64,000 nt of DNA from Closterium sp. NIES-65 (lineage: Eukaryota; Streptophyta; Zygnematophyceae; Desmidiales; Closteriaceae). The notes below the pieces were generated by a model. It ran no database searches and had not been told where the DNA came from. It saw nothing but the letters and a program-made list of their open reading frames with translations. The stretch is from assembly GCA_948144175.1 (NCBI GenBank), contig CANXME010000243.1:1-64000 (forward strand), given 5' to 3'. Position 1 is the first letter of the stretch. Each line of letters opens with the position of its first letter. Of the stretch, positions 1 through 64,000 are shown in pieces. The position numbers and the translations under genes are program-made.

Positions 1-899
1 ATTTTGCACTCGCTAGGCCCTTGTTCTTGCAATTTTGCACACGCTTGTTCTTGCAATGTTGCACACACTAGGCCCTTGTTCTCGCAATTTTCCACACGCT
101 AGGCCCTTGTTCTTGCAATTTTGCACACACTAGGCCCTTGTTCTTGCTATTTTGCACACGCTAGGCCCTTGTTCCTGCAATTTTGCACACGCTAGACCCT
201 TGTTCTTGCAATTTTGCACACGCTATGCCCTTGTTCTTGCTATTTTGCACACGCTAGACCCTTGTTCTTGCAATTTTGCACATGCTAGGCCCTTGTTCTT
301 GCAATTTTGCACTGGCTAGGCCCTTGTTCTTGCAATTTTGCACACGCTAGGCCATTGTTCTTGCTATTTTGCACACGCTATGCCCTTGTTCTTGCTATTT
401 TGCACACGCTAGGCCCTTGTTCTTGCAATTTTGCACACGCTAGACCCTTGTTCTTGCAATTTGGCACACGCTAGGCCCTTGTTCTTGCTATTTTGCACAC
501 GCTAGGCCCTTGTTCTTATAATTTTGCACACGCTAGGCCCTTGTTCTTGCAATTTTGCACACGCTAGGCCCTTGTTCTTGCAAGTTTGCACACGCTAGGC
601 CCTTGTTCTTGCATTTTTGCACAGGCTAGGCCCTTGTTCTTGCAATTTTGCACACGCTAGGCCATTGTTCTTGCAATTTTGCACACGCTAGACCCTTGTT
701 CTTGCAATTTTGCACACGCTATGCCCTTGTTCTTAAACTTTTGCACACGCTAGGCCCTTGTTCTTGCAATTTTGCACACGCTAGGCCCTTGTTCTTGCAA
801 TTTTGCACACGCTAGGCCCTTGTTCTTGCAATTTTGCACACGCTAGGCCCTTGTTCTTGCAATTTTGCACACGCTAGACCCTTGTTCTTGCAATTTTGC

Positions 900-3800
900 T
901 CATGCTAGGCCCTTGTTCTTGCAATTTTGCCCACGCTAGGCCCTTGTTCTTGCAATTTTGCACACGCTCGGCCCTTGTTCTTGCAATTTTGCACACGCTA
1001 GGCCCTTGTTCTTGCAATTTTGCACACGCTAGACCCTTGTTCTTGAAATTTAGCATACGTTAGGCCCTTCTTGCAATTTTGCACACGTTAGGCCCTTGCT
1101 CTTGCTATTTTGCACACGCTAGACCCTTGTTCTTGCAATTTTGCACACGCAAGGCCCTTAATCTTGCAATTTTGGACACGCTAGGCCCTTGTTCTTGCAA
1201 TTTTGCACACGCTAGACCCTTGTTCTTGCAATTTTGCACACGCTAGGCCCTTGTTCTTGCAATTTTGCACACGCTAGGCCCTTGTTCTTGCAATTTTGCA
1301 CACGCTAGACCCTTGTTCTTGCAATTTTGCACACGCTATGCCCTTGTTCTTGCTATTTTGCACACGCTAGACCCTTGTTCTTGCAATTTCGCACACGCTA
1401 GGCCCTTGTTCTTGCAATTTTGCACACGCTAGGCCCTTGGTCTTGCAAGTTTGCACACGCTAGGCCCTTGTTCTTGCAATTTTGCACAGGCTAGGCCCTT
1501 GTTCTTGCAATTTTGCACACGCTATGCCCTTGTTCTTGCTATTTTGCACACGCTAGGCCCTTGTTCTTGCAATTTTGCACACGCTAGGCCCTTGTTCTTA
1601 TAATTTTGCACACGCTAGGCCCTTGTTCTTGCAATTTTGCACACGCTAGGCCCTTGTTCTTGCAATTTTGCACACGCTAGGCCCTTGTTCTTGCAATTTT
1701 GCACACGCTAGGCTCTTGTTCTTGCAATTTTGCACACGCTAGACCCTTGTTCTTGCAATTTTGCTCATGCTAGGCCCTTGTTCTTGCAATTTTGCCCACG
1801 CTAGGCCCTTGTTCTTGCAATTTTGCACACGCTAGGCCCTTGTTCTTGCAATTTTGTACACGCTACGCCCTTGTTCTTGCAATTTTGCACACGCTAGACC
1901 CTTGTTCTTGCAATTTTGCATACGCTAGGCCCTTCTTGCAATTTTGCACACGTTAGGCCCTTGTTCTTGCTATTTTGCATACGCTAGACCCTTGTTCTTG
2001 CAATTTTGCACACGCAAGGCCCTTAATCTTGCAATTTTGGACACACTAGGCCCTTGTTCTTGCAATTTTGCACACGCTAGACCCTTGTTCTTGCAATTTT
2101 GCACACGCTAGGCCCTTGTTCTTGCAATTTTGCACACGCTAGGCCCTTGTTCTTGCAATTTTGCACACGCTAGACCCTTGTTCTTGCAATTTTGCACAGG
2201 CTATGCCCTTGTTCTTGCTATTTTGCACACGCTAGACCCTTGTTCTTGCAATTTCGCACACACTAGGCCCTTGTTCTTGCAATTTTGCACACGCTAGGCC
2301 CTTGTTCTTGCAATTTTGCACACGCTAGGCCCTTGTTCTTGCAATTTTGCACACGCTAGGCCCTTGTTCTTGCAATTTTGCACACGCTAGGCCCTTGTTC
2401 TTGCAATTTTGCACACGCTAGGCCCTTGTTCTTGCGATTTTGCACACGCTAGGCCCTTGTTCTTGCAATTTTGCACACGCTAGGCCCTTGTTTTTGCAAT
2501 TTTGCACACGCTAGGCCCTTGTTCTTGCAATTTTGCACACGCTAGGCCCTTGTTCTTGCAATTTTGCACACGCTAGGCCCTTGTTCTTGCTATTTTGCAC
2601 ACACTAGGCCCTTGTTCTTGCAATTTTGCACACACTAGGCCCTTGTTCCTGAAATTTTGCACACGTTTGGCCCGTGTTCTTGCAATTTTGCATACGCTAG
2701 GCCCTTCTTGCAATTTTGCACACGTTAGGCCCTTGTTCTTGCTATTTTGCACACGCTAGACCCTTGTTCTTGCAATTTTGCACACGCAAGGCCCTTAATC
2801 TTGCAATTTTGCACACGCTAGGCCCTTGTTCTTGCAATTTTGCACACGCTAGGCCCTAGTTCATGCAATTTTGCACACGCTAGGCCCTTGTTCTTGCTTT
2901 TTTGCACACGCTAGGCCCTTCTTGCAATTTTGCACACGTTAGGCCCTTGTTCTTGCTATTTTGCACACGCTAGACCCTTGTTCTTGCAATTTTGCACACG
3001 CTAGGCCCTTGTTCTTGCAATTCTGCACTGGCTAGGCCCTTGTTCTTGCAATTTTGCACACGCTAGGCCATTAATCCTGCTATTTTGCATACGCTAGACC
3101 CTTGTTCTTGCAATTTTGCACACGTTATGCCCTTGTTCTTGCTATTTTGCACACGCTAAGCCCTTGTTCTTGCAATTTTGCACACGCTAGGCCCTTGTTC
3201 TTATAATTTTGCACACGCTAGGCCCTTGTTCTTGCAATTTTGCACACGCTAGGCCCTTGTTCTTGCAAGTTTGCACACGCTAGGCCCTTGTTCTTGCAAT
3301 TTTGCACAGGCTAGGCCCTTGTTCTTGCAATTTTGCACACGCTAGGCCATTGTTCTTGCTATTTTGCACACGCTAGACCCTTGTTCTTGCAATTTTGCAC
3401 ACGCTATGCCCTTGTTCTTGCTATTTTGCACACGCTAGGCCCTTGTTCTTGCAATTTTGCACACGCTAAGCCCTTGTTCTTATAATTTTGCACACGCTAG
3501 GCCCTTGTTCTTGCAATTTTGCACACGCAAGGCCCTTAATCTTGCAATTTTTCACACGCTAGGCCCTTGTTCTTGCAATTTTGCACACGCTAGGCCCTTG
3601 TTCTTGCAATTTTGCACTCTCTAGGCCCTTGTTCTTTCTATTTTGCACATGCTATTCTTGCAATTTTGCACACTCTAGGCCCTTGCTCTTTCTATTTTGC
3701 ACATGCTAGGCCCTTGTTCTTGCTATTTTGCACTCGCTAGGCCCTTGTTATTGCAATTTTGCACTGGCTAGGCCCATGTTCTTGCTATTTTGCACATACT

Positions 3801-6800
3801 AGGCCCTTGTTCTTGCTATTTTGCACTCGCTAGGCCCTTGTTATTGCTATTTTGCACATGCTGGGCCCTTTTCCTGCAATTTTGCACTTGCTAGGCCCTA
3901 ATTCTTGCTATTTTGCACATGCTAGGCCCGTATTGTTGCAATTTTGCACATGCTAGGCCCTTGTTCCTGCAATTTTGCACATGCTAGGCTCTTGTTCTTG
4001 CTATTCTGCAGTCGTTAGGCCCTTGTTCTTGCTATTTTGCACTCGTTAGGCCCTTGTTCTTGCAATTTTGCACACGCTAGGCCCTTGTTCTTGCAAGGTT
4101 GCACACGCTAGGCCCTTGTTCTTGCAATTTTCCACACGCTAGGCCCTTGTTCTTGCTATTTTGCACTCGCTAGGCCCTTGCTCTTGCAATTTTGCACACG
4201 CTTGTTCTTGCAATGTTGCACACACTAGGCCCTTGTTCTCGCAATTTTCCACACGCTAGGCCCTTGTTCTTGCAATTTTGCACACACTAGGCCCTTGTTC
4301 TTGCTATTTTGCACTCGCTAGGCCCTTGTTCTTTCAATTTTGCACACGCTTGTTCTTGCAATGTTGCACACACTAGGCCCTTGTTCTTGCAAGTTTCCAC
4401 ACGCTATGCTTTTGTTCTTGCAATTTTGCACACACTAGGCCCTTGTTCAAGCAATTTTGCACACGCTAGGCTCTAATTCTTGCTCTTTTGCACACGCTAG
4501 GCCCCTGTTCTTGCATTTTTGCACGCAAGAGGCCCTTGTTTTTGCAATTTTACACATGCTAGGCCCTTGTTCTTGCAATTTTGCACACGCTAGGCCCTTG
4601 TTCTTGCAAGGTTGCACACGCTAGGCCCTTGTTTTTGCGATTTTCCACACGCTAGGCCCTTGTTCTTGCGAATTTGCACTCGCTAGGCCCTTGTTCTTGC
4701 AATTTTGCACACGCTTGTTCTTGCAATGTTGCACACACTAGGCCCTTGTTCTCGCAATTTTCCACACGCTAGGCCTTTGTTCTTGCAAATTTGCACACTC
4801 TAGGCCCTTGTTCTTTCTATTTTGCACATGCTAGGCCCTTGTTCTTGCTATTTTGCATTCACTAGGCCCTTGTTCTTGCAATTTAGCACTTGCTAGGCCC
4901 TTGTTCTTCCTGTTTTGCACATGGTAGGCCCTTGTTCTTGCAATTTTACACACGCTAGGCCCTTGTTCCTGGAATTTTGCATACGCTAGGCTCTTGTTCT
5001 TGCTATTCTGCACTCGCTAGGCCCTTATTCTTGCTTTTTTGCACTCGCTAGGCCCTTGTTCTTGCAATTTTGCACACGCTAGGCCCTTGTTCTTGCAAGG
5101 TTGCACACGCTAGGCCCTTGTTCTTGCAATTTTCCACACGCTAGGCCCTTGTTCTTGCTATTTTGCACTCGCTAGGCCCTTGTTCTTGCAATTTTGCACA
5201 CGCTTGTTCTTGCAATGTTGCACACACTAGGCCCTTGTTCTAGCAATTTTCCACACGCTAGGCCCTTGTTCTTGCAATTTTGCACACTCTAGGCACTTGT
5301 TCTTGCTATTTTGCACTCGCTAGGCCCTTGTTCTTGCAATTTTGCACACGCTTGTTCTTGCAACGTTGCACACACTAGGCCCTTGTTCTTGCAATTTTCC
5401 ACACGGTAGGCCCTTGTTCTTGCTATTTTGCACTCGCTAGGCCCTTGTTCTTGCAATTTTGTACACGCTTGTTCTTGCAATGTTGCACACACTAGGCCCT
5501 TGTTCTTGCAATTTTCCACACGCTAGGCCCTTGTTCTTGCAATTTTGCACACACTAGGCCCTTGTTCCAGCAATTTTGCACACGCTAGGCTCTAATTCTT
5601 GCATTTTTGCACACGCTAGGCCCCTGTTCTTGCATTTTTGCACGCAAGAGGCCCTTGTTTTTGCAATTTTGCCATGCTAGGCCCTTGTTCTTGCAATTTT
5701 GCACACGCTAGGCCCTTGTTCTTGCATTTTTGCACTCGCTAGGCCCTTGTTCTTGAAATTTTGCATACGCTTGGCCCTTCTTTTTGCAATTTTGCACATG
5801 CTAGGCCCTTGTTCATGCTAATTTACACATAATTGGCCCTTGTTCTTGCATTTTTGCACACGCTAGGCCCTTGTTCTTGCAATTTTGCACACGCTAGGCA
5901 CTTGTTGATGCTATTTTGCATATAATTGGCCCTTGTTCTTGCAATTTTGCACACGCTAGGCCCTTGTTCTTGCATTTTTGGACACGCTAGGCCCTTGTTC
6001 TTGCAATTTTGCACACGCTAGGCCCTTGTTCTTGCAATTTTGCACACGCTAGGCCCTTGTTCTTGCAATTTTGCCCACGCTAGACCCTTGTTCTTGCAAT
6101 TTTGCTCATGCTAGGCCCTTGTTCTTGCAATTTTGCCCACGCTAGGCCCTTGTTCTTGCAATTTTGCACACGCTAGGCCCTTGTTCTTGCAATTTTGCAC
6201 ACGCTAGGCCCTTGTTCTTGCAATTTTGCACACGCTAGACCCTTGTTCTTGCAATTTAGCATACGTTAGGCCCTTCTTGCAATTTTGCACACGTTAGGCC
6301 CTTGCTCTTGCTATTTTGCACACGCTAGACCCTTGTTCTTGCAATTTTGCACACGCTATGCCCTTGTTCTTGCAATTTTGGACACGCTAGGCCCTTGTTC
6401 TTGCAATTTTGCACACGCTAGACCCCTGTTCTTGCAATTTTGCACACGCTAGGCCCTTGTTCTTGCAATTTTGCACACGCTAGGCCCTTGTTCTTGCAAT
6501 TTTGCACACGCTAGACCCTTGTTCTTGCAATTTTGAACACGCTATGCCCTTGTTCTTGCTATTTTGCACACGCTAGACCCTTGTTCTTGCAATTTCGCAC
6601 ACGCTAGGCCCTTGTTCTTGCAATTTTGCACACGCTAGGCCCTTGTTCCTGCAAGTTTGCACACGCTAGGCCCTTGTTCTTGCAATTTTGCACAGGCTAG
6701 GCCCTTGTTCTTGCAATTTTGCACACGCTAGGCCATTGTTCTTGCTATTTTGCACACGCTAGACCCTTGTTCTTGCAATTTTGCACACGCTATGCCCTTG

Positions 6801-9800
6801 TTCTTGCTATTTTGCACACGCTAGGCCCTTGTTCTTGCAATTTTGCACACGCTAGGCCCTTGTTCTTATAATTTTGCACACGCTAGGCCCTTGTTCTTGC
6901 AATTTTGCACACGCTAGGCCCTTGTTCTTGCAATTTTGCACACGCTAGGCCCTTGTTCTTGCAATTTTGCACACGCTAGGCTCTTGTTCTTGCAATTTTG
7001 CACACGCTAGACCCTTGTTCTTGCAATTTTGCTCATGCTAGGCCCTTGTTCTTGCAATTTTGCCCACGCTAGGCCCTTGTTCTTGCAATTTTGCACACGC
7101 TAGGCCCTTGTTCTTGCAATTTTGTACACGCTAGGCCCTTGTTCTTGCAATTTTGCACACGCTAGACCCTTGTTCTTGCAATTTTGCATACGCTAGGCCC
7201 TCCTTGCAATTTTGCACACGTTAGGCCCTTGTTCTTGCTATTTTGCACACGCTAGACCCTTGTTCTTGCAATTTTGCACACGCAAGGCCCTTAATCTTGC
7301 AATTTTGGACACACTAGGCCCTTGTTCTTGCAATTTTGCACACGCTAGACCCTTGTTCTTGCAATTTTGCACACGCTAGGCCCTTGTTCTTGGAATTTTG
7401 CACACGCTAGGCCCTTGTTCTTGCAATTTTGCACACGCTAGACCCTTGTTCTTGCAATTTTGCACACGCTATGCCCTTGTTCTTGCTATTTTGCACACGC
7501 TAGACCCTTGTTCTTGCAATTTCGCACACACTAGGCCCTTGTTCTTGCAATTTTGCACACGCTAGGCCCTTGTTCTTGCAATTTTGCACACGCTAGGCCC
7601 TTGTTCTTGCAATTTTGCACACGCTAGGCCCTTGTTCTTGCAATTTTGCACACGCTAGGCCCTTGTTCTTGCAATTTTGCACACGCTAGGCCCTTGTTCT
7701 TGCAATTTTGCACACGCTAGACCCTTGTTCTTGCAATTTTGCACACGCTAGGCCCTTGTTTTTGCAATTTTGCACACGCTAGGCCCTTGTTCTTGCAATT
7801 TTGCACACGCTAGGCCCTTGTTCTTGCAATTTTGTACACGCTAGACCCTTGTTCTTGCTATTTTGCACACACTAGGCCCTTGTTCTTGCAATTTTGCACA
7901 CACTAGGCTCTTGTTCCTGAAATTTTGCACACGTTTGGCCCGTGTTCTTGCAATTTTGCATACGCTAGGCCCTTCTTGCAATTTTGCACACGTTAGGCCC
8001 TTGTTCTTGCTATTTTGCACACGCTAGACCCTTGTTCTTGCAATTTTGCACACGCAAGGCCCTTAATCTTGCAAATTTGCACACGCTAGGCCCTTGTTCT
8101 TGCAATTTTGCACACGCTAGGCCCTAGTTCATGCAATTTTGCACACGCTAGGCCCTTGTTCTTGCTTTTTTGCAGACGCTAGGCCCTTCTTGCAATTTTG
8201 CACACGCTAGGCCCTTGTTCTTGCTATTTTGCACACGCTAGACCCTTGTTCTTGCAATTTTGCACACGCTAGGCCCTTGTTCTTGCAATTCTGCACTGGC
8301 TAGGCCCTTGTTCTTGCAATTTTGCACACGCTAGGCCATTGTTCCTGCTATTTTGCATACGCTAGACCCTTGTTCTTGCAATTTTGCACACGTTATGCCC
8401 TTGTTCTTGCTATTTTGCACACGCTAAGCCCTTGTTCTTGCAATTTTGCACACGCTAGGCCCTTGTTCTTATAATTTTGCACACGCTAGGCCCTTGTTCT
8501 TGCAATTTTGCACACGCTAGGCCCTTGTTCTTGCAAGTTTGCACACGCTAGGCCCTTGTTCTTGCAATTTTGCACAGGCTAGGCCCTTGTTCTTGCAATT
8601 TTGCACACGCTAGGCCATTGTTCTTGCTATTTTGCACACGCTAGACCCTTGTTCTTGCAATTTTGCACACGCTATGCCCTTGTTCTTGCTATTTTGCACA
8701 TGCTAGGCCCTTGTTCTTGCAATTTTGCACACACTAAGCCCTTGTTCTTATAATTTTGCACACTCTAGGCCCTTGTTCTTGCAATTTTGCACATGCAAGG
8801 CCCTTAATCTTGCAATTTTGCACACGCTAGGCCCTTGTTCTTGCAATTTTGCACACGCTAGGCCCTTGTTCTTGCAATTTTGCACTCTCTAGGCCCTTGT
8901 TCTTTCTATTTTGCACATGCTATTCTTGCAATTTTGCACACTCTAGGCCCTTGCTCTTTCTATTTTGCACATGCTAGGCCCTTGTTCTTGCTATTTTGCA
9001 CTCGCTAGGCCCTTGTTTTTGCAATTTTGCACTGGCTAGGCCCATGTTCTTGCTATTTTGCACATACTAGGCCCTTGTTCTTGCTATTTTGCACTCGCTA
9101 GGCTCTTGTTATTGCTATTTTGCACTTGCTGGGCCCTTTTCCTGCAATTTTGCACTTGCTAGGCCCTAATTCTTGCTATTTTGCACATGCTAGGCCCGTA
9201 TTGTTGCAATTTTGCACACGCTAGGCCCTTGTTCCTGCAATTTTGCACATGCTAGGCTCTTGTTCTTGCTATTCTGCAGTCGTTAGGCCCTTGTTCTTGC
9301 TATTTTGCACTCGTTAGGCCCTTGTTCTTGCAATTTTGCACACGCTAGGCCCTTGTTCTTGCAAGGTTGCACACGCTAGGCCCTTGTTCTTGCAATTTTC
9401 CACACGCTAGGCCCTTGTTCTTGCTATTTTGCACTCGCTAGGCCCTTGTTCTTGCAATTTTTTCACACGCTTGTTCTTGCAATGTTGCACACACTAGGCC
9501 CTTGTTCTCGCAATTTTCCACACGCTAGGCCCTTGTTCTTGCAATTTTGCACACACTAGGCCCTTGTTCTTGCTATTTTGCACTCGCTAGGCCCTTGTTC
9601 TTTCAATTTTGCACACGCTTGTTCTTGCAATGTTGCACATACTAGGCCCTTGTTCTTGCAAGTTTCCACACGCTATGCTTTTGTTCTTGCAATTTTGCAC
9701 ACACTAGGCCCTTGTTCCAGCAATTTTGCACACGCTAGGCTTTAATTCTTGCTCTTTTGCACACGCTAGGCCCCTGTTCTTGCATTTTTGCACGCAAGAG

Positions 9801-10800
9801 GCCCTTGTTTTTGCAATTTTGCACATGCTAGGCCCTTGTTCTTGCAATTTTGCACACGCTAGGCCCTTGTTCTTGCAAGGTTGCACACGCTAGGCCCTTG
9901 TTTTTGCAATTTTCCACACGCTAGGCCCTTGTTCTTGCTATTTTGCACTCGCTAGGCCCTTGTTCTTGCAATTTTGCACACGCTTGTTCTTGCAATGTTG
10001 CACACACTAGGCCCTTGTTCTCGCAATTTTCCACACGCTAGGCCTTTGTTCTTGCAAATTTGCACACTCTAGGCCCTTGTTTTTTCTATTTTGCACATGC
10101 TAGGCCCTTGTTCTTGCTATTTTGCATTCGCTAGGCCCTTGTTCTTGCAATTTTGCACTTGCTAGGCCCTTGTTCTTCCTGTTTTGCACATGGTAGGCCC
10201 TTGTTCTTGCAATTTTACACACGCTAGGCCCTTGTTCCTGGAATTTTGCATACGCTAGGCTCTTGTTCTTGCTATTCTGCACTCGCTAGGCCCTTATTCT
10301 TGCTTTTTTGCACTCGCTAGGCCCTTGTTCTTGCAATTTTGCACACGCTAGGCCCTTGTTCTTGCAAGGTTGCACACGCTAGGCCCTTGTTCTTGCAATT
10401 TTCCACACGCTAGGCCCTTGTTCTTGCTATTTTGCACTCGCTAGGCCCTTGTTCTTGCAATTTTGCACACGCTTGTTCTTGCAATGTTGCACACACTAGG
10501 CCCTTGTTCTAGCAATTTTCCACACGCTAGGCCCTTGTTCTTGCAATTTTGCACACTCTAGGCCCTTGTTCTTGCAATTTTGCACACTCTAGGCCCTTGT
10601 TCTTGCAATTTTGCACACGCTTGTTCTTGCAACGTTGCACACACTAGGCCCTTGTTCTTGCAATTTTCCACACGGTAGGCCCTTGTTCTTGCTATTTTGC
10701 ACTCGCTAGGCCCTTGTTCTTGCAATTTTGTACACGCTTGTTCTTGCAATGTTGCACACACTAGGCCCTTGTTCTTGCAATTTTCCACACGCTAGGCCCT
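900..10800. repeat. Older ~5.2-5.3-kb higher-order duplication
   Basis: The variant order near 900-5600 recurs near 6100-10800 with an offset of about 5,200-5,270 bp. For example, the CTCATG variants near 900 and 1763 reappear near 6102 and 7031, and the block at 4831-5519 reappears at 10100-10788. Scattered substitutions and small length shifts show it is older than the 4,120-bp duplication. Confidence 0.75.
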
Positions 10801-13800
10801 TGTTCTTGCAATTTTGCACACACTAGGCCCTTGTTCCAGCAATTTTGCACACGCTAGGCTCTAATTCTTGCATTTTTGCACACGCTAGGCCCCTGTTCTT
10901 GCATTTTTGCACGCAAGAGGCCCTTGTTTTTGCAATTTTGCACATGCTAGGCCCTTGTTCTTGCAATTTTGCACACGCTAGGCCCTTGTTCTTGCATTTT
11001 TGCACTCGCTAGGCCCTTGTTCTTGAAATTTTGCATACGCTTGGCCCTTCTTTTTGCAATTTTGCACATGCTAGGCCCTTGTTCATGCTAATTTGCACAT
11101 AATTGGCCCTTGTTCTTGCATTTTTGCACACACTAGGCCCTTGTTCTTGCAATTTTGCACATGCTAGGCACTTGTTGATGCTATTTTGCAGATAATTGGC
11201 CCTTGTTCTTGCAATTTTGCACACACTAGGCCCTTGTTCTTGCATTTTTGGACACGCTAGGCCCTTGTTCTTGCAATTTTGCACACGCTAGGCCCTTGTT
11301 CTTGCAATTTTGCATATGCTAGGCCCTTGTTCTTTCAAATTTGCACACGCTAGGCCCTTGTTCTTGCAATTTTGCACATGCTATTCTTGCAATTTTGCCC
11401 ACTCTAGGCCCTTGTTCTTTCTATTTTGCACATGCTAGGCCCTTATTCTTGCTATTTTGCATTTGCTAGGCCCTTGTTCTTGCAATTTTGCACTTGCTAG
11501 GCCCTTGTTCTTCCTGTTTTGCACATGGTAGGCCCTTGTTCTTGCAATTTTAGACACGCTAGGCCCTTGTTCCTGGAATTTTGCATACGTTAGGCTCTTG
11601 TTCTTGCTATTCTGCAGTCGTTAGGCCCTTGTTCTTGCTATTTTGCACTCGCTAGGCCCTTGTTCTTGCAATTTTGCACACGCTAGGCCCTTGTTCTTGC
11701 AAGGTTGCACACGCTAGGCCCTTGTTCTTGCAATTTTCCACACGCTAGGCCCTTGTTCTTGCTATTTTGCACTCGCTAGGCCCTTGTTCTTCCAATTTTG
11801 CACACGCTTGTTCTTGCAATGTTGCACACACTAGGCCCTTGTTCTTGCAATTTTCCACACGCTAGGCCCTTGTTCTTGCAATTTTGCACACACTAGGCCC
11901 TTGTTCCAGCAATTTTGCACACGCTAGGCTCTAATTCTTGCTATTTTGCACACGCTAGGCCCCTGTTCTTGCATTTTTGCACGCAAGAGGCCCTTGTTTT
12001 TGCAATTTTGCACATGCTAGGCCCTTGTTCTTGAAATTTTGCATACGCTTGGCCCTTGTTTTTGCTATTTTGCACATGCTAGGCCCTTGTTCATGCTATT
12101 TTGCACATAATTGGCCCTTGTTCTTGCAATTTTGCACACGCTAGGCCCTTGTTCTTGCATTTTTGCACACGCTAGGCCCTTGTTCTTGCATTTTTGCACA
12201 TGCTAGGCCCTTGTTCTTGAAATTTTGCATACGCTTGGCCCTTGTTTTTGCTATTTTGCACATGCTAGGCCCTTGTTCATGCTATTTTGCACATAATTGG
12301 CCCTTGTTCTTGCAATTTTGCACACGCTAGGCCCTTGTTCTTGCTATTTTGCACACGCTAGACCCTTGTTCTTGCAATTTTGCACACGCTAGGCCCTTGT
12401 TCTTGCAATTCTGCACTGGCTAGGCCCTTGTTCTTGCAATTTTGCACACGCTAGGCCATTGTTCCTGCTATTTTGCATACGCTAGACCCTTGTTCTTGCA
12501 ATTTTGCACACGTTATGCCCTTGTTCTTGCTATTTTGCACACGCTAAGCCCTTGTTCTTGCAATTTTGCACACGCTAGGCCCTTGTTCTTATAATTTTGC
12601 ACACGCTAGGCCCTTGTTCTTGCAATTTTGCACACGCTAGGCCCTTGTTCTTGCAAGTTTGCACACGCTAGGCCCTTGTTCTTGCAATTTTGCACAGGCT
12701 AGGCCCTTGTTCTTGCAATTTTGCACACGCTAGGCCATTGTTCTTGCTATTTTGCACACGCTAGACCCTTGTTCTTGCAATTTTGCACACGCTATGCCCT
12801 TGTTCTTGCTATTTTGCACATGCTAGGCCCTTGTTCTTGCAATTTTGCACACACTAAGCCCTTGTTCTTATAATTTTGCACACTCTAGGCCCTTGTTCTT
12901 GCAATTTTGCACATGCAAGGCCCTTAATCTTGCAATTTTGCACACGCTAGGCCCTTGTTCTTGCAATTTTGCACACGCTAGGCCCTTGTTCTTGCAATTT
13001 TGCACTCTCTAGGCCCTTGTTCTTTCTATTTTGCACATGCTATTCTTGCAATTTTGCACACTCTAGGCCCTTGCTCTTTCTATTTTGCACATGCTAGGCC
13101 CTTGTTCTTGCTATTTTGCACTCGCTAGGCCCTTGTTTTTGCAATTTTGCACTGGCTAGGCCCATGTTCTTGCTATTTTGCACATACTAGGCCCTTGTTC
13201 TTGCTATTTTGCACTCGCTAGGCTCTTGTTATTGCTATTTTGCACTTGCTGGGCCCTTTTCCTGCAATTTTGCACTTGCTAGGCCCTAATTCTTGCTATT
13301 TTGCACATGCTAGGCCCGTATTGTTGCAATTTTGCACACGCTAGGCCCTTGTTCCTGCAATTTTGCACATGCTAGGCTCTTGTTCTTGCTATTCTGCAGT
13401 CGTTAGGCCCTTGTTCTTGCTATTTTGCACTCGTTAGGCCCTTGTTCTTGCAATTTTGCACACGCTAGGCCCTTGTTCTTGCAAGGTTGCACACGCTAGG
13501 CCCTTGTTCTTGCAATTTTCCACACGCTAGGCCCTTGTTCTTGCTATTTTGCACTCGCTAGGCCCTTGTTCTTGCAATTTTTTCACACGCTTGTTCTTGC
13601 AATGTTGCACACACTAGGCCCTTGTTCTCGCAATTTTCCACACGCTAGGCCCTTGTTCTTGCAATTTTGCACACACTAGGCCCTTGTTCTTGCTATTTTG
13701 CACTCGCTAGGCCCTTGTTCTTTCAATTTTGCACACGCTTGTTCTTGCAATGTTGCACATACTAGGCCCTTGTTCTTGCAAGTTTCCACACGCTATGCTT

Positions 13801-16463
13801 TTGTTCTTGCAATTTTGCACACACTAGGCCCTTGTTCCAGCAATTTTGCACACGCTAGGCTTTAATTCTTGCTCTTTTGCACACGCTAGGCCCCTGTTCT
13901 TGCATTTTTGCACGCAAGAGGCCCTTGTTTTTGCAATTTTGCACATGCTAGGCCCTTGTTCTTGCAATTTTGCACACGCTAGGCCCTTGTTCTTGCAAGG
14001 TTGCACACGCTAGGCCCTTGTTTTTGCAATTTTCCACACGCTAGGCCCTTGTTCTTGCTATTTTGCACTCGCTAGGCCCTTGTTTTTGCAATTTTGCACA
14101 CGCTTGTTCTTGCAATGTTGCACACACTAGGCCCTTGTTCTCGCAATTTTCCACACGCTAGGCCTTTGTTCTTGCAAATTTGCACACTCTAGGCCCTTGT
14201 TTTTTCTATTTTGCACATGCTAGGCCCTTGTTCTTGCTATTTTGCATTCGCTAGGCCCTTGTTCTTGCAATTTTGCACTTGCTAGGCCCTTGTTCTTCCT
14301 GTTTTGCACATGGTAGGCCCTTGTTCTTGCAATTTTACACACGCTAGGCCCTTGTTCCTGGAATTTTGCATACGCTAGGCTCTTGTTCTTGCTATTCTGC
14401 ACTCGCTAGGCCCTTATTCTTGCTTTTTTGCACTCGCTAGGCCCTTGTTCTTGCAATTTTGCACACGCTAGGCCCTTGTTCTTGCAAGGTTGCACACGCT
14501 AGGCCCTTGTTCTTGCAATTTTCCACACGCTAGGCCCTTGTTCTTGCTATTTTGCACTCGCTAGGCCCTTGTTCTTGCAATTTTGCACACGCTTGTTCTT
14601 GCAATGTTGCACACACTAGGCCCTTGTTCTAGCAATTTTCCACACGCTAGGCCCTTGTTCTTGCAATTTTGCACACTCTAGGCCCTTGTTCTTGCAATTT
14701 TGCACACTCTAGGCCCTTGTTCTTGCAATTTTGCACACGCTTGTTCTTGCAACGTTGCACACACTAGGCCCTTGTTCTTGCAATTTTCCACACGGTAGGC
14801 CCTTGTTCTTGCTATTTTGCACTCGCTAGGCCCTTGTTCTTGCAATTTTGTACACGCTTGTTCTTGCAATGTTGCACACACTAGGCCCTTGTTCTTGCAA
14901 TTTTCCACACGCTAGGCCCTTGTTCTTGCAATTTTGCACACACTAGGCCCTTGTTCCAGCAATTTTGCACACGCTAGGCTCTAATTCTTGCATTTTTGCA
15001 CACGCTAGGCCCCTGTTCTTGCATTTTTGCACGCAAGAGGCCCTTGTTTTTGCAATTTTGCACATGCTAGGCCCTTGTTCTTGCAATTTTGCACACGCTA
15101 GGCCCTTGTTCTTGCATTTTTGCACTCGCTAGGCCCTTGTTCTTGAAATTTTGCATACGCTTGGCCCTTCTTTTTGCAATTTTGCACATGCTAGGCCCTT
15201 GTTCATGCTAATTTGCACATAATTGGCCCTTGTTCTTGCATTTTTGCACACACTAGGCCCTTGTTCTTGCAATTTTGCACATGCTAGGCACTTGTTGATG
15301 CTATTTTGCAGATAATTGGCCCTTGTTCTTGCAATTTTGCACACACTAGGCCCTTGTTCTTGCATTTTTGGACACGCTAGGCCCTTGTTCTTGCAATTTT
15401 GCACACGCTAGGCCCTTGTTCTTGCAATTTTGCATATGCTAGGCCCTTGTTCTTTCAAATTTGCACACGCTAGGCCCTTGTTCTTGCAATTTTGCACATG
15501 CTATTCTTGCAATTTTGCCCACTCTAGGCCCTTGTTCTTTCTATTTTGCACATGCTAGGCCCTTATTCTTGCTATTTTGCATTTGCTAGGCCCTTGTTCT
15601 TGCAATTTTGCACTTGCTAGGCCCTTGTTCTTCCTGTTTTGCACATGGTAGGCCCTTGTTCTTGCAATTTTAGACACGCTAGGCCCTTGTTCCTGGAATT
15701 TTGCATACGTTAGGCTCTTGTTCTTGCTATTCTGCAGTCGTTAGGCCCTTGTTCTTGCTATTTTGCACTCGCTAGGCCCTTGTTCTTGCAATTTTGCACA
15801 CGCTAGGCCCTTGTTCTTGCAAGGTTGCACACGCTAGGCCCTTGTTCTTGCAATTTTCCACACGCTAGGCCCTTGTTCTTGCTATTTTGCACTCGCTAGG
15901 CCCTTGTTCTTCCAATTTTGCACACGCTTGTTCTTGCAATGTTGCACACACTAGGCCCTTGTTCTTGCAATTTTCCACACGCTAGGCCCTTGTTCTTGCA
16001 ATTTTGCACACACTAGGCCCTTGTTCCAGCAATTTTGCACACGCTAGGCTCTAATTCTTGCTATTTTGCACACGCTAGGCCCCTGTTCTTGCATTTTTGC
16101 ACGCAAGAGGCCCTTGTTTTTGCAATTTTGCACATGCTAGGCCCTTGTTCTTGAAATTTTGCATACGCTTGGCCCTTGTTTTTGCTATTTTGCACATGCT
16201 AGGCCCTTGTTCATGCTATTTTGCACATAATTGGCCCTTGTTCTTGCAATTTTGCACACGCTAGGCCCTTGTTCTTGCATTTTTGCACACGCTAGGCCCT
16301 TGTTCTTGCATTTTTGCACATGCTAGGCCCTTGTTCTTGAAATTTTGCATACGCTTGGCCCTTGTTTTTGCTATTTTGCACATGCTAGGCCCTTGTTCAT
16401 GCTATTTTGCACATAATTGGCCCTTGTTCTTGCAATTTTGCACACGCTAGGCCCTTGTTCTTG
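8190..16463. repeat. 4,120-bp higher-order tandem duplication in the satellite
   Basis: About 8190-12310 is followed directly by a near-identical copy at about 12310-16463, with a constant offset of 4,120 bp. Variant units and even the odd truncated ones repeat in the same order. I noticed one substitution (C at 9965, T at 14085). The copies diverge after 16463. The near identity implies a very recent unequal exchange or amplification involving about 133 monomers at once. Confidence 0.9.
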
Positions 16464-17849
16464 TATTTTTGCACACGCTAGGCCCTTGTTCTTGCAATTT
16501 TGCACACGCTAGGCCCTTGTTCTTGCAATTTTGCATACGCTAGGCCCTTGTTCTTTCAATTTTGCACACGCTAGGCCCTTGTTCTTGCAATTTTGCACAT
16601 GCTATTCTTGCAATTTTGCACACTCTAGGCCCTTGTTCTTTCTATTTTGCACATGCTAGGCCCTTGTTCTTGCTATTTTGCATTCGCTAGGCCCTTGTTC
16701 TTGCAATTTTGCACTTACTAGGCCCTTGTTCTTCCTGTTTTGCACATGGTAGGCCCTTGTTCTTGCACTTTTACACACGCTAGGCCCTTGTTCCTGGAAT
16801 TTTGCATACGCTAGGCTCTTGTTCTTGCTATTCTGCAGTCGTTAGGCCCTTGTTCTTGCTATTTTGCACTCGCTAGGCCCTTGTTCTTGCAATTTTGCAC
16901 ACGCTAGGCCCTTGTTCTTGCAAGGTTGCACACGCTAGGCCCTTGTTCTTGCAATTTTCCACAAGCTAGGCCCTTGTTCTTTCTATTTTGCACTCGCTAG
17001 GCCCTTGTTCTTGCAATTTTGCACACGCTTGTTCTTGCAATGTTGCACACACTAGGCCCTTGTTCTTGCAATTTTCCACACGCTAGGCCCTTGTTCTTGC
17101 AATTTTGCACACACTAGGCCCTTGTTCCAGCAATTTTGCACACGCTAGGCTCTAATTCTTGCTATTTTGCACACGCTAGGCCCCTGTTCTTGCATTTTTG
17201 CACGCAAGAGGCCCTTGTTTTTGCAATTTTGCACATGCTAGGCCCTTGTTCTTGCAATTTTGCACACGCTAGGCTCTTGTTCTTGCATTTTTCCACACGC
17301 TAGGCCCTTGTTCTTGAAATTTTGCATACGCTTGGCCCTTGTTTTTGCTATTTTGCACATGCTAGGCCCTTGTTCATGCTATTTTGCACATAATTGGCCC
17401 TTGTTCTTGCAATTTTGCACACGCTAGGCCCTTGTTCTTGCATTTTTGCACACGCTAGGCCCTTGTTCTTGCAATTTTGCACACGCTAGGCCCTTGTTCT
17501 TGCATTTATGCACACGCTAGGCCCTTGTACTTGAACTTTTGCATACGCTTGGCCCTTGTTCTTGCTATTTTGCACACGTTAGGCCCTTGTTGATGCTATT
17601 TTGCACATAATTGGCCCTTGTTCTTGCAATTTTGCACACGCTAGGCCCTTTTTCTTGCATTTTTGGACACGCTAGGCCCTTGTTCTTGCAATTTTGCACA
17701 CGCTAGGCCCTTGTTCTTGCAATTTTGCATACGCTAGGCCCTTGTTCTTTCAATTTTGCACACGCTAGGCCCTTGTTTTTGCAATTTTGCACATGCTATT
17801 CTTGCAATTTTGCACACTCTAGGCCCTTGTTCTTTCTATTTTGCACATG

Positions 17850-20800
17850 CTAGGCCCTTGTTCTTGCTATTTTGCATTCGCTAGGCCCTTGTTCTTGCAA
17901 TTTTGCACTTGTTAGGCCCTTGTTCTTCCTGTTTTGCACATGGTAGGCCCTTGTTCTTGCAATTTTACTCACGCTAGGCCCTTGTTCCTGGAATTTTGCA
18001 TACGCTAGGCTCTTGTTCTTGCTATTCTGCACTCGCTAGACCCTTGTTCTTGCTTTTTTGCACTCGCTAGGCCCTTGTTCTTGCAATTTTGCACACGCTA
18101 AGCCCTTGTTCTTGCGATGTTGCACACGCTAGGCCCTTGTTCTTGCAATTTTGCACACGCTAGGCCCTTGTTCTTGCAATTTTGCACACGCTACGCCCTT
18201 GTTCCAGCAATTTTGCACACGCTAGGCTCTTGTTCTTGCTATTCTGCACTCGCTAGGCCCTTGTTCTTGCAATTTTGCACACGCTAGGCCCTTGTTCTTG
18301 CAAGGTTGCACACGCTAGGCCCTTGTTCTTGCAATTTTCCACACGCTAGGCCCTTGTTCTTGCTATTTTGCACTCGCTAGGCCCTTGTTCTTCCAATTTT
18401 GCACACGCTTGTTCTTGCAATGTTGCACACACTAGGCCCTTGTTCTTGCAATTTTCCACACGCTAGGCCCTTGTTCTTGCAATTTTGCACACACTAGGCC
18501 CTTGTTCCAGCAATTTTGCACACGCTAGGCTCTAATTCTTGCTATTTTGCACACGCTACGCCCCTGTTCTTGCATTTTTGCACGCAAGAGGCCCTTGTTT
18601 TTGCAATTTTGCACATGCTAGGCCCTTGTTCTTGCAATTTTGCACACGCTAGGCCCTTGTTCTTGCATTTTTGCACATGCTAGGCCCTTGTTCTTGAAAT
18701 TTTGCATACGCTTGGCCCTTGTTTTTGCTATTTTGCACATGCTAGGCCCTTGTTCATGCTATTTTGCACATAATTGGCCCTTGTTCTTGCAGTTTTGCAC
18801 ACGCTAGGCCCTTGTTCTTGCATTTTTGCACACGCTAGGCCCTTGTTCTTGCAATTTTGCACACGCTAGGCCCTTGTTCTTGCAATTTTGCATACGCTAG
18901 GCCCTTGTTCTTTCAATTTTGCACACGCTAGGCCCTTGTTCTTGCAATTTTGCACATGCTATTCTTGCAATTTTGCGCACTCTAGGCCCTTGTTCTTTCT
19001 ATTTTGCACATGCTAGGCCCTTGTTCTTGCTATTTTGCATTCGCTAAGCCCTTGTTCTTGCAATTTTGCACTTACTAGGCCCTTGTTCTTCCTGTTTTGC
19101 ACATGGTAGGCCCTTGTTCTTGCACTTTTACGCACACTAGGCCCTTGTTCCTGGAATTTTGCATACGCTAGGCTCTTGTTCTTGCTATTCTGCAGTCGTT
19201 AGGCCCTTGTTCTTGCTATTTTGCACTCGCTAGGCCCTTGTTCTTGCAATTTTGCACACGCTAGGCCCTTGTTCTTGCAAGGTTGCACGCGCTAGGCCCT
19301 TGTTCTTGCATTTATGCACACGCTAGGCCCTTGTTCTTGCAATTTTGCACACGCTAGGCCCTTGTTCTTGCATTTTTGCACACGCTAGGCCCTTGTTCTT
19401 GCAATGTTGCACACGCTAGGCCCTTGTACTTGAACTTTTGCATACGCTTGGCCCTTGTTCTTGCTATTTTGCACACGTTAGGCCCTTGTTGATGCTATTT
19501 TGCACATAATTGGCCCTTGTTCTTGCAATTTTGCACACGCTAGGCCCTTGTTCTTGCATTTTTGGACACGCAAGGCCCTTGTTCTTGCAATTTTGCACAC
19601 GCTAGGCCCTTGTTCTTGCAATTTTGCATACGCTAGGCCCTTGTTCTTTCAATTTTGCACACGCTAGGCCCTTGTTTTTGCAATTTTGCACATGCTATTC
19701 TTGCAATTTTGCACACTCTAGGCCCTTGTTCTTTCTATTTTGCACATGCTAGGCCCTTTTTCTTGCTATTTTGCATTCGCTAGGCCCTTGTTCTTGCAAT
19801 TTTGCACTTGTTAGGCCCTTGTTCTTCCTGTTTTGCACATGGTAGGCCCTTGTTCTTGCAATTTTACTCACGCTAGGCCCTTGTTCCTGGAATTTTGCAT
19901 ACGCTAGGCTCTTGTTCTTGCTATTCTGCACTCGATAGGCCCTTGTTCTTGCTTTTTTGCACTCGCTAGGCCCTTGTTCTTGCAATTTTGCACACGCTAA
20001 GCCCTTGTTCTTGCAATTTTGCACACGCTAGGCCCTTGTTCTTGCAATTTTGCACACGCTACGCCCTTGTTCCAGCAATTTTGCACACGCTAGGCTCTTG
20101 TTCTTGCTATTCTGCACACGCTTGGCCCTTGTTCTTGCAATTTTGCACACGCTAAGTCCTTGTTCTTGCGATGTGGCACACGCTAGGCCCTTGTTCTTGC
20201 AATTTTGCACACGCTAGGCCCTTGTTCCAGCAATTTTGCACACGCTATGCTCTTGTTCTTGCTATTGTGCACACGCTAGGCCCTTGTTCTTGCAATTTAG
20301 CACACGCTTGGCCCTTATTCTTGCTATTTTGCACATGCTAGGCCCCTTGTTCTTGCTATTTAGCACACACTAGGCCCTTGTTCTTGCTATTTTGCACATG
20401 CTAGGCCCCTTGTTCTTGCAATTTTGCACACGCTAGCCCCCTGTTCTTTCATTTTTGTACACACTAGGCCCCTGTTCTTGCAATTTTGCACATGCGAGGC
20501 CCTTGTTCTTGCAATTTTGCACACGCTAGGCCCTTGTTCTTGAAATTTCGCATACGCTTGGCCCTTGTTCTTTCAATTTTGCACACGCTAGGCCCTTGTT
20601 CTTGCTATTTTGCACATAATTGGCCCTTGTTCTTGCAATTTTGCACACGCTAGGCCCTTGTTCTTGCAATTTTGCACTTGCTAAGCCCTTGTTCTTGCTA
20701 TTTTGCACATGCTTGGCCCTTGTTCTTGCAATTTTGCACACGCTAGGCCCTTGTTTGTGCAATTTTGCACATGCTAGGCTCTTATTCTTGCTATTCTGCA

Positions 20801-23800
20801 CTCGCTAGGCCCTTGTTCTTGCTATTTTGCACTCGCTAGGTTCTGGTTCTTGCAATTTTGCACACACTAGGCCCTTGTTCTTGCAATTTTGCACACGCTA
20901 GGCCCTTGTTCTTGCAATTTTGCACACGCTAGACCCTTGTTCTTGCAATTTTGCACACGCTAGGCCCTTGTTCCAGCAATTTTGCACACGCTAGGCTCTT
21001 GTTCTTGTTATTCTGCCCACGCTTGGCCCTTGTTCTTGAACTTTTGCACAAGCTAGGCTATTGTTCTTGCTATTCTGCACATGCTAGGCCCTTGTTCTTG
21101 CAATTTCGCATACGCTTGGCCTTTGATCTTGCTATTTTGCACACGCTAGGCCCTTGTTCTTGCTATTTTGCACACGCTAGGCCCTTGTTCTTGCAATTTG
21201 GTACACGCTAGGCCCTAGTTCTTGCTATTTTGTACACGCTTGGCTTTTGTTCTTGCCATTTTGCACATAATTGGCCCTTGTTCTTGCAATTTTGCACACG
21301 CTAGGCCCTTGTTCTTGCATTTTTGCACACGCTAGGCCCATGTTCTTGCAAATTTGCACACGCTAGGCCCTTATTCTTGCAATTTTGCACACGGTAGGCC
21401 CTTGTTCCTGCAATTTTGCACACGCTAGACTCTTGTTCTTGCTATTCTGCACTCGCTAGGCCCTTGTTCCTGCTATTTTGCACTCCCTAGGCCCTTGTTG
21501 TTGCAATTTTGCACACGCTAGGCCCTTGTTCTTGCAATTTTGCACACGCTAGACCCTTGTTCTTGCAATTTTGCACACTCTAGGCCCTTGCTTTTTCTAT
21601 TTTGCACATGCTAGGCCCTTGTTCTTGCTTATTTGTTCGCTAGGCCCTTGTTTTTGCAATTTTGCACTGGCTAGGCCCATGTTCTTGCTATTTTGCACAT
21701 GCTAGGCCCTTGTTCTTGCTATTTTGCACTCGCTAGGCCCCTGTTATTGCTATTTTGCACTTGCTGGGCCCTTGTTCCTGCAATTTTGCACTTGCTAGGC
21801 CCTTATTCTTGCTATTTTGCACATGCTAGGCCCGTATTGTTGCAATTTTGCACACGCTAGGCCCTTGTTCCTGCAATTTTGCACACGCTAGGCTTTTGTT
21901 CTTGCTATTCTGCAATCGTTAGGCCCTTGTTCTTGCTATTTTGCACTCGCTAGGCCCTTGTTCTTGCAATTTTGCACACGCTAGGCCCTTGTTCTTGCAT
22001 TGTTGCACACGCTAGGCCCTTGTTCTTGTAATTTTCCACACGCTAGGCCCTTGTTCTTGCTATTTTGCACTCGCTAGGCCCTTGTTCTTGCAATTTTGCA
22101 CACGCTTGTTCTTGCAATGTTGCACACACTAGGCCCTTGTTCTTGCAATTTTCCACACGCTAGGCCCTTGTTCTTGCAATTTTGCACACACTAGGCCCTT
22201 GTTCCAGCAATTTTGCACACGCTAGGCTCTAATTCTTGCTATTTTGCATACGCTAGGCCCCTGTTCTTGCATTTTTGCACGCAAGAGGCCCTTGTTTTTG
22301 CAATTTTGCACATGCTAGGCCCTTGTTCTTGCAATTTTGCACACGCTAGGCCCTTGTTCTTGCATTTTTGCACACGCTAGGCCCTTTTCTTGCAATTTTG
22401 CACACGCTAGGCCCTTGTTCTTGCATTTATGCACACGCTAGGCCTTTGTACTTGGACTTTTGCATACGCTTGGCCCTTGTTCTTGCTATTTTGCACACGT
22501 TAGGCCCTTGTTGATGCTATTTTGCACATAATTGGCCCTTGTTCTTGCAATTTTGCACACGCTAGGCCCTTGTTCTTGCATTTTTGGACACGCTAGGCCC
22601 TTGTTCTTGCAATTTTGCACACGCTAGGCCCTTGTTCTTGCAATTTTGCATACGCTAGGCCCTTGTTCTTTCAATTTTGCACACGCTAGGCCCTTGTTCT
22701 TGCGATTTTGCACATGCTATTCTTGCAATTTTGCACACTCTAGGCCCTTGTTCTTTCTATTTTGCACATGCTAGGCCCTTGTTCTTGCTATTTTGAATTC
22801 GCTAGGCCCTTGTTCTTGCAATTTTGCACTTGCTAGGCCCTTGTTCTTCCTGTTTTGCACATGGTAGGCCCTTGTTCTTGCAATTTTACTCACGCTAGGC
22901 CCTTGTTCCTGGAATTTTGCATACGCTAGGCTCTTGTTCTTGCTATTCTGCACTCGCTAGGCCCTTGTTCTTGCTTTTTTGCACTCGCTAGTCCCTTGTT
23001 CTTGCAATTTTGCACACGCTAAGCCCTTGTTCTTGCGAGGTTGCACACGCTAGGCCCTTGTTCTTGCAATTTTGCACACGCTAGGCCCTTGTTCCAGCAA
23101 TTTTGCACACGCTAGGCTCTTGTTCTTGCTATTCTGCACACGCTTGGCCCTTGTTCTTGCAATTTTGCACACGCTAAGCCCTTGTTCTTGCGATGTTGCA
23201 CACGCTAGGCCCTTGTTCTTGCAATTTTGCACACGCTAGGCCCTTGTTCCAGCAATTTTGCACACGCTAGGCTCTTGTTCTTGCTATTGTGCACACGCTA
23301 TGCCCTTGTTCTTGCAATTTTGTACACGCTTGGCCCTTGTTATTGCTATTTTGCACATGCTAGGCCCCTTGTTCTTGCTATTTAGCACACACTAGGCCCT
23401 TGTTCTTGCAATTTTGCACACACTAGCCCCTTGTTCTTTCTATTTTGCACACGCTAGGCCCCTGTTCTTTCATTTTTGTACACACTAGGCCCTTGTTCTT
23501 GCAATTTTGCACATGCGAGGCCCTTGTTCTTGCAATTTTGCACACGCTAGGCCCTTGTTCTTGAAATTTCGCATACGCTTGGCCCTTGTTCTTTCAATTT
23601 TGCACACGCTAGGCCCTTGTTCTTGCTATTTTACACATAATTGGCCCTTGTTTTCGCAATTTTGCACACACTAGGCCCTTGTTCTTGCAATTTTGCACTT
23701 GCTGGGCCCTTGTTCTTGCTATTTTGCACATGCTTGGCCCTTGTTCTTGCAATTTTGCCCACGCTAGGCCCTTGTTTGTGCCATTTTGCACATGCTAGGC

Positions 23801-24240
23801 TCTTATTCTTGCTATTCTGCACTGGCTAGGCCCTTGTTCTTGCTATTTTACACTCGCTAGGTTCTGGTTCTTGCAATTTTGCACACACTAGGCCCTTGTT
23901 CTTGCAATTTTGCACACGCTAGGCCCTTGTTCTTGCAATTTTGCACACGCTAGTCCCTTGTTCTTGCAATTTTGCACACACTAGGCCCTTGTTCTTGCAA
24001 TTTTGCACACGCTAGGCTCTTGTTCTTGTTACTCTGCACACGCTTGGCCCTTGTTGTTGAACTTTTGCACATGCTAGGCTATTGTTCTTGCTATTCTGCA
24101 CATGCTAGGCCCTTGTTCTTGCAATTTCGCACACGCTTGGCCCTTGTTCTTGCTATTTTGCACACGCTAGGCCCTTGTTCTTGCTATTTTGCACACGCTA
24201 GGCCCTTGTTCCTGCAATTTGGTACACGCTAGACCCTAGT
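17850..24240. repeat. ~3,021-bp higher-order duplication
   Basis: The variant order at about 20028-21211 recurs at 23050-24232 with an offset of 3,021-3,022 bp and scattered substitutions. A further partial copy of the same block, with an offset near 1,990 bp, links 17850 with about 19840. Confidence 0.7.
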
Positions 24241-25911
24241 TCTTGCTATTTTGTACACGCTTGGCTTTTGTTCTTGCCATTTTGCACATAATTGGCCCTT
24301 GTTCTTGCAATTTTGGAAACGCTAGGCCCTTGTTCTTGCATTTTTGCACACGCTAGGCCCATGTTCTTGCAATTTTGCACACGCTAGGCCCTTATTCTTG
24401 CAATTTGCACACGGTAGGCCCTTGTTCCTGCAATTTTGCACACGCTAGATTCTTGTTCTTGCTATTCTGGACTCGCTAGGCCCTTGTTCCTGCTATTTTG
24501 CACTCGTTAGGCCCTTGTTCTTGCAATTTTGCACAAGCTAGGCCCTTGTTCTTGCAATTTTGCACACGCTAGGCCCTTGTTCTTGCAATTTTGCACTCTC
24601 TAGGCCCTTGTTCTTTCTATTTTGCACATGCCATTCTTGGAATTTTGCACACTCTAGGCCCTTGCTCTTTCTATTTTGCACATGCTAGGCCCTTGTTCTT
24701 GCTATTTTGCACTCGCTAGGCCCTTGTTTTTGCAATTTTGCATTGGCTAGGCCGATGTTTTTGCTATTTTGCACATGCTAGGCCCTTGTTCTTGCTATTT
24801 TGCACTCGCTAGGCCCTTGTTTTTGCTATTTTGCACTTGCTCGGCCCTTGTTCCTGAAATTTTGCACTTGCTAGGCCCTAATTCTTGCTATTTTGCACAT
24901 GCTAGGCCCTTATTGTTGCAATTTTGCACACGCTAGGCCCTTGTTCCTGCAATTTTGCACACGCTAGGCTCTTGTTCTTGCTATTATGCAGTCGTTAGGC
25001 CCTTGTTCTTGCTATTTTGCCCTCGCTAGGCCCTTGTTCTTGCAATTTTGCACACGCTAGGCCCTTGTTCTTGCAATGTTGCACACGCTAGGCCCTTGTT
25101 CTTGCAATTTTCCACACGCTAGGCCCTTGTTCTTGCTATTTTGCACTCGCTAGGCCCTTGTTCTTGCAATTTTGCACACGCTTGTTCTTGCAATGTTGCA
25201 CACGCTAGGCCCTTGTTCTTGCAATTTTCTACACGCTACGCCCTTGTTCTTGCAATTTTGCACACACTAGGCCCTTGTTCCAGCAATTTTGCACACGCTA
25301 GGCTCTTGTTCTTGCTATTTTGCACACGCTAGGCCCCTGTTCTTGCATTTTTGCACGCAAGAGGCCCTTGTTCTTGCAATTTTGCACATGCTAGGCCCTT
25401 GTTCTTGCAATTTTGCACACGCTAGGCCCTTGTTCTTGCATTTTTGCACACGCTAGGCCCTTGTTCTTGAAATTTTGCATACGCTTGGCCCTTGTTCTTG
25501 CTATTTTGCACACGCTAGGTCCTTGTTCATGCTATTTTGCACATAATTGGCCCTTGTTCTTGCAATTTTGCACACGATAGGCCCTTGTTCTTGCAATTTT
25601 GCACATGCTAGGCCCTTGTTCTTGCAACTTTGCATACGCTAGGCCCTTGTTCTTGCAATTTTGCACACGCTTGGCCCTTGTTCTTGCAATTTTGCATAAG
25701 CTAGGCCCTTGTTCCTGCAATTTTGCATACGCTAGGCTCTTATTCTAGCTATTCTTCATACGCTTGGCCCTTGTTCTTGAAATTTTGCACATGCTAGGCT
25801 CTTGTTCTTCCTATTCTGCACTCGCTAGGCCCTTGTTCTTGCAATTTTTCACATGCTTGGCCCTTGTTCTTGCTATTTTGCACACGCTAGGCCCTTGTTC
25901 TTGCTATTTTG

Positions 25912-26450
25912 CCAAGCGAGCAAGGGCGTGGGATGTTTGCGAGCATCGTCGGCCATCGGCGCTCGCGAATGAAGAGCGCCCGCTGCAGTTCCTGCTCATG
26001 TGAGGATAATTCCATGGTTTGGGTGTAAAAGCGTTTGTTCCGAGCGTTTTTCTTCCACCGGGTCACGTGGTTGCGCTTGTGTGGTCCTATTACCAAGCCA
26101 CCAAGGGCGTTGGAGGGGTGGGAACATCATCGGTCATATGCGCTCTCGAATCAAGAGCGCCCGGTGCACTTCCTGCACATGTGCGGATCCTTTTGCGTTT
26201 TGGGGTTGGAAGTGCTCGTTACGAGCGTTTTTCTTCCGCCGGGTCACGTGGCTGCGCTTGTCTGGTAGTATTACCAAGCCAGCAAGGGCGTGGGAGGGCA
26301 GCGGTCATCGGCGCTCGTGAATGAAGAGCGTCCGCTGCACTTCCTGCACATGTGCTAATCCTTTCGTATTTTGTGCCTGGAAGCGCTCGGTCCGAGCATT
26401 TTTCTTCCGTTGGGTCACGTGGCTGCGCTTGTCTGTGCCTATTCCAGCAC
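25912..26450. repeat. Three tandem copies of a 181-bp unit at the satellite border
   Basis: Copies start near 25912, 26093 and 26274, each with CCAAGC, then CAAGGGCGTGG, then an inverted GCGCTC motif, a CCTGCACATGTG-like stretch and GGGTCACGTGG. The first copy is fused directly to a truncated satellite unit. Overlapping ORFs in several frames are by-products of the repetition. I see no protein family. Confidence 0.85.
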
Positions 26451-26454
26451 ACGG

Positions 26455-26625
26455 ACCTGTGGTAGGACTGGTGCTAAGCACACGCATCTGTGTAGCACTA
26501 CTGTTAAGCACACGCACCTCTGGCAGCACCGATATTCAACACCTCTGGCAGCACCGATATTCAGCACCTGTGGCAGCACCTATGGCAGCAGTACTATTCC
26601 GCACACGCACCTGTGGCAGCACCGG
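26455..26625. repeat. Degenerate short tandem repeat (CACCTGTGGCAGCAC type)
   Basis: An imperfect repeat of about 20-27 bp with the core CACCTGTGGCAGCACCG alternates with TATTCAGCA and TAAGCACACGCA. It has no coding indication. Confidence 0.7.
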
Positions 26626-26795
26626 TGTTTTGCAACGCTGTTGAGTTGAAAGCTTGGATTGAAGCTCGTTTGAAACCCTCGCTCGAGAACCCAACTCGGT
26701 CGCAACCAGGGTTCCGCCCGCTGCAGGAGCAGGGCATCTCTTTGCCTCTGTGGCGGGATCCTTTCCAGAAAAGGCACGCTATGGCCGGCGTCTGA
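26626..26795 (+). CDS. Unrecognised short open segment, possible exon or gene relic
   Basis: A non-repetitive open stretch of about 55 codons starts with an N-A-V-E-L-K-A-W-I-E-A-R-L-K segment and ends at a TGA at 26793-26795. Its composition looks more protein-like than the flanking repeats. I do not recognise a family, and there is no convincing start or splice context. It may be a gene fragment, an exon of an unseen transcript, or chance. Confidence 0.2.
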
Positions 26796-27312
26796 CAAGC
26801 CCTCGATCGTATGTCGTTTTCATTGGGCACTCTGGAGGCGATGAGCCACACTGTCATTTCGCGAATTCATCTCTTCTTCACAAGAGTGGAACCACTTCAC
26901 AAAGAGCTACTGTGTTGAACCAGGATAGAGATTGACATTTTGCGGTCAGTGCACACCCCCCCTTCCCTCTCTTATCCCCCGAAACATATGTGATTTATTA
27001 CCCATAAACGCTCCGGCGCCTAAATCCAGGGGAACATGGTAACACTAATTTCAATCGGTTAAATTGGTAACCAAATTTTCTATGGGCAAATGATTACCAG
27101 TATGTTATCAGTGAGTGTTTGAGTAGCCCACTCAACAGACTTACAGGATACACAAAATCCTAACACGACGACTGCATATCAACAACCCAGTAACATGTCA
27201 GCCTTTAGGGGACTAGCCTTTTGAGTATATCAAGGCACAATTGGCTAGTAAAGAGATGTTCCGGAATCCTAGCAAGCACTCTTCCGGCAGCGACCAAAAG
27301 GCTTCGGCAGTT
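26796..27312. other. Intergenic, nothing recognised
   Basis: An AT-richer stretch downstream of the OST48 stop codon (minus strand). It contains no gene, repeat array or RNA I can identify. It should contain the OST48 3' UTR and polyadenylation region. Confidence 0.5.
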
Positions 27313-30300
27313 TTACTTGTGGTAGAGGAAGACAAAGCCAATGACAAAGAACGCTATCATCTGGTGGTTGAAAGAAATATAAATTGGCACAAGAGGGAGG
27401 GACGGAAGAGCACGGTTAGCGAGAGCATATGGGGTAGAGATGAACAGAGTGGTGGTGGGGTAAAAGTGGTGGAGGATGATCAAGGGAGGAATGACAAGCA
27501 TGGTAAAGGAAAATGGAGCATTGCTGCACTGCAGCATGAATGGGAGGGAGGGAAAAGTGCGCAAAAAGGACAGGTGGGGAGTTGAAGGTTGTCGGATATT
27601 AGATGGAGAGATGAGCCACATGATGGAGATAGGAGACCATAACGTTGAGAAGGTTGAGGAAAGGCACACTGTAAAGAAGGTTGAGGCATAACGTGGATAA
27701 TGGGGGGCATAACATGGATTAAGGGAGGCATAGCGTGGACTAAGGGAGGCATAATGTGGATCAAGGGAGGCAGCATAGCGTGGAGAAGGTGGAGGCATAG
27801 TAAGGGAAGGCGGCCAGGATGAAGCGAGGCATCGAATGGATAGATAGCAGCAGCATATCATGGAGAAAAAGGGCACACCGTGGACGGGCAGAGGCAGCAT
27901 ACCATGGAGAAGGTGGAGGCGTAGTAGGGGAAGGCCGCCGGGATGAAGCGCTCAAACTCATCGTGGCGGAAGGGGCGCACGGGGATCTGTGGAAGAGGGT
28001 AGTGGGGTGTAGTGAGGTGTGGTGAGGTGAGGAGGAGTTAGAAGCAGCAATGACTGGGTTTGAGGGAAATGGATGGGGTTGGGCGACTAGGAGCAGCGAC
28101 TAACTGCGAGGCAAAATGATTCCGGTATGTGTCGGCGAGGGGCGAGAAAGAAACAGCGAGGAGGAAAGAGAGGGGAACCCAGGGGAAGCAGGAAATACTT
28201 GTGGCCTGGCATGAAAGAGTGTGGCAGGCAGGCACCAGGGACACGAGGAAGGTTGCTGCTCCACACCTGCTTTGCAAGCAAGGCCGTGGAGTGGCAAGGG
28301 AACAACCAGCCAGCTGCTTGCAAGCACTGCCCTGCTTTGCAAGGTAGATGGTGGAGTAGCCGAGAACAATCACCTGTGAGCAAGAAGACGCACCTGCTTG
28401 GCGAGCGAGATGGTGGAGTAGCCGAGAACAATCACCTGTGAGCAAGAAGACGCACCTGCTTGGCGAGCGAGATGGTGGAGTAGCCGAGAACAATCACCTG
28501 TGAGAAAGAAGACGCACCTGCTTGGCGAGCGAGATGGTGGAGTAGCCGAGAACAATCACCTGTGAGCAAGAAGACGCACCTGCTTGGCGAGCGAGATGGT
28601 GGAGTAGCCGAGAACAATCACCTGTGAGCAAGAAGACGCACCTGCTTGGCGAGCGAGATGGTGGAGTAGCCGAGAACAATCACCTGTGAGCAAGAAGACG
28701 CACCTGCTTGGCGAGCGAGATGGTGGAGTAGCCGAGAACAATCACCTGTGAGCAAGACGACGCACCTGCTTGGCGAGCGAGATGGTGGAGTAGCCAAGGC
28801 GCTTGTGCTCCACCTTGAACTGAAACACGCCGTACACATCCGGCACCTGGAAGGATGTGAAGAAGCGACCCTGGGGAGGAGGTGGTGGGAGGGCGGCGTA
28901 CAGGAGAGGGAGGAGGAGAGGAGACAAGGTTAATCTGGCAGACGCAGAAGGCGTGAGACAGCTTGGACGGGTTGAGAAGAGAGCGTGGAGGGGGAATTGT
29001 GTGAGGGGACTTTTGAGGCGCCTCAAAAGCAGACTCAGCCGGCGTGAGACAGCTTGGACGGGTTGAGAAGAGAGCGTGGAGGGGGAATGGTGTTGAGGCG
29101 AGGGGAGGGTGGGATGGGTAGACGGGCGAACGGGTGCCGGATGTAGAGGAGGAGAAAGGAAGGTGGGAGAGGGAAAACAAAGAGTGTGACTGAGCATGTG
29201 GTTGCACCTTGAAGATTGACAATTGCCCTCGTAGATGTGTGTCAACGTGTTTGGCGCTTCGGAGCGAGTGAGAAGGGACATGCACCTCACCTTGTCATCG
29301 TTGAAGGGACATGCACCTCACCTTGTCATCGTTGAAGGGACATGCACCTCACCTTGTCATCGTTGAAGGGACATGCACCTCACCTTGTCATCGTTGAAGG
29401 GACATGCACCTCACCTTGTCATCGTTGAAGGGACATGCACCTCACCTTGTCATCGTTGAAGGGACATGCACCTCACCTTGTCATCGTTGAAGGGACATGC
29501 ACCTCACCTTGTCATCGTTGAAGGGACATGCACCTCACCTTGTCATCGTTGAAGGGACATGCACCTCACCTTGTCATCGTTGAAGGGACATGCACCTCAC
29601 CTTGTCATCGTTGAAGGGACATGCACCTCACCTTGTCATCGTTGAAGGGACATGCACCTCACCTTGTCATCGTTGAAGGGACATGCACCTCACCTTGTCA
29701 TCGTTGAAGGGACATGCACCTCACCTTGTCATCGTTGAAGGGACATGCACCTCACCTTGTCATCGTTGAAGGGACATGCACCTCACCTTGTCATCGTTGA
29801 AGGGACATGCACCTCACCTTGTCATCGTTGAAGGGACATGCACCTCACCTTGTCATCGTTGAAGGGACATGCACCTCACCTTGTCATCGTTGAAGGGACA
29901 TGCACCTCACCTTGTCATCGTTGAAGGGACATGCACCTCACCTTGTCATCGTTGAAGGGACATGCACCTCACCTTGTCATCGTTGAAGGGACATGCACCT
30001 CACCTTGTCATCGTTGAAGGGACATGCACCTCACCTTGTCATCGTTGAAGGGACATGCACCTCACCTTGTCATCGTTGAAGGGACATGCACCTCACCTTG
30101 TCATCGTTGAAGGGACATGCACCTCACCTTGTCATCGTTGAAGGGACATGCACCTCACCTTGTCATCGTTGAAGGGACATGCACCTCACCTTGTCATCGT
30201 TGAAGGGACATGCACCTCACCTTGTCATCGTTGAAGGGACATGCACCTCACCTTGTCATCGTTGAAGGGACATGCACCTCACCTTGTCATCGTTGAAGGG

Positions 30301-33300
30301 ACATGCACCTCACCTTGTCATCGTTGAAGGGACATGCACCTCACCTTGTCATCGTTGAAGGGACATGCACCTCACCTTGTCATCGTTGAAGGGACATGCA
30401 CCTCACCTTGTCATCGTTGAAGGGACATGCACCTCACCTTGTCATTGTGCGAGAGCATCTCACTCACCTTGTCATCGTGCGAGAGTGTCTTGAGCACGTA
30501 GGGGCTCATCATGTAGAACTGCACTTGCACATCGTCGCCCTTGAATGGCACCCACTCGCTGCCCGCCCACTCATAGATGTCCACTGCGAACTCCTGCCAG
30601 CGGGGGCAGCGAGGGGGGGGGACGGGGAAAAAGAGCGGGGAAGAGGGGAGGAGAGCAGAGGAGCCAGCAAGCAGTCACCATGAGTGCCCCGTGCAAAATG
30701 GCGTTGAGGGGAGGAAAGGGGAAGAGGGGGAAAGGGGCGGGATGCAAGCAAGACAAAACAGCCACTGCCTGCAAGAATCCTGACGGGCATCGAGAAGGCA
30801 GGCAGGCGGGCAGGCAGGCGGGCAGGCACACAGCGCACTGATGCAGTGCAAGCGGGCACATGCGGGCACATGCAGGCACATGGCGGGTGCATACCAGGTG
30901 GTCAGAGACACGGTAGACTGCAGGCTCCGTGCTCTCCCCAGCCTTGTTGTGCCGCAGGTTCACAGCCTGAGAGGTGTGGGGTGGGGGGATGGAACGGAAG
31001 GAAGAGAGTGGTGAGCAGCGGTTCGGAAAGATTCACTGGGGAGCTGAGCAGTGGTGAGGACAGATGGGATGCTGAGGGAGTGTGGGATGGTGAGGGGAGC
31101 GTGGGATCGTGAGGGGAGTGTGGGATGGTGGGATGGTGAGTAAGTTCATCTGCTCTATCTTCTCACCTTAAGGTGCCCCCTTTCGTGGAAGGTCCACTTG
31201 GACAGCTCCGTGACAAACTGCTCATTGCCGGCCGGCGAGAGCCACTGGGAGGTCTTGGCGTTTTGTGAGGCCGGGTCGGCAGAGGTGGCAGACACGTCCA
31301 CCACTGCGCGGAAGAAACTGAGAGGGGGGAATAAGGAGGGGCGGAGGAAGGGGAGGGGAGAACGAGAGGAGGCGCAAGGGAAGGGGAGAGGAGGAACGAG
31401 GCAGAAGAGAAAGGGTTAGGGCGGGGTCGGCAGAGGTGGCAGAGCAGTCTACCACTGCGCAGAAGAAACTGAAGGAGTAAAAAAACTAGGGGCAAGAGAA
31501 GGGGAGGGGAGGAGGAGGGAGGGGGTTGGAAGGATAAGTGAGAAGCGAATAGTCGACACATGCTCTTGTAACCTGGCCCGAACTCCCCCTTCCCTCCCTC
31601 CCCTTCCCCCCTCCCCCCCGATCCCCCCCCCCCCCAATTTTCCTGACGAGACGTGCAATTCACATCTCCAATTCTCCGTCTCACTCCCCCCTCCCTCGTC
31701 CCCCTCTCACCCCCAATCCAGCACCCACGCACCTGTCTGTGAAGAGCGCGAGCGACCCGGAGATGAGGACGCGCGCGTTGTTGCGCGCCTGCATGGCCGC
31801 CACGAGCGAGACCGCCTTGCCCTGCAGCGCGGGGGGCTCCTTGAGAGCCGCTGCTGGGTCCGCCGCGTAGGCCGTGGGGGAGCCTGAGAGCACCGGCACC
31901 ACCTGATGGCGCATGGAGGGAGGGGGAAGGGACAGGGAGGGGGGACGAAGGGACAAGGAGAGGGGAAGGAGGGGGCGGAAGAGGGGGCGGGGGCGAGGGG
32001 GGTGGGGAGAAAGGGGGGGGGTTCCCCGTAAGAATTTCTCAAGAGATGAGGTGGAAGGACTGAGCGCAAGGACTGCGAGCACCAGCAGCAGCTGGTGGCG
32101 TGATGGAGGAGGGTGAGGAGCTAGCGGAGAGGGGTAAGCAGCATATAAGCGATGGAGCGTGCTGTGCGTCTCACAGGTGTGATCGACAAGAGGCATGAAC
32201 GAGTACCATGCAAGGGGCACGGGGGGGGGGGAGCAGGGCGTGGGATAGCTGAAAGGATGTGTGGAGCGACGGAGGGCATACCAGCTCGGACGTGGGCGAG
32301 ACTGTCATGGCGATCCCCTGGAAGAGAATGGGGCCCTGTGGTGCAGCCATGCCGAGGGTGGGAATGCAGCGGAAGAAAGAACGGTGCAGAGTGAAGGTGG
32401 AGAGGTGGAGGAGAGAAACAAGGAGAGGAATGACAAGTAGAGCAAAACCAAATCCCGTTTGCACGCAAAAGAGACGGAGATGCCACCACAAGAATTTGGA
32501 ACGAACAAGCAGCCGGATACAAGCCACCTTTACACGGTTCCACTGGGATGGCAAGGGTATTCTAGCAAAGCATACCTTGATGGGGGAAGCGCCGAGGATG
32601 ACGGAAGAGTTGATGAGGTTGCTGCCGAGCACGAGCGTGTGGTCGTCCCTGCGCCCGCTCACCCGCGCGTACTGCTGGTGGTCGATCACCACGCCCTTGG
32701 GGTTCTGCAATCGCATCAGTCAATATCGCGGATGGAATTGGAAAAGTGAGTCACATCAACATATACCACGTCCCGTCGCCAACTGCACAGCACTCGCGCG
32801 AAAATTCGCGGATGGCGTGAGTGATGGCCGCGCGGCGCGTCAGCACATACCTCATCGAGGTCCACGCCGCATTCGAGTGCAATATCGCGGGATGGTGTCG
32901 GACAGAGATGTGAGAGGCGCGAGCGGCAGCAACACGTACCTCGTCGAGGTCCACGCCGCATTCGAGCGCGATATCGCGGATGGTGTCGGACGCGCCGCTG
33001 TCCGCCGCGAGGATGAGGTCGTGGCCCGAGTCCACGAAGTCGAGGATCGCCGCCACGTCCACCACGCCGCCAAACGCTAAGAGATGGGGAGCACGGGGTA
33101 GGTGGGGGGGGTGAGGGAATGAAGGACGAAAAGGCGAGGATGAGGTCGTGGCCCGACTTCACGAAGTCAAGGATCGCTGGCACGTCCACCACGCCGCCGA
33201 ATGCTGGGAAATGAGGGGGGCGGGGAACGTGGGAGCACGGGGAAGGTGGGGGAAGGAAGCAGCGTGTGCGGCAACGTGTGCGCCATGCGGTAGAGGATGA

Positions 33301-34732
33301 TAGCGACGTGGTAGAGGTACTAGTGAGTCGCATTGGAGCGGGATTTCATCATTCACACGCGAGATCGCAAGATGTACAGGAGACGTTGGCGCGAGGGCGA
33401 TAGCGGGGTCGTAGGGGTACTCGTTCACCCTTACTACACAACTTCATCAATCACAAGTGAGGACGCAAGACGTACACGAGAATTCGGGGTGGAGGATTAT
33501 GGCGGCGTCGTAGAGGTGCCAGCTCAGCTTATAGCGTGATTTTAAGAATGGACGTGCAAGCGCAAGACGTACCATGAGACTTTGAGGCCGAGGATGATAA
33601 CGGCATCGTAGAGGCGCTAATGAGTCACCTTATAACGCGGCATTAGAGAAAACACAAATAGAAAGTAACACGTACAAGAGACTTCGGGCGCGAGGATGAT
33701 GGCGGCGTCGTAGAGGTACTCGCCGTACTTCTGCAGCACGAGACTCGAATCCCTCGCCGCGCGCAAATCCAATTCGTACCCGCGATCTGCGGAACGGAAG
33801 ACCAGGACGTAGAGAGGGGAGAGGCGGGGAAAAAGGAAGAACGGCGAGAATCAAAGGAGGAGGTTCCAAATGAGACGCTGGCCGCGAGTGATGGGGACGT
33901 CAGCGGAAAGCTACAAGCTGAGGACACGAGATGGGATCATTGTGAATGCTGAATGCACGACGATGAGTCAGACATGGCGCATTAGTGGATATGTGACTGG
34001 CCGATAAGGATCGTATCGCAATGCGCGGCCAGATCTTGAAAGATGCCGAGCAGATTATGTGAACTATGAGTGTTGCTGATTCGGTCACATTTGCCAGTGT
34101 CGCCTGTTCAGTAAGCTATGTCAGTGTCGCAGATATAGGTATTGCGGAGTCGCCAATCACGTAGCTATGTCAGTGACTAGAACACATCAAACTATTTCTA
34201 TGTCAGTGACTAGAACACATCAAACTAAATCTATGTCAGTGTCGGCGACTCAGGAAGTAGTTTCAGCGTCGCCAATTTGTTGGTCAGCTATGTTCAGCCT
34301 CGCATGCTACGGGACTGTCGCCGTACGCTTGCCCTGTGATAAAGGTGGGAACTTAACGACTCTCGATCTGCAAAACATCCTGCTGTAATGCGGAAACCCA
34401 AGATCTAGCGCAATCCGTACTGTTAGGTGACTGCGAACGTCTCAATTCCAACAGGAAAATTCTCATTGACTGGGAGCTCTTCAATAAAACGGTCCTCTGG
34501 AGCATCTGTGAATCTCCTGCAAATCGCGAACGACCTCCATGATTCGTGGCTATCTGCGACGTTCTTAATTACCTGCGAGGTTCTTAAAGAAGATAGAGTA
34601 GGAGTCCTTATTCTTGAGGTCGTCTAGCAGCACGAGGATGCGCTGATCCGTCGGTCGCTCCTCCGAGAATGCGACGCATCCCACCACCGAGATCGCGATC
34701 AAAGCCAGCAGGCCAAGCACGCGCGGCGCCAT
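27313..34732 (-). CDS. OST48: OST48/DDOST, 48-kDa subunit of ER oligosaccharyltransferase (12 exons)
   Basis: This is a non-catalytic, conserved subunit of the ER oligosaccharyltransferase, which moves the dolichol-linked glycan to Asn in N-X-S/T. Exons in coding order: 34573-34732, 33676-33786, 32940-33076, 32576-32704, 32282-32335, 31733-31902, 31167-31317, 30895-30966, 30468-30593, 28766-28870, 27903-27986, 27313-27360. All introns are GT-AG and phases agree, giving 1,347 nt (448 codons), normal for the family. The ATG at 34732 opens a hydrophobic signal peptide ending near C-V-A-F-S. Family landmarks are [75 protein letters not shown] and [16 protein letters not shown]-terminal membrane helix ends in L-Y-H-K. 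The family is certain by motif; expression was not tested. Confidence 0.96.
27683..27900. repeat. Degenerate copies of the OST48 exon-11 3' end and donor in intron 11
   Basis: On the minus strand, 27770-27830 is a clear copy of the end of exon 11 ([14 protein letters not shown]). Further degenerate units follow at 27683-27780 and 27840-27900, each carrying a CCATGGTATG-like motif matching the exon-11 donor (ATG|GTATGC). All copies lie downstream of the real donor at 27903. Confidence 0.8.
28255..28765. repeat. 62-bp minisatellite built from the OST48 exon-10 3' end plus donor (intron 10)
   Basis: Seven near-perfect 62-bp units (about 28340-28765), preceded by a more degenerate one near 28260, extend from the exon-10/intron-10 junction. 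On the minus strand each contains the last 30 nt of exon 10 (coding [10 protein letters not shown]), its donor CAG|GTGCGT and an acceptor-like tract TTCTTGCTCACAG. Between that AG and the next donor lie 42 nt, 14 codons with no stop (V-I-V-L then the ten above). A unit could therefore be included in frame as a micro-exon. Confidence 0.93.
28950..29092. repeat. ~92-bp direct repeat in OST48 intron 9
   Basis: A roughly 45-bp segment (GTGAGACAGCTTGGACGGG onward) at 28953-28998 is repeated at about 29045-29090. It is non-coding and lies within intron 9. Confidence 0.8.
29271..30467. repeat. 31-bp minisatellite, about 38 copies, built on the OST48 exon-9 donor (intron 9)
   Basis: Essentially identical 31-bp units (GAAGGGACATGCACC then TCACCTTGTCATCGTT) fill most of intron 9. 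On the minus strand each unit reads ACGATGACAAG|GTGAGG, which is the end of exon 9 (D-D-K) and its donor. The unit next to the gene (30430-30467) also contains the preceding exon bases with TCTCGCAC, showing the array grew out of the junction at 30468. I saw almost no variation among units, so the array is young. It is unrelated in sequence to the 26-kb satellite despite the equal period. Confidence 0.96.
31426..31472. repeat. Copy of the OST48 exon-7 start in intron 6
   Basis: On the minus strand this matches the start of exon 7 ([13 protein letters not shown]), including the preceding CAGTTTCTTC acceptor context. It lies upstream of the real exon 7 (31167-31317), inside intron 6. Confidence 0.85.
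32755..32910. repeat. Copies of the OST48 exon-3 3' end and donor in intron 3
   Basis: The segment at about 32838-32905 repeats the end of exon 3 (E-C-G-V-D-L-D-E) with a donor GATGAG|GTATGTG, just downstream of the true donor at 32940. A weaker copy of the same CGCGGATGG context lies at 32800-32830. Confidence 0.85.
33133..33207. repeat. Copy of the OST48 exon-3 start in intron 2
   Basis: On the minus strand it reads [20 protein letters not shown], a diverged copy of the exon-3 start. An AG precedes it (CCCAG|CATTCGG). It lies upstream of the real acceptor at 33077. Confidence 0.88.
33270..33625. repeat. Four degenerate copies of the OST48 exon-2 3' end plus donor in intron 2
   Basis: Copies at about 33275-33325, 33365-33420, 33470-33520 and 33560-33615, spaced close to 100 bp, resemble 33670-33720. 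On the minus strand they contain versions of CTCTACGACGCCGCCATCAT and the donor-side GTACGT. Divergence increases compared with the other arrays, so this is an older event. Confidence 0.8.
34160..34240. repeat. ~35-bp direct repeats in OST48 intron 1
   Basis: The motif CTATGTCAGTGACTAGAACA occurs twice in tandem, with partial CTATGTCAGTGTCG copies at about 34120 and 34232. It is non-coding and lies inside intron 1 (33787-34572), which is otherwise unremarkable. Confidence 0.75.
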
Positions 34733-35187
34733 CGCTACCGCAACCACGTTACGAAGCGATCAAGAGGTTAAATATGCGCAGCACGCGTCGGACGAGAGTG
34801 TACCAGAGGTAAGGTGCGGACGACCTAGATCCTAATCTCCGACCTACAAAGCCAGCGATTCCCACCAATGTGAATCCTGAATGGAGAAATGGTGCGCTGG
34901 TGGTGGTGTGATCCCAAGGTTGGCCCACACAGAGAAGTCCCCGTCACAGCTAGGGTGACAATGATGAGGATACAATCGGATAATACACCAACACCAGCAC
35001 TCATTGTCAATACAAGGTAACATCATGTAAACTGATTACTAAATGACTTTCATCTTGTCCACAGAGCACCAGTGCAGTGTGACAGGCTATGGGCTTAAAC
35101 ATAATTTTTTATGGAAACAGGTATTCGTGTGTTCCAGAAAACCTGGATAGAGGCCGGCGTATGCGAGGCTCATTCAAAAAAAGCTCG
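34733..35187. other. Intergenic region between OST48 start and POT1 stop
   Basis: Both flanking genes are on the minus strand, so this 455-bp stretch should hold the OST48 promoter and 5' UTR plus the POT1 3' UTR. I see no TATA element I would defend and no other gene. Confidence 0.5.
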
Positions 35188-38100
35188 TCATGCACCATCA
35201 TGTTGAGTAAGCAACCTAGTCTGGAATATTTGAAACATCTTCTCTTTCGACAGTCCATCTTTCCTCACATGGTGGTACGAGAACACACAGCAATCAATCG
35301 ACGGCGGATTACGTGCTTCCCTTTCCACCCGTGCATCTTCATTCTCATGCACCGCATCCCGTTCAATCCCTGCATGCGCTTGCTGTCCAAAGTCAAATTC
35401 TGTATCCTGCCCGTGGTCTCTGGGCACACCCAACAGCATAGCCATGCTTGCAGCTGCTCTCGCAGACACCCCTGCATCCTTGCGCAACTCCTCCGCTGTT
35501 GCTGAAAAGAACACCTCCTGATTGGGGTGGGAAAGGAAGAAAGGCACAGCAGACAAGAGGGAAACCAAGTCAAGGCAGGCAGTTTGAGAGAAGTCCTTGA
35601 CAAAGAAACTATTTGGTCACTGGAAGGCAGTCTTCCAAGAAGGCCATCAGGAGCGAATGGGAAGCAGGGTGAAAATAAAGGGGAGGATCAGCAATGAAGA
35701 TGCATGAAGAAAATGATTGGGTTGGGAGGTGCTGCTGAGCGAACCTTTAGCCGTGCATCAAGATAAGGGTGATAATTGAAAATAACCCTCTGTGTGCAGC
35801 ATGAACAAGGAGCAAGATGAAGCCTTGTACGTCAAGATTGGAACCATGGGAAACCGGACGATCCTTACGGCATTAGGTGAGGCGAGGCGGACGAGCAACC
35901 GCCCCGTAGCATCCTCGAGCACCAAGACAAGCCCTGCCGCCCACTTCCTCTTCACCCCAGAACCTGCTTTTCCTGTGGACTCTCCCTTTGCTAAAGCCAC
36001 TCCGCCCACGCCCTCTGATGTGCCTGCTGTCTCTGCTGCTTTCCCCGAACCACCTCCTTCTCCCTCTTCCACCCCCTTCCCTACTGCTTCCCTCGCCACA
36101 TTAGCCTCAGCATCTTCCTGTGGCGCCACATCAGCCCCCTCCTGCCTCGCCACGTCAGCAACATCCTGCCTTGCCACGTCAGCATGACCTTCCCCTTTTT
36201 GCAGCTTCGCTCGCGCCCTTTCCACGCCTTCCTCTCCTGACCGCTTTCCCGTCCCTTCCTCCCCCGTCCCCTCGGTTGCATCAGTACCAGCAGCGGCACC
36301 AGCAGATGTGGCAGCGGCAGGTAGAGGAGTGGAGGAGTGCGGGGGGGCAGGAGAGGAGGAGATGGAGTGGGGCTTGTCTGGAACGAAGGCAGTGAAGCGG
36401 GCGGGGTGGATAGCAGAGGCGAAGATCACTCTCGCTGCACAGCGGAAGCGGTACGGCACCTGGTGTGGGGTGGGTAGGCGTAGGAAGCCGAACACGAAGA
36501 CAAAGTGGTGAAACGGCAAGATAAGATATGGAAGATGGAGGAGAAAGGAGAGTCAAAGGAGTCACAGGAAAGAGGAAAAGGTAAGAGAAAAGAAGCAGTG
36601 TGTGCCTGGTTTCACTCTCCCCCGTCTCAGTCTCCCCTGTCTCACTCCCTTGTCTCACTCTCCCTTGTCTCACTCTCCCTTGTCTCACTCTCCCTTGTCT
36701 CACTTTCCCTTGTCTCACTCTCCCTTGTCTCACTCTCCCTTGTCTCACTCTCCCTTGTCTCACTCTCCCTTGTCTCACTCTCCCTTGTCTCACTCTCCCT
36801 TGTCTCACTCTCCCTTGTCTCACTCTCCCTTGTCTCACTCTCCCTTGTCTCACTCTCCCTTGTCTCACTCTCCCTTGTCTCACTCTCCCTTGTCTCACTC
36901 CCTTGTCTCACTCTCCCTTGTCTCACTTTCCCTTGTCTAGCACTTCCCTGTCCCGCTCTCCCCCGTATCTCTCTTCCGTCTCTCAATCTCCCCCGTCCCA
37001 CTCTCCCCTCTCACTCTGGTGCATGGTGCTGGTTACCACTCACTCACCACAGGATGGGTGTAGATCTGGCGAAGGGTGGAGTACGGCTGCAGGGAACGGG
37101 CGATGCCTGGTGCAAAACAGTGGGGCGCAGGAGAGGAATCAGAGGAGAGCACAGAGGAGAGCACAGAGGAGGGCACAGAGGAGGGCACAGAGGAGGGCGC
37201 AGAGGAGAGCAAAGAGGAATGCATAGAGGAGGGCACAGATGAGGGCATAGAGGAGGGCACAGATGAGGGCACAGAGGAGGGCACAGCAGAGGACAGAGAT
37301 GGACGTTGAAAGCTTGATGCAAAGGTGGTGGAGCGGGGCTGTCAAATTGTGGGACGAAGAGGTGTTTTGGGTTGGAAGAGCAGCAGGAATGAGGGAAGAT
37401 GGGTGATGCATTGATGTGTGTGTGCGCTGGTGAAAGGAGGCCCAGGGAGGAAAACGAAAGCGGGTTGGTTGGGCGGGTAAGAGGTGAGCGGAGGTGAATG
37501 GGTTGACATGTGTGTGGGAGTGAGGGCAACGAATGGACTGACGTGTGTGCTGGTGGATGGAGGCCCACAGAGCCATGTTGCCTATCCGCGTGTGTGCGTC
37601 CTCACTCGCTGCCCTCTCTGCATACTTGCTGTGGGAGCAAACAAGGAGAATGGCAGCAATGCAATGAGACGATTCTCCAAGTGCCCCCCAAAACCCCTCT
37701 AAGCGTTCTTGCCATTACGTGTAACTAGGGGATTGAATCCAATAGGAGCACAGGCAGAATTACGTGTAGGTAGCTTATTTGTTTTTTAAGCCAATGAACG
37801 GTAAGCAGGGCGGTAACATGAGCGTTACCTTTTCAGCTCTGCTACGTCCGAGTAGCATTCCCTGACGAGGCTCAGGCGGCTGGAGTTGTTGAAGATGCCC
37901 AGCCAGTCCCCTCTGGCGCCGTGGCACGTGGCTCTGATGTTCCTCAGCCGCACCCAGCACGGCACCACCCCCTCCTGCTGCCACTCTCCCGCCACCCTCT
38001 CCTCCTCCCCCTCCTCCCGGCCCTCCCCATCTTGTCGTCTCTCACTCCCCTCTGCTGCCACTCCTCCCGCTCCCTGCCCCCCATTCTGGTCCCGCTCTGC

Positions 38101-40366
38101 CCTCTCATTCTCCCCACCCCTGTTTCCCCCATCACCTCTGCCCCCACCTTCCCCCTCGTGCCCCGCCCTGGCTGGCCCCCCTCCTCCCTCCCCCTCTAAC
38201 GCCTTTGCTACAGAGGGGTGCAGGCGGTGCAGCAGCCAGTGAAGGTCGTCCACGTGGCACATAACAGGCAGCAGGGAGCCCAGAGGGGGGACACGCTGCA
38301 GCACACAGAGAGGAGGGGCAGGGCGACCGCCAACGGCAAAATGTGGGTACCCTGAGCGAGTGCAGGGAGGAGGAGAGGCGGGATGCACCCCTGCATGCGC
38401 CGATGCTGATGCAGGGGTTGATGTGGGTGGCCTAGTGGGTGGGGGTTGGGGTAGGGATGAGCTGGAGGGCGCAGATGGTGTAGAGGAGGATTCGGGGGCA
38501 TTGTATGGCTGGCCGTGATGCGGGGAATGACTGGAGGGGATTGGTGCTGCCGGCCTGCACAGAAAAGAGACGGCAGAAGAGAGATTGAGTGGTTGAGTGC
38601 AGTAGAGCGTGGAAGAGGGACGAAATGGAGTGGAGCACGGGCGAGAGGATGGGTGAGTGATGGAAGGACAAGTGGTGCTGGGTCTAAAGAAGGGTGATGA
38701 ACGTGCCTGAAAATGGAAAGGCAGTGACGAGAGACGAAAGCGAAGGGGCCAGAGGAATGCGCGGAAGCACGGCAGAGAGGAGGTAGCAGGACTGACGCGG
38801 AAAGCGAGGGGAGAGGGAGGTCGGTGCCGTCCCAGACGAAGAGCACCACCATGCGATCCCTCTTTACTATGTGCCACACCTGCATGCACACACGCATGCA
38901 CACAGGCATGCACACAGGCATGCACACAGGCATGCAGACACGCAATTTCGCACGCACGTACGCACGCGCACAGCCCGCACACACACGCACGCGCGCACAC
39001 AAACGCACCCACACAGCCCCCAAAACGGCCAGGCAAAGATGATACAGCGAGATTACTCATCTCGAACAGAATAAGATAACAATGAGCAGAATAACCATTA
39101 CAGTTAACAGGCTGACTGACCTGCACGCAGAGATCAAACGCAATGTCTGCATCGATGCTGCTGATGGTCAGCAACGGCTCTGGCGCTGTGGGTGGGCCTG
39201 GCAGGAGCCATGGAGGGGAAGGGAGGGAGGCACAAAGGAACAGGGATAAGCTCTTTTTAACAGACGAAACTTTATACCATGAAGGAACAATCAACTTCCC
39301 TCCCTCCTATCTGCCCCACCCCAGCCAGCTCACGGATGAGGAAAGGGAAGCCATGCGCCCAGAGCCGGAGCTACTGCACGAGCTGGTGGTGAGCGGGGGG
39401 GAGGGCGGAGAAGGTTCGGATCATCTCAGATCAACTTCCCCCGCCCCTCCAATTCCCCAGCTCACCACCTTCCTCCCCCTCCACCCCCCCTCCCCCAGCT
39501 TACGGATGAGGAAGGGGAAGCCATGCGCCCAGAGCCTCAGCTGCTGCACGAGCTGCTTGTGGCCGTCAGAGAGAGGCCGGAAGGAAGTGTGCGAGAAGGA
39601 GTAGGGCTGCAGGGACGACCCTGGCGTCCCTGAGAAGAGCGCGTGGGCGCTCTGCTGACCTGTGCGCGCCGTGCCCAGGGGACCTCTGTGAATCACCGTG
39701 CTCTGCACAGGATAGTGGGGGAGAGCGGTGAGAAGGAAGTCAAAGCGGAAGTCAAGAGGGAGACGTGCGTGCACAGAGAGGATGTTTTGCAGTGAACGAG
39801 TTAAGGATAACGAAAGGGAAAGACTGAGGGAGGGGAACGTTGATATAAGGAGGCACAGGGAGCATGGATGAGAGGAAAAAGACAGAAAATCGAAGGTGGC
39901 ATGAGATCATGGAATCGTACTGACCATCATTCTGTGGATGCGAATTATATCGCCTACATTGGCGACTTGCGGCAGTTGATCAGCCCGGGGAGCAAAGAGG
40001 TTGACGGCGTAGCCAGGGCTGTGGCACGTGGTGTCCGCCAGAAGCAGCGTGCAGAAGAAATCTGCAAAGGGGATGCACGCGCGGATTAGGAAAACACGAG
40101 ATACACGGGTTTGATACTGCTTGTGCGAAGTCAGAAGTGAAAGCGCATGCAGAGGAGGCGAGGGGAGGGAGGAGAAATCCGAGCATGAGGCTGTTGCGTG
40201 AACACGGTCGAGACGAAATTCAGGAAACTTGGAGAACGAGTACAGTACCAGTCCCCTGGGAGTGCCGAATGTTGTCTGCGAGGACCACCACGCCGAAGAC
40301 ATTGACCTTCTGCCCCGCTGCTGCAGGCACGTCGCTCAACGGCGTGTACACGTACTTGTCCTGCTG
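35188..40366 (-). CDS. POT1: POT1-like telomere single-strand binding protein (start exon not found)
   Basis: POT1 binds the telomeric G-strand overhang and protects chromosome ends. Exons in coding order: 40249-40366, 39925-40061, 39504-39702, 39121-39197, 38797-38879, 37829-38554, about 37042-37106, 35869-36459, 35188-35517 (stop). OB1 landmarks are KYVYTPL, KVNVFGVVV, QGTDFFCTLLLAD, NLFAPRADQLPQV and GDIIRIHR, then FRPLSDGHKQLVQQLRLWA. OB2 landmarks are MVVLFVWDGTD, VPPLGSLLPV and CWVRLRNIRA. The C-terminal part has IYTHPV/VPYRFRCAARV, VLEDATGRLLVRL and RNPPSIDCCVFSY, as in plant POT1. About 775 codons are visible, far longer than land-plant POT1, owing to low-complexity inserts in OB2 (about 38000-38200) and before the last OB fold (about 36000-36350). 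Phase does not close between 37829 and the 37042-37106 exon, so that junction is unsure. Confidence 0.9.
36000..36360 (-). other. POT1: Low-complexity coding insert in POT1
   Basis: Within the POT1 exon 35869-36459, the residues between P-D-K-P-H-S and W-A-A-G-L-V-L-V-L are rich in Ala, Glu, Gly and Ser. They contain a degenerate (D/A)-V-A-R-Q-(D/E) repeat at about 36105-36185. The reading frame stays open, with no in-frame stop. It could be a disordered linker or an unrecognised in-frame intron. Confidence 0.7.
36615..36945. repeat. 15-bp minisatellite in a POT1 intron
   Basis: About 20 units of TCTCACTCTCCCTTG lie in the intron between the 37042-37106 exon and the 35869-36459 exon. Because the period is a multiple of three, all frames stay open and produce long spurious ORFs on both strands. 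Confidence 0.95.
37130..37295. repeat. 12-bp GAGGGCACAGAG-type repeat in a POT1 intron
   Basis: An imperfect repeat of GAGGGCACAGAG/GAGAGCACAGAG. On the minus strand it is a pyrimidine-rich tract immediately upstream of the acceptor of the 37042-37106 exon. It may act as, or derive from, the polypyrimidine tract. Confidence 0.85.
38880..38945. repeat. 12-bp GCATGCACACAG repeat upstream of a POT1 acceptor
   Basis: Four to five units lie directly upstream, in the transcript sense, of the acceptor CATGCAG|GTGTGG of exon 38797-38879. The unit shares TGCATG with the junction. Confidence 0.8.
39325..39395. repeat. Copy of the POT1 exon-3 3' end and donor in the following intron
   Basis: It matches 39501-39570, the end of the 39504-39702 exon (L-R-L-W-A-H-G-F-P-F-L-I), including a donor CTCATCC|GTGAGC. 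It lies downstream of the real donor, the same arrangement as in OST48. Confidence 0.9.
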
Positions 40367-41425
40367 CTGTAGTAAGGGAGAGGCGCGTGCGGGTTGAAGG
40401 TGCACGCTTTAGAGAGACTGTCTGCGACGATTTATTCCAACGGAGAAGGGAACATCGATGACGGGAAGTGCCACGGAATTAAGAAGCAAACTTGCAATAG
40501 GACGGAAAGAAGCGCTAACACAGACAAGCTGGTCCGAAGGTTCGTGAGTGATTTTCGGTACAAAGTAAATTGACAAGTCCTAGACTAAGTCGACGAAGGA
40601 ATAAAACTTACAACCATTGGATTGCTGGCGTTCTGATACTAGTATGTCGTAAGGCTCATGTGATTTTCCTCAAGTCACAGTATCCGATGCATGCAGGACG
40701 GCCTATTGCATCTAGTGTGAGATGCGAATAAGACTAATGCAGACGGTAAGGATCACGGAGCGCGGAGCTGGAGGGCGACCATGAGATTGCGCTTCGAGTA
40801 ATTCCAAGGTCAAGGTTGAGGAAGGGGAGGAAGGAAAGAGGAAGAATAGGAGAGCGCGTGTTCGTGACGATTTGCTCTAGGTTTTGCTCGCGAGAGTTGC
40901 GACTTCGCGGAGCTGTTCGCCGAATTCAGGTTACACGTCGTGGACCTCGACTGGAAGAATGTTATCTGGCGCGTGTCAGAGGCATGAAGATCAGCTTCTG
41001 CCAGTCCTGAGCGAGAAACGGGGTCACTTGAAATTTTGTTCGCTGCCTTTGATTGGTTCATTACTTCACAGTCTCTACTTTCCAGCAAGGCAAATCCATT
41101 TTCTGCCCCGTCCGGTCAATTCTTCAGCACAAGCCCCAGCCACAGCACCAAAGTTTTCCGCGCCCATTCCCCTTGGCCCGCGCTCTGCGCATGTCAGCCC
41201 TTCTAAACCAATCAGAACTGGGAATGTCGCGCTCATCCCTGGAGCTCTTCAGTACCCCCACCTCACCATGCGCCTTCCGCTTGGCCATTCCCCAACCTGA
41301 TTCCGCATGGCTCATCTGCTTTTCTGGGATTTTCATATGCTTGTTTCCTGTGCTCGTCAGGCAAGCCCCTCGGTACTTTGAACCAGGCTCTAGTAAGCTC
41401 GCGAGGCCGCGGCTGTAGCATAACA
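40367..41425. promoter_or_regulatory. Divergent intergenic region between POT1 and the plastid-protein gene
   Basis: It contains the unresolved POT1 5' end (the exon starting at 40366 follows an acceptor CTACAG, so a short first exon should lie here) and the promoter of the gene starting at 41426. CCAAT motifs are visible at 41208-41212 (plus) and 41052-41056 (as ATTGG). I did not find a TATA box I trust. An open minus-strand stretch at 40810-41088 has no recognisable homology. Confidence 0.5.
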
Positions 41426-44400
41426 ATGGCGGCTATTCGCGCGAGCGCGTCCCTGCCGCTGGCGCCGTCTCAGTCTCTTCGCGGAGAGCCCGAGGTTGCA
41501 CAGGCGAGCGTTCAGAGCCCACGGAGCAGTCACAATATCCTTCCTCGCCATGATGGCTTGAGGCGTGTGTTACCAGCAACGAGTAACACTGCAGCTTTTC
41601 GCAGAGCTGGATGCAGAGTCAATCGAATTTGTAAGGCGGATGTAACTCTAGGTGGCATTCGGTCCAGATTAAGCGGCAACGCGAGTGATAAGGATGGAGT
41701 TAAATTAGCGGATTCCGCCATGGCTGCAACTTTGGTAGAGGAGAAAGAGTCGACGCGGCTTTTAAGAGCCGCAGAAACCGCGCTTGGATTAAATTCCAGT
41801 GTAGAGTCTACAGACGACGACGATGACTATGACGATGAGACGGATATGGAGGACGCGCAGGGCAATGAAAGGGAATCGCAATCGAAATCTCGCCAGCGGT
41901 TACCATCGCTGGCGGAAAGATTAGGGGACGATCGTGACGTCAGCAGGTGGTTGGCGGAAGTGGAGGAGGCGGATACTTTGGCGGAGCTGCTGCTGGGGAA
42001 GCTGGCAGCGTTGCGCGGGGAGGCGGGCGGAGCGGCGGCACTCGCCGCGGCGGAGGCAGCAGCGGCGGAAGCTGCTTCCGCCGCTGCGGCAAAGGCGGAG
42101 GCGGAAGCGGTGGCGGCGGCAGCAGCAGCAGCCGCCGCCGCGGAAGAGAAGGCAGGCGGGGGATGGTTCAGCGGGTTGGGGAGTCTGTTGGGGGGTGAGA
42201 AGGAAAAGAAGGCGGAAACGGCGAGGGGAAATGCGGAGAGAGCGCAAGGTCAGCGGAGATCGGCGGAGGCGCAAGGGCAAGGGGGAGCGACAGGTGCTGG
42301 CAGAGCGCAGGGCGCGGCGTTGGGCCAACGACCGGGGGTGGGAGGCGCAGGCGCAGGGGCGGGGAATGCGGGGAAGGCGGAGAGATTTACGCGGCGTGAC
42401 GTGGCATGGCTGATGGAGGGGAGCCTGGCGGCGGGCAACGTGGCACTCAGCTATTCGCTGCTGAATGCGTGCAAGACGTCCGCTTTGGCGCTCAATGCGG
42501 GCGCGCCTGGGCAAGGTGCGGCAGTATGTTAGGGGATGGTAGATTAGTACAAGGAAATGACGGTACGATCAGCATACGGAACCGGTTGGGATTGACTGTG
42601 GTGCTGAGATTAACACATGTTTCTGCATCCTCATCTCCCCCTCGCTCCCCCCACTATCCCCTTCCCTCGTGGGCCCCTCTCTCATCTTCCCTCTGCCGCC
42701 GCCCCTTCCAGCGCGTGCGCGCGTGTGGCCCGCGGTGGGCGTGCGCCTATACGCGGCGATGGTGAGGGGGCTGGCGGCGCTGCTGCGAGTGGCGGACGCC
42801 GTGGCGCTGGTGGGGGAGGTGCAGCGGCGAGGCGTGCCCGAGGGGGACCGAGAGGTGAGCGGAGGAGGGAAGTGGGGAGTGAGGTGGGGGAAGGGGAAAA
42901 GGGGAAGGGAAATGCAGTAAGGGGGGAAAAGGGGAAGGGAAATGCAGTAAGGGGGGAAAAGGGGGGAGCAACAGCTGAGTTGCGGTGGCGCTGGTGAGGG
43001 ACGTGCAGAGGAGGGGTGTGCCCGATTGGGACAGAGGGGATGTGAAGTGAGTGAGGGAACAGAGCCAGGGAGCGGTAGTGGCTTGTGTGGTGCACTTGAA
43101 CGTCACATTGGATGAATTGTGTGCTTTCATCCCTTCAATGTATATTCTCAGATGTCGATGGGCTACCCTATGTGCTGCAAAGCCTTCACTTTCATGTGGT
43201 GCATGAACAAATAAATCAACAGCCACGTCAAGTGGTTTGTGCATTTGCGTCCTTGTGTTCCTGGTGCAGGTGTCCTTTGGAGTGACAGTGGACTGCCCCA
43301 CGTGCCGCAAAGCCTTTTCTGTGGTGCAGCCGCAGCAAGGCCGGCAGGTGAGCCCATGTGGCTTCTGACAAGAGAGAAATAAATGGAGGGTGTTTCCTAG
43401 ACAACGTTCCCCCTTGACTCTCTCTGCTGCAACCCCCATGCTTCGTGCCTCCTCCCCGGCCTCCTGCCTAACCCCTGCTGTTTCTACGCCCCTGCTTCTC
43501 TTACGGCCCTGCCCCTGTTAACCACACACTTACTCCTGATAATTCATGCTCTTGCTTGTAACACTGCCCATGCCCCTGCCCTGCCCCTCAATCCCCATGT
43601 GCTATCGTTCCTACGGTCTCAGGTGGTGGGGTGTGCGGGGTGCAAGTACGAGTACGAGCTGGTGTCAGGGGACCTCATCTCCTGCGACTCTGAATCCCTC
43701 ATGTGAGTGCTTCCTACACGTGTGGATGCTGTATTCTCGCCTCGTCCCTGGGCACACTAGTACGAGTAATGTCTCGAGCCGAGTTTTACTCGCCTCGTCC
43801 CTGGGCACACTCGTATGAGTAATGTCACGAGCCAAGTTTAGCTCGGCCGAGCTTTTCACGGAAAACTCAAGCTCGCGACTCGTCTCTTATCACGAGCTTT
43901 TTAAAAGCTCGGACGAGCGCGAGAAAAGCTCGGCTTGTTGCCCTGTGCTGTGCTCTTGACGAGTCCTTCCTCCCTCAGTTCCTCCCTCCCTCAGTTCCTC
44001 CCTCAGTTCCTCCCTCCCTCAGTTCCTCCCTCAGTTCCTCCCTCAGTTCCTCCCTCCCTCAGTTCCTCCTTCAGTTCCTCCCGCAGTTCCTCCCTCAGTT
44101 CCTCCCTCAGTTCCTCCCTCAGTTCCTCCCTCCCTCAGTTCCTCCCTCCCTCAGTTCCTCCCTCAGTCCCTCCCTCAGTCCCTCCCTCAGTTCCTCCCTC
44201 CCTCAGTTCCTCCCTCAGTTCCTCCCTCAGTTCCTCCCTCAGTTCCTCCCTCCCTCAGTTCCTCCCTCAGTTCCTCCCTCCCTCAGTTCCTCCCTCAGTC
44301 CCTCCCTCAGTCCCTCCCTCAGTTCCTCCCTCCCTCAGTTCCTCCCTCAGTTCCTCCCTCAGTTCCTCCCTCAGTTCCTCCCTCCCTCAGTTCCTCCTTC

Positions 44401-47400
44401 AGTTCCTCCCGCAGTTCCTCCCTCAGCGCCTCAGAGGCTGGGCTCAGCGGCTGAGTGGATGCACTGTGCTTGGCGGGTCTCCTCTGCCTGTGCTGGTTAG
44501 AGTCAATGTGAGGGTTATTGCTTGTGGGGGTGAGGGGAGAGGCCTCGTCAGGGCCCAGCGATTGCTGCTGAGGTGATGGCGAGAGTTCAGAGTGGAGAGG
44601 CGATCAGTTTCGAGTCGGCCCTGCTTGTGCTAGTGCGAAGGTGAGAGTTGTTGCTAGTGCGGGTGCAAGTGAAGGTGAGAGTTGTTGCTAGTGCGGGTGC
44701 AGGTGAAGGGACACAGCCTGAGGGTGCAAGTGAAGGGACACAGACTGAGGGTGCAAGTGAAGGGACACAGACTGAGGGTGCAAGTGAAGGGACACAGACT
44801 GAGGGTGCAAGTGAAGGGACACAGACTGAGGGTGCAAGTGAAGGGACACAGACTGAGGGTGCAAGTGAAGGGACACAGACTGAGGGTGCAAGTGAAGGGA
44901 CACAGACTGAGGGTGGGTGGCTAGAGTGCAGAGTGGAGAGGCCATCAGCTTTGAGTGGATGCCCCGTGCCTCGGGTTGCCCTTGCCTGTGCTTGTTAGAG
45001 TCAAGGTGAGAAGGGCAGGGGGGGGCTTAGAGTCAAGCTATATGCATAACGTAGATTCATGAAGTGCAAGTATGAGTACGAGCTGGTGTCAGGGGACCTC
45101 ATCTCCTGCGACTCTGAGTCCCTCATGTGAGTGTTATAAAATTCATGTGGTGCGTGAATGTGCACAGCGGTGCACAGTGTGGTGCTCAAGACTCGTTCGT
45201 TTCCCTCTGCCTCCCATCCCTCCACCCCATCACCAGCGACTCTGCCCCCATCTTGGACAAAGTCCTTCGCCTCGTGCGCATCAAACGGGGAGACCCACCA
45301 GCAGCGGTGCACAGTGTGGTGCTCAAGGCCCCTCTCTTCTTCCCCTGCCTCCCGTCCCTCCACCTCTCCATGCACTCCCAACCCCCCCCCACCAGCGACT
45401 CAGCCCCCATCTTGGACAAAGTCATTCGTTTTGTGCGCATTAAACGGGGTGACCCACCAGTTGCAGTGCACAGTGTGGTGCTCAAGGCACCAGATGGCAC
45501 ATCGCAGATAATCACCTTCGCCACTGTCACCCCCTCAGTGCCCGCTCCATTTCACACTCTCCATTCTCTCCCTTTACCCTTGTTCCTTCACCCTCTTCAC
45601 TCCCCCCTCTCACCAGCGACTCTACCCCGACACTAGACAAGGTGCAAAGTGTGGTGCTCAAGGCTCCTTCGTTTTCCTCTGCCTCCAATCCCTCCACCCA
45701 CCATCAGTGACTCTGCCCCCATACTAGACAAGGTGCTCCGCTTTGTGCGCATGAAACGGGGTGACCCACCAGTGGCAGTGCACAGCGTGGTACTGAAAGC
45801 CCCTGACGGCACGTCGCAGATCAACACCTTTGCCACCGTCACCCCCTCCGTGCCTGCTCAATCCGGGGAGCGAATCACCATCGCCTGCGCTGCCCCCTCC
45901 TTCTCCTCCTCCCTCGCCTCCTCCCTCTCCTCCTCCCTCCCCTCTTCCTCGTCCGCTTCTCGAAAATCCTCCGCTTCTAAGCGGAAAATAGCGGGGGTAT
46001 TTCCGGCGCCGGCGAATAGAACCCCGGGGTGGAACCCGAGTGAGCCCATGGCGCTGACCAATCATGTGACGCGGCAGACGCTGGCGTTACTGCGCGCGCC
46101 GCCCAAGGCCACTAGAGACAGCGGCAGCCTGTCGCTACCGCCCTGGGTGCTGCCTCTAGGCGGCGCACTGGTGGCGGCGAACGTGGTGGGGGCGGCAGCA
46201 GTGAGCATGGGGATAATGGAGCCAAACGCGATCACAGATGGGACGATGGGGAGTGTGGTGGGGTGGGTGGCTGCTGGTGGAGCAGCAACAGGCGGAGCGT
46301 ACAACTTTCTGCTCCTGCCGAAGCTAAGAGAGGTGTGACAGTTTTTCTGTAGACGTACATTTTTTTCTACAAGCTAATTCCAACTTAACTGGGGTGGGTG
46401 CTGCAGCTGGGGGGGGCTACAACTTTGTGCTTCTGCCAAAGCTAAGAGAGGTAGGGCTCCAGCAGATGGCAAGGCACTGTGGCAGCAGCTGTGCTGCTGT
46501 AGCATTCCTGGTGATTTTTGAGTTGACTCAAAAATCACGATCATACGCTGCTCCACCCGCTCATACGCTGCTCCGCCCGCTCATACGCTTCCCCGCCCGC
46601 TCATACACTGCCCCGCCCGCTCATACGCTGCACCGCCCGCTCATACGCTGCACCGCCCGCTCATACGCTGCACCGCCCGCTCATGCGCTGCACCGCCCGC
46701 TCATACGCTGCACCACCCGCTCATACGCTGCACCGCCCGCTGTATTACGCTGCACCGCCCGCTCATACGCTGCACCGCCCGCTCATACGCTGCACCGCCC
46801 GCTCATACGCTGCACTGCCCGCTCATACGCTGCACCGCCCGCTGTATTACGCTGCACCGCCCGCTGTATTACGCTGGACCGCCCTGCATCTGTTCACCTC
46901 CCTGCACCTCGTGCTTACGCTGTGTCTTCTCTCCCCAGTTGGCGCATGCACTATCGAGCTGTTGGCGCATGCACTATCGAGCTGTCGGCGCATGCACTAT
47001 TGAGCTGTTGGCGCATGCACTATCGAGCTGTTGGCGCATGCACTATCGAGCTGTCGGCGCATGCACTATTGAGCTGTTGGCGCATGCACTATCGAGCTGT
47101 TGGCGCATGCACTATCGAGCTGTTGCCGCATGCACTATCGAGCTGTCAGCGCATGCACTATCGAGCTGTCGGCGCATGCACTATCAAGCTGTCGGCGCAT
47201 GCACTATCGAGCTCATACATTCTATTCGTCTTGCCCTGTCCCCTCTCCCCCTGTACCTCTATCTCTCGTTATACCTCTTGCTCTCTCCCCAGCTGCCAGG
47301 CAGTGTGGTGGATGGCATGGCAGTGCGGCAGCAGCTGTTGGAGCAGCATGCAGCGTTGAGACAGAGGCTAGAGGCGCTCTCTGCTGCTGCTTCTGAGGAG

Positions 47401-50400
47401 GTGAGTGAGCAGAGGAGGTGAGTGAGCAGAGGAGGTGAGTGAGCAGAGGAGGTGAGTGAGCAAGGGAGGTGAGTGAGCAGAGGAGGTGAGTGAGCAGAGG
47501 AGGTGAGTGAGCAGAGGAGGTGAGTGAGCAGAGGAGGTGAGTGAGAAGAGGAGGTGAGTGAGCAGAGGAGGTGAGTGAGCAGAGGAGGTGAGTGAGCAGA
47601 GGAGGTGAGTGAGCAGAGGAGGTGAGTGAGCAGAGGAGGTGAGTGAGCAGAGGAGGTGAGTGAGCAGAGGAGGTGAGTCTGTCCGCCCTTCCTCTGCGGC
47701 TACTGTATGCATGCCATCCCTTGTTGCTGGAGCATCATGAAATGAAACGTTCAGACAGAGGCTAGAGGTACTCTCTGCTGCTGCAGCTGAGGAGGTGAGT
47801 GAGTGAGAAAAGGAGGTGAGTCTGTCCTTCCTTCCTCTGCTGCTCCTGTATACGTGCCATCCATTGCAGCAGCAGCATGCAGCGTTGTGACAGCTGGGGA
47901 GGTGAGGATCCACCTGCTTTTGAGAATTCACAAACCCACCTGAAGTCACTCAGATCGCCCTCCACTCACGCTTGATTAGAGACATTCAATCAGCCTATTC
48001 CCTTAAAGCTGCTTTTGAGAATCCGAGTCCTGAAAGCAATAAAAGTGTTAGAGTAGTTGGAAGCTAGCAGCCTGTTGTTTCTGCATAACACACATGTGTG
48101 CATGTGTATGCATGCGTGTAACATTGTCTGCATGTGTGTCTGTGTGCACTACATGTTACCTCTTTCCCGTGTGTGTGCACGTATGTATGCCTGTATGCAT
48201 GCATGGGTGTGCACACCAGGTGCGCATGCTAGCGCGCATGTGTCAGCTGCAGAACAAGATGCAGTCCATCGGCCAGCCATCCACCTACAGGTGTGCCACG
48301 TCACCTACAGGTGGGCCACGTCACTTACAGGTGGGCCACGTCACCTATGTCTATCATTTCATCTCTACGCTGCCCCAGTCCTTACTTCTCCTGTCCCCCA
48401 AATATCCCGTGCCCTCTCGTCCTATGCAGGGCTGTGCGGGGGGGAGAGAGAGGAGGCGGGCAAAGGCCTGGACCAGCACTTCCCTCCTCATACCCCGCTC
48501 ATACCCCCCTCATACCCCGCTCATACCCCCCTCATGCTGCCCCACTGTCACCCCATGCTCCTCGACTCTACCCCTATGCAGTGCACAGTGGGAGAGAGTG
48601 GTGGCGGCGTGGACGTAAGGGGCTGGACCAGCACTTCCCCCCTCATATCCCCTTCTATACGCAACATGCTTCCACACTTTCCCCATGCTCCTCCTGCCCT
48701 TCATCCACACTGTTCCTATGCACGCATGGCATGGCATGGCATGGCAGTGCGCGGTGGGAGCGAGTGGTGGCGCCCAGCAAGGGGCTGGACCAGCAATTTG
48801 CATGGCCTTTCCATCCGCATACCCCCCTCATACCCCATCATGCTGCCCCATCCCCCATGCTTCTGCCCATCCTCCACGCTCCTCCTTATGCATGGCATTG
48901 CGCGGGGGGAGAGCGTGGTGGCGGCGTGCAAGGGGCTGCACCAGCACTTCCTCCCCTCATATCCCCTTCTATCCCCCTTATGATGCCCACTCCCATGCTC
49001 CTCCTGCCCTTCATTCACCATGTTCCTAAGCATGCATGGCATGGCAGTGCGCAGTGGGAGCGAGTGGTGGCAGCTCGCAAGGGGCTGGATTAACAATTTG
49101 CATGGCCTTCCCCCTCATACCCCGTTCTACCCCCACTACGCTGCGCCACTCCCTCCTGTCCCCCATGCTCCTCCACGCTCTTCCTATGCGTGCATGGCAG
49201 TGCGCGGTGGGAGAGGGTGGTGGCAGCTCGCAAGGGGCTGGACCAGCGGCTGCTGGCGCGAATCAACCTCGTGGACAGCTACGCCAAGGTAAGCTGAGTT
49301 GCTTCTGACCACGAAAATAAAAGAATCGGTCACAAATCAACCTTTGTAACAGCCATGCCTGCTTGCTGCCACGCCCTTCCTGCCAGATGCTGCCAGATGC
49401 AGAGATGAAGGTGATGCCAGAGTCTCAGCAGATGGATTTCCAATAATCAAAACCCGGAACTCTCGGGCCAGAATGGACATGCTTTATGAACCAGAACGGC
49501 ACACTTTTCCCTGCCCTGCTTTTTGTGTTCTCCACCCACTCACACCCTGCCACTCCACCATGCCCCTCTGCCCTATCCCTTTGTCTGCAGGTGCTGTCAC
49601 TGATCGAGATGGATGCAGACGTGCCAATGGCACAGGCAGCCGGGACTAGACGGGGTATGCTAGATCAGAGTAACTTCCACTCCTTCCTATTGTGCCCTCC
49701 ACCCTGCCCTCCACCCTGCCCTCCCCCCTGCCCTGCCCTTCTGACCGCAGGTGCTATCAATGATAGAGATAGAGGTGGAGATGGATGCAGACGTGCCAAT
49801 GGCACAGGCAGCCGGGACTAGACGGGGTATGCTAGATCAGAGTAACTTCCACTCCTTCCTATTGTGCCCTCCACCCCCCTCCACCCTGCCCTCCACCCTG
49901 CCCTCCACCCTGCCCTCCCCCCTGCCCTGCCCTTCTGACCGCAGGTGCTATCAATGATAGAGATAGAGGTGGAGATGGATGCAGACGTGCCCACGGCAGA
50001 GGCAGCAGGGGCTGCGGTGAGTCCTTCTCCCCTCGGTCTGTTGTTTTTTCTTCTTCTGCCCTTCCTGTTTCTCTCTGCAGCCCTTAGTGCATCCCTTACT
50101 GACCTCCGTGTGTGTGTATGTGCCATGCTGTGTACCATGCTGCCATGCTGTGTGCCATGCTGTGTGCCATGCTGTGTGCCATGCTGTGTGCCATGCTGTG
50201 TGCCATGCTGTGTGCCATGCTGTGTGCCATGCTGTGTGCCATGCTGTGTGCCATTCTGTGTGCCATGCTGTGTGCCATGCTGTGTGCCATTCTGTGTGCC
50301 ATGCTGTGTGCCATGCTGTGAGCCGTGGTACTGTGCTTTGTGTCTGAGAGCAGGCGAGCATAGCGGACCAGATCGAGCGGCTGATGGAGGTGGAGAGCTT

Positions 50401-51557
50401 GCAGAAGGTGAGGCACAGCGCAGGACTAATTGCTGGCAGGCGGTGTGGGGAGTGGGAGATGCAGGGACATAGTGCTGTGAGGTGGTCAAAGTGCGGGTGA
50501 GATCGAGTGGCTGATGGAGAGCTTGCAGAAGTTGAAAGTGGAGGCTTCGCGAGGTAAGTGATGGGTGAGTGGGTGTGACCTGTGATGGCATCCAGCCGCT
50601 GTACGGGCAGCTGAAAGGTGAGCCTTGAGGCTACATCAGCTGAAAGGTGAGCCTTGAGGCTACATCAGCTGAAAGGTGAGCCTTGAGGCTACATCAGCTG
50701 AAAGGTGAGCCTTGAGGCTACATCAGCTGAAAGGTGAGCCTTGAGGCTACATCAGTGAGCGTCGCTCGCGACTGTTTCCCTGTGTCCCAACCCCCTCTTC
50801 CTCCCCCTCCATCCCCACCACCAGGAGTGGAAGCAACAGGCGGAGGTGAACGATGAATTGGGGTGCTTCCCTTCTTGCTGCTTCCCTTCTTGCTGCTTCC
50901 CTTCTTGCTGCTTCCCTTCTTGCTGCTTCCCTTCTTGCTGCTTCCCTTCTTGCTGCTTCCCTTCTTGCTGCTTCCCTTCTTGCTGCTTCCCTTCTTGCTG
51001 CTTCCCTTCTTGCTGCTTCCCTTCTTGCTGCTTCCCTTCTTGCTGCTTCCCTTCTTGCTGCTTCCCTTCTTACTGCTTCCCTTCTTGCTGCTTCCCTTCT
51101 TACTGCTTCCCTTCTTACTGCTTCCCTTCTTACTGCTTCCCTTCTTACTTCTTCCCTTCTTACTGCTTCCCTTCTTACGGCTTCCCTTCTTACTGCTTCC
51201 CTTCTTACTGCTTCCCTTCTTACTGCTTCCCTTCTTACTGCTTCACTTCTTACTGCTTCCCTTCTTACTGCTTCCCTTCTTACTGTTTCCCTTCTTACTG
51301 CTTCCCTTCTTACTGCTTCCATGTGTCTAACCCTCCCTCTCTCCCCCCACCACCAGGCGGAGGTGAACGATGAGTTGGAGCGGCTGCTGAGAAGCGATGC
51401 ACTGTTTCCCTGTGTCCCTTCTCCCCCTCCCTTTCTCTCCTTCCACTCACCCCTCCACCACCAGGAGTGGAAGCAGCAGGCGGAGGTGAACGATCAGTTG
51501 GAGCGGCTGCTGAGGAGCGCGCCTGCTCTGCCCGACTCCGCCTCCTGGCAGAGCTGA
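41426..51557 (+). CDS. Conserved plant protein, probably plastid, with zinc ribbon and C-terminal coiled coil (11 exons)
   Basis: Exons: 41426-42515, 42712-42854, 43270-43347, 43623-43702, 45708-46332, 47293-47400, 48220-48290, 49201-49288, 49945-50016, 50354-50407, 51465-51557. All are GT-AG and all phases agree, giving 2,502 nt and 833 residues. The N-terminus (ATG 41426) is rich in Ser, Ala and Arg, like a transit peptide. Then come an acidic D/E run (41810-41860), an Ala-rich helix (42050-42150), a TPR/PPR-like helical pair (DVAWLMEGSLAAGNVALSY, with exon 2), and a zinc ribbon, CPTC in exon 3 and CAGC in exon 4. Exon 5 has VLRFVRMKRGDPP, a Ser-rich linker and two hydrophobic segments (46141-46210, 46255-46320). 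The C-terminal exons form a coiled coil with RMCQLQNKM, MIEIEVEMDADV and EWKQQAEVND. I recognise the layout from an uncharacterised plant family; the function is unknown. Confidence 0.9.
42870..42965. repeat. Short GGGGAAAAGGGGAAGGGAAA repeats in intron 2
   Basis: Purine-rich repeats of about 30 bp, in two to three copies, follow the exon-2 donor. They are non-coding. Confidence 0.75.
42979..43045. repeat. Copy of exon-2 3' end in intron 2 of the plastid-protein gene
   Basis: It repeats GTGGCGCTGGTG...GTGCAGAGG...GTGCCCGA from exon 2 (42800-42855) and ends in AAGTGAGTG, a donor-like end. It lies downstream of the real donor at 42854. Confidence 0.8.
43148..43202. repeat. Diverged copy of exon 3 upstream of exon 3
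   Basis: GTCGATGGGCTACCCTATGT then GCTGCAAAGCCTTCACTTTC and GTGGTGCATG resembles 43285-43330, the zinc-ribbon exon. It is too diverged to code for the ribbon: the first Cys of the pair is lost. Confidence 0.65.
43737..43930. repeat. Direct repeat plus GAGCTTTTTAAAAGCTC near-palindrome in intron 4
   Basis: The segment CTCGCCTCGTCCCTGGGCAC...ACGAGTAATGTC is present twice (43737-43780 and 43790-43835). It is followed by a region rich in AGCTCG/CGAGCT with a near-palindrome at 43892-43908. It might be a small transposon end; I cannot show termini. Confidence 0.5.
43965..44428. repeat. CCTCCCTCAGTT pyrimidine-rich minisatellite in intron 4
   Basis: Imperfect 12-bp and 16-bp units (CCTCCCTCAGTT and CCTCCCTCCCTCAGTT), about 37 in number. 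Each ends in CAG, so the array is a string of acceptor-like tracts. The long Ser/Pro ORF across it is a repeat artefact. Confidence 0.93.
44640..44920. repeat. 27-bp minisatellite in intron 4
   Basis: About nine units of GGGTGCAAGTGAAGGGACAC-AGACTGA. The multiple-of-three period leaves every frame open, so ORFs appear on both strands. It is intronic relative to the resolved gene. Confidence 0.95.
45065..45126 (+). other. Duplicate of exon 4 (exon 4b), phase-compatible
   Basis: It is a copy of exon 4 from T-G-C-A-A-G to the donor CTCAT|GTGAGT, preceded by AAG|TGC. It has 62 nt, starting in phase 0 and ending in phase 2 exactly like exon 4 (80 nt). It could therefore replace exon 4 without a frameshift. 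It would drop six codons (V-V-G-C-A-G), including the first Cys of the second zinc-binding pair. The acceptor context lacks a pyrimidine tract, so use may be rare. Confidence 0.7.
45160..45707. repeat. Three to four copies of the exon-5 start with acceptors, upstream of exon 5
   Basis: Partial copies lie at about 45160-45192 and 45625-45665. Better copies lie at 45237-45330 (S-A-P-I-L-D-K-V-L-R-L-V-R-I-K-R-G-D) and 45396-45545 (extending to F-A-T-V-T-P-S-V-P-A). Each good copy follows a pyrimidine tract and ACCAG. The true exon 5 starts at 45708; only that copy continues into the rest of the exon. Confidence 0.92.
46394..46455. repeat. Copy of the exon-5 3' end and donor in intron 5
   Basis: It encodes a variant of the end of exon 5 (Y-N-F-V-L-L-P-K-L-R-E) followed by AGAGAG|GTAGGG, just downstream of the true donor at 46332. 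Confidence 0.9.
46545..46875. repeat. 20-bp minisatellite in intron 5
   Basis: About 16 units of CGCTCATACGCTGCACCGCC; some carry CGCTGTATTACGCTGCACCG. It is non-coding. Confidence 0.94.
46935..47215. repeat. 23-bp minisatellite in intron 5
   Basis: About 12 units of TTGGCGCATGCACTATCGAG-CTG. Each contains the palindrome GCGCATGC-like core. It is preceded by CTCTCCCCAG, the same acceptor-like string found before exon 6. Confidence 0.94.
47395..47672. repeat. 18-bp minisatellite built on the exon-6 donor
   Basis: About 15 units of GAGGAGGTGAGTGAGCAG start exactly at the exon-6/intron-6 junction (GAGGAG|GTGAGT at 47400). Every unit is a complete consensus 5' splice site. Confidence 0.96.
47715..47900. 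repeat. Further copies of the exon-6 3' end in intron 6
   Basis: 47727-47797 repeats the exon-6 end (GACAGAGGCTAGAG...CTGAGGAG|GTGAGT). 47865-47905 repeats CAGCAGCATGCAGCGTTG then GGGGAGGTGAGG. Both retain donor-like ends and lie downstream of the 18-bp array. Confidence 0.85.
48085..48218. repeat. TG/CATG-rich simple sequence before exon 7
   Basis: Alternating GTGTGCATG/GTATGCATG sequence ends at the acceptor CACACCAG of exon 7 (48220). It is non-coding. Confidence 0.7.
48279..48350. repeat. 20-bp repeats of the exon-7 donor
   Basis: CACCTACAGGTGGGCCACGT-type units, three in tandem, start at the exon-7 junction (CTACAG|GTGTGCC at 48290). Each repeats a TACAG|GTGGGC donor. Confidence 0.88.
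48425..49200. repeat. Five copies of the exon-8 start with acceptor tracts, upstream of exon 8
   Basis: Copies at about 48431-48475, 48583-48640, 48747-48800, 48893-48950 and 49050-49100, spaced about 150 bp, contain GTGGGAG(A/C)GAGTGGTGGC and AAGGGGCTGGACCAGC. Most follow a pyrimidine tract and GCAG. The fourth has lost the AG and the fifth has an in-frame TAA after G-L-D. Only the last copy (49201-49288) carries a full exon and donor. Confidence 0.93.
49591..49830. repeat. Two complete-looking copies of exon 9 upstream of exon 9
   Basis: The copies at 49591-49655 and 49752-49826 follow CTGCAG/CCGCAG and encode I-E-M-D-A-D-V-P-M-A-Q-A-A-G. They end at a donor-like GGG|GTATGC rather than the GCG|GTGAGT of true exon 9 (49945-50016). 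Between them sit CCACCCTGCCCT pyrimidine repeats. Their ends are not in the phase needed for exon 10, so inclusion would shift the frame. Confidence 0.9.
50120..50330. repeat. 12-bp CCATGCTGTGTG minisatellite in intron 9
   Basis: About 17 units. The period is a multiple of three, so long Cys/Val/His ORFs appear on both strands; they are artefacts. Confidence 0.96.
50502..50540. repeat. Copy of the exon-10 3' end in intron 10
   Basis: GAGATCGAGTGGCTGATGGA then GAGCTTGCAGAAG repeats the exon-10 end (50372-50407), with nine bases missing and the donor GT changed to TT. It lies downstream of the real donor. Confidence 0.85.
50605..50757. repeat. 29-bp donor-containing repeat in intron 10
   Basis: Five units of CAGCTGAAAGGTGAGCCTTG-AGGCTACAT, each with a strong donor-like AAAG|GTGAGC. 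Upstream, GCATCCAG|CCGCTGTACGGGC could be an acceptor and a tiny exon. Inclusion would not keep the frame into exon 11. Confidence 0.93.
50810..50865. repeat. Copy of the exon-11 start (first of two)
   Basis: CACCACCAG|GAGTGGAAGCAACAGGCGGAG matches the true exon-11 acceptor and start at 51465, about 640 bp further on. It runs into the 15-bp array after about 45 nt. Confidence 0.9.
50866..51322. repeat. 15-bp CTTCCCTTCTTGCTG minisatellite in intron 10
   Basis: About 30 units. The first dozen are TTGCTG and later ones mostly TTACTG, giving a directional sequence gradient. It is a long pyrimidine tract between exon-11 copies. Leu/Phe/Cys-rich ORFs across it are artefacts. Confidence 0.96.
51340..51400. 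repeat. Copy of the exon-11 start (second)
   Basis: CACCACCAG|GCGGAGGTGAACGATGAG then TTGGAGCGGCTGCTGAGAAG lacks the first four codons of true exon 11 (E-W-K-Q) and then matches it closely. Confidence 0.9.
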
Positions 51558-52219
51558 TTCAAATGGGCACCCGACTTTAAATGGCACTCCACTTTAATGG
51601 CACCCTAAACCGAGGACTTGGAATTGCCTTTTTGTTGACTCTGCAGCACTTGGTAGCTCTGCAGCACATGCTAGAACCATTGTTGACTCGCCTCTGCATC
51701 CTCGTAGAACTGTACAAGGACTACTACTGTGGTCCTACTACTGTTTCTCAATCCAGCTTGTCTTGTGTGGTCCCACTACTGTTTGCTTGATCTATTTGTA
51801 TGTTGCGGAACTGGAGGTTGTATTAAATGCCTGGTTGGTTTTCCACCATGTGGTTGGATGCCAGTAGGGAGGAAATTGAATAGGTACAATACAAGGAATC
51901 ATGCTTGCTCTTACTGTACAAAGGATCATGCTTGCTCTTACTATACAAAGGATCATGCTTGCTCTTACTGTACAAGGAATCACGCTAGCTTTTAGTGTAC
52001 AGGGGATAATGCTTGCTCTTACTGTACAAGGGATAGTGCTTGCTCTTACTGTACTACAGATCATGCTTGCTCTCGCTACAAAAGATCACGCCTTCTCTTA
52101 CTGTACTTGCTCACAAGAACATGTGAGCACCGGTCAATCTCCAATCATAATTGGTACAAGCTGTACAACACTAAGGCTACCAAGTCTACCTCACCTATGT
52201 CAGCTCTCCAAAACTAATA
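51558..52219. repeat. Downstream region with ~28-bp ATCATGCTTGCTCTTACTGT repeats (51896-52085)
   Basis: About seven imperfect units of GATCATGCTTGCTCTTACTG-TACAAAG occupy 51896-52085. The rest of the stretch should be the 3' UTR of the plastid-protein gene and unremarkable intergenic DNA. Confidence 0.85.
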
Positions 52220-52733
52220 CCGTCACCCCCCGGATATAAGCGCCACCCTAGGATAAGCGCCTGGCGCTTCTAATTGGCATATGGCGCTTATATCCCCTCC
52301 TCGATTATAAGCGCACCCCCTGAAAAAACTAGTTTTATTATAAGCGCACGTAAACTTTAAAATTTGAAATGTGTACAAAACGTTGTAATGATTTTTACTT
52401 TAGCAGGCAGATATGTTGCAGATTCGGTTCCCTTCACATTCGGACCCTGCACTGGATGCGGGTCCAGTCAGCAGGAGCTGTCAGGAGCTGGATGTGAGTC
52501 AGATTGGGTGTGTCTCCCAGCGCGCGCGAGAATTTCACAGACGACCCCATGTAAATTCGACTCGATTGAAAGGGCAAGCACGAGACCTACAGTTTGGTGT
52601 TAAAAAATATAAAAAATATGAATGTCATTTTATAAACGCCGGCGCTTATAAATTTACTCGATTATAAGCCCACCCCCTTGAAAAAACCTGTTTTATTATT
52701 GCCCCCCATGGGGGTATATCCGGGGGGTGACGG
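52220..52733. mobile_element. MITE-like non-autonomous DNA transposon, 514 bp
   Basis: The ends are perfect inverted repeats: CCGTCACCCCCCGGATATA at 52220-52238 and its reverse complement at 52715-52733. They are flanked by TA on both sides (52218-52219 and 52734-52735). The inside contains repeated ATTATAAGCGCAC/GGCGCTTATA motifs near both ends and no transposase. TA target sites with such motifs fit the Tc1/mariner-pogo superfamily, but TA alone is weak evidence. Perfect terminal repeats suggest recent activity. Confidence 0.88.
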
Positions 52734-52752
52734 TACCACACCACTCCCAAGT

Positions 52753-52770
52753 TTTTTTTTTTTTTTTTTT
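52753..52770. repeat. Poly-T tract
   Basis: An uninterrupted run of 18 T just after the MITE. It could be a retroposed poly-A tail in reverse, but I see no element body next to it. Confidence 0.8.
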
Positions 52771-52969
52771 CAGCGCGTGCGCAAACCATGGATAAAAAAA
52801 TCCGTCCCGCCACATCCCCTTGGATGCCGACGGGCTGACTTCCTCAAGATGAGGTGCGTGCCGTACGCTCGGCTAAAAAACCTCCATGGTCGCTGTTGAT
52901 GCACGTCGCTTCTGCTGCACATCAACTCCCAACTCCTCCACCCCTTAGCAGCTTCCCAACTCTTGCACC

Positions 52970-54275
52970 AGGCTGCAGGCTGCTGCACCCTTTCCTCTCT
53001 GCACCAGGCTGCTACTCCCCTTCTCCTCTGAACCAGGCTGCTACTCCCCTTCTCCTCTGAACCAGGCTGCTACTCCCCTTCTCCTCTGAACCAGGCTGCT
53101 ACTCCCCTTCTCCTCTGAACCAGGCTGCTACTCCCCTTCTCCTCTGAACCAGGCTGCTACTCCCCTTCTCCTCTGAACCAGGCTGCTACTCCCCTTCTCC
53201 TCTGAACCAGGCTGCTACTCCCCTTCTCCTCTGAACCAGGCTGCTACTCCCCTTCTCCTCTGAACCAGGCTGCTACTCCCCTTCTCCTCTGAACCAGGCT
53301 GCTACTCCCCTTCTCCTCTGAACCAGGCTGCTACTCCCCTTCTCCTCTGAACCAGGCTGCTACTCCCCTTCTCCTCTGAACCAGGCTGCTACTCCCCTTC
53401 TCCTCTGAACCAGGCTGCTACTCCCCTTCTCCTCTGAACCAGGCTGCTACTCCCCTTCTCCTCTGAACCAGGCTGCTACTCCCCTTCTCCTCTGAACCAG
53501 GCTGCTACTCCCCTTCTCCTCTGAACCAGGCTGCTACTCCCCTTCTCCTCTGAACCAGGCTGCTACTCCCCTTCTCCTCTGAACCAGGCTGCTACTCCCC
53601 TTCTCCTCTGAACCAGGCTGCTACTCCCCTTCTCCTCTGAACCAGGCTGCTACTCCCCTTCTCCTCTGAACCAGGCTGCTACTCCCCTTCTCCTCTGAAC
53701 CAGGCTGCTACTCCCCTTCTCCTCTGAACCAGGCTGCTACTCCCCTTCTCCTCTGAACCAGGCTGCTACTCCCCTTCTCCTCTGAACCAGGCTGCTACTC
53801 CCCTTCTCCTCTGAACCAGGCTGCTACTCCCCTTCTCCTCTGAACCAGGCTGCTACTCCCCTTCTCCTCTGAACCAGGCTGCTACTCCCCTTCTCCTCTG
53901 AACCAGGCTGCTACTCCCCTTCTCTGAACCAGGCTGCTACTCCCCTTCTCCTCTGAACCAGGCTGCTACTCCCCTTCTCCTCTGAACCAGGCTGCTACTC
54001 CCCTTCTCCTCTGAACCAGGCTGCTACTCCCCTTCTCCTCTGAACCAGGCTGCTACTCCCCTTCTCCTCTGAACCAGGCTGCTACTCCCCTTCTCCTCTG
54101 AACCAGGCTGCTGCTCCCCTTCTCCTCTGAACCAGGCTGCTACTCCCCTTCTCCTCTGAACCAGGCTGCTACTCCCCTTCTCCTCTGAACCAGGCTGCTA
54201 CTCCCCTTCTCCTCTGAACCAGGCTGCTACTTCCTTTCTCCTCTGAACCAGGCTGCTACTCCCCTTCCCCTTTGA
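52970..54275. repeat. 29-bp minisatellite, about 43 copies
   Basis: Nearly identical units of GAACCAGGCTGCTACTCCCC-TTCTCCTCT run from about 53010. Flanking units are diverged (GCACCAGGCTG...). One unit near 53914 lacks CCT and another has CTGCTG instead of CTACTG. I see no resolved gene around it. The unit carries CAGG and a pyrimidine tract, like a repeated acceptor. Confidence 0.96.
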
Positions 54276-54740
54276 AACAGGCTATTCCTCCACTTCTCTG
54301 AACCAGGCTGCTACTCCCCTTCAGGGTTTCGGGTTCTTCTCCCCTTCTCTGCAACAGGCGGCTGCTCTCCCCTTCAGGGTTTAGTTTAGAGGTTCCTCTC
54401 TCCCCGTCTCTGCACCAGGAGGCGGCTTCTCCCCTCTCTGCACCAGGGGCGGTTTAGGGGTTCTTGTCTGCAGGTGACATCTCCCCTTAACTGCTCCAGG
54501 CGGCTGCTTCCCTTAACTGCTCCAGGTGGCTGCTCCCCTTAACTGCTCTAGGCGGCTGCTCCACTTAACTGCTCCAGGCGGCTCCTCCCCTTAACTGCTC
54601 CAGGCGGCTGCTCCCCATAACTGCACCAGGCGGCTGCTCCCCTTAACTGCTCCAGGCGGCTGCTCCCCTTAACTGCTCCAGGCGGCTGCTCCCCTTAACT
54701 GCTCCAGGCGGCTGCTCCCCCTAACTGCATCAGGCGGCTG
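54276..54740. repeat. Diverged 26-bp CTCCAGGCGGCTGCTCCCCT repeats
   Basis: Degenerate relatives of the preceding minisatellite (CAGGCTGCT becoming CAGGCGGCT) lead into about ten 26-bp units of AACTGCTCCAGGCGGCTGCT-CCCCTT at 54480-54740. Confidence 0.88.
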
Positions 54741-54744
54741 CTGC

Positions 54745-54965
54745 ATCAGACACCCACGCCAGTGTGAGAAAGCTCCGAGGCTTTAAGTGAAACCGCAAGC
54801 CTCCTAAACGGAAACTCTCAGGTGGACCTAAAATGAGTATTTCCACACCCACGCCAGTGTGGACTCATCATTCAGAGGTAAGAGAAGATCTCCGCACCCT
54901 CGCCAGTGCGGTCTCCCTTCTCTTAAGAGTGACTCAAGTCCCCCGCACCCACCCCTGTGCGGTGC
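54745..54965. other. Four small (C)CACCC-loop-GTG hairpins at 48-95-bp spacing
   Basis: The hairpins are CACACCCACGCCAGTGTG-type at about 54749-54766 and 54844-54863, and CCGCACCCTCGCCAGTGCGG-type at 54892-54911 and 54942-54961. Stems change together (CACAC/GTGTG versus CGCAC/GTGCG), so pairing is kept. What they do is unknown. Confidence 0.6.
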
Positions 54966-55030
54966 AGACTTTGTGGTGCAAGTGTAACCCCAACAGTGAT
55001 GCTACCTGGAGGGTAAGGTACCCGGTCTGC

Positions 55031-55092
55031 TTGATTCTGGGCCCAGGCAGTGCAAAGCCTCCCGGGCGACTTTGCACTGCCAGAACCAAGCA
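55031..55092. ncRNA. Candidate structured or miRNA-like hairpin
   Basis: GGCAGTGCAAAG (55046-55057) pairs perfectly with CTTTGCACTGCC (55070-55081) around a 12-nt loop. Outside an internal bulge, CTTGATTCTGG pairs with CCAGAACCAAG with one mismatch. The stem is over 20 bp. It could be a small-RNA precursor, a retroelement structure or the end of a small transposon. Nothing proves transcription. Confidence 0.4.
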
Positions 55093-55249
55093 CCGGCCCG
55101 TCCTCCATCACATCACCGCCGAGGCCACACCCACACCGCGCCACTCGCCTTAGGACCGGCTGAGCCACACACTAGACTCAGCCACCTCTTAGGCCACCCT
55201 TGAGCTCCCATCTAGCCACCATCCGCGCAACCCTTCCCCACATCCCTCC

Positions 55250-55658
55250 ACTGCTTTGCCACATCCATCCCGCCAAGCCTCCGCTTCCGCAGCAATCGCT
55301 TCCGCAGCCTCCTCCTCCGTCTACTCCTTGCGGCCCAGCCTCTGACTACGCTGCTTCCCTGTAGGCTGCTACGCTCCAACCCTGTTGGGTGCTACGCTGC
55401 TTCCCTGTAGACTGCTTCGCCACATCCCTCCCGCCCAGCCTCCGCTTCCGCAGCCCAGCAACCACTTCCACAGCCCATACTCCGCTTCCGCAGCGCCTAC
55501 TCAGCTTCCGCCGCTCATACTCAGCTTACGCAGCTCATAATCAGCTTCCGCAGCCCTACTCAGCCTCCGCAGCGCCTAATCCGTTTCTGCAGCCCTAACT
55601 CCGCTCCCGCAGCCCAGCAACCACTTCCGCAGCCAATACTCCGCCTCCACAGGGTTCG
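55250..55658. repeat. Degenerate CAGC(A/C)(C/T)CTCCGCTTCCGCAG repeats
   Basis: Imperfect units around CTTCCGCAGC(C/G)C(A/T)TACTC. They have no credible coding frame and no recognised element. Confidence 0.7.
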
Positions 55659-56049
55659 GGGTTCACCTCTCCTCTCAACCAGGCCGCATCTCCCCTTGTC
55701 TGCACCAGGCTGCTTCAACCCTTCAAGGTTCAGGGCTGCTCTTCGTCGTAATCTGCTCCATGGGCTGCTGAGTCGTAGGCTGCTGATCATTAGGCTCCTG
55801 AGTTGTAGGCAACTGATCCTTGGGCTGCTGAGTCGTAGGCTGATGCTCAGGGTTCGGGGTTCACCTCTCCTCTCAACCAGGCCGCATCTCCCCTTGTCTG
55901 CACCAGGCTGCTTCAACCCTTCAAGGTTCAGGGCTGCTCTTCGTCGTAATCTGCTCCATGGGCTGCTGAGTCGTAGGCTGCTGATCATTAGGCTCCTGAG
56001 TTGTAGGCAACTGATCCTTGGGCTGCTGAGTCGTAGGCTGATGCTCCTT
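55659..56049. repeat. 190-bp direct duplication
   Basis: The block starting GGTTCGGGGTTCACCTCTCC at 55661 is repeated without visible change at 55851, and the second copy runs to about 56049. Downstream, CTGCTGAGTCGTAGG-type 15-30-bp sub-repeats continue to 56130. Confidence 0.93.
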
Positions 56050-56839
56050 AGGCTGCTGATTCTGCTCCTTAGGCTGCTGAGTCATAGGCTGCTCCTTAGG
56101 CCGCTGAGTCGTACGCCGCTCCTTGGCAGCTTCTTTAAGATCTGCACAAATCATTTACAACATATTAGAACTGAAAGAAGGAAAGCTGAAAACGGAGAAG
56201 GAAATCTGCATAGCAAGGATGAAGCTGATTTGGGTAAGGTGCTCAAGAGGTCAAGGATGAAGAAGCTTACCATGGTCTATAGTGGCTACACGAATGCTCC
56301 CTGGGCTTCAGACGGATCCTGGCGGCTTCACAGACGCATCCTGGCGGGTTCACAGGTGCAGTTGGCGACTTCACGGATCCATCCAGGCGGCACCATTGGT
56401 GCAGGTGGCGACTTCAAGAATCTTCAGCTCCTTGGCGGCTTCCTTAAGATCTGCACGATACATTAACATCGTATCAATAACGAAGGAAGAACAGTTAAAT
56501 AAAAAAAGAAGATCTACGAAGTCAGCAGCAAAGCTAAAATGGGAGAGGTGCAAAAGTGGTCAAGATTGAAGAAACTTACCGTGGCTTCACAGCTGCTCCC
56601 TTGGCTTGACGGGCATCCTGGCGGCTTCACAGGTGAAGGTGGCGACATCGAGGATGCATCCAGGCAGCTTCAAGGGTGCAGATAGCGAATTCAAGAATCT
56701 TCAGCCACTTGGCAGCTTCTTTAAGATCTGCACAAAACATTTACAGCATATTAGTAATGAAAGGTGAAAACGGAGAAGAAACTCTGCATAGCAAACAATG
56801 AAGCTGATATGGTAAGGTGCTCAACAGGTCAAGGATGAA

Positions 56840-58720
56840 GAAGCTTACCGTGGCCTCCAAGTGGCTTCACAGCTGCTCCCTTGGCTTCACAGACGCATCC
56901 TGGCGGAAGCTCCTCTACAGCCCTTGGGAATTCCACGCCAGCCTTACCTTGAAGGGATCAGTAAAGCCTTCAAGGGTAGCTTATTGAAGGATAAGCCTGG
57001 ATCCGATACCTTCAACTCTGCACAGATCCACAACAAGACTGTAGTAAGGGAACATTGCTGAAAACATATAAAAGGCTACGAACTGCAAGTACTACAGCTG
57101 AAAAGGACCGGAAACGTTTCTAGGGCTGCAAAGCGTAAAGGGAGAAGAGCTTACCCTTTCTCCAAGTGGTTGAAGCTCCTCTGCAGCCCTTGGAAATCCC
57201 ACGCCAGCCTTGCCTTGCCTTCAAGGGTAGCTCATTGAACGATAAGCCTGGATCAGTTTCCTTCAACTCTGCACAGATCCACAATAAGACATGAGTAAGA
57301 GAACATTGCTGAAAACATATAAAAGGCTACGAATTGCATGTACTACAGCTGAAAAGGACAGGAAACGTTTCTAGGGCTGCAAAGCGTAAAGAGAGAAGAG
57401 CTTACCCTTTCTCCAAGTGGTTGAAGCTCCTCTGCAGCCCTTGAAAGTCCCACGCCAACCTTGCCTTGAAAGGATCAGCCGTGCCTTCAAGGGTGGCTCA
57501 TTGAAGGGATCAGCCTGGACCCGTTTTCTTCAACTCTGCAGGGATCCACAACAAGAAGTTAGTAAGGAAAAATTGCTGAAAACATAAAAGCTATGGAATG
57601 GTAGTAATACAGCTGAAAAGAACAAGAAACGCTTCAAGGGCTGAACAGGGTCAAGGGAGAAGAGCTTACCCTTTCTCCAAGTGGTTGAAGCTCCTCTGCA
57701 GCACTTGGAATTCCCACGCCAGCCTTGCCTTGAACGGATCAGCCATGCCTTCAAGGGTAGCTCATTGAAGGATAAGCCTGGATCAGTTTCCTTCAACTCT
57801 GCACAGATCCACAACAACACATTAGTAAGGAAACATTGCTGAAAACATATAAACGGCTACAAATTGCAAGTAATACAGCGGGAAAGAACACGAGACGTTT
57901 TAAGGGCTGCTAAGCGTTAAGGGGGAAGAGCTTACCCCTTCTCCAAGTGGCTGAAGCTCCTCTGCAGCCCTTGGAATTCCCACGCCAGCCTTGCCTTGAA
58001 GGGATCAGCCATGCCTTCAAGGGTAGCTCATTGAACGATGGGCCTGGATCAGTTTCCTTCAACTCTGCACAGATCCACAACAAGACATTAGTAAGAGAAC
58101 ATTGCTGAAAACATATAAAAGGCTACGAATTGCAAGTAGCACGGCTGAAAAGAATAAGAAACGCTTCAAGGGCTGCAAAGCGTATAGGGAGAAGAGCTTA
58201 CCCTTTCTCCAAGTGGTTGAAGCTCCTCTGCAGCCCTTGAAAATCCCACGCCAGCCTTGCCTTGAAAGGATCAGCCATGCCTTTAAGGGTGGCTCATTGA
58301 AGGGATCAGCCTGGATCCGTTTTCTTCAACTCTGCAGAGATCCACAACAAGAAGTTAGTAAGGAAAAATTGCTGAAAACATAAAATGGTAGTAATACAGC
58401 TGAAAAGAACAAGAAACGCTTCAAGGGCTGAACAAGGTAAAGGGAGAAGAGCTTACCCTTTCTCCAAGTGGTTGAAGCTCCAACGCAGCCCTTGGAAATC
58501 CCACGCCAGCCTTGCCTTGAAGGGATCAGTCTCATTGAAGGATAAGCCTGGATCCGATTCCTTCAACTCTGCACAGATCCACAACAAGACATTAGTAAGA
58601 AAACATTGCTGAAAACATGTAAACGGCTACGAATTGCAAGTAATACAGCGGAAAAAAAAACACGAGACGTTTTAAGGGCTGCAAAGCGTAAAGAAAGAAG
58701 AGCTTACCAGCGTTTCTGGG
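56840..58720. repeat. Tandem array of ~250-267-bp modules (six to seven copies)
   Basis: The anchor AGCTTACCCTTTCTCCAAGT occurs near 57148, 57399, 57663, 57928, 58195 and 58450, with diverged copies near 56842 and 58702. Each module includes one candidate minus-strand exon plus about 120-140 bp of intron-like sequence. The copy at 57670-57798 is 129 nt, phase 1-1 and open. The copy at 57406-57535 is 130 nt, so it would break the frame. Confidence 0.93.
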
Positions 58721-58799
58721 CTGCAAAGCGTTAAGGAATCGGCCGTGCCTTGAAGGATCAACCTGGATCCGTCTTCTTGAACTCTGCACAAAACCAGAA

Positions 58800-59860
58800 A
58801 AAGAAATTAGTAAAGAAACATTGATGAACTCATTAAAGAAAGTTTGGGTAAAGGGTGAAGGGAGAAAAGCTTACCATAGCTATCAATTTGTTGAAGCTTG
58901 GATGACTGAAGATGCCTTCGAGCTCGTTCGAAGCTCCGCAGCAGCCACACCACTATTGCTGAAAAGAATGGGAGGAAACACACACTAGGCACGAAGTTAG
59001 AAAACAGAAACAGAAGAAACACTAGAAAAAGCAAAGACAAAACCGAATGCGAAAAAAACAAAAACGAGAATGAAGAAAACGAAAGCGGTAACAGACGATG
59101 TAAACAAACAGGATGGGATCGTCCATGGCGCTTCGGCTGCAGCCAGCAGAGGGAGGATCTAATCTACCCGTTCCCAACCCAACCGCGGAGGATCATCTGT
59201 AGCTACAGCCTTGGCGCCAGAGGGACGGTGGAAACGTTGATAAACGACAAAGGCGGAAGGCGGAGTGGGATGGTTGCACAACGAAACGACGATAAATCGA
59301 GCAATGAAAACGAGGAAGAGAACGACACTTCCCGATCAGTTGAAGTTGGAGCAGTCGTCGCCCGTCAACACGAAAAAAGCGTTGAATCCAGCAACAACGG
59401 GATGAAGTAGCACGGGTTGAGCAGCGGATCAATGGGCTCATGGGCATGCTGACAACCAAAGCACTTGATCTGCCAAGGTTGAAACAAAAACAGAGTCAAT
59501 TTTGGACATCATGAGAAAATAAAAGGTTGTGCAGTACGGCAAGATTTTCAAATAGGCATGAAGTCAAGTCTTCTTACCTCTGATGAAGAAGTTTGATTAA
59601 GGTAGATGGTGATGGTGGCAGACGGTAGCGGATCTCCAGAGCTTCAACAAAAATATTCGTTGGGAGATCGGTTGGTAGGCGGGGCGGGGCGGGGGTCCAA
59701 AATTCGTTGACTTGAATTGTGATTCCACGGCTCTAGAGCTTCAACAATGTTCTTGGCAGCCCCGGTTTAACCTGCAAATATTCAAACAAACCGGAGTTAA
59801 AAAAAAATCCAGATTTGGACATTCAATTTAAAACACGAATAAAACCAGATCTGGAACTGA
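58800..59860. other. Mostly unassigned sequence between module arrays
   Basis: Apart from the small exon-like stretch near 58875-58960 (minus), I see no gene. The segment at 59650-59700 shares GGGAGATCGGTTGGTAGGCG with 59879-59900, showing a further diverged copy of the proline-rich module. Confidence 0.5.
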
Positions 59861-59974
59861 ACCAGGCGAGCTTACCTTGGGAGATCGGTTGGTAGGCGGG
59901 GCGGGGGGCGGTGTACGGATGGGTGCGGATTGCAGATTGGCGGTGGAGGCGAGTGGTGGTGGGCGATCTCCATC

Positions 59975-60300
59975 TTGAGGACTTGCTTCTCATGGCCTCA
60001 GGGACTTGCTTCTCGTGGCCTCAGGGACTTGCTTCTCGTGGCCTCAGGGACTTGCTTCTCGTGGCCTCAGGGACTTGCTTCTCGTGGCCTCAGGGACTTG
60101 CTTCTCGTGGCCTCAGGGACTTGCTTCTCGTGGCCTCAGGGACTTGCTTCTCGTGGCCTCAGGGACTTGCTTCTCGTGGCCTCAGGGACTTGCTTCTCGT
60201 GGCCTCAGGGACTTGCTTCTCGTGGCCTCAGGGACTTGCTTCTCGTGGCCTCAGGGACTTGCTTCTCGTGGCCTCAGGGACTTGCTTCTCGTGGCCTGGG
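59975..60300. repeat. 23-bp minisatellite
   Basis: About 14 units of GGACTTGCTTCTCGTGGCCT-CAG. Three overlapping ORFs run through it because 23 x 3 = 69 nt contains no stop on the plus strand. It abuts a minus-strand exon-like module at 59879-59975. Confidence 0.95.
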
Positions 60301-60728
60301 GGGTTGACCATGGAAGTATTCAAACGAAAATGAGTTAGAAACAAAGCCAGATTTGGATTTTCAAATTGAAACACTAAAAATCAGATTCGGAACTGAATTA
60401 ACTCAAGGCAAACAAGGCAAGGAAAACCAGCGAACGGTTTAAAAAGAAACGCTTACCTCTGGAGTTTGTAAGGTAGGCTGGGCGAGGGGCGGAGTGTGGC
60501 TGGTGGCGGGTTGACGGTTGGTGCTGGGAGCGAATGGTGGTGGCGATCTCCAAAGGAAAATCGTTGAGAAGAGCTTCCTGTGCAGCAGAAAATTTGAGCA
60601 GCAGCGATGTTGAACAGCAGCTGTTGAGCATTATAGTTGACGTGCTTGAGAGCTTCCATGGCCAACTTGAGGACGGGTTTGCCTGCCAAAACGCAACAAA
60701 AGGTAAGTCAGCAGACGTTTCAAGATGG

Positions 60729-60732
<4 letters not shown>

Positions 60733-60784
<52 letters not shown>
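60733..60784. repeat. Poly-A tract of about 52 bp
   Basis: An uninterrupted run of A on the plus strand, followed by TTGCTACG. It is long enough to be a retroposition tail, but no retrocopy is visible directly upstream. Confidence 0.9.
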
Positions 60785-60787
<3 letters not shown>

Positions 60788-60960
60788 CTACGATAATTAC
60801 AAGCTGATGTACGCCATGCTTACCTCTGGAGTTAGATGGTAGGCTGGGCGGGGGGCGGTCTGAGGATGGTGGCGAGTTGAAGGTTGGCGTCGTGGGCGAG
60901 TGGTGTTGGATCTCCAGGGCCTTCCTCGTGAAAATCGTTTACTGAAATATGAAGTTCAAA

Positions 60961-63410
60961 CTATGTGCTATAGTGTGGAGAACGAAGTCACGTTACTTTA
61001 TAGATGTAGAAGAAAAGGAGGTGATTCACAACTTGAGGAAGAATAACCTAACATGCGCCGCGTCGCGTCGAGTCGCGTAGGTGGTTGGGGCCTGATAGGT
61101 TTTGGCTGCTCAGAGTGCAGCTCTGGTTCGCGGTAATTTTTTGGCCGTCATACTTGGCGGGTGTTTTTCGTGTCCTTGGTCTGTGAGGAGGCTATCTGAG
61201 AAGCAAGCGGCAAGGCATGGATGGAGCAGGGGGGTCACCTGGGAGCACTTATGAGGAGGCGGTTGTACAGTGAGCAGTGTACTCACCTCACCGCCACCCG
61301 TTGTGAGGAGTGTGGTGTGGTGGTGGTACTGTACCTATCACCACTTGAAAGGGGTGTGGTGGTCACCACCACCACTTGCTGCCTGTCAAAATAAATTTGT
61401 AGGTGACCAGATCGCACGCTGTACATTCTATTTTCATGAATTGTTTCTTTACGAACTGCTCGTTGTCAACGCCGTTCCGCCATTCTCCGATATTTAAACT
61501 TCGTAATTGCGACCAATCTGCCCCACGTGAAATCCTGCTGTTTCGATTTGCCGAGGGCCGACCCTTACCATTCCACGACCACGACGCGTTTCAGGCGTGT
61601 CAGCATTCGTTTGTACAGTTCAGGGCGGCGGATTGCTGGCTTGCAGCAGTCCCGAGGGGTATGGCTTATGGGCTCATACACAAACCACCCATCCGAAGCG
61701 CGATGCCTCACGATGATGGATGGATCGGCCTGTACTTGGACCAGAAGGCGGGAACTGAAGGCTCGGAACTGTAGCAACTTTGCGAAGCTGCCTATGGTTG
61801 AGCGAACCAAGAACTGTCACTCAGTTCCGCGCCAAAATGACTCAGATGGCCTTCCTGGGCTGTCCCAACTTCGAACTTGGGACAGCGAAAAAGTGCACTT
61901 CACACGTGCAAGAGATTGGGCAGGTGATGAGGTGAGGGAGAACGAATGTGGATGTCGCAATTGTTCAGAGGTCCCCAACGTGCGAACACCCCACATGATC
62001 GGACGGTTGGGCCTTACCAACAAGAGTTGAGATGCGATCACAGATCGTAGATGGAGTCGTGCGGGAAGTTTTGATCGCACTCTGGAGATGGGTGAGAACG
62101 TGAAAGCAACGTGAAAACAACGTGAAAGCTGCCACGCTGGACCCAGATATTTGTACTTTTGGGGTCTGTCCTGTCCCAAGTTCGCAGGAAAGCGATCTCA
62201 TCCAGAAGGACACGCTGGCAGGGGCAGCGTCTGTGAAAATCGCCGCATCAACATTTGATGGAGGACTGTGGCTGACGACACGTCAAGGGATCGCCCCAGA
62301 AACCCAATCCTTTCTGGGTCATACAACAGTGACACGCTGCCTGCAGCAAGGTGGCATGCTGTGCTGCTGGGAGCCGCCAGGTCAGCAGATTGAAGATGCC
62401 CACCTCCCGCGCGGCTGTGCACACTGTTCTCCCCAGCTACATAGCACTACACTCGATCCGACGGTTCGGGCCGGGGGTGGCAGTAACAAGAGGTGCAGCG
62501 AACAGCCCACTCGAAAAAGTTACACTTAGTATGGATCATATATTTTACTTTTGTTTTTATGCACAGATGAAGTGAATGTAAACACTACACCAATTACTTA
62601 TGTGAAGGGTTTATCCTCAGCGGACTCAATAAGACTGACTTATGGACGAACACAATCCAGCCCAGTTCAGCACGAGACATATGTGAAACTGCACTAGACA
62701 TTCAAACTTAAATTGTGCTAGAGACAATAGCATTCACCATGTCAGCATTTACAATGTGAAAATGAATGTTGGTAAAGGTAGCACAATCAGGTGCAGATGT
62801 GGCATTAGTGATGCCCATGCCCCCTTTCCAGCATTGGAAACTCATCCATCCGTCCTTCCAACCAACCCATCAACATGTTTGTCCAAAATCCTGAGGGGCA
62901 GCCCAACGCTCTGGCATCGGCTAGGATCAGGCTCATTTTCTAAAGGCTATCTAAACAGATTTGGAGCGCCGCAACAATCCCCCAAAATTCTCCTAAGTGT
63001 ATGCTGACGTGCACAACTTATCAAGGGAATGCAGTGAGAAAGAGCAGCTGATGACCATAGTGTCGAATGCCCCCACCCCCGTGGCTGGCCATCAGTCCAT
63101 GACGATCTTTTTGGATTCGGGCATCTCCAACGGCTCAACGGACCTGAACGAATGTGATACAATGTGCGTGAAAGCATTCTCAGAAAGTAGTTGGCTCATT
63201 CTGTTAATTTAAGCCAGCTGGAAACAAGACACGCGGAAGGGGCTCGGGAAAGACTCTTTCCATTTCGTCAAGTGTGGGGTTCAGATAAACAGATGGGTGA
63301 AAGAATCTTGAATACGATGGAGGGCACGCGCATGCCACCAGTAAGCCACAGCTGAGCCACACCCGAGCGACACGCAAGCTATAGCGGACCCATGCGCAAG
63401 CCACACGCAC
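60961..63410. other. No recognisable gene
   Basis: Non-repetitive sequence with a GTGGTG/CACCAC-rich patch at 61275-61378. The short ORFs have no family resemblance I can defend. If the MRF-like exons at 63411-63732 belong to a live gene, this would be its intron, or the gene is broken here. Confidence 0.5.
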
Positions 63411-63732
63411 CTCTCTTGGAGCTGCTCCTCGCCTGCATCAGGGTCGTAGTTGGGGTCGTTCTTATCCAGAGCGGCCGCCACGGGCTCGAACTCCGCTCCA
63501 ACATTTCCCCACGTGTGCTTCCCTCCGCCCCCCCCTAAGAAAGGCAGGGTCAGAAAAAAATGAAGTCACATTCTACATCCGTTTAAAACAGCTGGGGCGG
63601 CCGTCGAGGAACAAATGAATTGACGACTCGCTATATAAAATTGAAGTGCCATTCTTCCATCGAGAGGAGAACAGATTTGTGAGTGATTCACTGAGTAAAT
63701 ACCTTTTTTGGGATCTCCGCGAACGCCGGTTC
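63411..63732 (-). CDS. Fragment of an MRF/PDCD4-like MA3-domain gene (two internal exons)
   Basis: Exon 63703-63732 (after CTGTGTAG, ending AAAAAAG|GTATTT) and exon 63411-63534 (after TTCTTAG, ending CAAGAGAG|GTGCGTG) join in phase. They give G-T-G-V-R-G-D-P-K-K-G-G-G-G-G-K-H-T-W-G, then L-D-K-N-D-P-N-Y-D. In plant MRF and animal PDCD4 proteins, a Gly-Lys-x-T-W-G stretch followed by a D-x-N-D-P-N-Y-D motif sits just before the first MA3 domain, which binds eIF4A and controls translation. No MA3 domain is visible at lower coordinates within 2.4 kb. The 5' exons would lie beyond 63733, at or past the window edge. It is either a gene with a long intron or a fragment. Confidence 0.6.
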
Positions 63733-64000
63733 CTACACAGGACACGGACGAGAAGTATAGAAGACAGGAGATTAACAACCGTCAGTGCACATAAATAACA
63801 ATCACAACTATTCTTCGGTTTTTGTATATATACGTATTTCCCAGAAATATATCCCAGCGAATCCGTACCAGAATGGCGTTCCATACGCTCTATCCCTTTC
63901 TGCACATTCTTCTTGTGCTCATTCTCCTGCTGATGGCTCTCGTGATGGTGAGCAGGCTTCATGGTTCCAGGGTTAACGGCTTGAACCAAATACAGAGAGA

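Follow-up and report, generated by a model that had tools for sequence, protein, structure and literature searches.

Copies of exon edges with their splice sites in the adjoining introns of Closterium genes

Tandem duplications of exon-intron boundaries that resemble minisatellites, involve either donors or acceptors, and often keep the AG or GT are described under the name of mirages in excerpts from two reports on amphioxus, where they are found in Adh, the globin genes BflGb6 and BflGb9, TnC, and PGBD5 (PMC3087553, PMC3902484). The same excerpts state that the copy number of mirages differs among haplotypes and that splicing is regular (PMC3087553, PMC3902484). Internal tandem repeats at human exon-intron boundaries gave 27 intron modifications in duplicated genes after manual checking, often with alternative transcripts, according to part of PMC2812944, and the human 6-16 minisatellite generates multiple splice donors in one gene (Turri 1995, as cited in part of PMC3618361). 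The Rogers model of intron gain by tandem duplication is discussed, in the portions available of both papers, for a potato RdRp gene in which the duplication spans an intron-exon boundary (PMC4974935) and for Drosophila (PMC2891723). Judged from excerpts, the tandem exon arrays of Tetrahymena LRR genes (PMC6564038) are a different phenomenon, and the dual-specific splice sites of polyubiquitin (PMC10809524) were rejected as a related system. The exon-edge copies that we describe in Closterium belong to a class already known from lancelet mirages and from human repeats at exon-intron boundaries; the initial annotation of this DNA knew no described name for such genome-wide intron growth, but that of mirages was in use (on the evidence of the excerpts of PMC3087553 and PMC3902484). 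As in both human cases, tandem repeats that cross a junction alter the structure of the intron or the choice of donor. What looks new is the scale, the lineage, and a spacing that is often about 105-195 bp. Exon-edge copying is not described in the excerpts of the Closterium genome paper, where introns of four strains average 485-554 bp (PMC10407611), and none of the matches listed, most of them from non-subscription literature, reported exon-edge copies as widespread in plants or algae.

The window, meaning the whole stretch of 64,000 nucleotides that was analysed, is nuclear DNA of the desmid Closterium, a streptophyte alga, with Closterium sp. NIES-65 as its most likely source, and lies on contig C243 (120,809 bp) of the genome used in the profile searches (874,075,685 bp in 2400 contigs). 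Exact spliced models of three genes, OST48, POT1, and a plastid-protein gene (PLP), give 30 introns and 60 junctions in all (Table 1). The OST48 model is identical to the OST48 portion of P0137, a NIES-65 protein, while the PLP model includes NIES-64 protein P0123 exactly, with its first 98 residues taken from the window's own frame, and the POT1 model was matched to a composite protein built from window frames and the joins seen in P0138-P0142. The draft OST48 protein is 97% identical to a Naga37s-1 protein and 90% identical to a NIES-68 protein, and its PDB OST48 match has E=4.5e-100; a scan of viral contigs with the OST48 protein returned eight stretches that matched the pattern, none of them a relative. 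Pfam PF02765 was found in the POT1 proteins of NIES-68 and NIES-64. PLP is a streptophyte protein with moss, liverwort, and fern relatives at 43-47%, for which a Pfam search gave no match. About 460 bp (34732-35191) separate the end of POT1 from the start of OST48, which lies downstream on the same strand, and the joining of parts of these two genes in predicted proteins P0137-P0141 and P0001 is probably an annotation error. Outside the three genes, the left 26 kb of the window (1-25912) are taken up by one satellite array in which a 31-bp unit recurs about 845 times, and minisatellites are present at 52976-54322 (29 bp x46.7) and 59979-60297 (23 bp x13.9). A 266-bp unit repeated 6.8 times at 56966-58708, in which a donor-like GGTAAG was read by eye on the minus strand, looks like a series of tandem exon-plus-intron units; neither an ORF from this repeat nor six ORFs from 55-64 kb of the window had a Pfam match.

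Scoring of 30-nt exon edges against 100 dinucleotide shuffles shows that 3' edges are copied in the downstream intron in 13 of 30 cases and in the upstream intron in one of 30, and that 5' edges are copied upstream in six of 30 cases and downstream in one of 30, which bears out the polarity first proposed for this locus. When mid-exon tiles were used as controls (at most 12 per exon and side), matches were obtained for 15/92 upstream and 6/98 downstream; 18 of these 21 matches fall in exons that have an edge copy on the same side, and the remaining three, with scores of 9-11, concern POT1 exon 9/10. Edges of up to 60 nt gave copies on the correct side in 12/30 (3') and 8/30 (5') cases and on the wrong side in 7/60, all of the latter in exons of 54-90 nt that an edge of this length mostly spans. 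Reverse complements of these edges (up to 60 nt) gave 0/120 matches, and introns of other genes, drawn at random twice per edge from among the three window genes only, gave 1/132, so that the edge copies are private to their own junction. Probes that span the junction detect copies at 22 of the 60 junctions (13 donors and nine acceptors), and both types of boundary are duplicated, as in mirages. By the same probes, 16 of the 30 introns hold copies, and the earlier statement that most introns do so stands for OST48 (7/11) and PLP (7/10) but not for POT1 (2/9). All of the individual junctions named at that time were recovered: donors 2, 3, 9, 10, and 11 and acceptors 2 and 6 of OST48, the intron 3 donor of POT1, and, in PLP, donors 2, 5, 6, and 10 and the acceptors before exons 3, 5, 8, 9, and 11, together with the PLP intron 7 donor, which is detected by TRF only and lies outside the 22 counted junctions. 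To these we add the PLP intron 4 donor, the POT1 intron 7 donor, the OST48 intron 5 acceptor, a partial PLP intron 5 acceptor, and a weak OST48 intron 6 donor. The presence of exon-edge copies with their splice sites in the adjoining introns is confirmed as a real observation.

Table 1. Gene models and exon-edge copies in the window (positions are those of the window)
Feature	Position	Strand	Description
OST48	34732..27316	minus	12 exons, exact spliced model
POT1	40360..35191	minus	10 exons, exact spliced model; possible further first exon upstream, outside the model
PLP (plastid-protein gene)	41426..51554	plus	11 exons, exact spliced model
OST48 intron 2 donor side	33293..33614	minus	four degenerate exon 2 tail copies, 41-47 exon nt, period ~100
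OST48 intron 2 acceptor side	33134..33254	minus	exon 3 head copy, 70 exon + 43 intron nt, AG kept, 96/113
OST48 intron 3 donor side	32754..32894	minus	two exon 3 tail copies, 60/73 and 45/60, GT kept
OST48 intron 5 acceptor side	32073..32134	minus	weak exon 6 head copy, 48/60, AG kept
OST48 intron 6 acceptor side	31420..31511	minus	exon 7 head copy, 73/92, AG kept
OST48 intron 6 donor side	31596..31650	minus	weak, doubtful copy, 14 exon nt, 42/55, GT not kept, low-complexity
OST48 intron 9	29272..30478	minus	31-bp array x39 (TRF), takes in last 11 nt of exon 9 and donor
OST48 intron 10	28331..28795	minus	62-bp array x7.5 (TRF), takes in ~30 nt of exon 10 and donor
OST48 intron 11 donor side	27736..27826	minus	exon 11 tail copy, 48 exon nt, 71/90, GT lost
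POT1 intron 3 donor side	39292..39418	minus	exon 3 tail copy, 90 exon nt, 102/123, GT kept
POT1 intron 7 donor side	37386..37449	minus	exon 7 tail copy, 30 exon nt, 45/56, GT lost
PLP intron 2 donor side	42947..43059	plus	exon 2 tail copy, 82/104, GT kept
PLP intron 2 acceptor side	43159..43203	plus	partial exon 3 head copy from 19 nt inside exon, 35/40
PLP intron 4 donor side	45064..45159	plus	exon 4 tail copy, 63 exon nt, 1.4 kb away, 84/94, GT kept
PLP intron 4 acceptor side	45192..45660	plus	three exon 5 head copies; in two, differences mostly at codon position 3
PLP intron 5 donor side	46393..46452	plus	exon 5 tail copy, 48/59, GT kept
PLP intron 5 acceptor side	46465..46505	plus	partial exon 6 head copy from 18 nt inside exon, 33/39
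PLP intron 6 array	47395..47678	plus	17-bp array x16.7 (TRF), exon 6 end and donor
PLP intron 6 donor side	47725..47821	plus	longer exon 6 tail copy, 65 exon nt, 79/88
PLP intron 7 donor	48282..48347	plus	20-bp array x3.3 across exon 7 donor (TRF)
PLP intron 7 acceptor side	48391..49089	plus	five exon 8 head copies, period ~150, AG kept in 3/5
PLP intron 8 acceptor side	49549..49819	plus	two copies of nearly whole exon 9, 82/98 and 109/114, AG kept
PLP intron 10 donor side	50493..50577	plus	exon 10 copy, 64/76
PLP intron 10 acceptor side	50786..51396	plus	two exon 11 head copies, 15-bp array between

As in mirages, the repeat unit spans the exon-intron boundary, and exon and intron sequence occur together in the copies at 20 of the 22 junctions, the exceptions being the PLP intron 2 and intron 5 acceptors. 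The exon part is usually 30-90 nt long, and GT or AG is retained in most copies. These take two forms, namely short-unit arrays (31 bp x39, 62 bp x7.5, 17 bp x16.7, and 20 bp x3.3 by TRF) and single or few copies with a spacing of mostly 90-200 bp; arrays detected by TRF cross five junctions in the window. Units of mostly 100-220 bp, in addition to short arrays that reach about 501 units, distinguish Closterium from mirages as these appear in the excerpts cited above. OST48 intron 9 has 38 exact GACAAGGTGAGG sites, and in OST48 intron 2 the GT is kept in three of the donor-side copies, the fourth of which falls short of the junction, with differences spread about evenly over codon positions. 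Introns with copies have a median length of 627.5 nt, against 241.5 nt for those without (P=4e-4).

The suggestion that the pattern extends past these three genes is supported by exons taken from genome-wide Pfam searches (PF00118, PF00133, and PF00183), which yielded 47 exons in 19 other genes, two HSP90 loci (L055 and L060) being 99.3% copies of each other and counted as one gene rather than two. A copy is present on the correct side at 46 of 94 edges and on the wrong side at five of 94, with 1/188 for reverse-complement controls, where edges are the ends of profile matches rather than exact junctions and copy-like matches were excluded. For 3' edges the numbers are 25/47 downstream and 2/47 upstream, and for 5' edges 21/47 upstream and 3/47 downstream. 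The sample comprises 29 of 93 chaperonin, 11 of 52 tRNA-synthetase, and seven of 43 HSP90 matches, with one gene copy taken per pair; among the tRNA-synthetase exons, the one at L049 (357-408) is possibly a copy. Correct-side copies occur at 24/36 edges in CCT2, CCT5, and CCT7 and at 11/22 in the tRNA synthetases, both picked after the hit lists already showed some copies, and at 8/22 in single chaperonin loci and 3/14 in HSP90. The last two groups were not picked from hit lists, and their 11/36 edges provide a less biased figure, which is near the window's 22/60. Of the exon edges examined in Closterium, between a third and a half are duplicated, with the splice site, in the adjoining intron; mirages, by contrast, are described in the available excerpts from a few genes of one animal group. 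Many genes in the chaperonin, tRNA-synthetase, and HSP90 lists are present twice, in nearly identical form on separate contigs, which agrees with the copy-number variation that part of PMC10407611 reports for this Closterium species complex.

A second copy of the window locus is found on contig C1661, which is 94.5-98.3% identical over the four largest blocks, with smaller blocks also present. All three genes on C1661 are without stop, with GT/AG and reading frames open, and most codons that differ between the two loci are synonymous (29/35 in PLP exons 2-11, 8/12 in POT1, and 5/7 in OST48). The two loci agree throughout PLP exons 2-4 but have 35 mostly synonymous differences in exons 5-11; because of this contrast, a recombination breakpoint is likely to lie near PLP intron 4. 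Intron lengths are identical in nine of 30 cases and within 16 nt in eight more. Like that of mirages, the repeat number varies, here between two gene copies of one assembly. The 961-nt difference in OST48 intron 9 equals 31x31 (38 junction-spanning units in C243 vs six in C1661), and OST48 intron 10 is 186 nt (3x62) shorter in the second copy (seven vs four junction-spanning copies). PLP intron 6 is 819 nt in C243 and 9473 nt in C1661, its donor-spanning 17-bp array having 16.7 vs 501.4 units by TRF, although assembly could have affected the unit numbers of the longest arrays. Four interior arrays also differ by whole units (21, 30, 12, and 24 nt), and the length differences of POT1 intron 8 and PLP introns 4, 5, 7, 8, 9, and 10 were not traced to whole units. 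Copy numbers are equal in both loci for 12 of 16 long-period families, the PLP intron 5 and 8 acceptors and both sides of PLP intron 10 being those that differ, and most of these families therefore look older than the locus split. An assembly artefact is judged unlikely given this agreement between the two contigs, and also because P0121 of NIES-64, on a contig of 51,148 bp, holds translated PLP intron 4 copies. At window positions 45237, 45396, 50786, and 51318, intron copies hold residue states of the second gene's exons that are absent from the window's own exons (Ile in exon 5 and Glu in exon 11), and such copies may be called exon fossils.

We consider it likely that these copies arise by local tandem duplication and are filtered by selection that keeps the exon-proximal splice site. 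Tandem duplications would be frequent in this genome, ranging from minisatellite units of 10-60 bp up to duplications of about 100-220 bp, with those seen in coding sequence being in-frame and those within introns being tolerated; the period is divisible by three in all four separate exon-internal arrays (six TRF rows), vs 21 of 50 intronic TRF rows. A duplication across a donor would give two donors, and provided that the first is still used, the protein would be unchanged and the second exon edge would become intron. For a duplication across an acceptor, it is the last acceptor that would have to be used. Junction duplications could then persist as long as splicing uses the copy nearest the exon body, the new edge and its splice site being swallowed by the intron and afterwards mostly drifting, so that introns may lengthen and shorten by repeat units while the encoded protein stays the same. 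The proposal in the initial annotation that junction duplications survive when the copy stays intronic is supported, as is the statement that the frame is kept by the outermost junctions, which is seen in the gene models: of 38 scored inner junction choices, 27 cause a frameshift and, of the 11 that do not, 10 introduce a stop, no site being scored at the donors of OST48 introns 9 and 11, PLP intron 10, and POT1 intron 7. The outermost junctions are those used in predicted models P0122 and P0123 and in the OST48 portion of P0137, but not in P0121. As far as the sequence can tell, the exon-proximal site is presumably the one used in RNA, and drift together with purifying selection, not targeting, would set the pattern. 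For local tandem duplication the observed polarity is almost a tautology: whatever copy the exon does not take up can only lie in the intron, so that polarity alone reveals no junction-specific process.

A different reading, in which duplication is directed to exon edges through exon-phased nucleosomes or a fixed-length replication step, for instance, seems unlikely, although several observations are in its favour. Outside the window, correct-side copies are shifted by a median of 169.5 bp, with 30 of the 46 shifts in the range 106-194 bp. Of the 22 exons of the three CCT genes, 18 are involved in some local duplication, and only three intron-only pairs are unexplained; three other seemingly intronic pairs proved to be edges of exons missed by the family search. 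Among long-period window families, 13 of 15 are at junctions, vs 10.0 expected for ancestral introns of 240 nt (P=0.07; P=0.001 for 400 nt). The geometric test on all families argues against a need for targeting. Starting from 22 junction families, including the PLP intron 7 donor and excluding the weak OST48 intron 6 donor, we dropped six (four without a measured shift and two with shifts >400 nt) and set the remaining 16 beside 26 interior families merged by hand from the TRF table. The 16 of 42 that span a junction compare with expectations of 15.7 and 13.8 (P=0.24) for ancestral introns of 200 and 240 nt, and of 9.4 (P=0.006) for 400 nt. If ancestral introns measured 200-240 nt, an assumed length that is near the copy-free median, the window numbers need no junction targeting, and the special junction-anchored rule proposed earlier finds no support. 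Moreover, the geometry formula has a 150-nt unit in a 240-nt intron span a junction about three-quarters of the time, and exon-derived copies should be recognisable for longer because one side is conserved. The fraction of scanning windows with duplicated sequence, at 0.39-0.41 at donors or the exon edges beside them, exceeds that in nearby intron (0.23-0.26 at 20-120 nt), as targeting would have it; the fraction is 0.24 at acceptors and 0.63 beyond 120 nt into introns, and such densities cannot settle the matter of anchoring because deep introns consist largely of copies. A bolder version, in which most intron growth here comes from junction-preferring duplications of about 150 bp set by a physical length ruler of nucleosome or replication-intermediate size, with decoys beside a third to a half of splice sites and a strict rule that the site nearest the exon body wins, strikes us as doubtful but conceivable.

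Codon positions were compared at 25 of the 78 junctions of the window and CCT genes, those having a copy above the cut-off. Copies and exons differ by 9.4, 4.1, and 20.9% at positions 1, 2, and 3, and by 18.0% in the intron parts. The 44 changes at position 1 compare with 41.9 expected if the copy alone drifts, the 97 at position 3 with 81.7 expected if exon and copy both drift, and the 19 at position 2 with 42.7 expected if the copy alone drifts; positions 1 and 3 fit a drifting copy beside a constrained exon, and drift does not account for the deficit at position 2. The differences are 7.6, 6.3, and 22.0% in 67 copies from outside the window, a contrast steeper than the expected twofold. That many copies are or were alternative exons, or decoy sites that regulate splicing, would accommodate the position 2 deficit, and also PLP intron 4, where two copies differ from exon 5 like coding sequence (2:1:23 and 5:2:18 by codon position) and have no indel in the exon part, with some states common to the exon of the second gene copy. 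In the deposited NIES-64 model P0121, these copies of PLP exon 5 are taken to be additional exons. This reading is nonetheless quite improbable for the copies in general: P0122 and P0123, which are models of the same gene, skip them, 37 of the 38 scored inner junctions cause a frameshift or introduce a stop, and the reading frame is disrupted by 66 of the 75 indels in the 67 outside copies (some indels being common to copies of one edge), which implies that the outside copies are not now kept as coding sequence. No heterogeneity in codon-position pattern was found over 18 junctions (P=0.78), so PLP intron 4 may simply lie at the far end of a general tendency and not be a case apart. Its pattern could result from exchange between gene copies that have diverged, or from use of the copies as exons in the past or at present. 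Finally, recent gain of the introns by the Rogers route (from a duplicated exonic AGGT segment) or as mobile introners is very improbable, for although exon pieces lie within introns, copies bear splice sites, and tandem duplication involving splice signals is common to Rogers-type gain, one side of the duplicated units is made up of intron sequence, an existing intron lengthens with copies inside it instead of a new one forming between exonic copies, and edge copies are not common to other genes (1/132 across the three window genes), unlike introners, which place a similar element at many unrelated introns.

Intron lengthening is usually ascribed to transposons; the Closterium genome appears to lengthen its introns by copying exon edges, and some of the copies keep former exon states. 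As P0121 warns, gene models may take such copies as exons. If the pattern is genome-wide, Closterium would offer numerous natural experiments on how splicing chooses between nearly identical sites, among them a donor with about 500 tandem copies.
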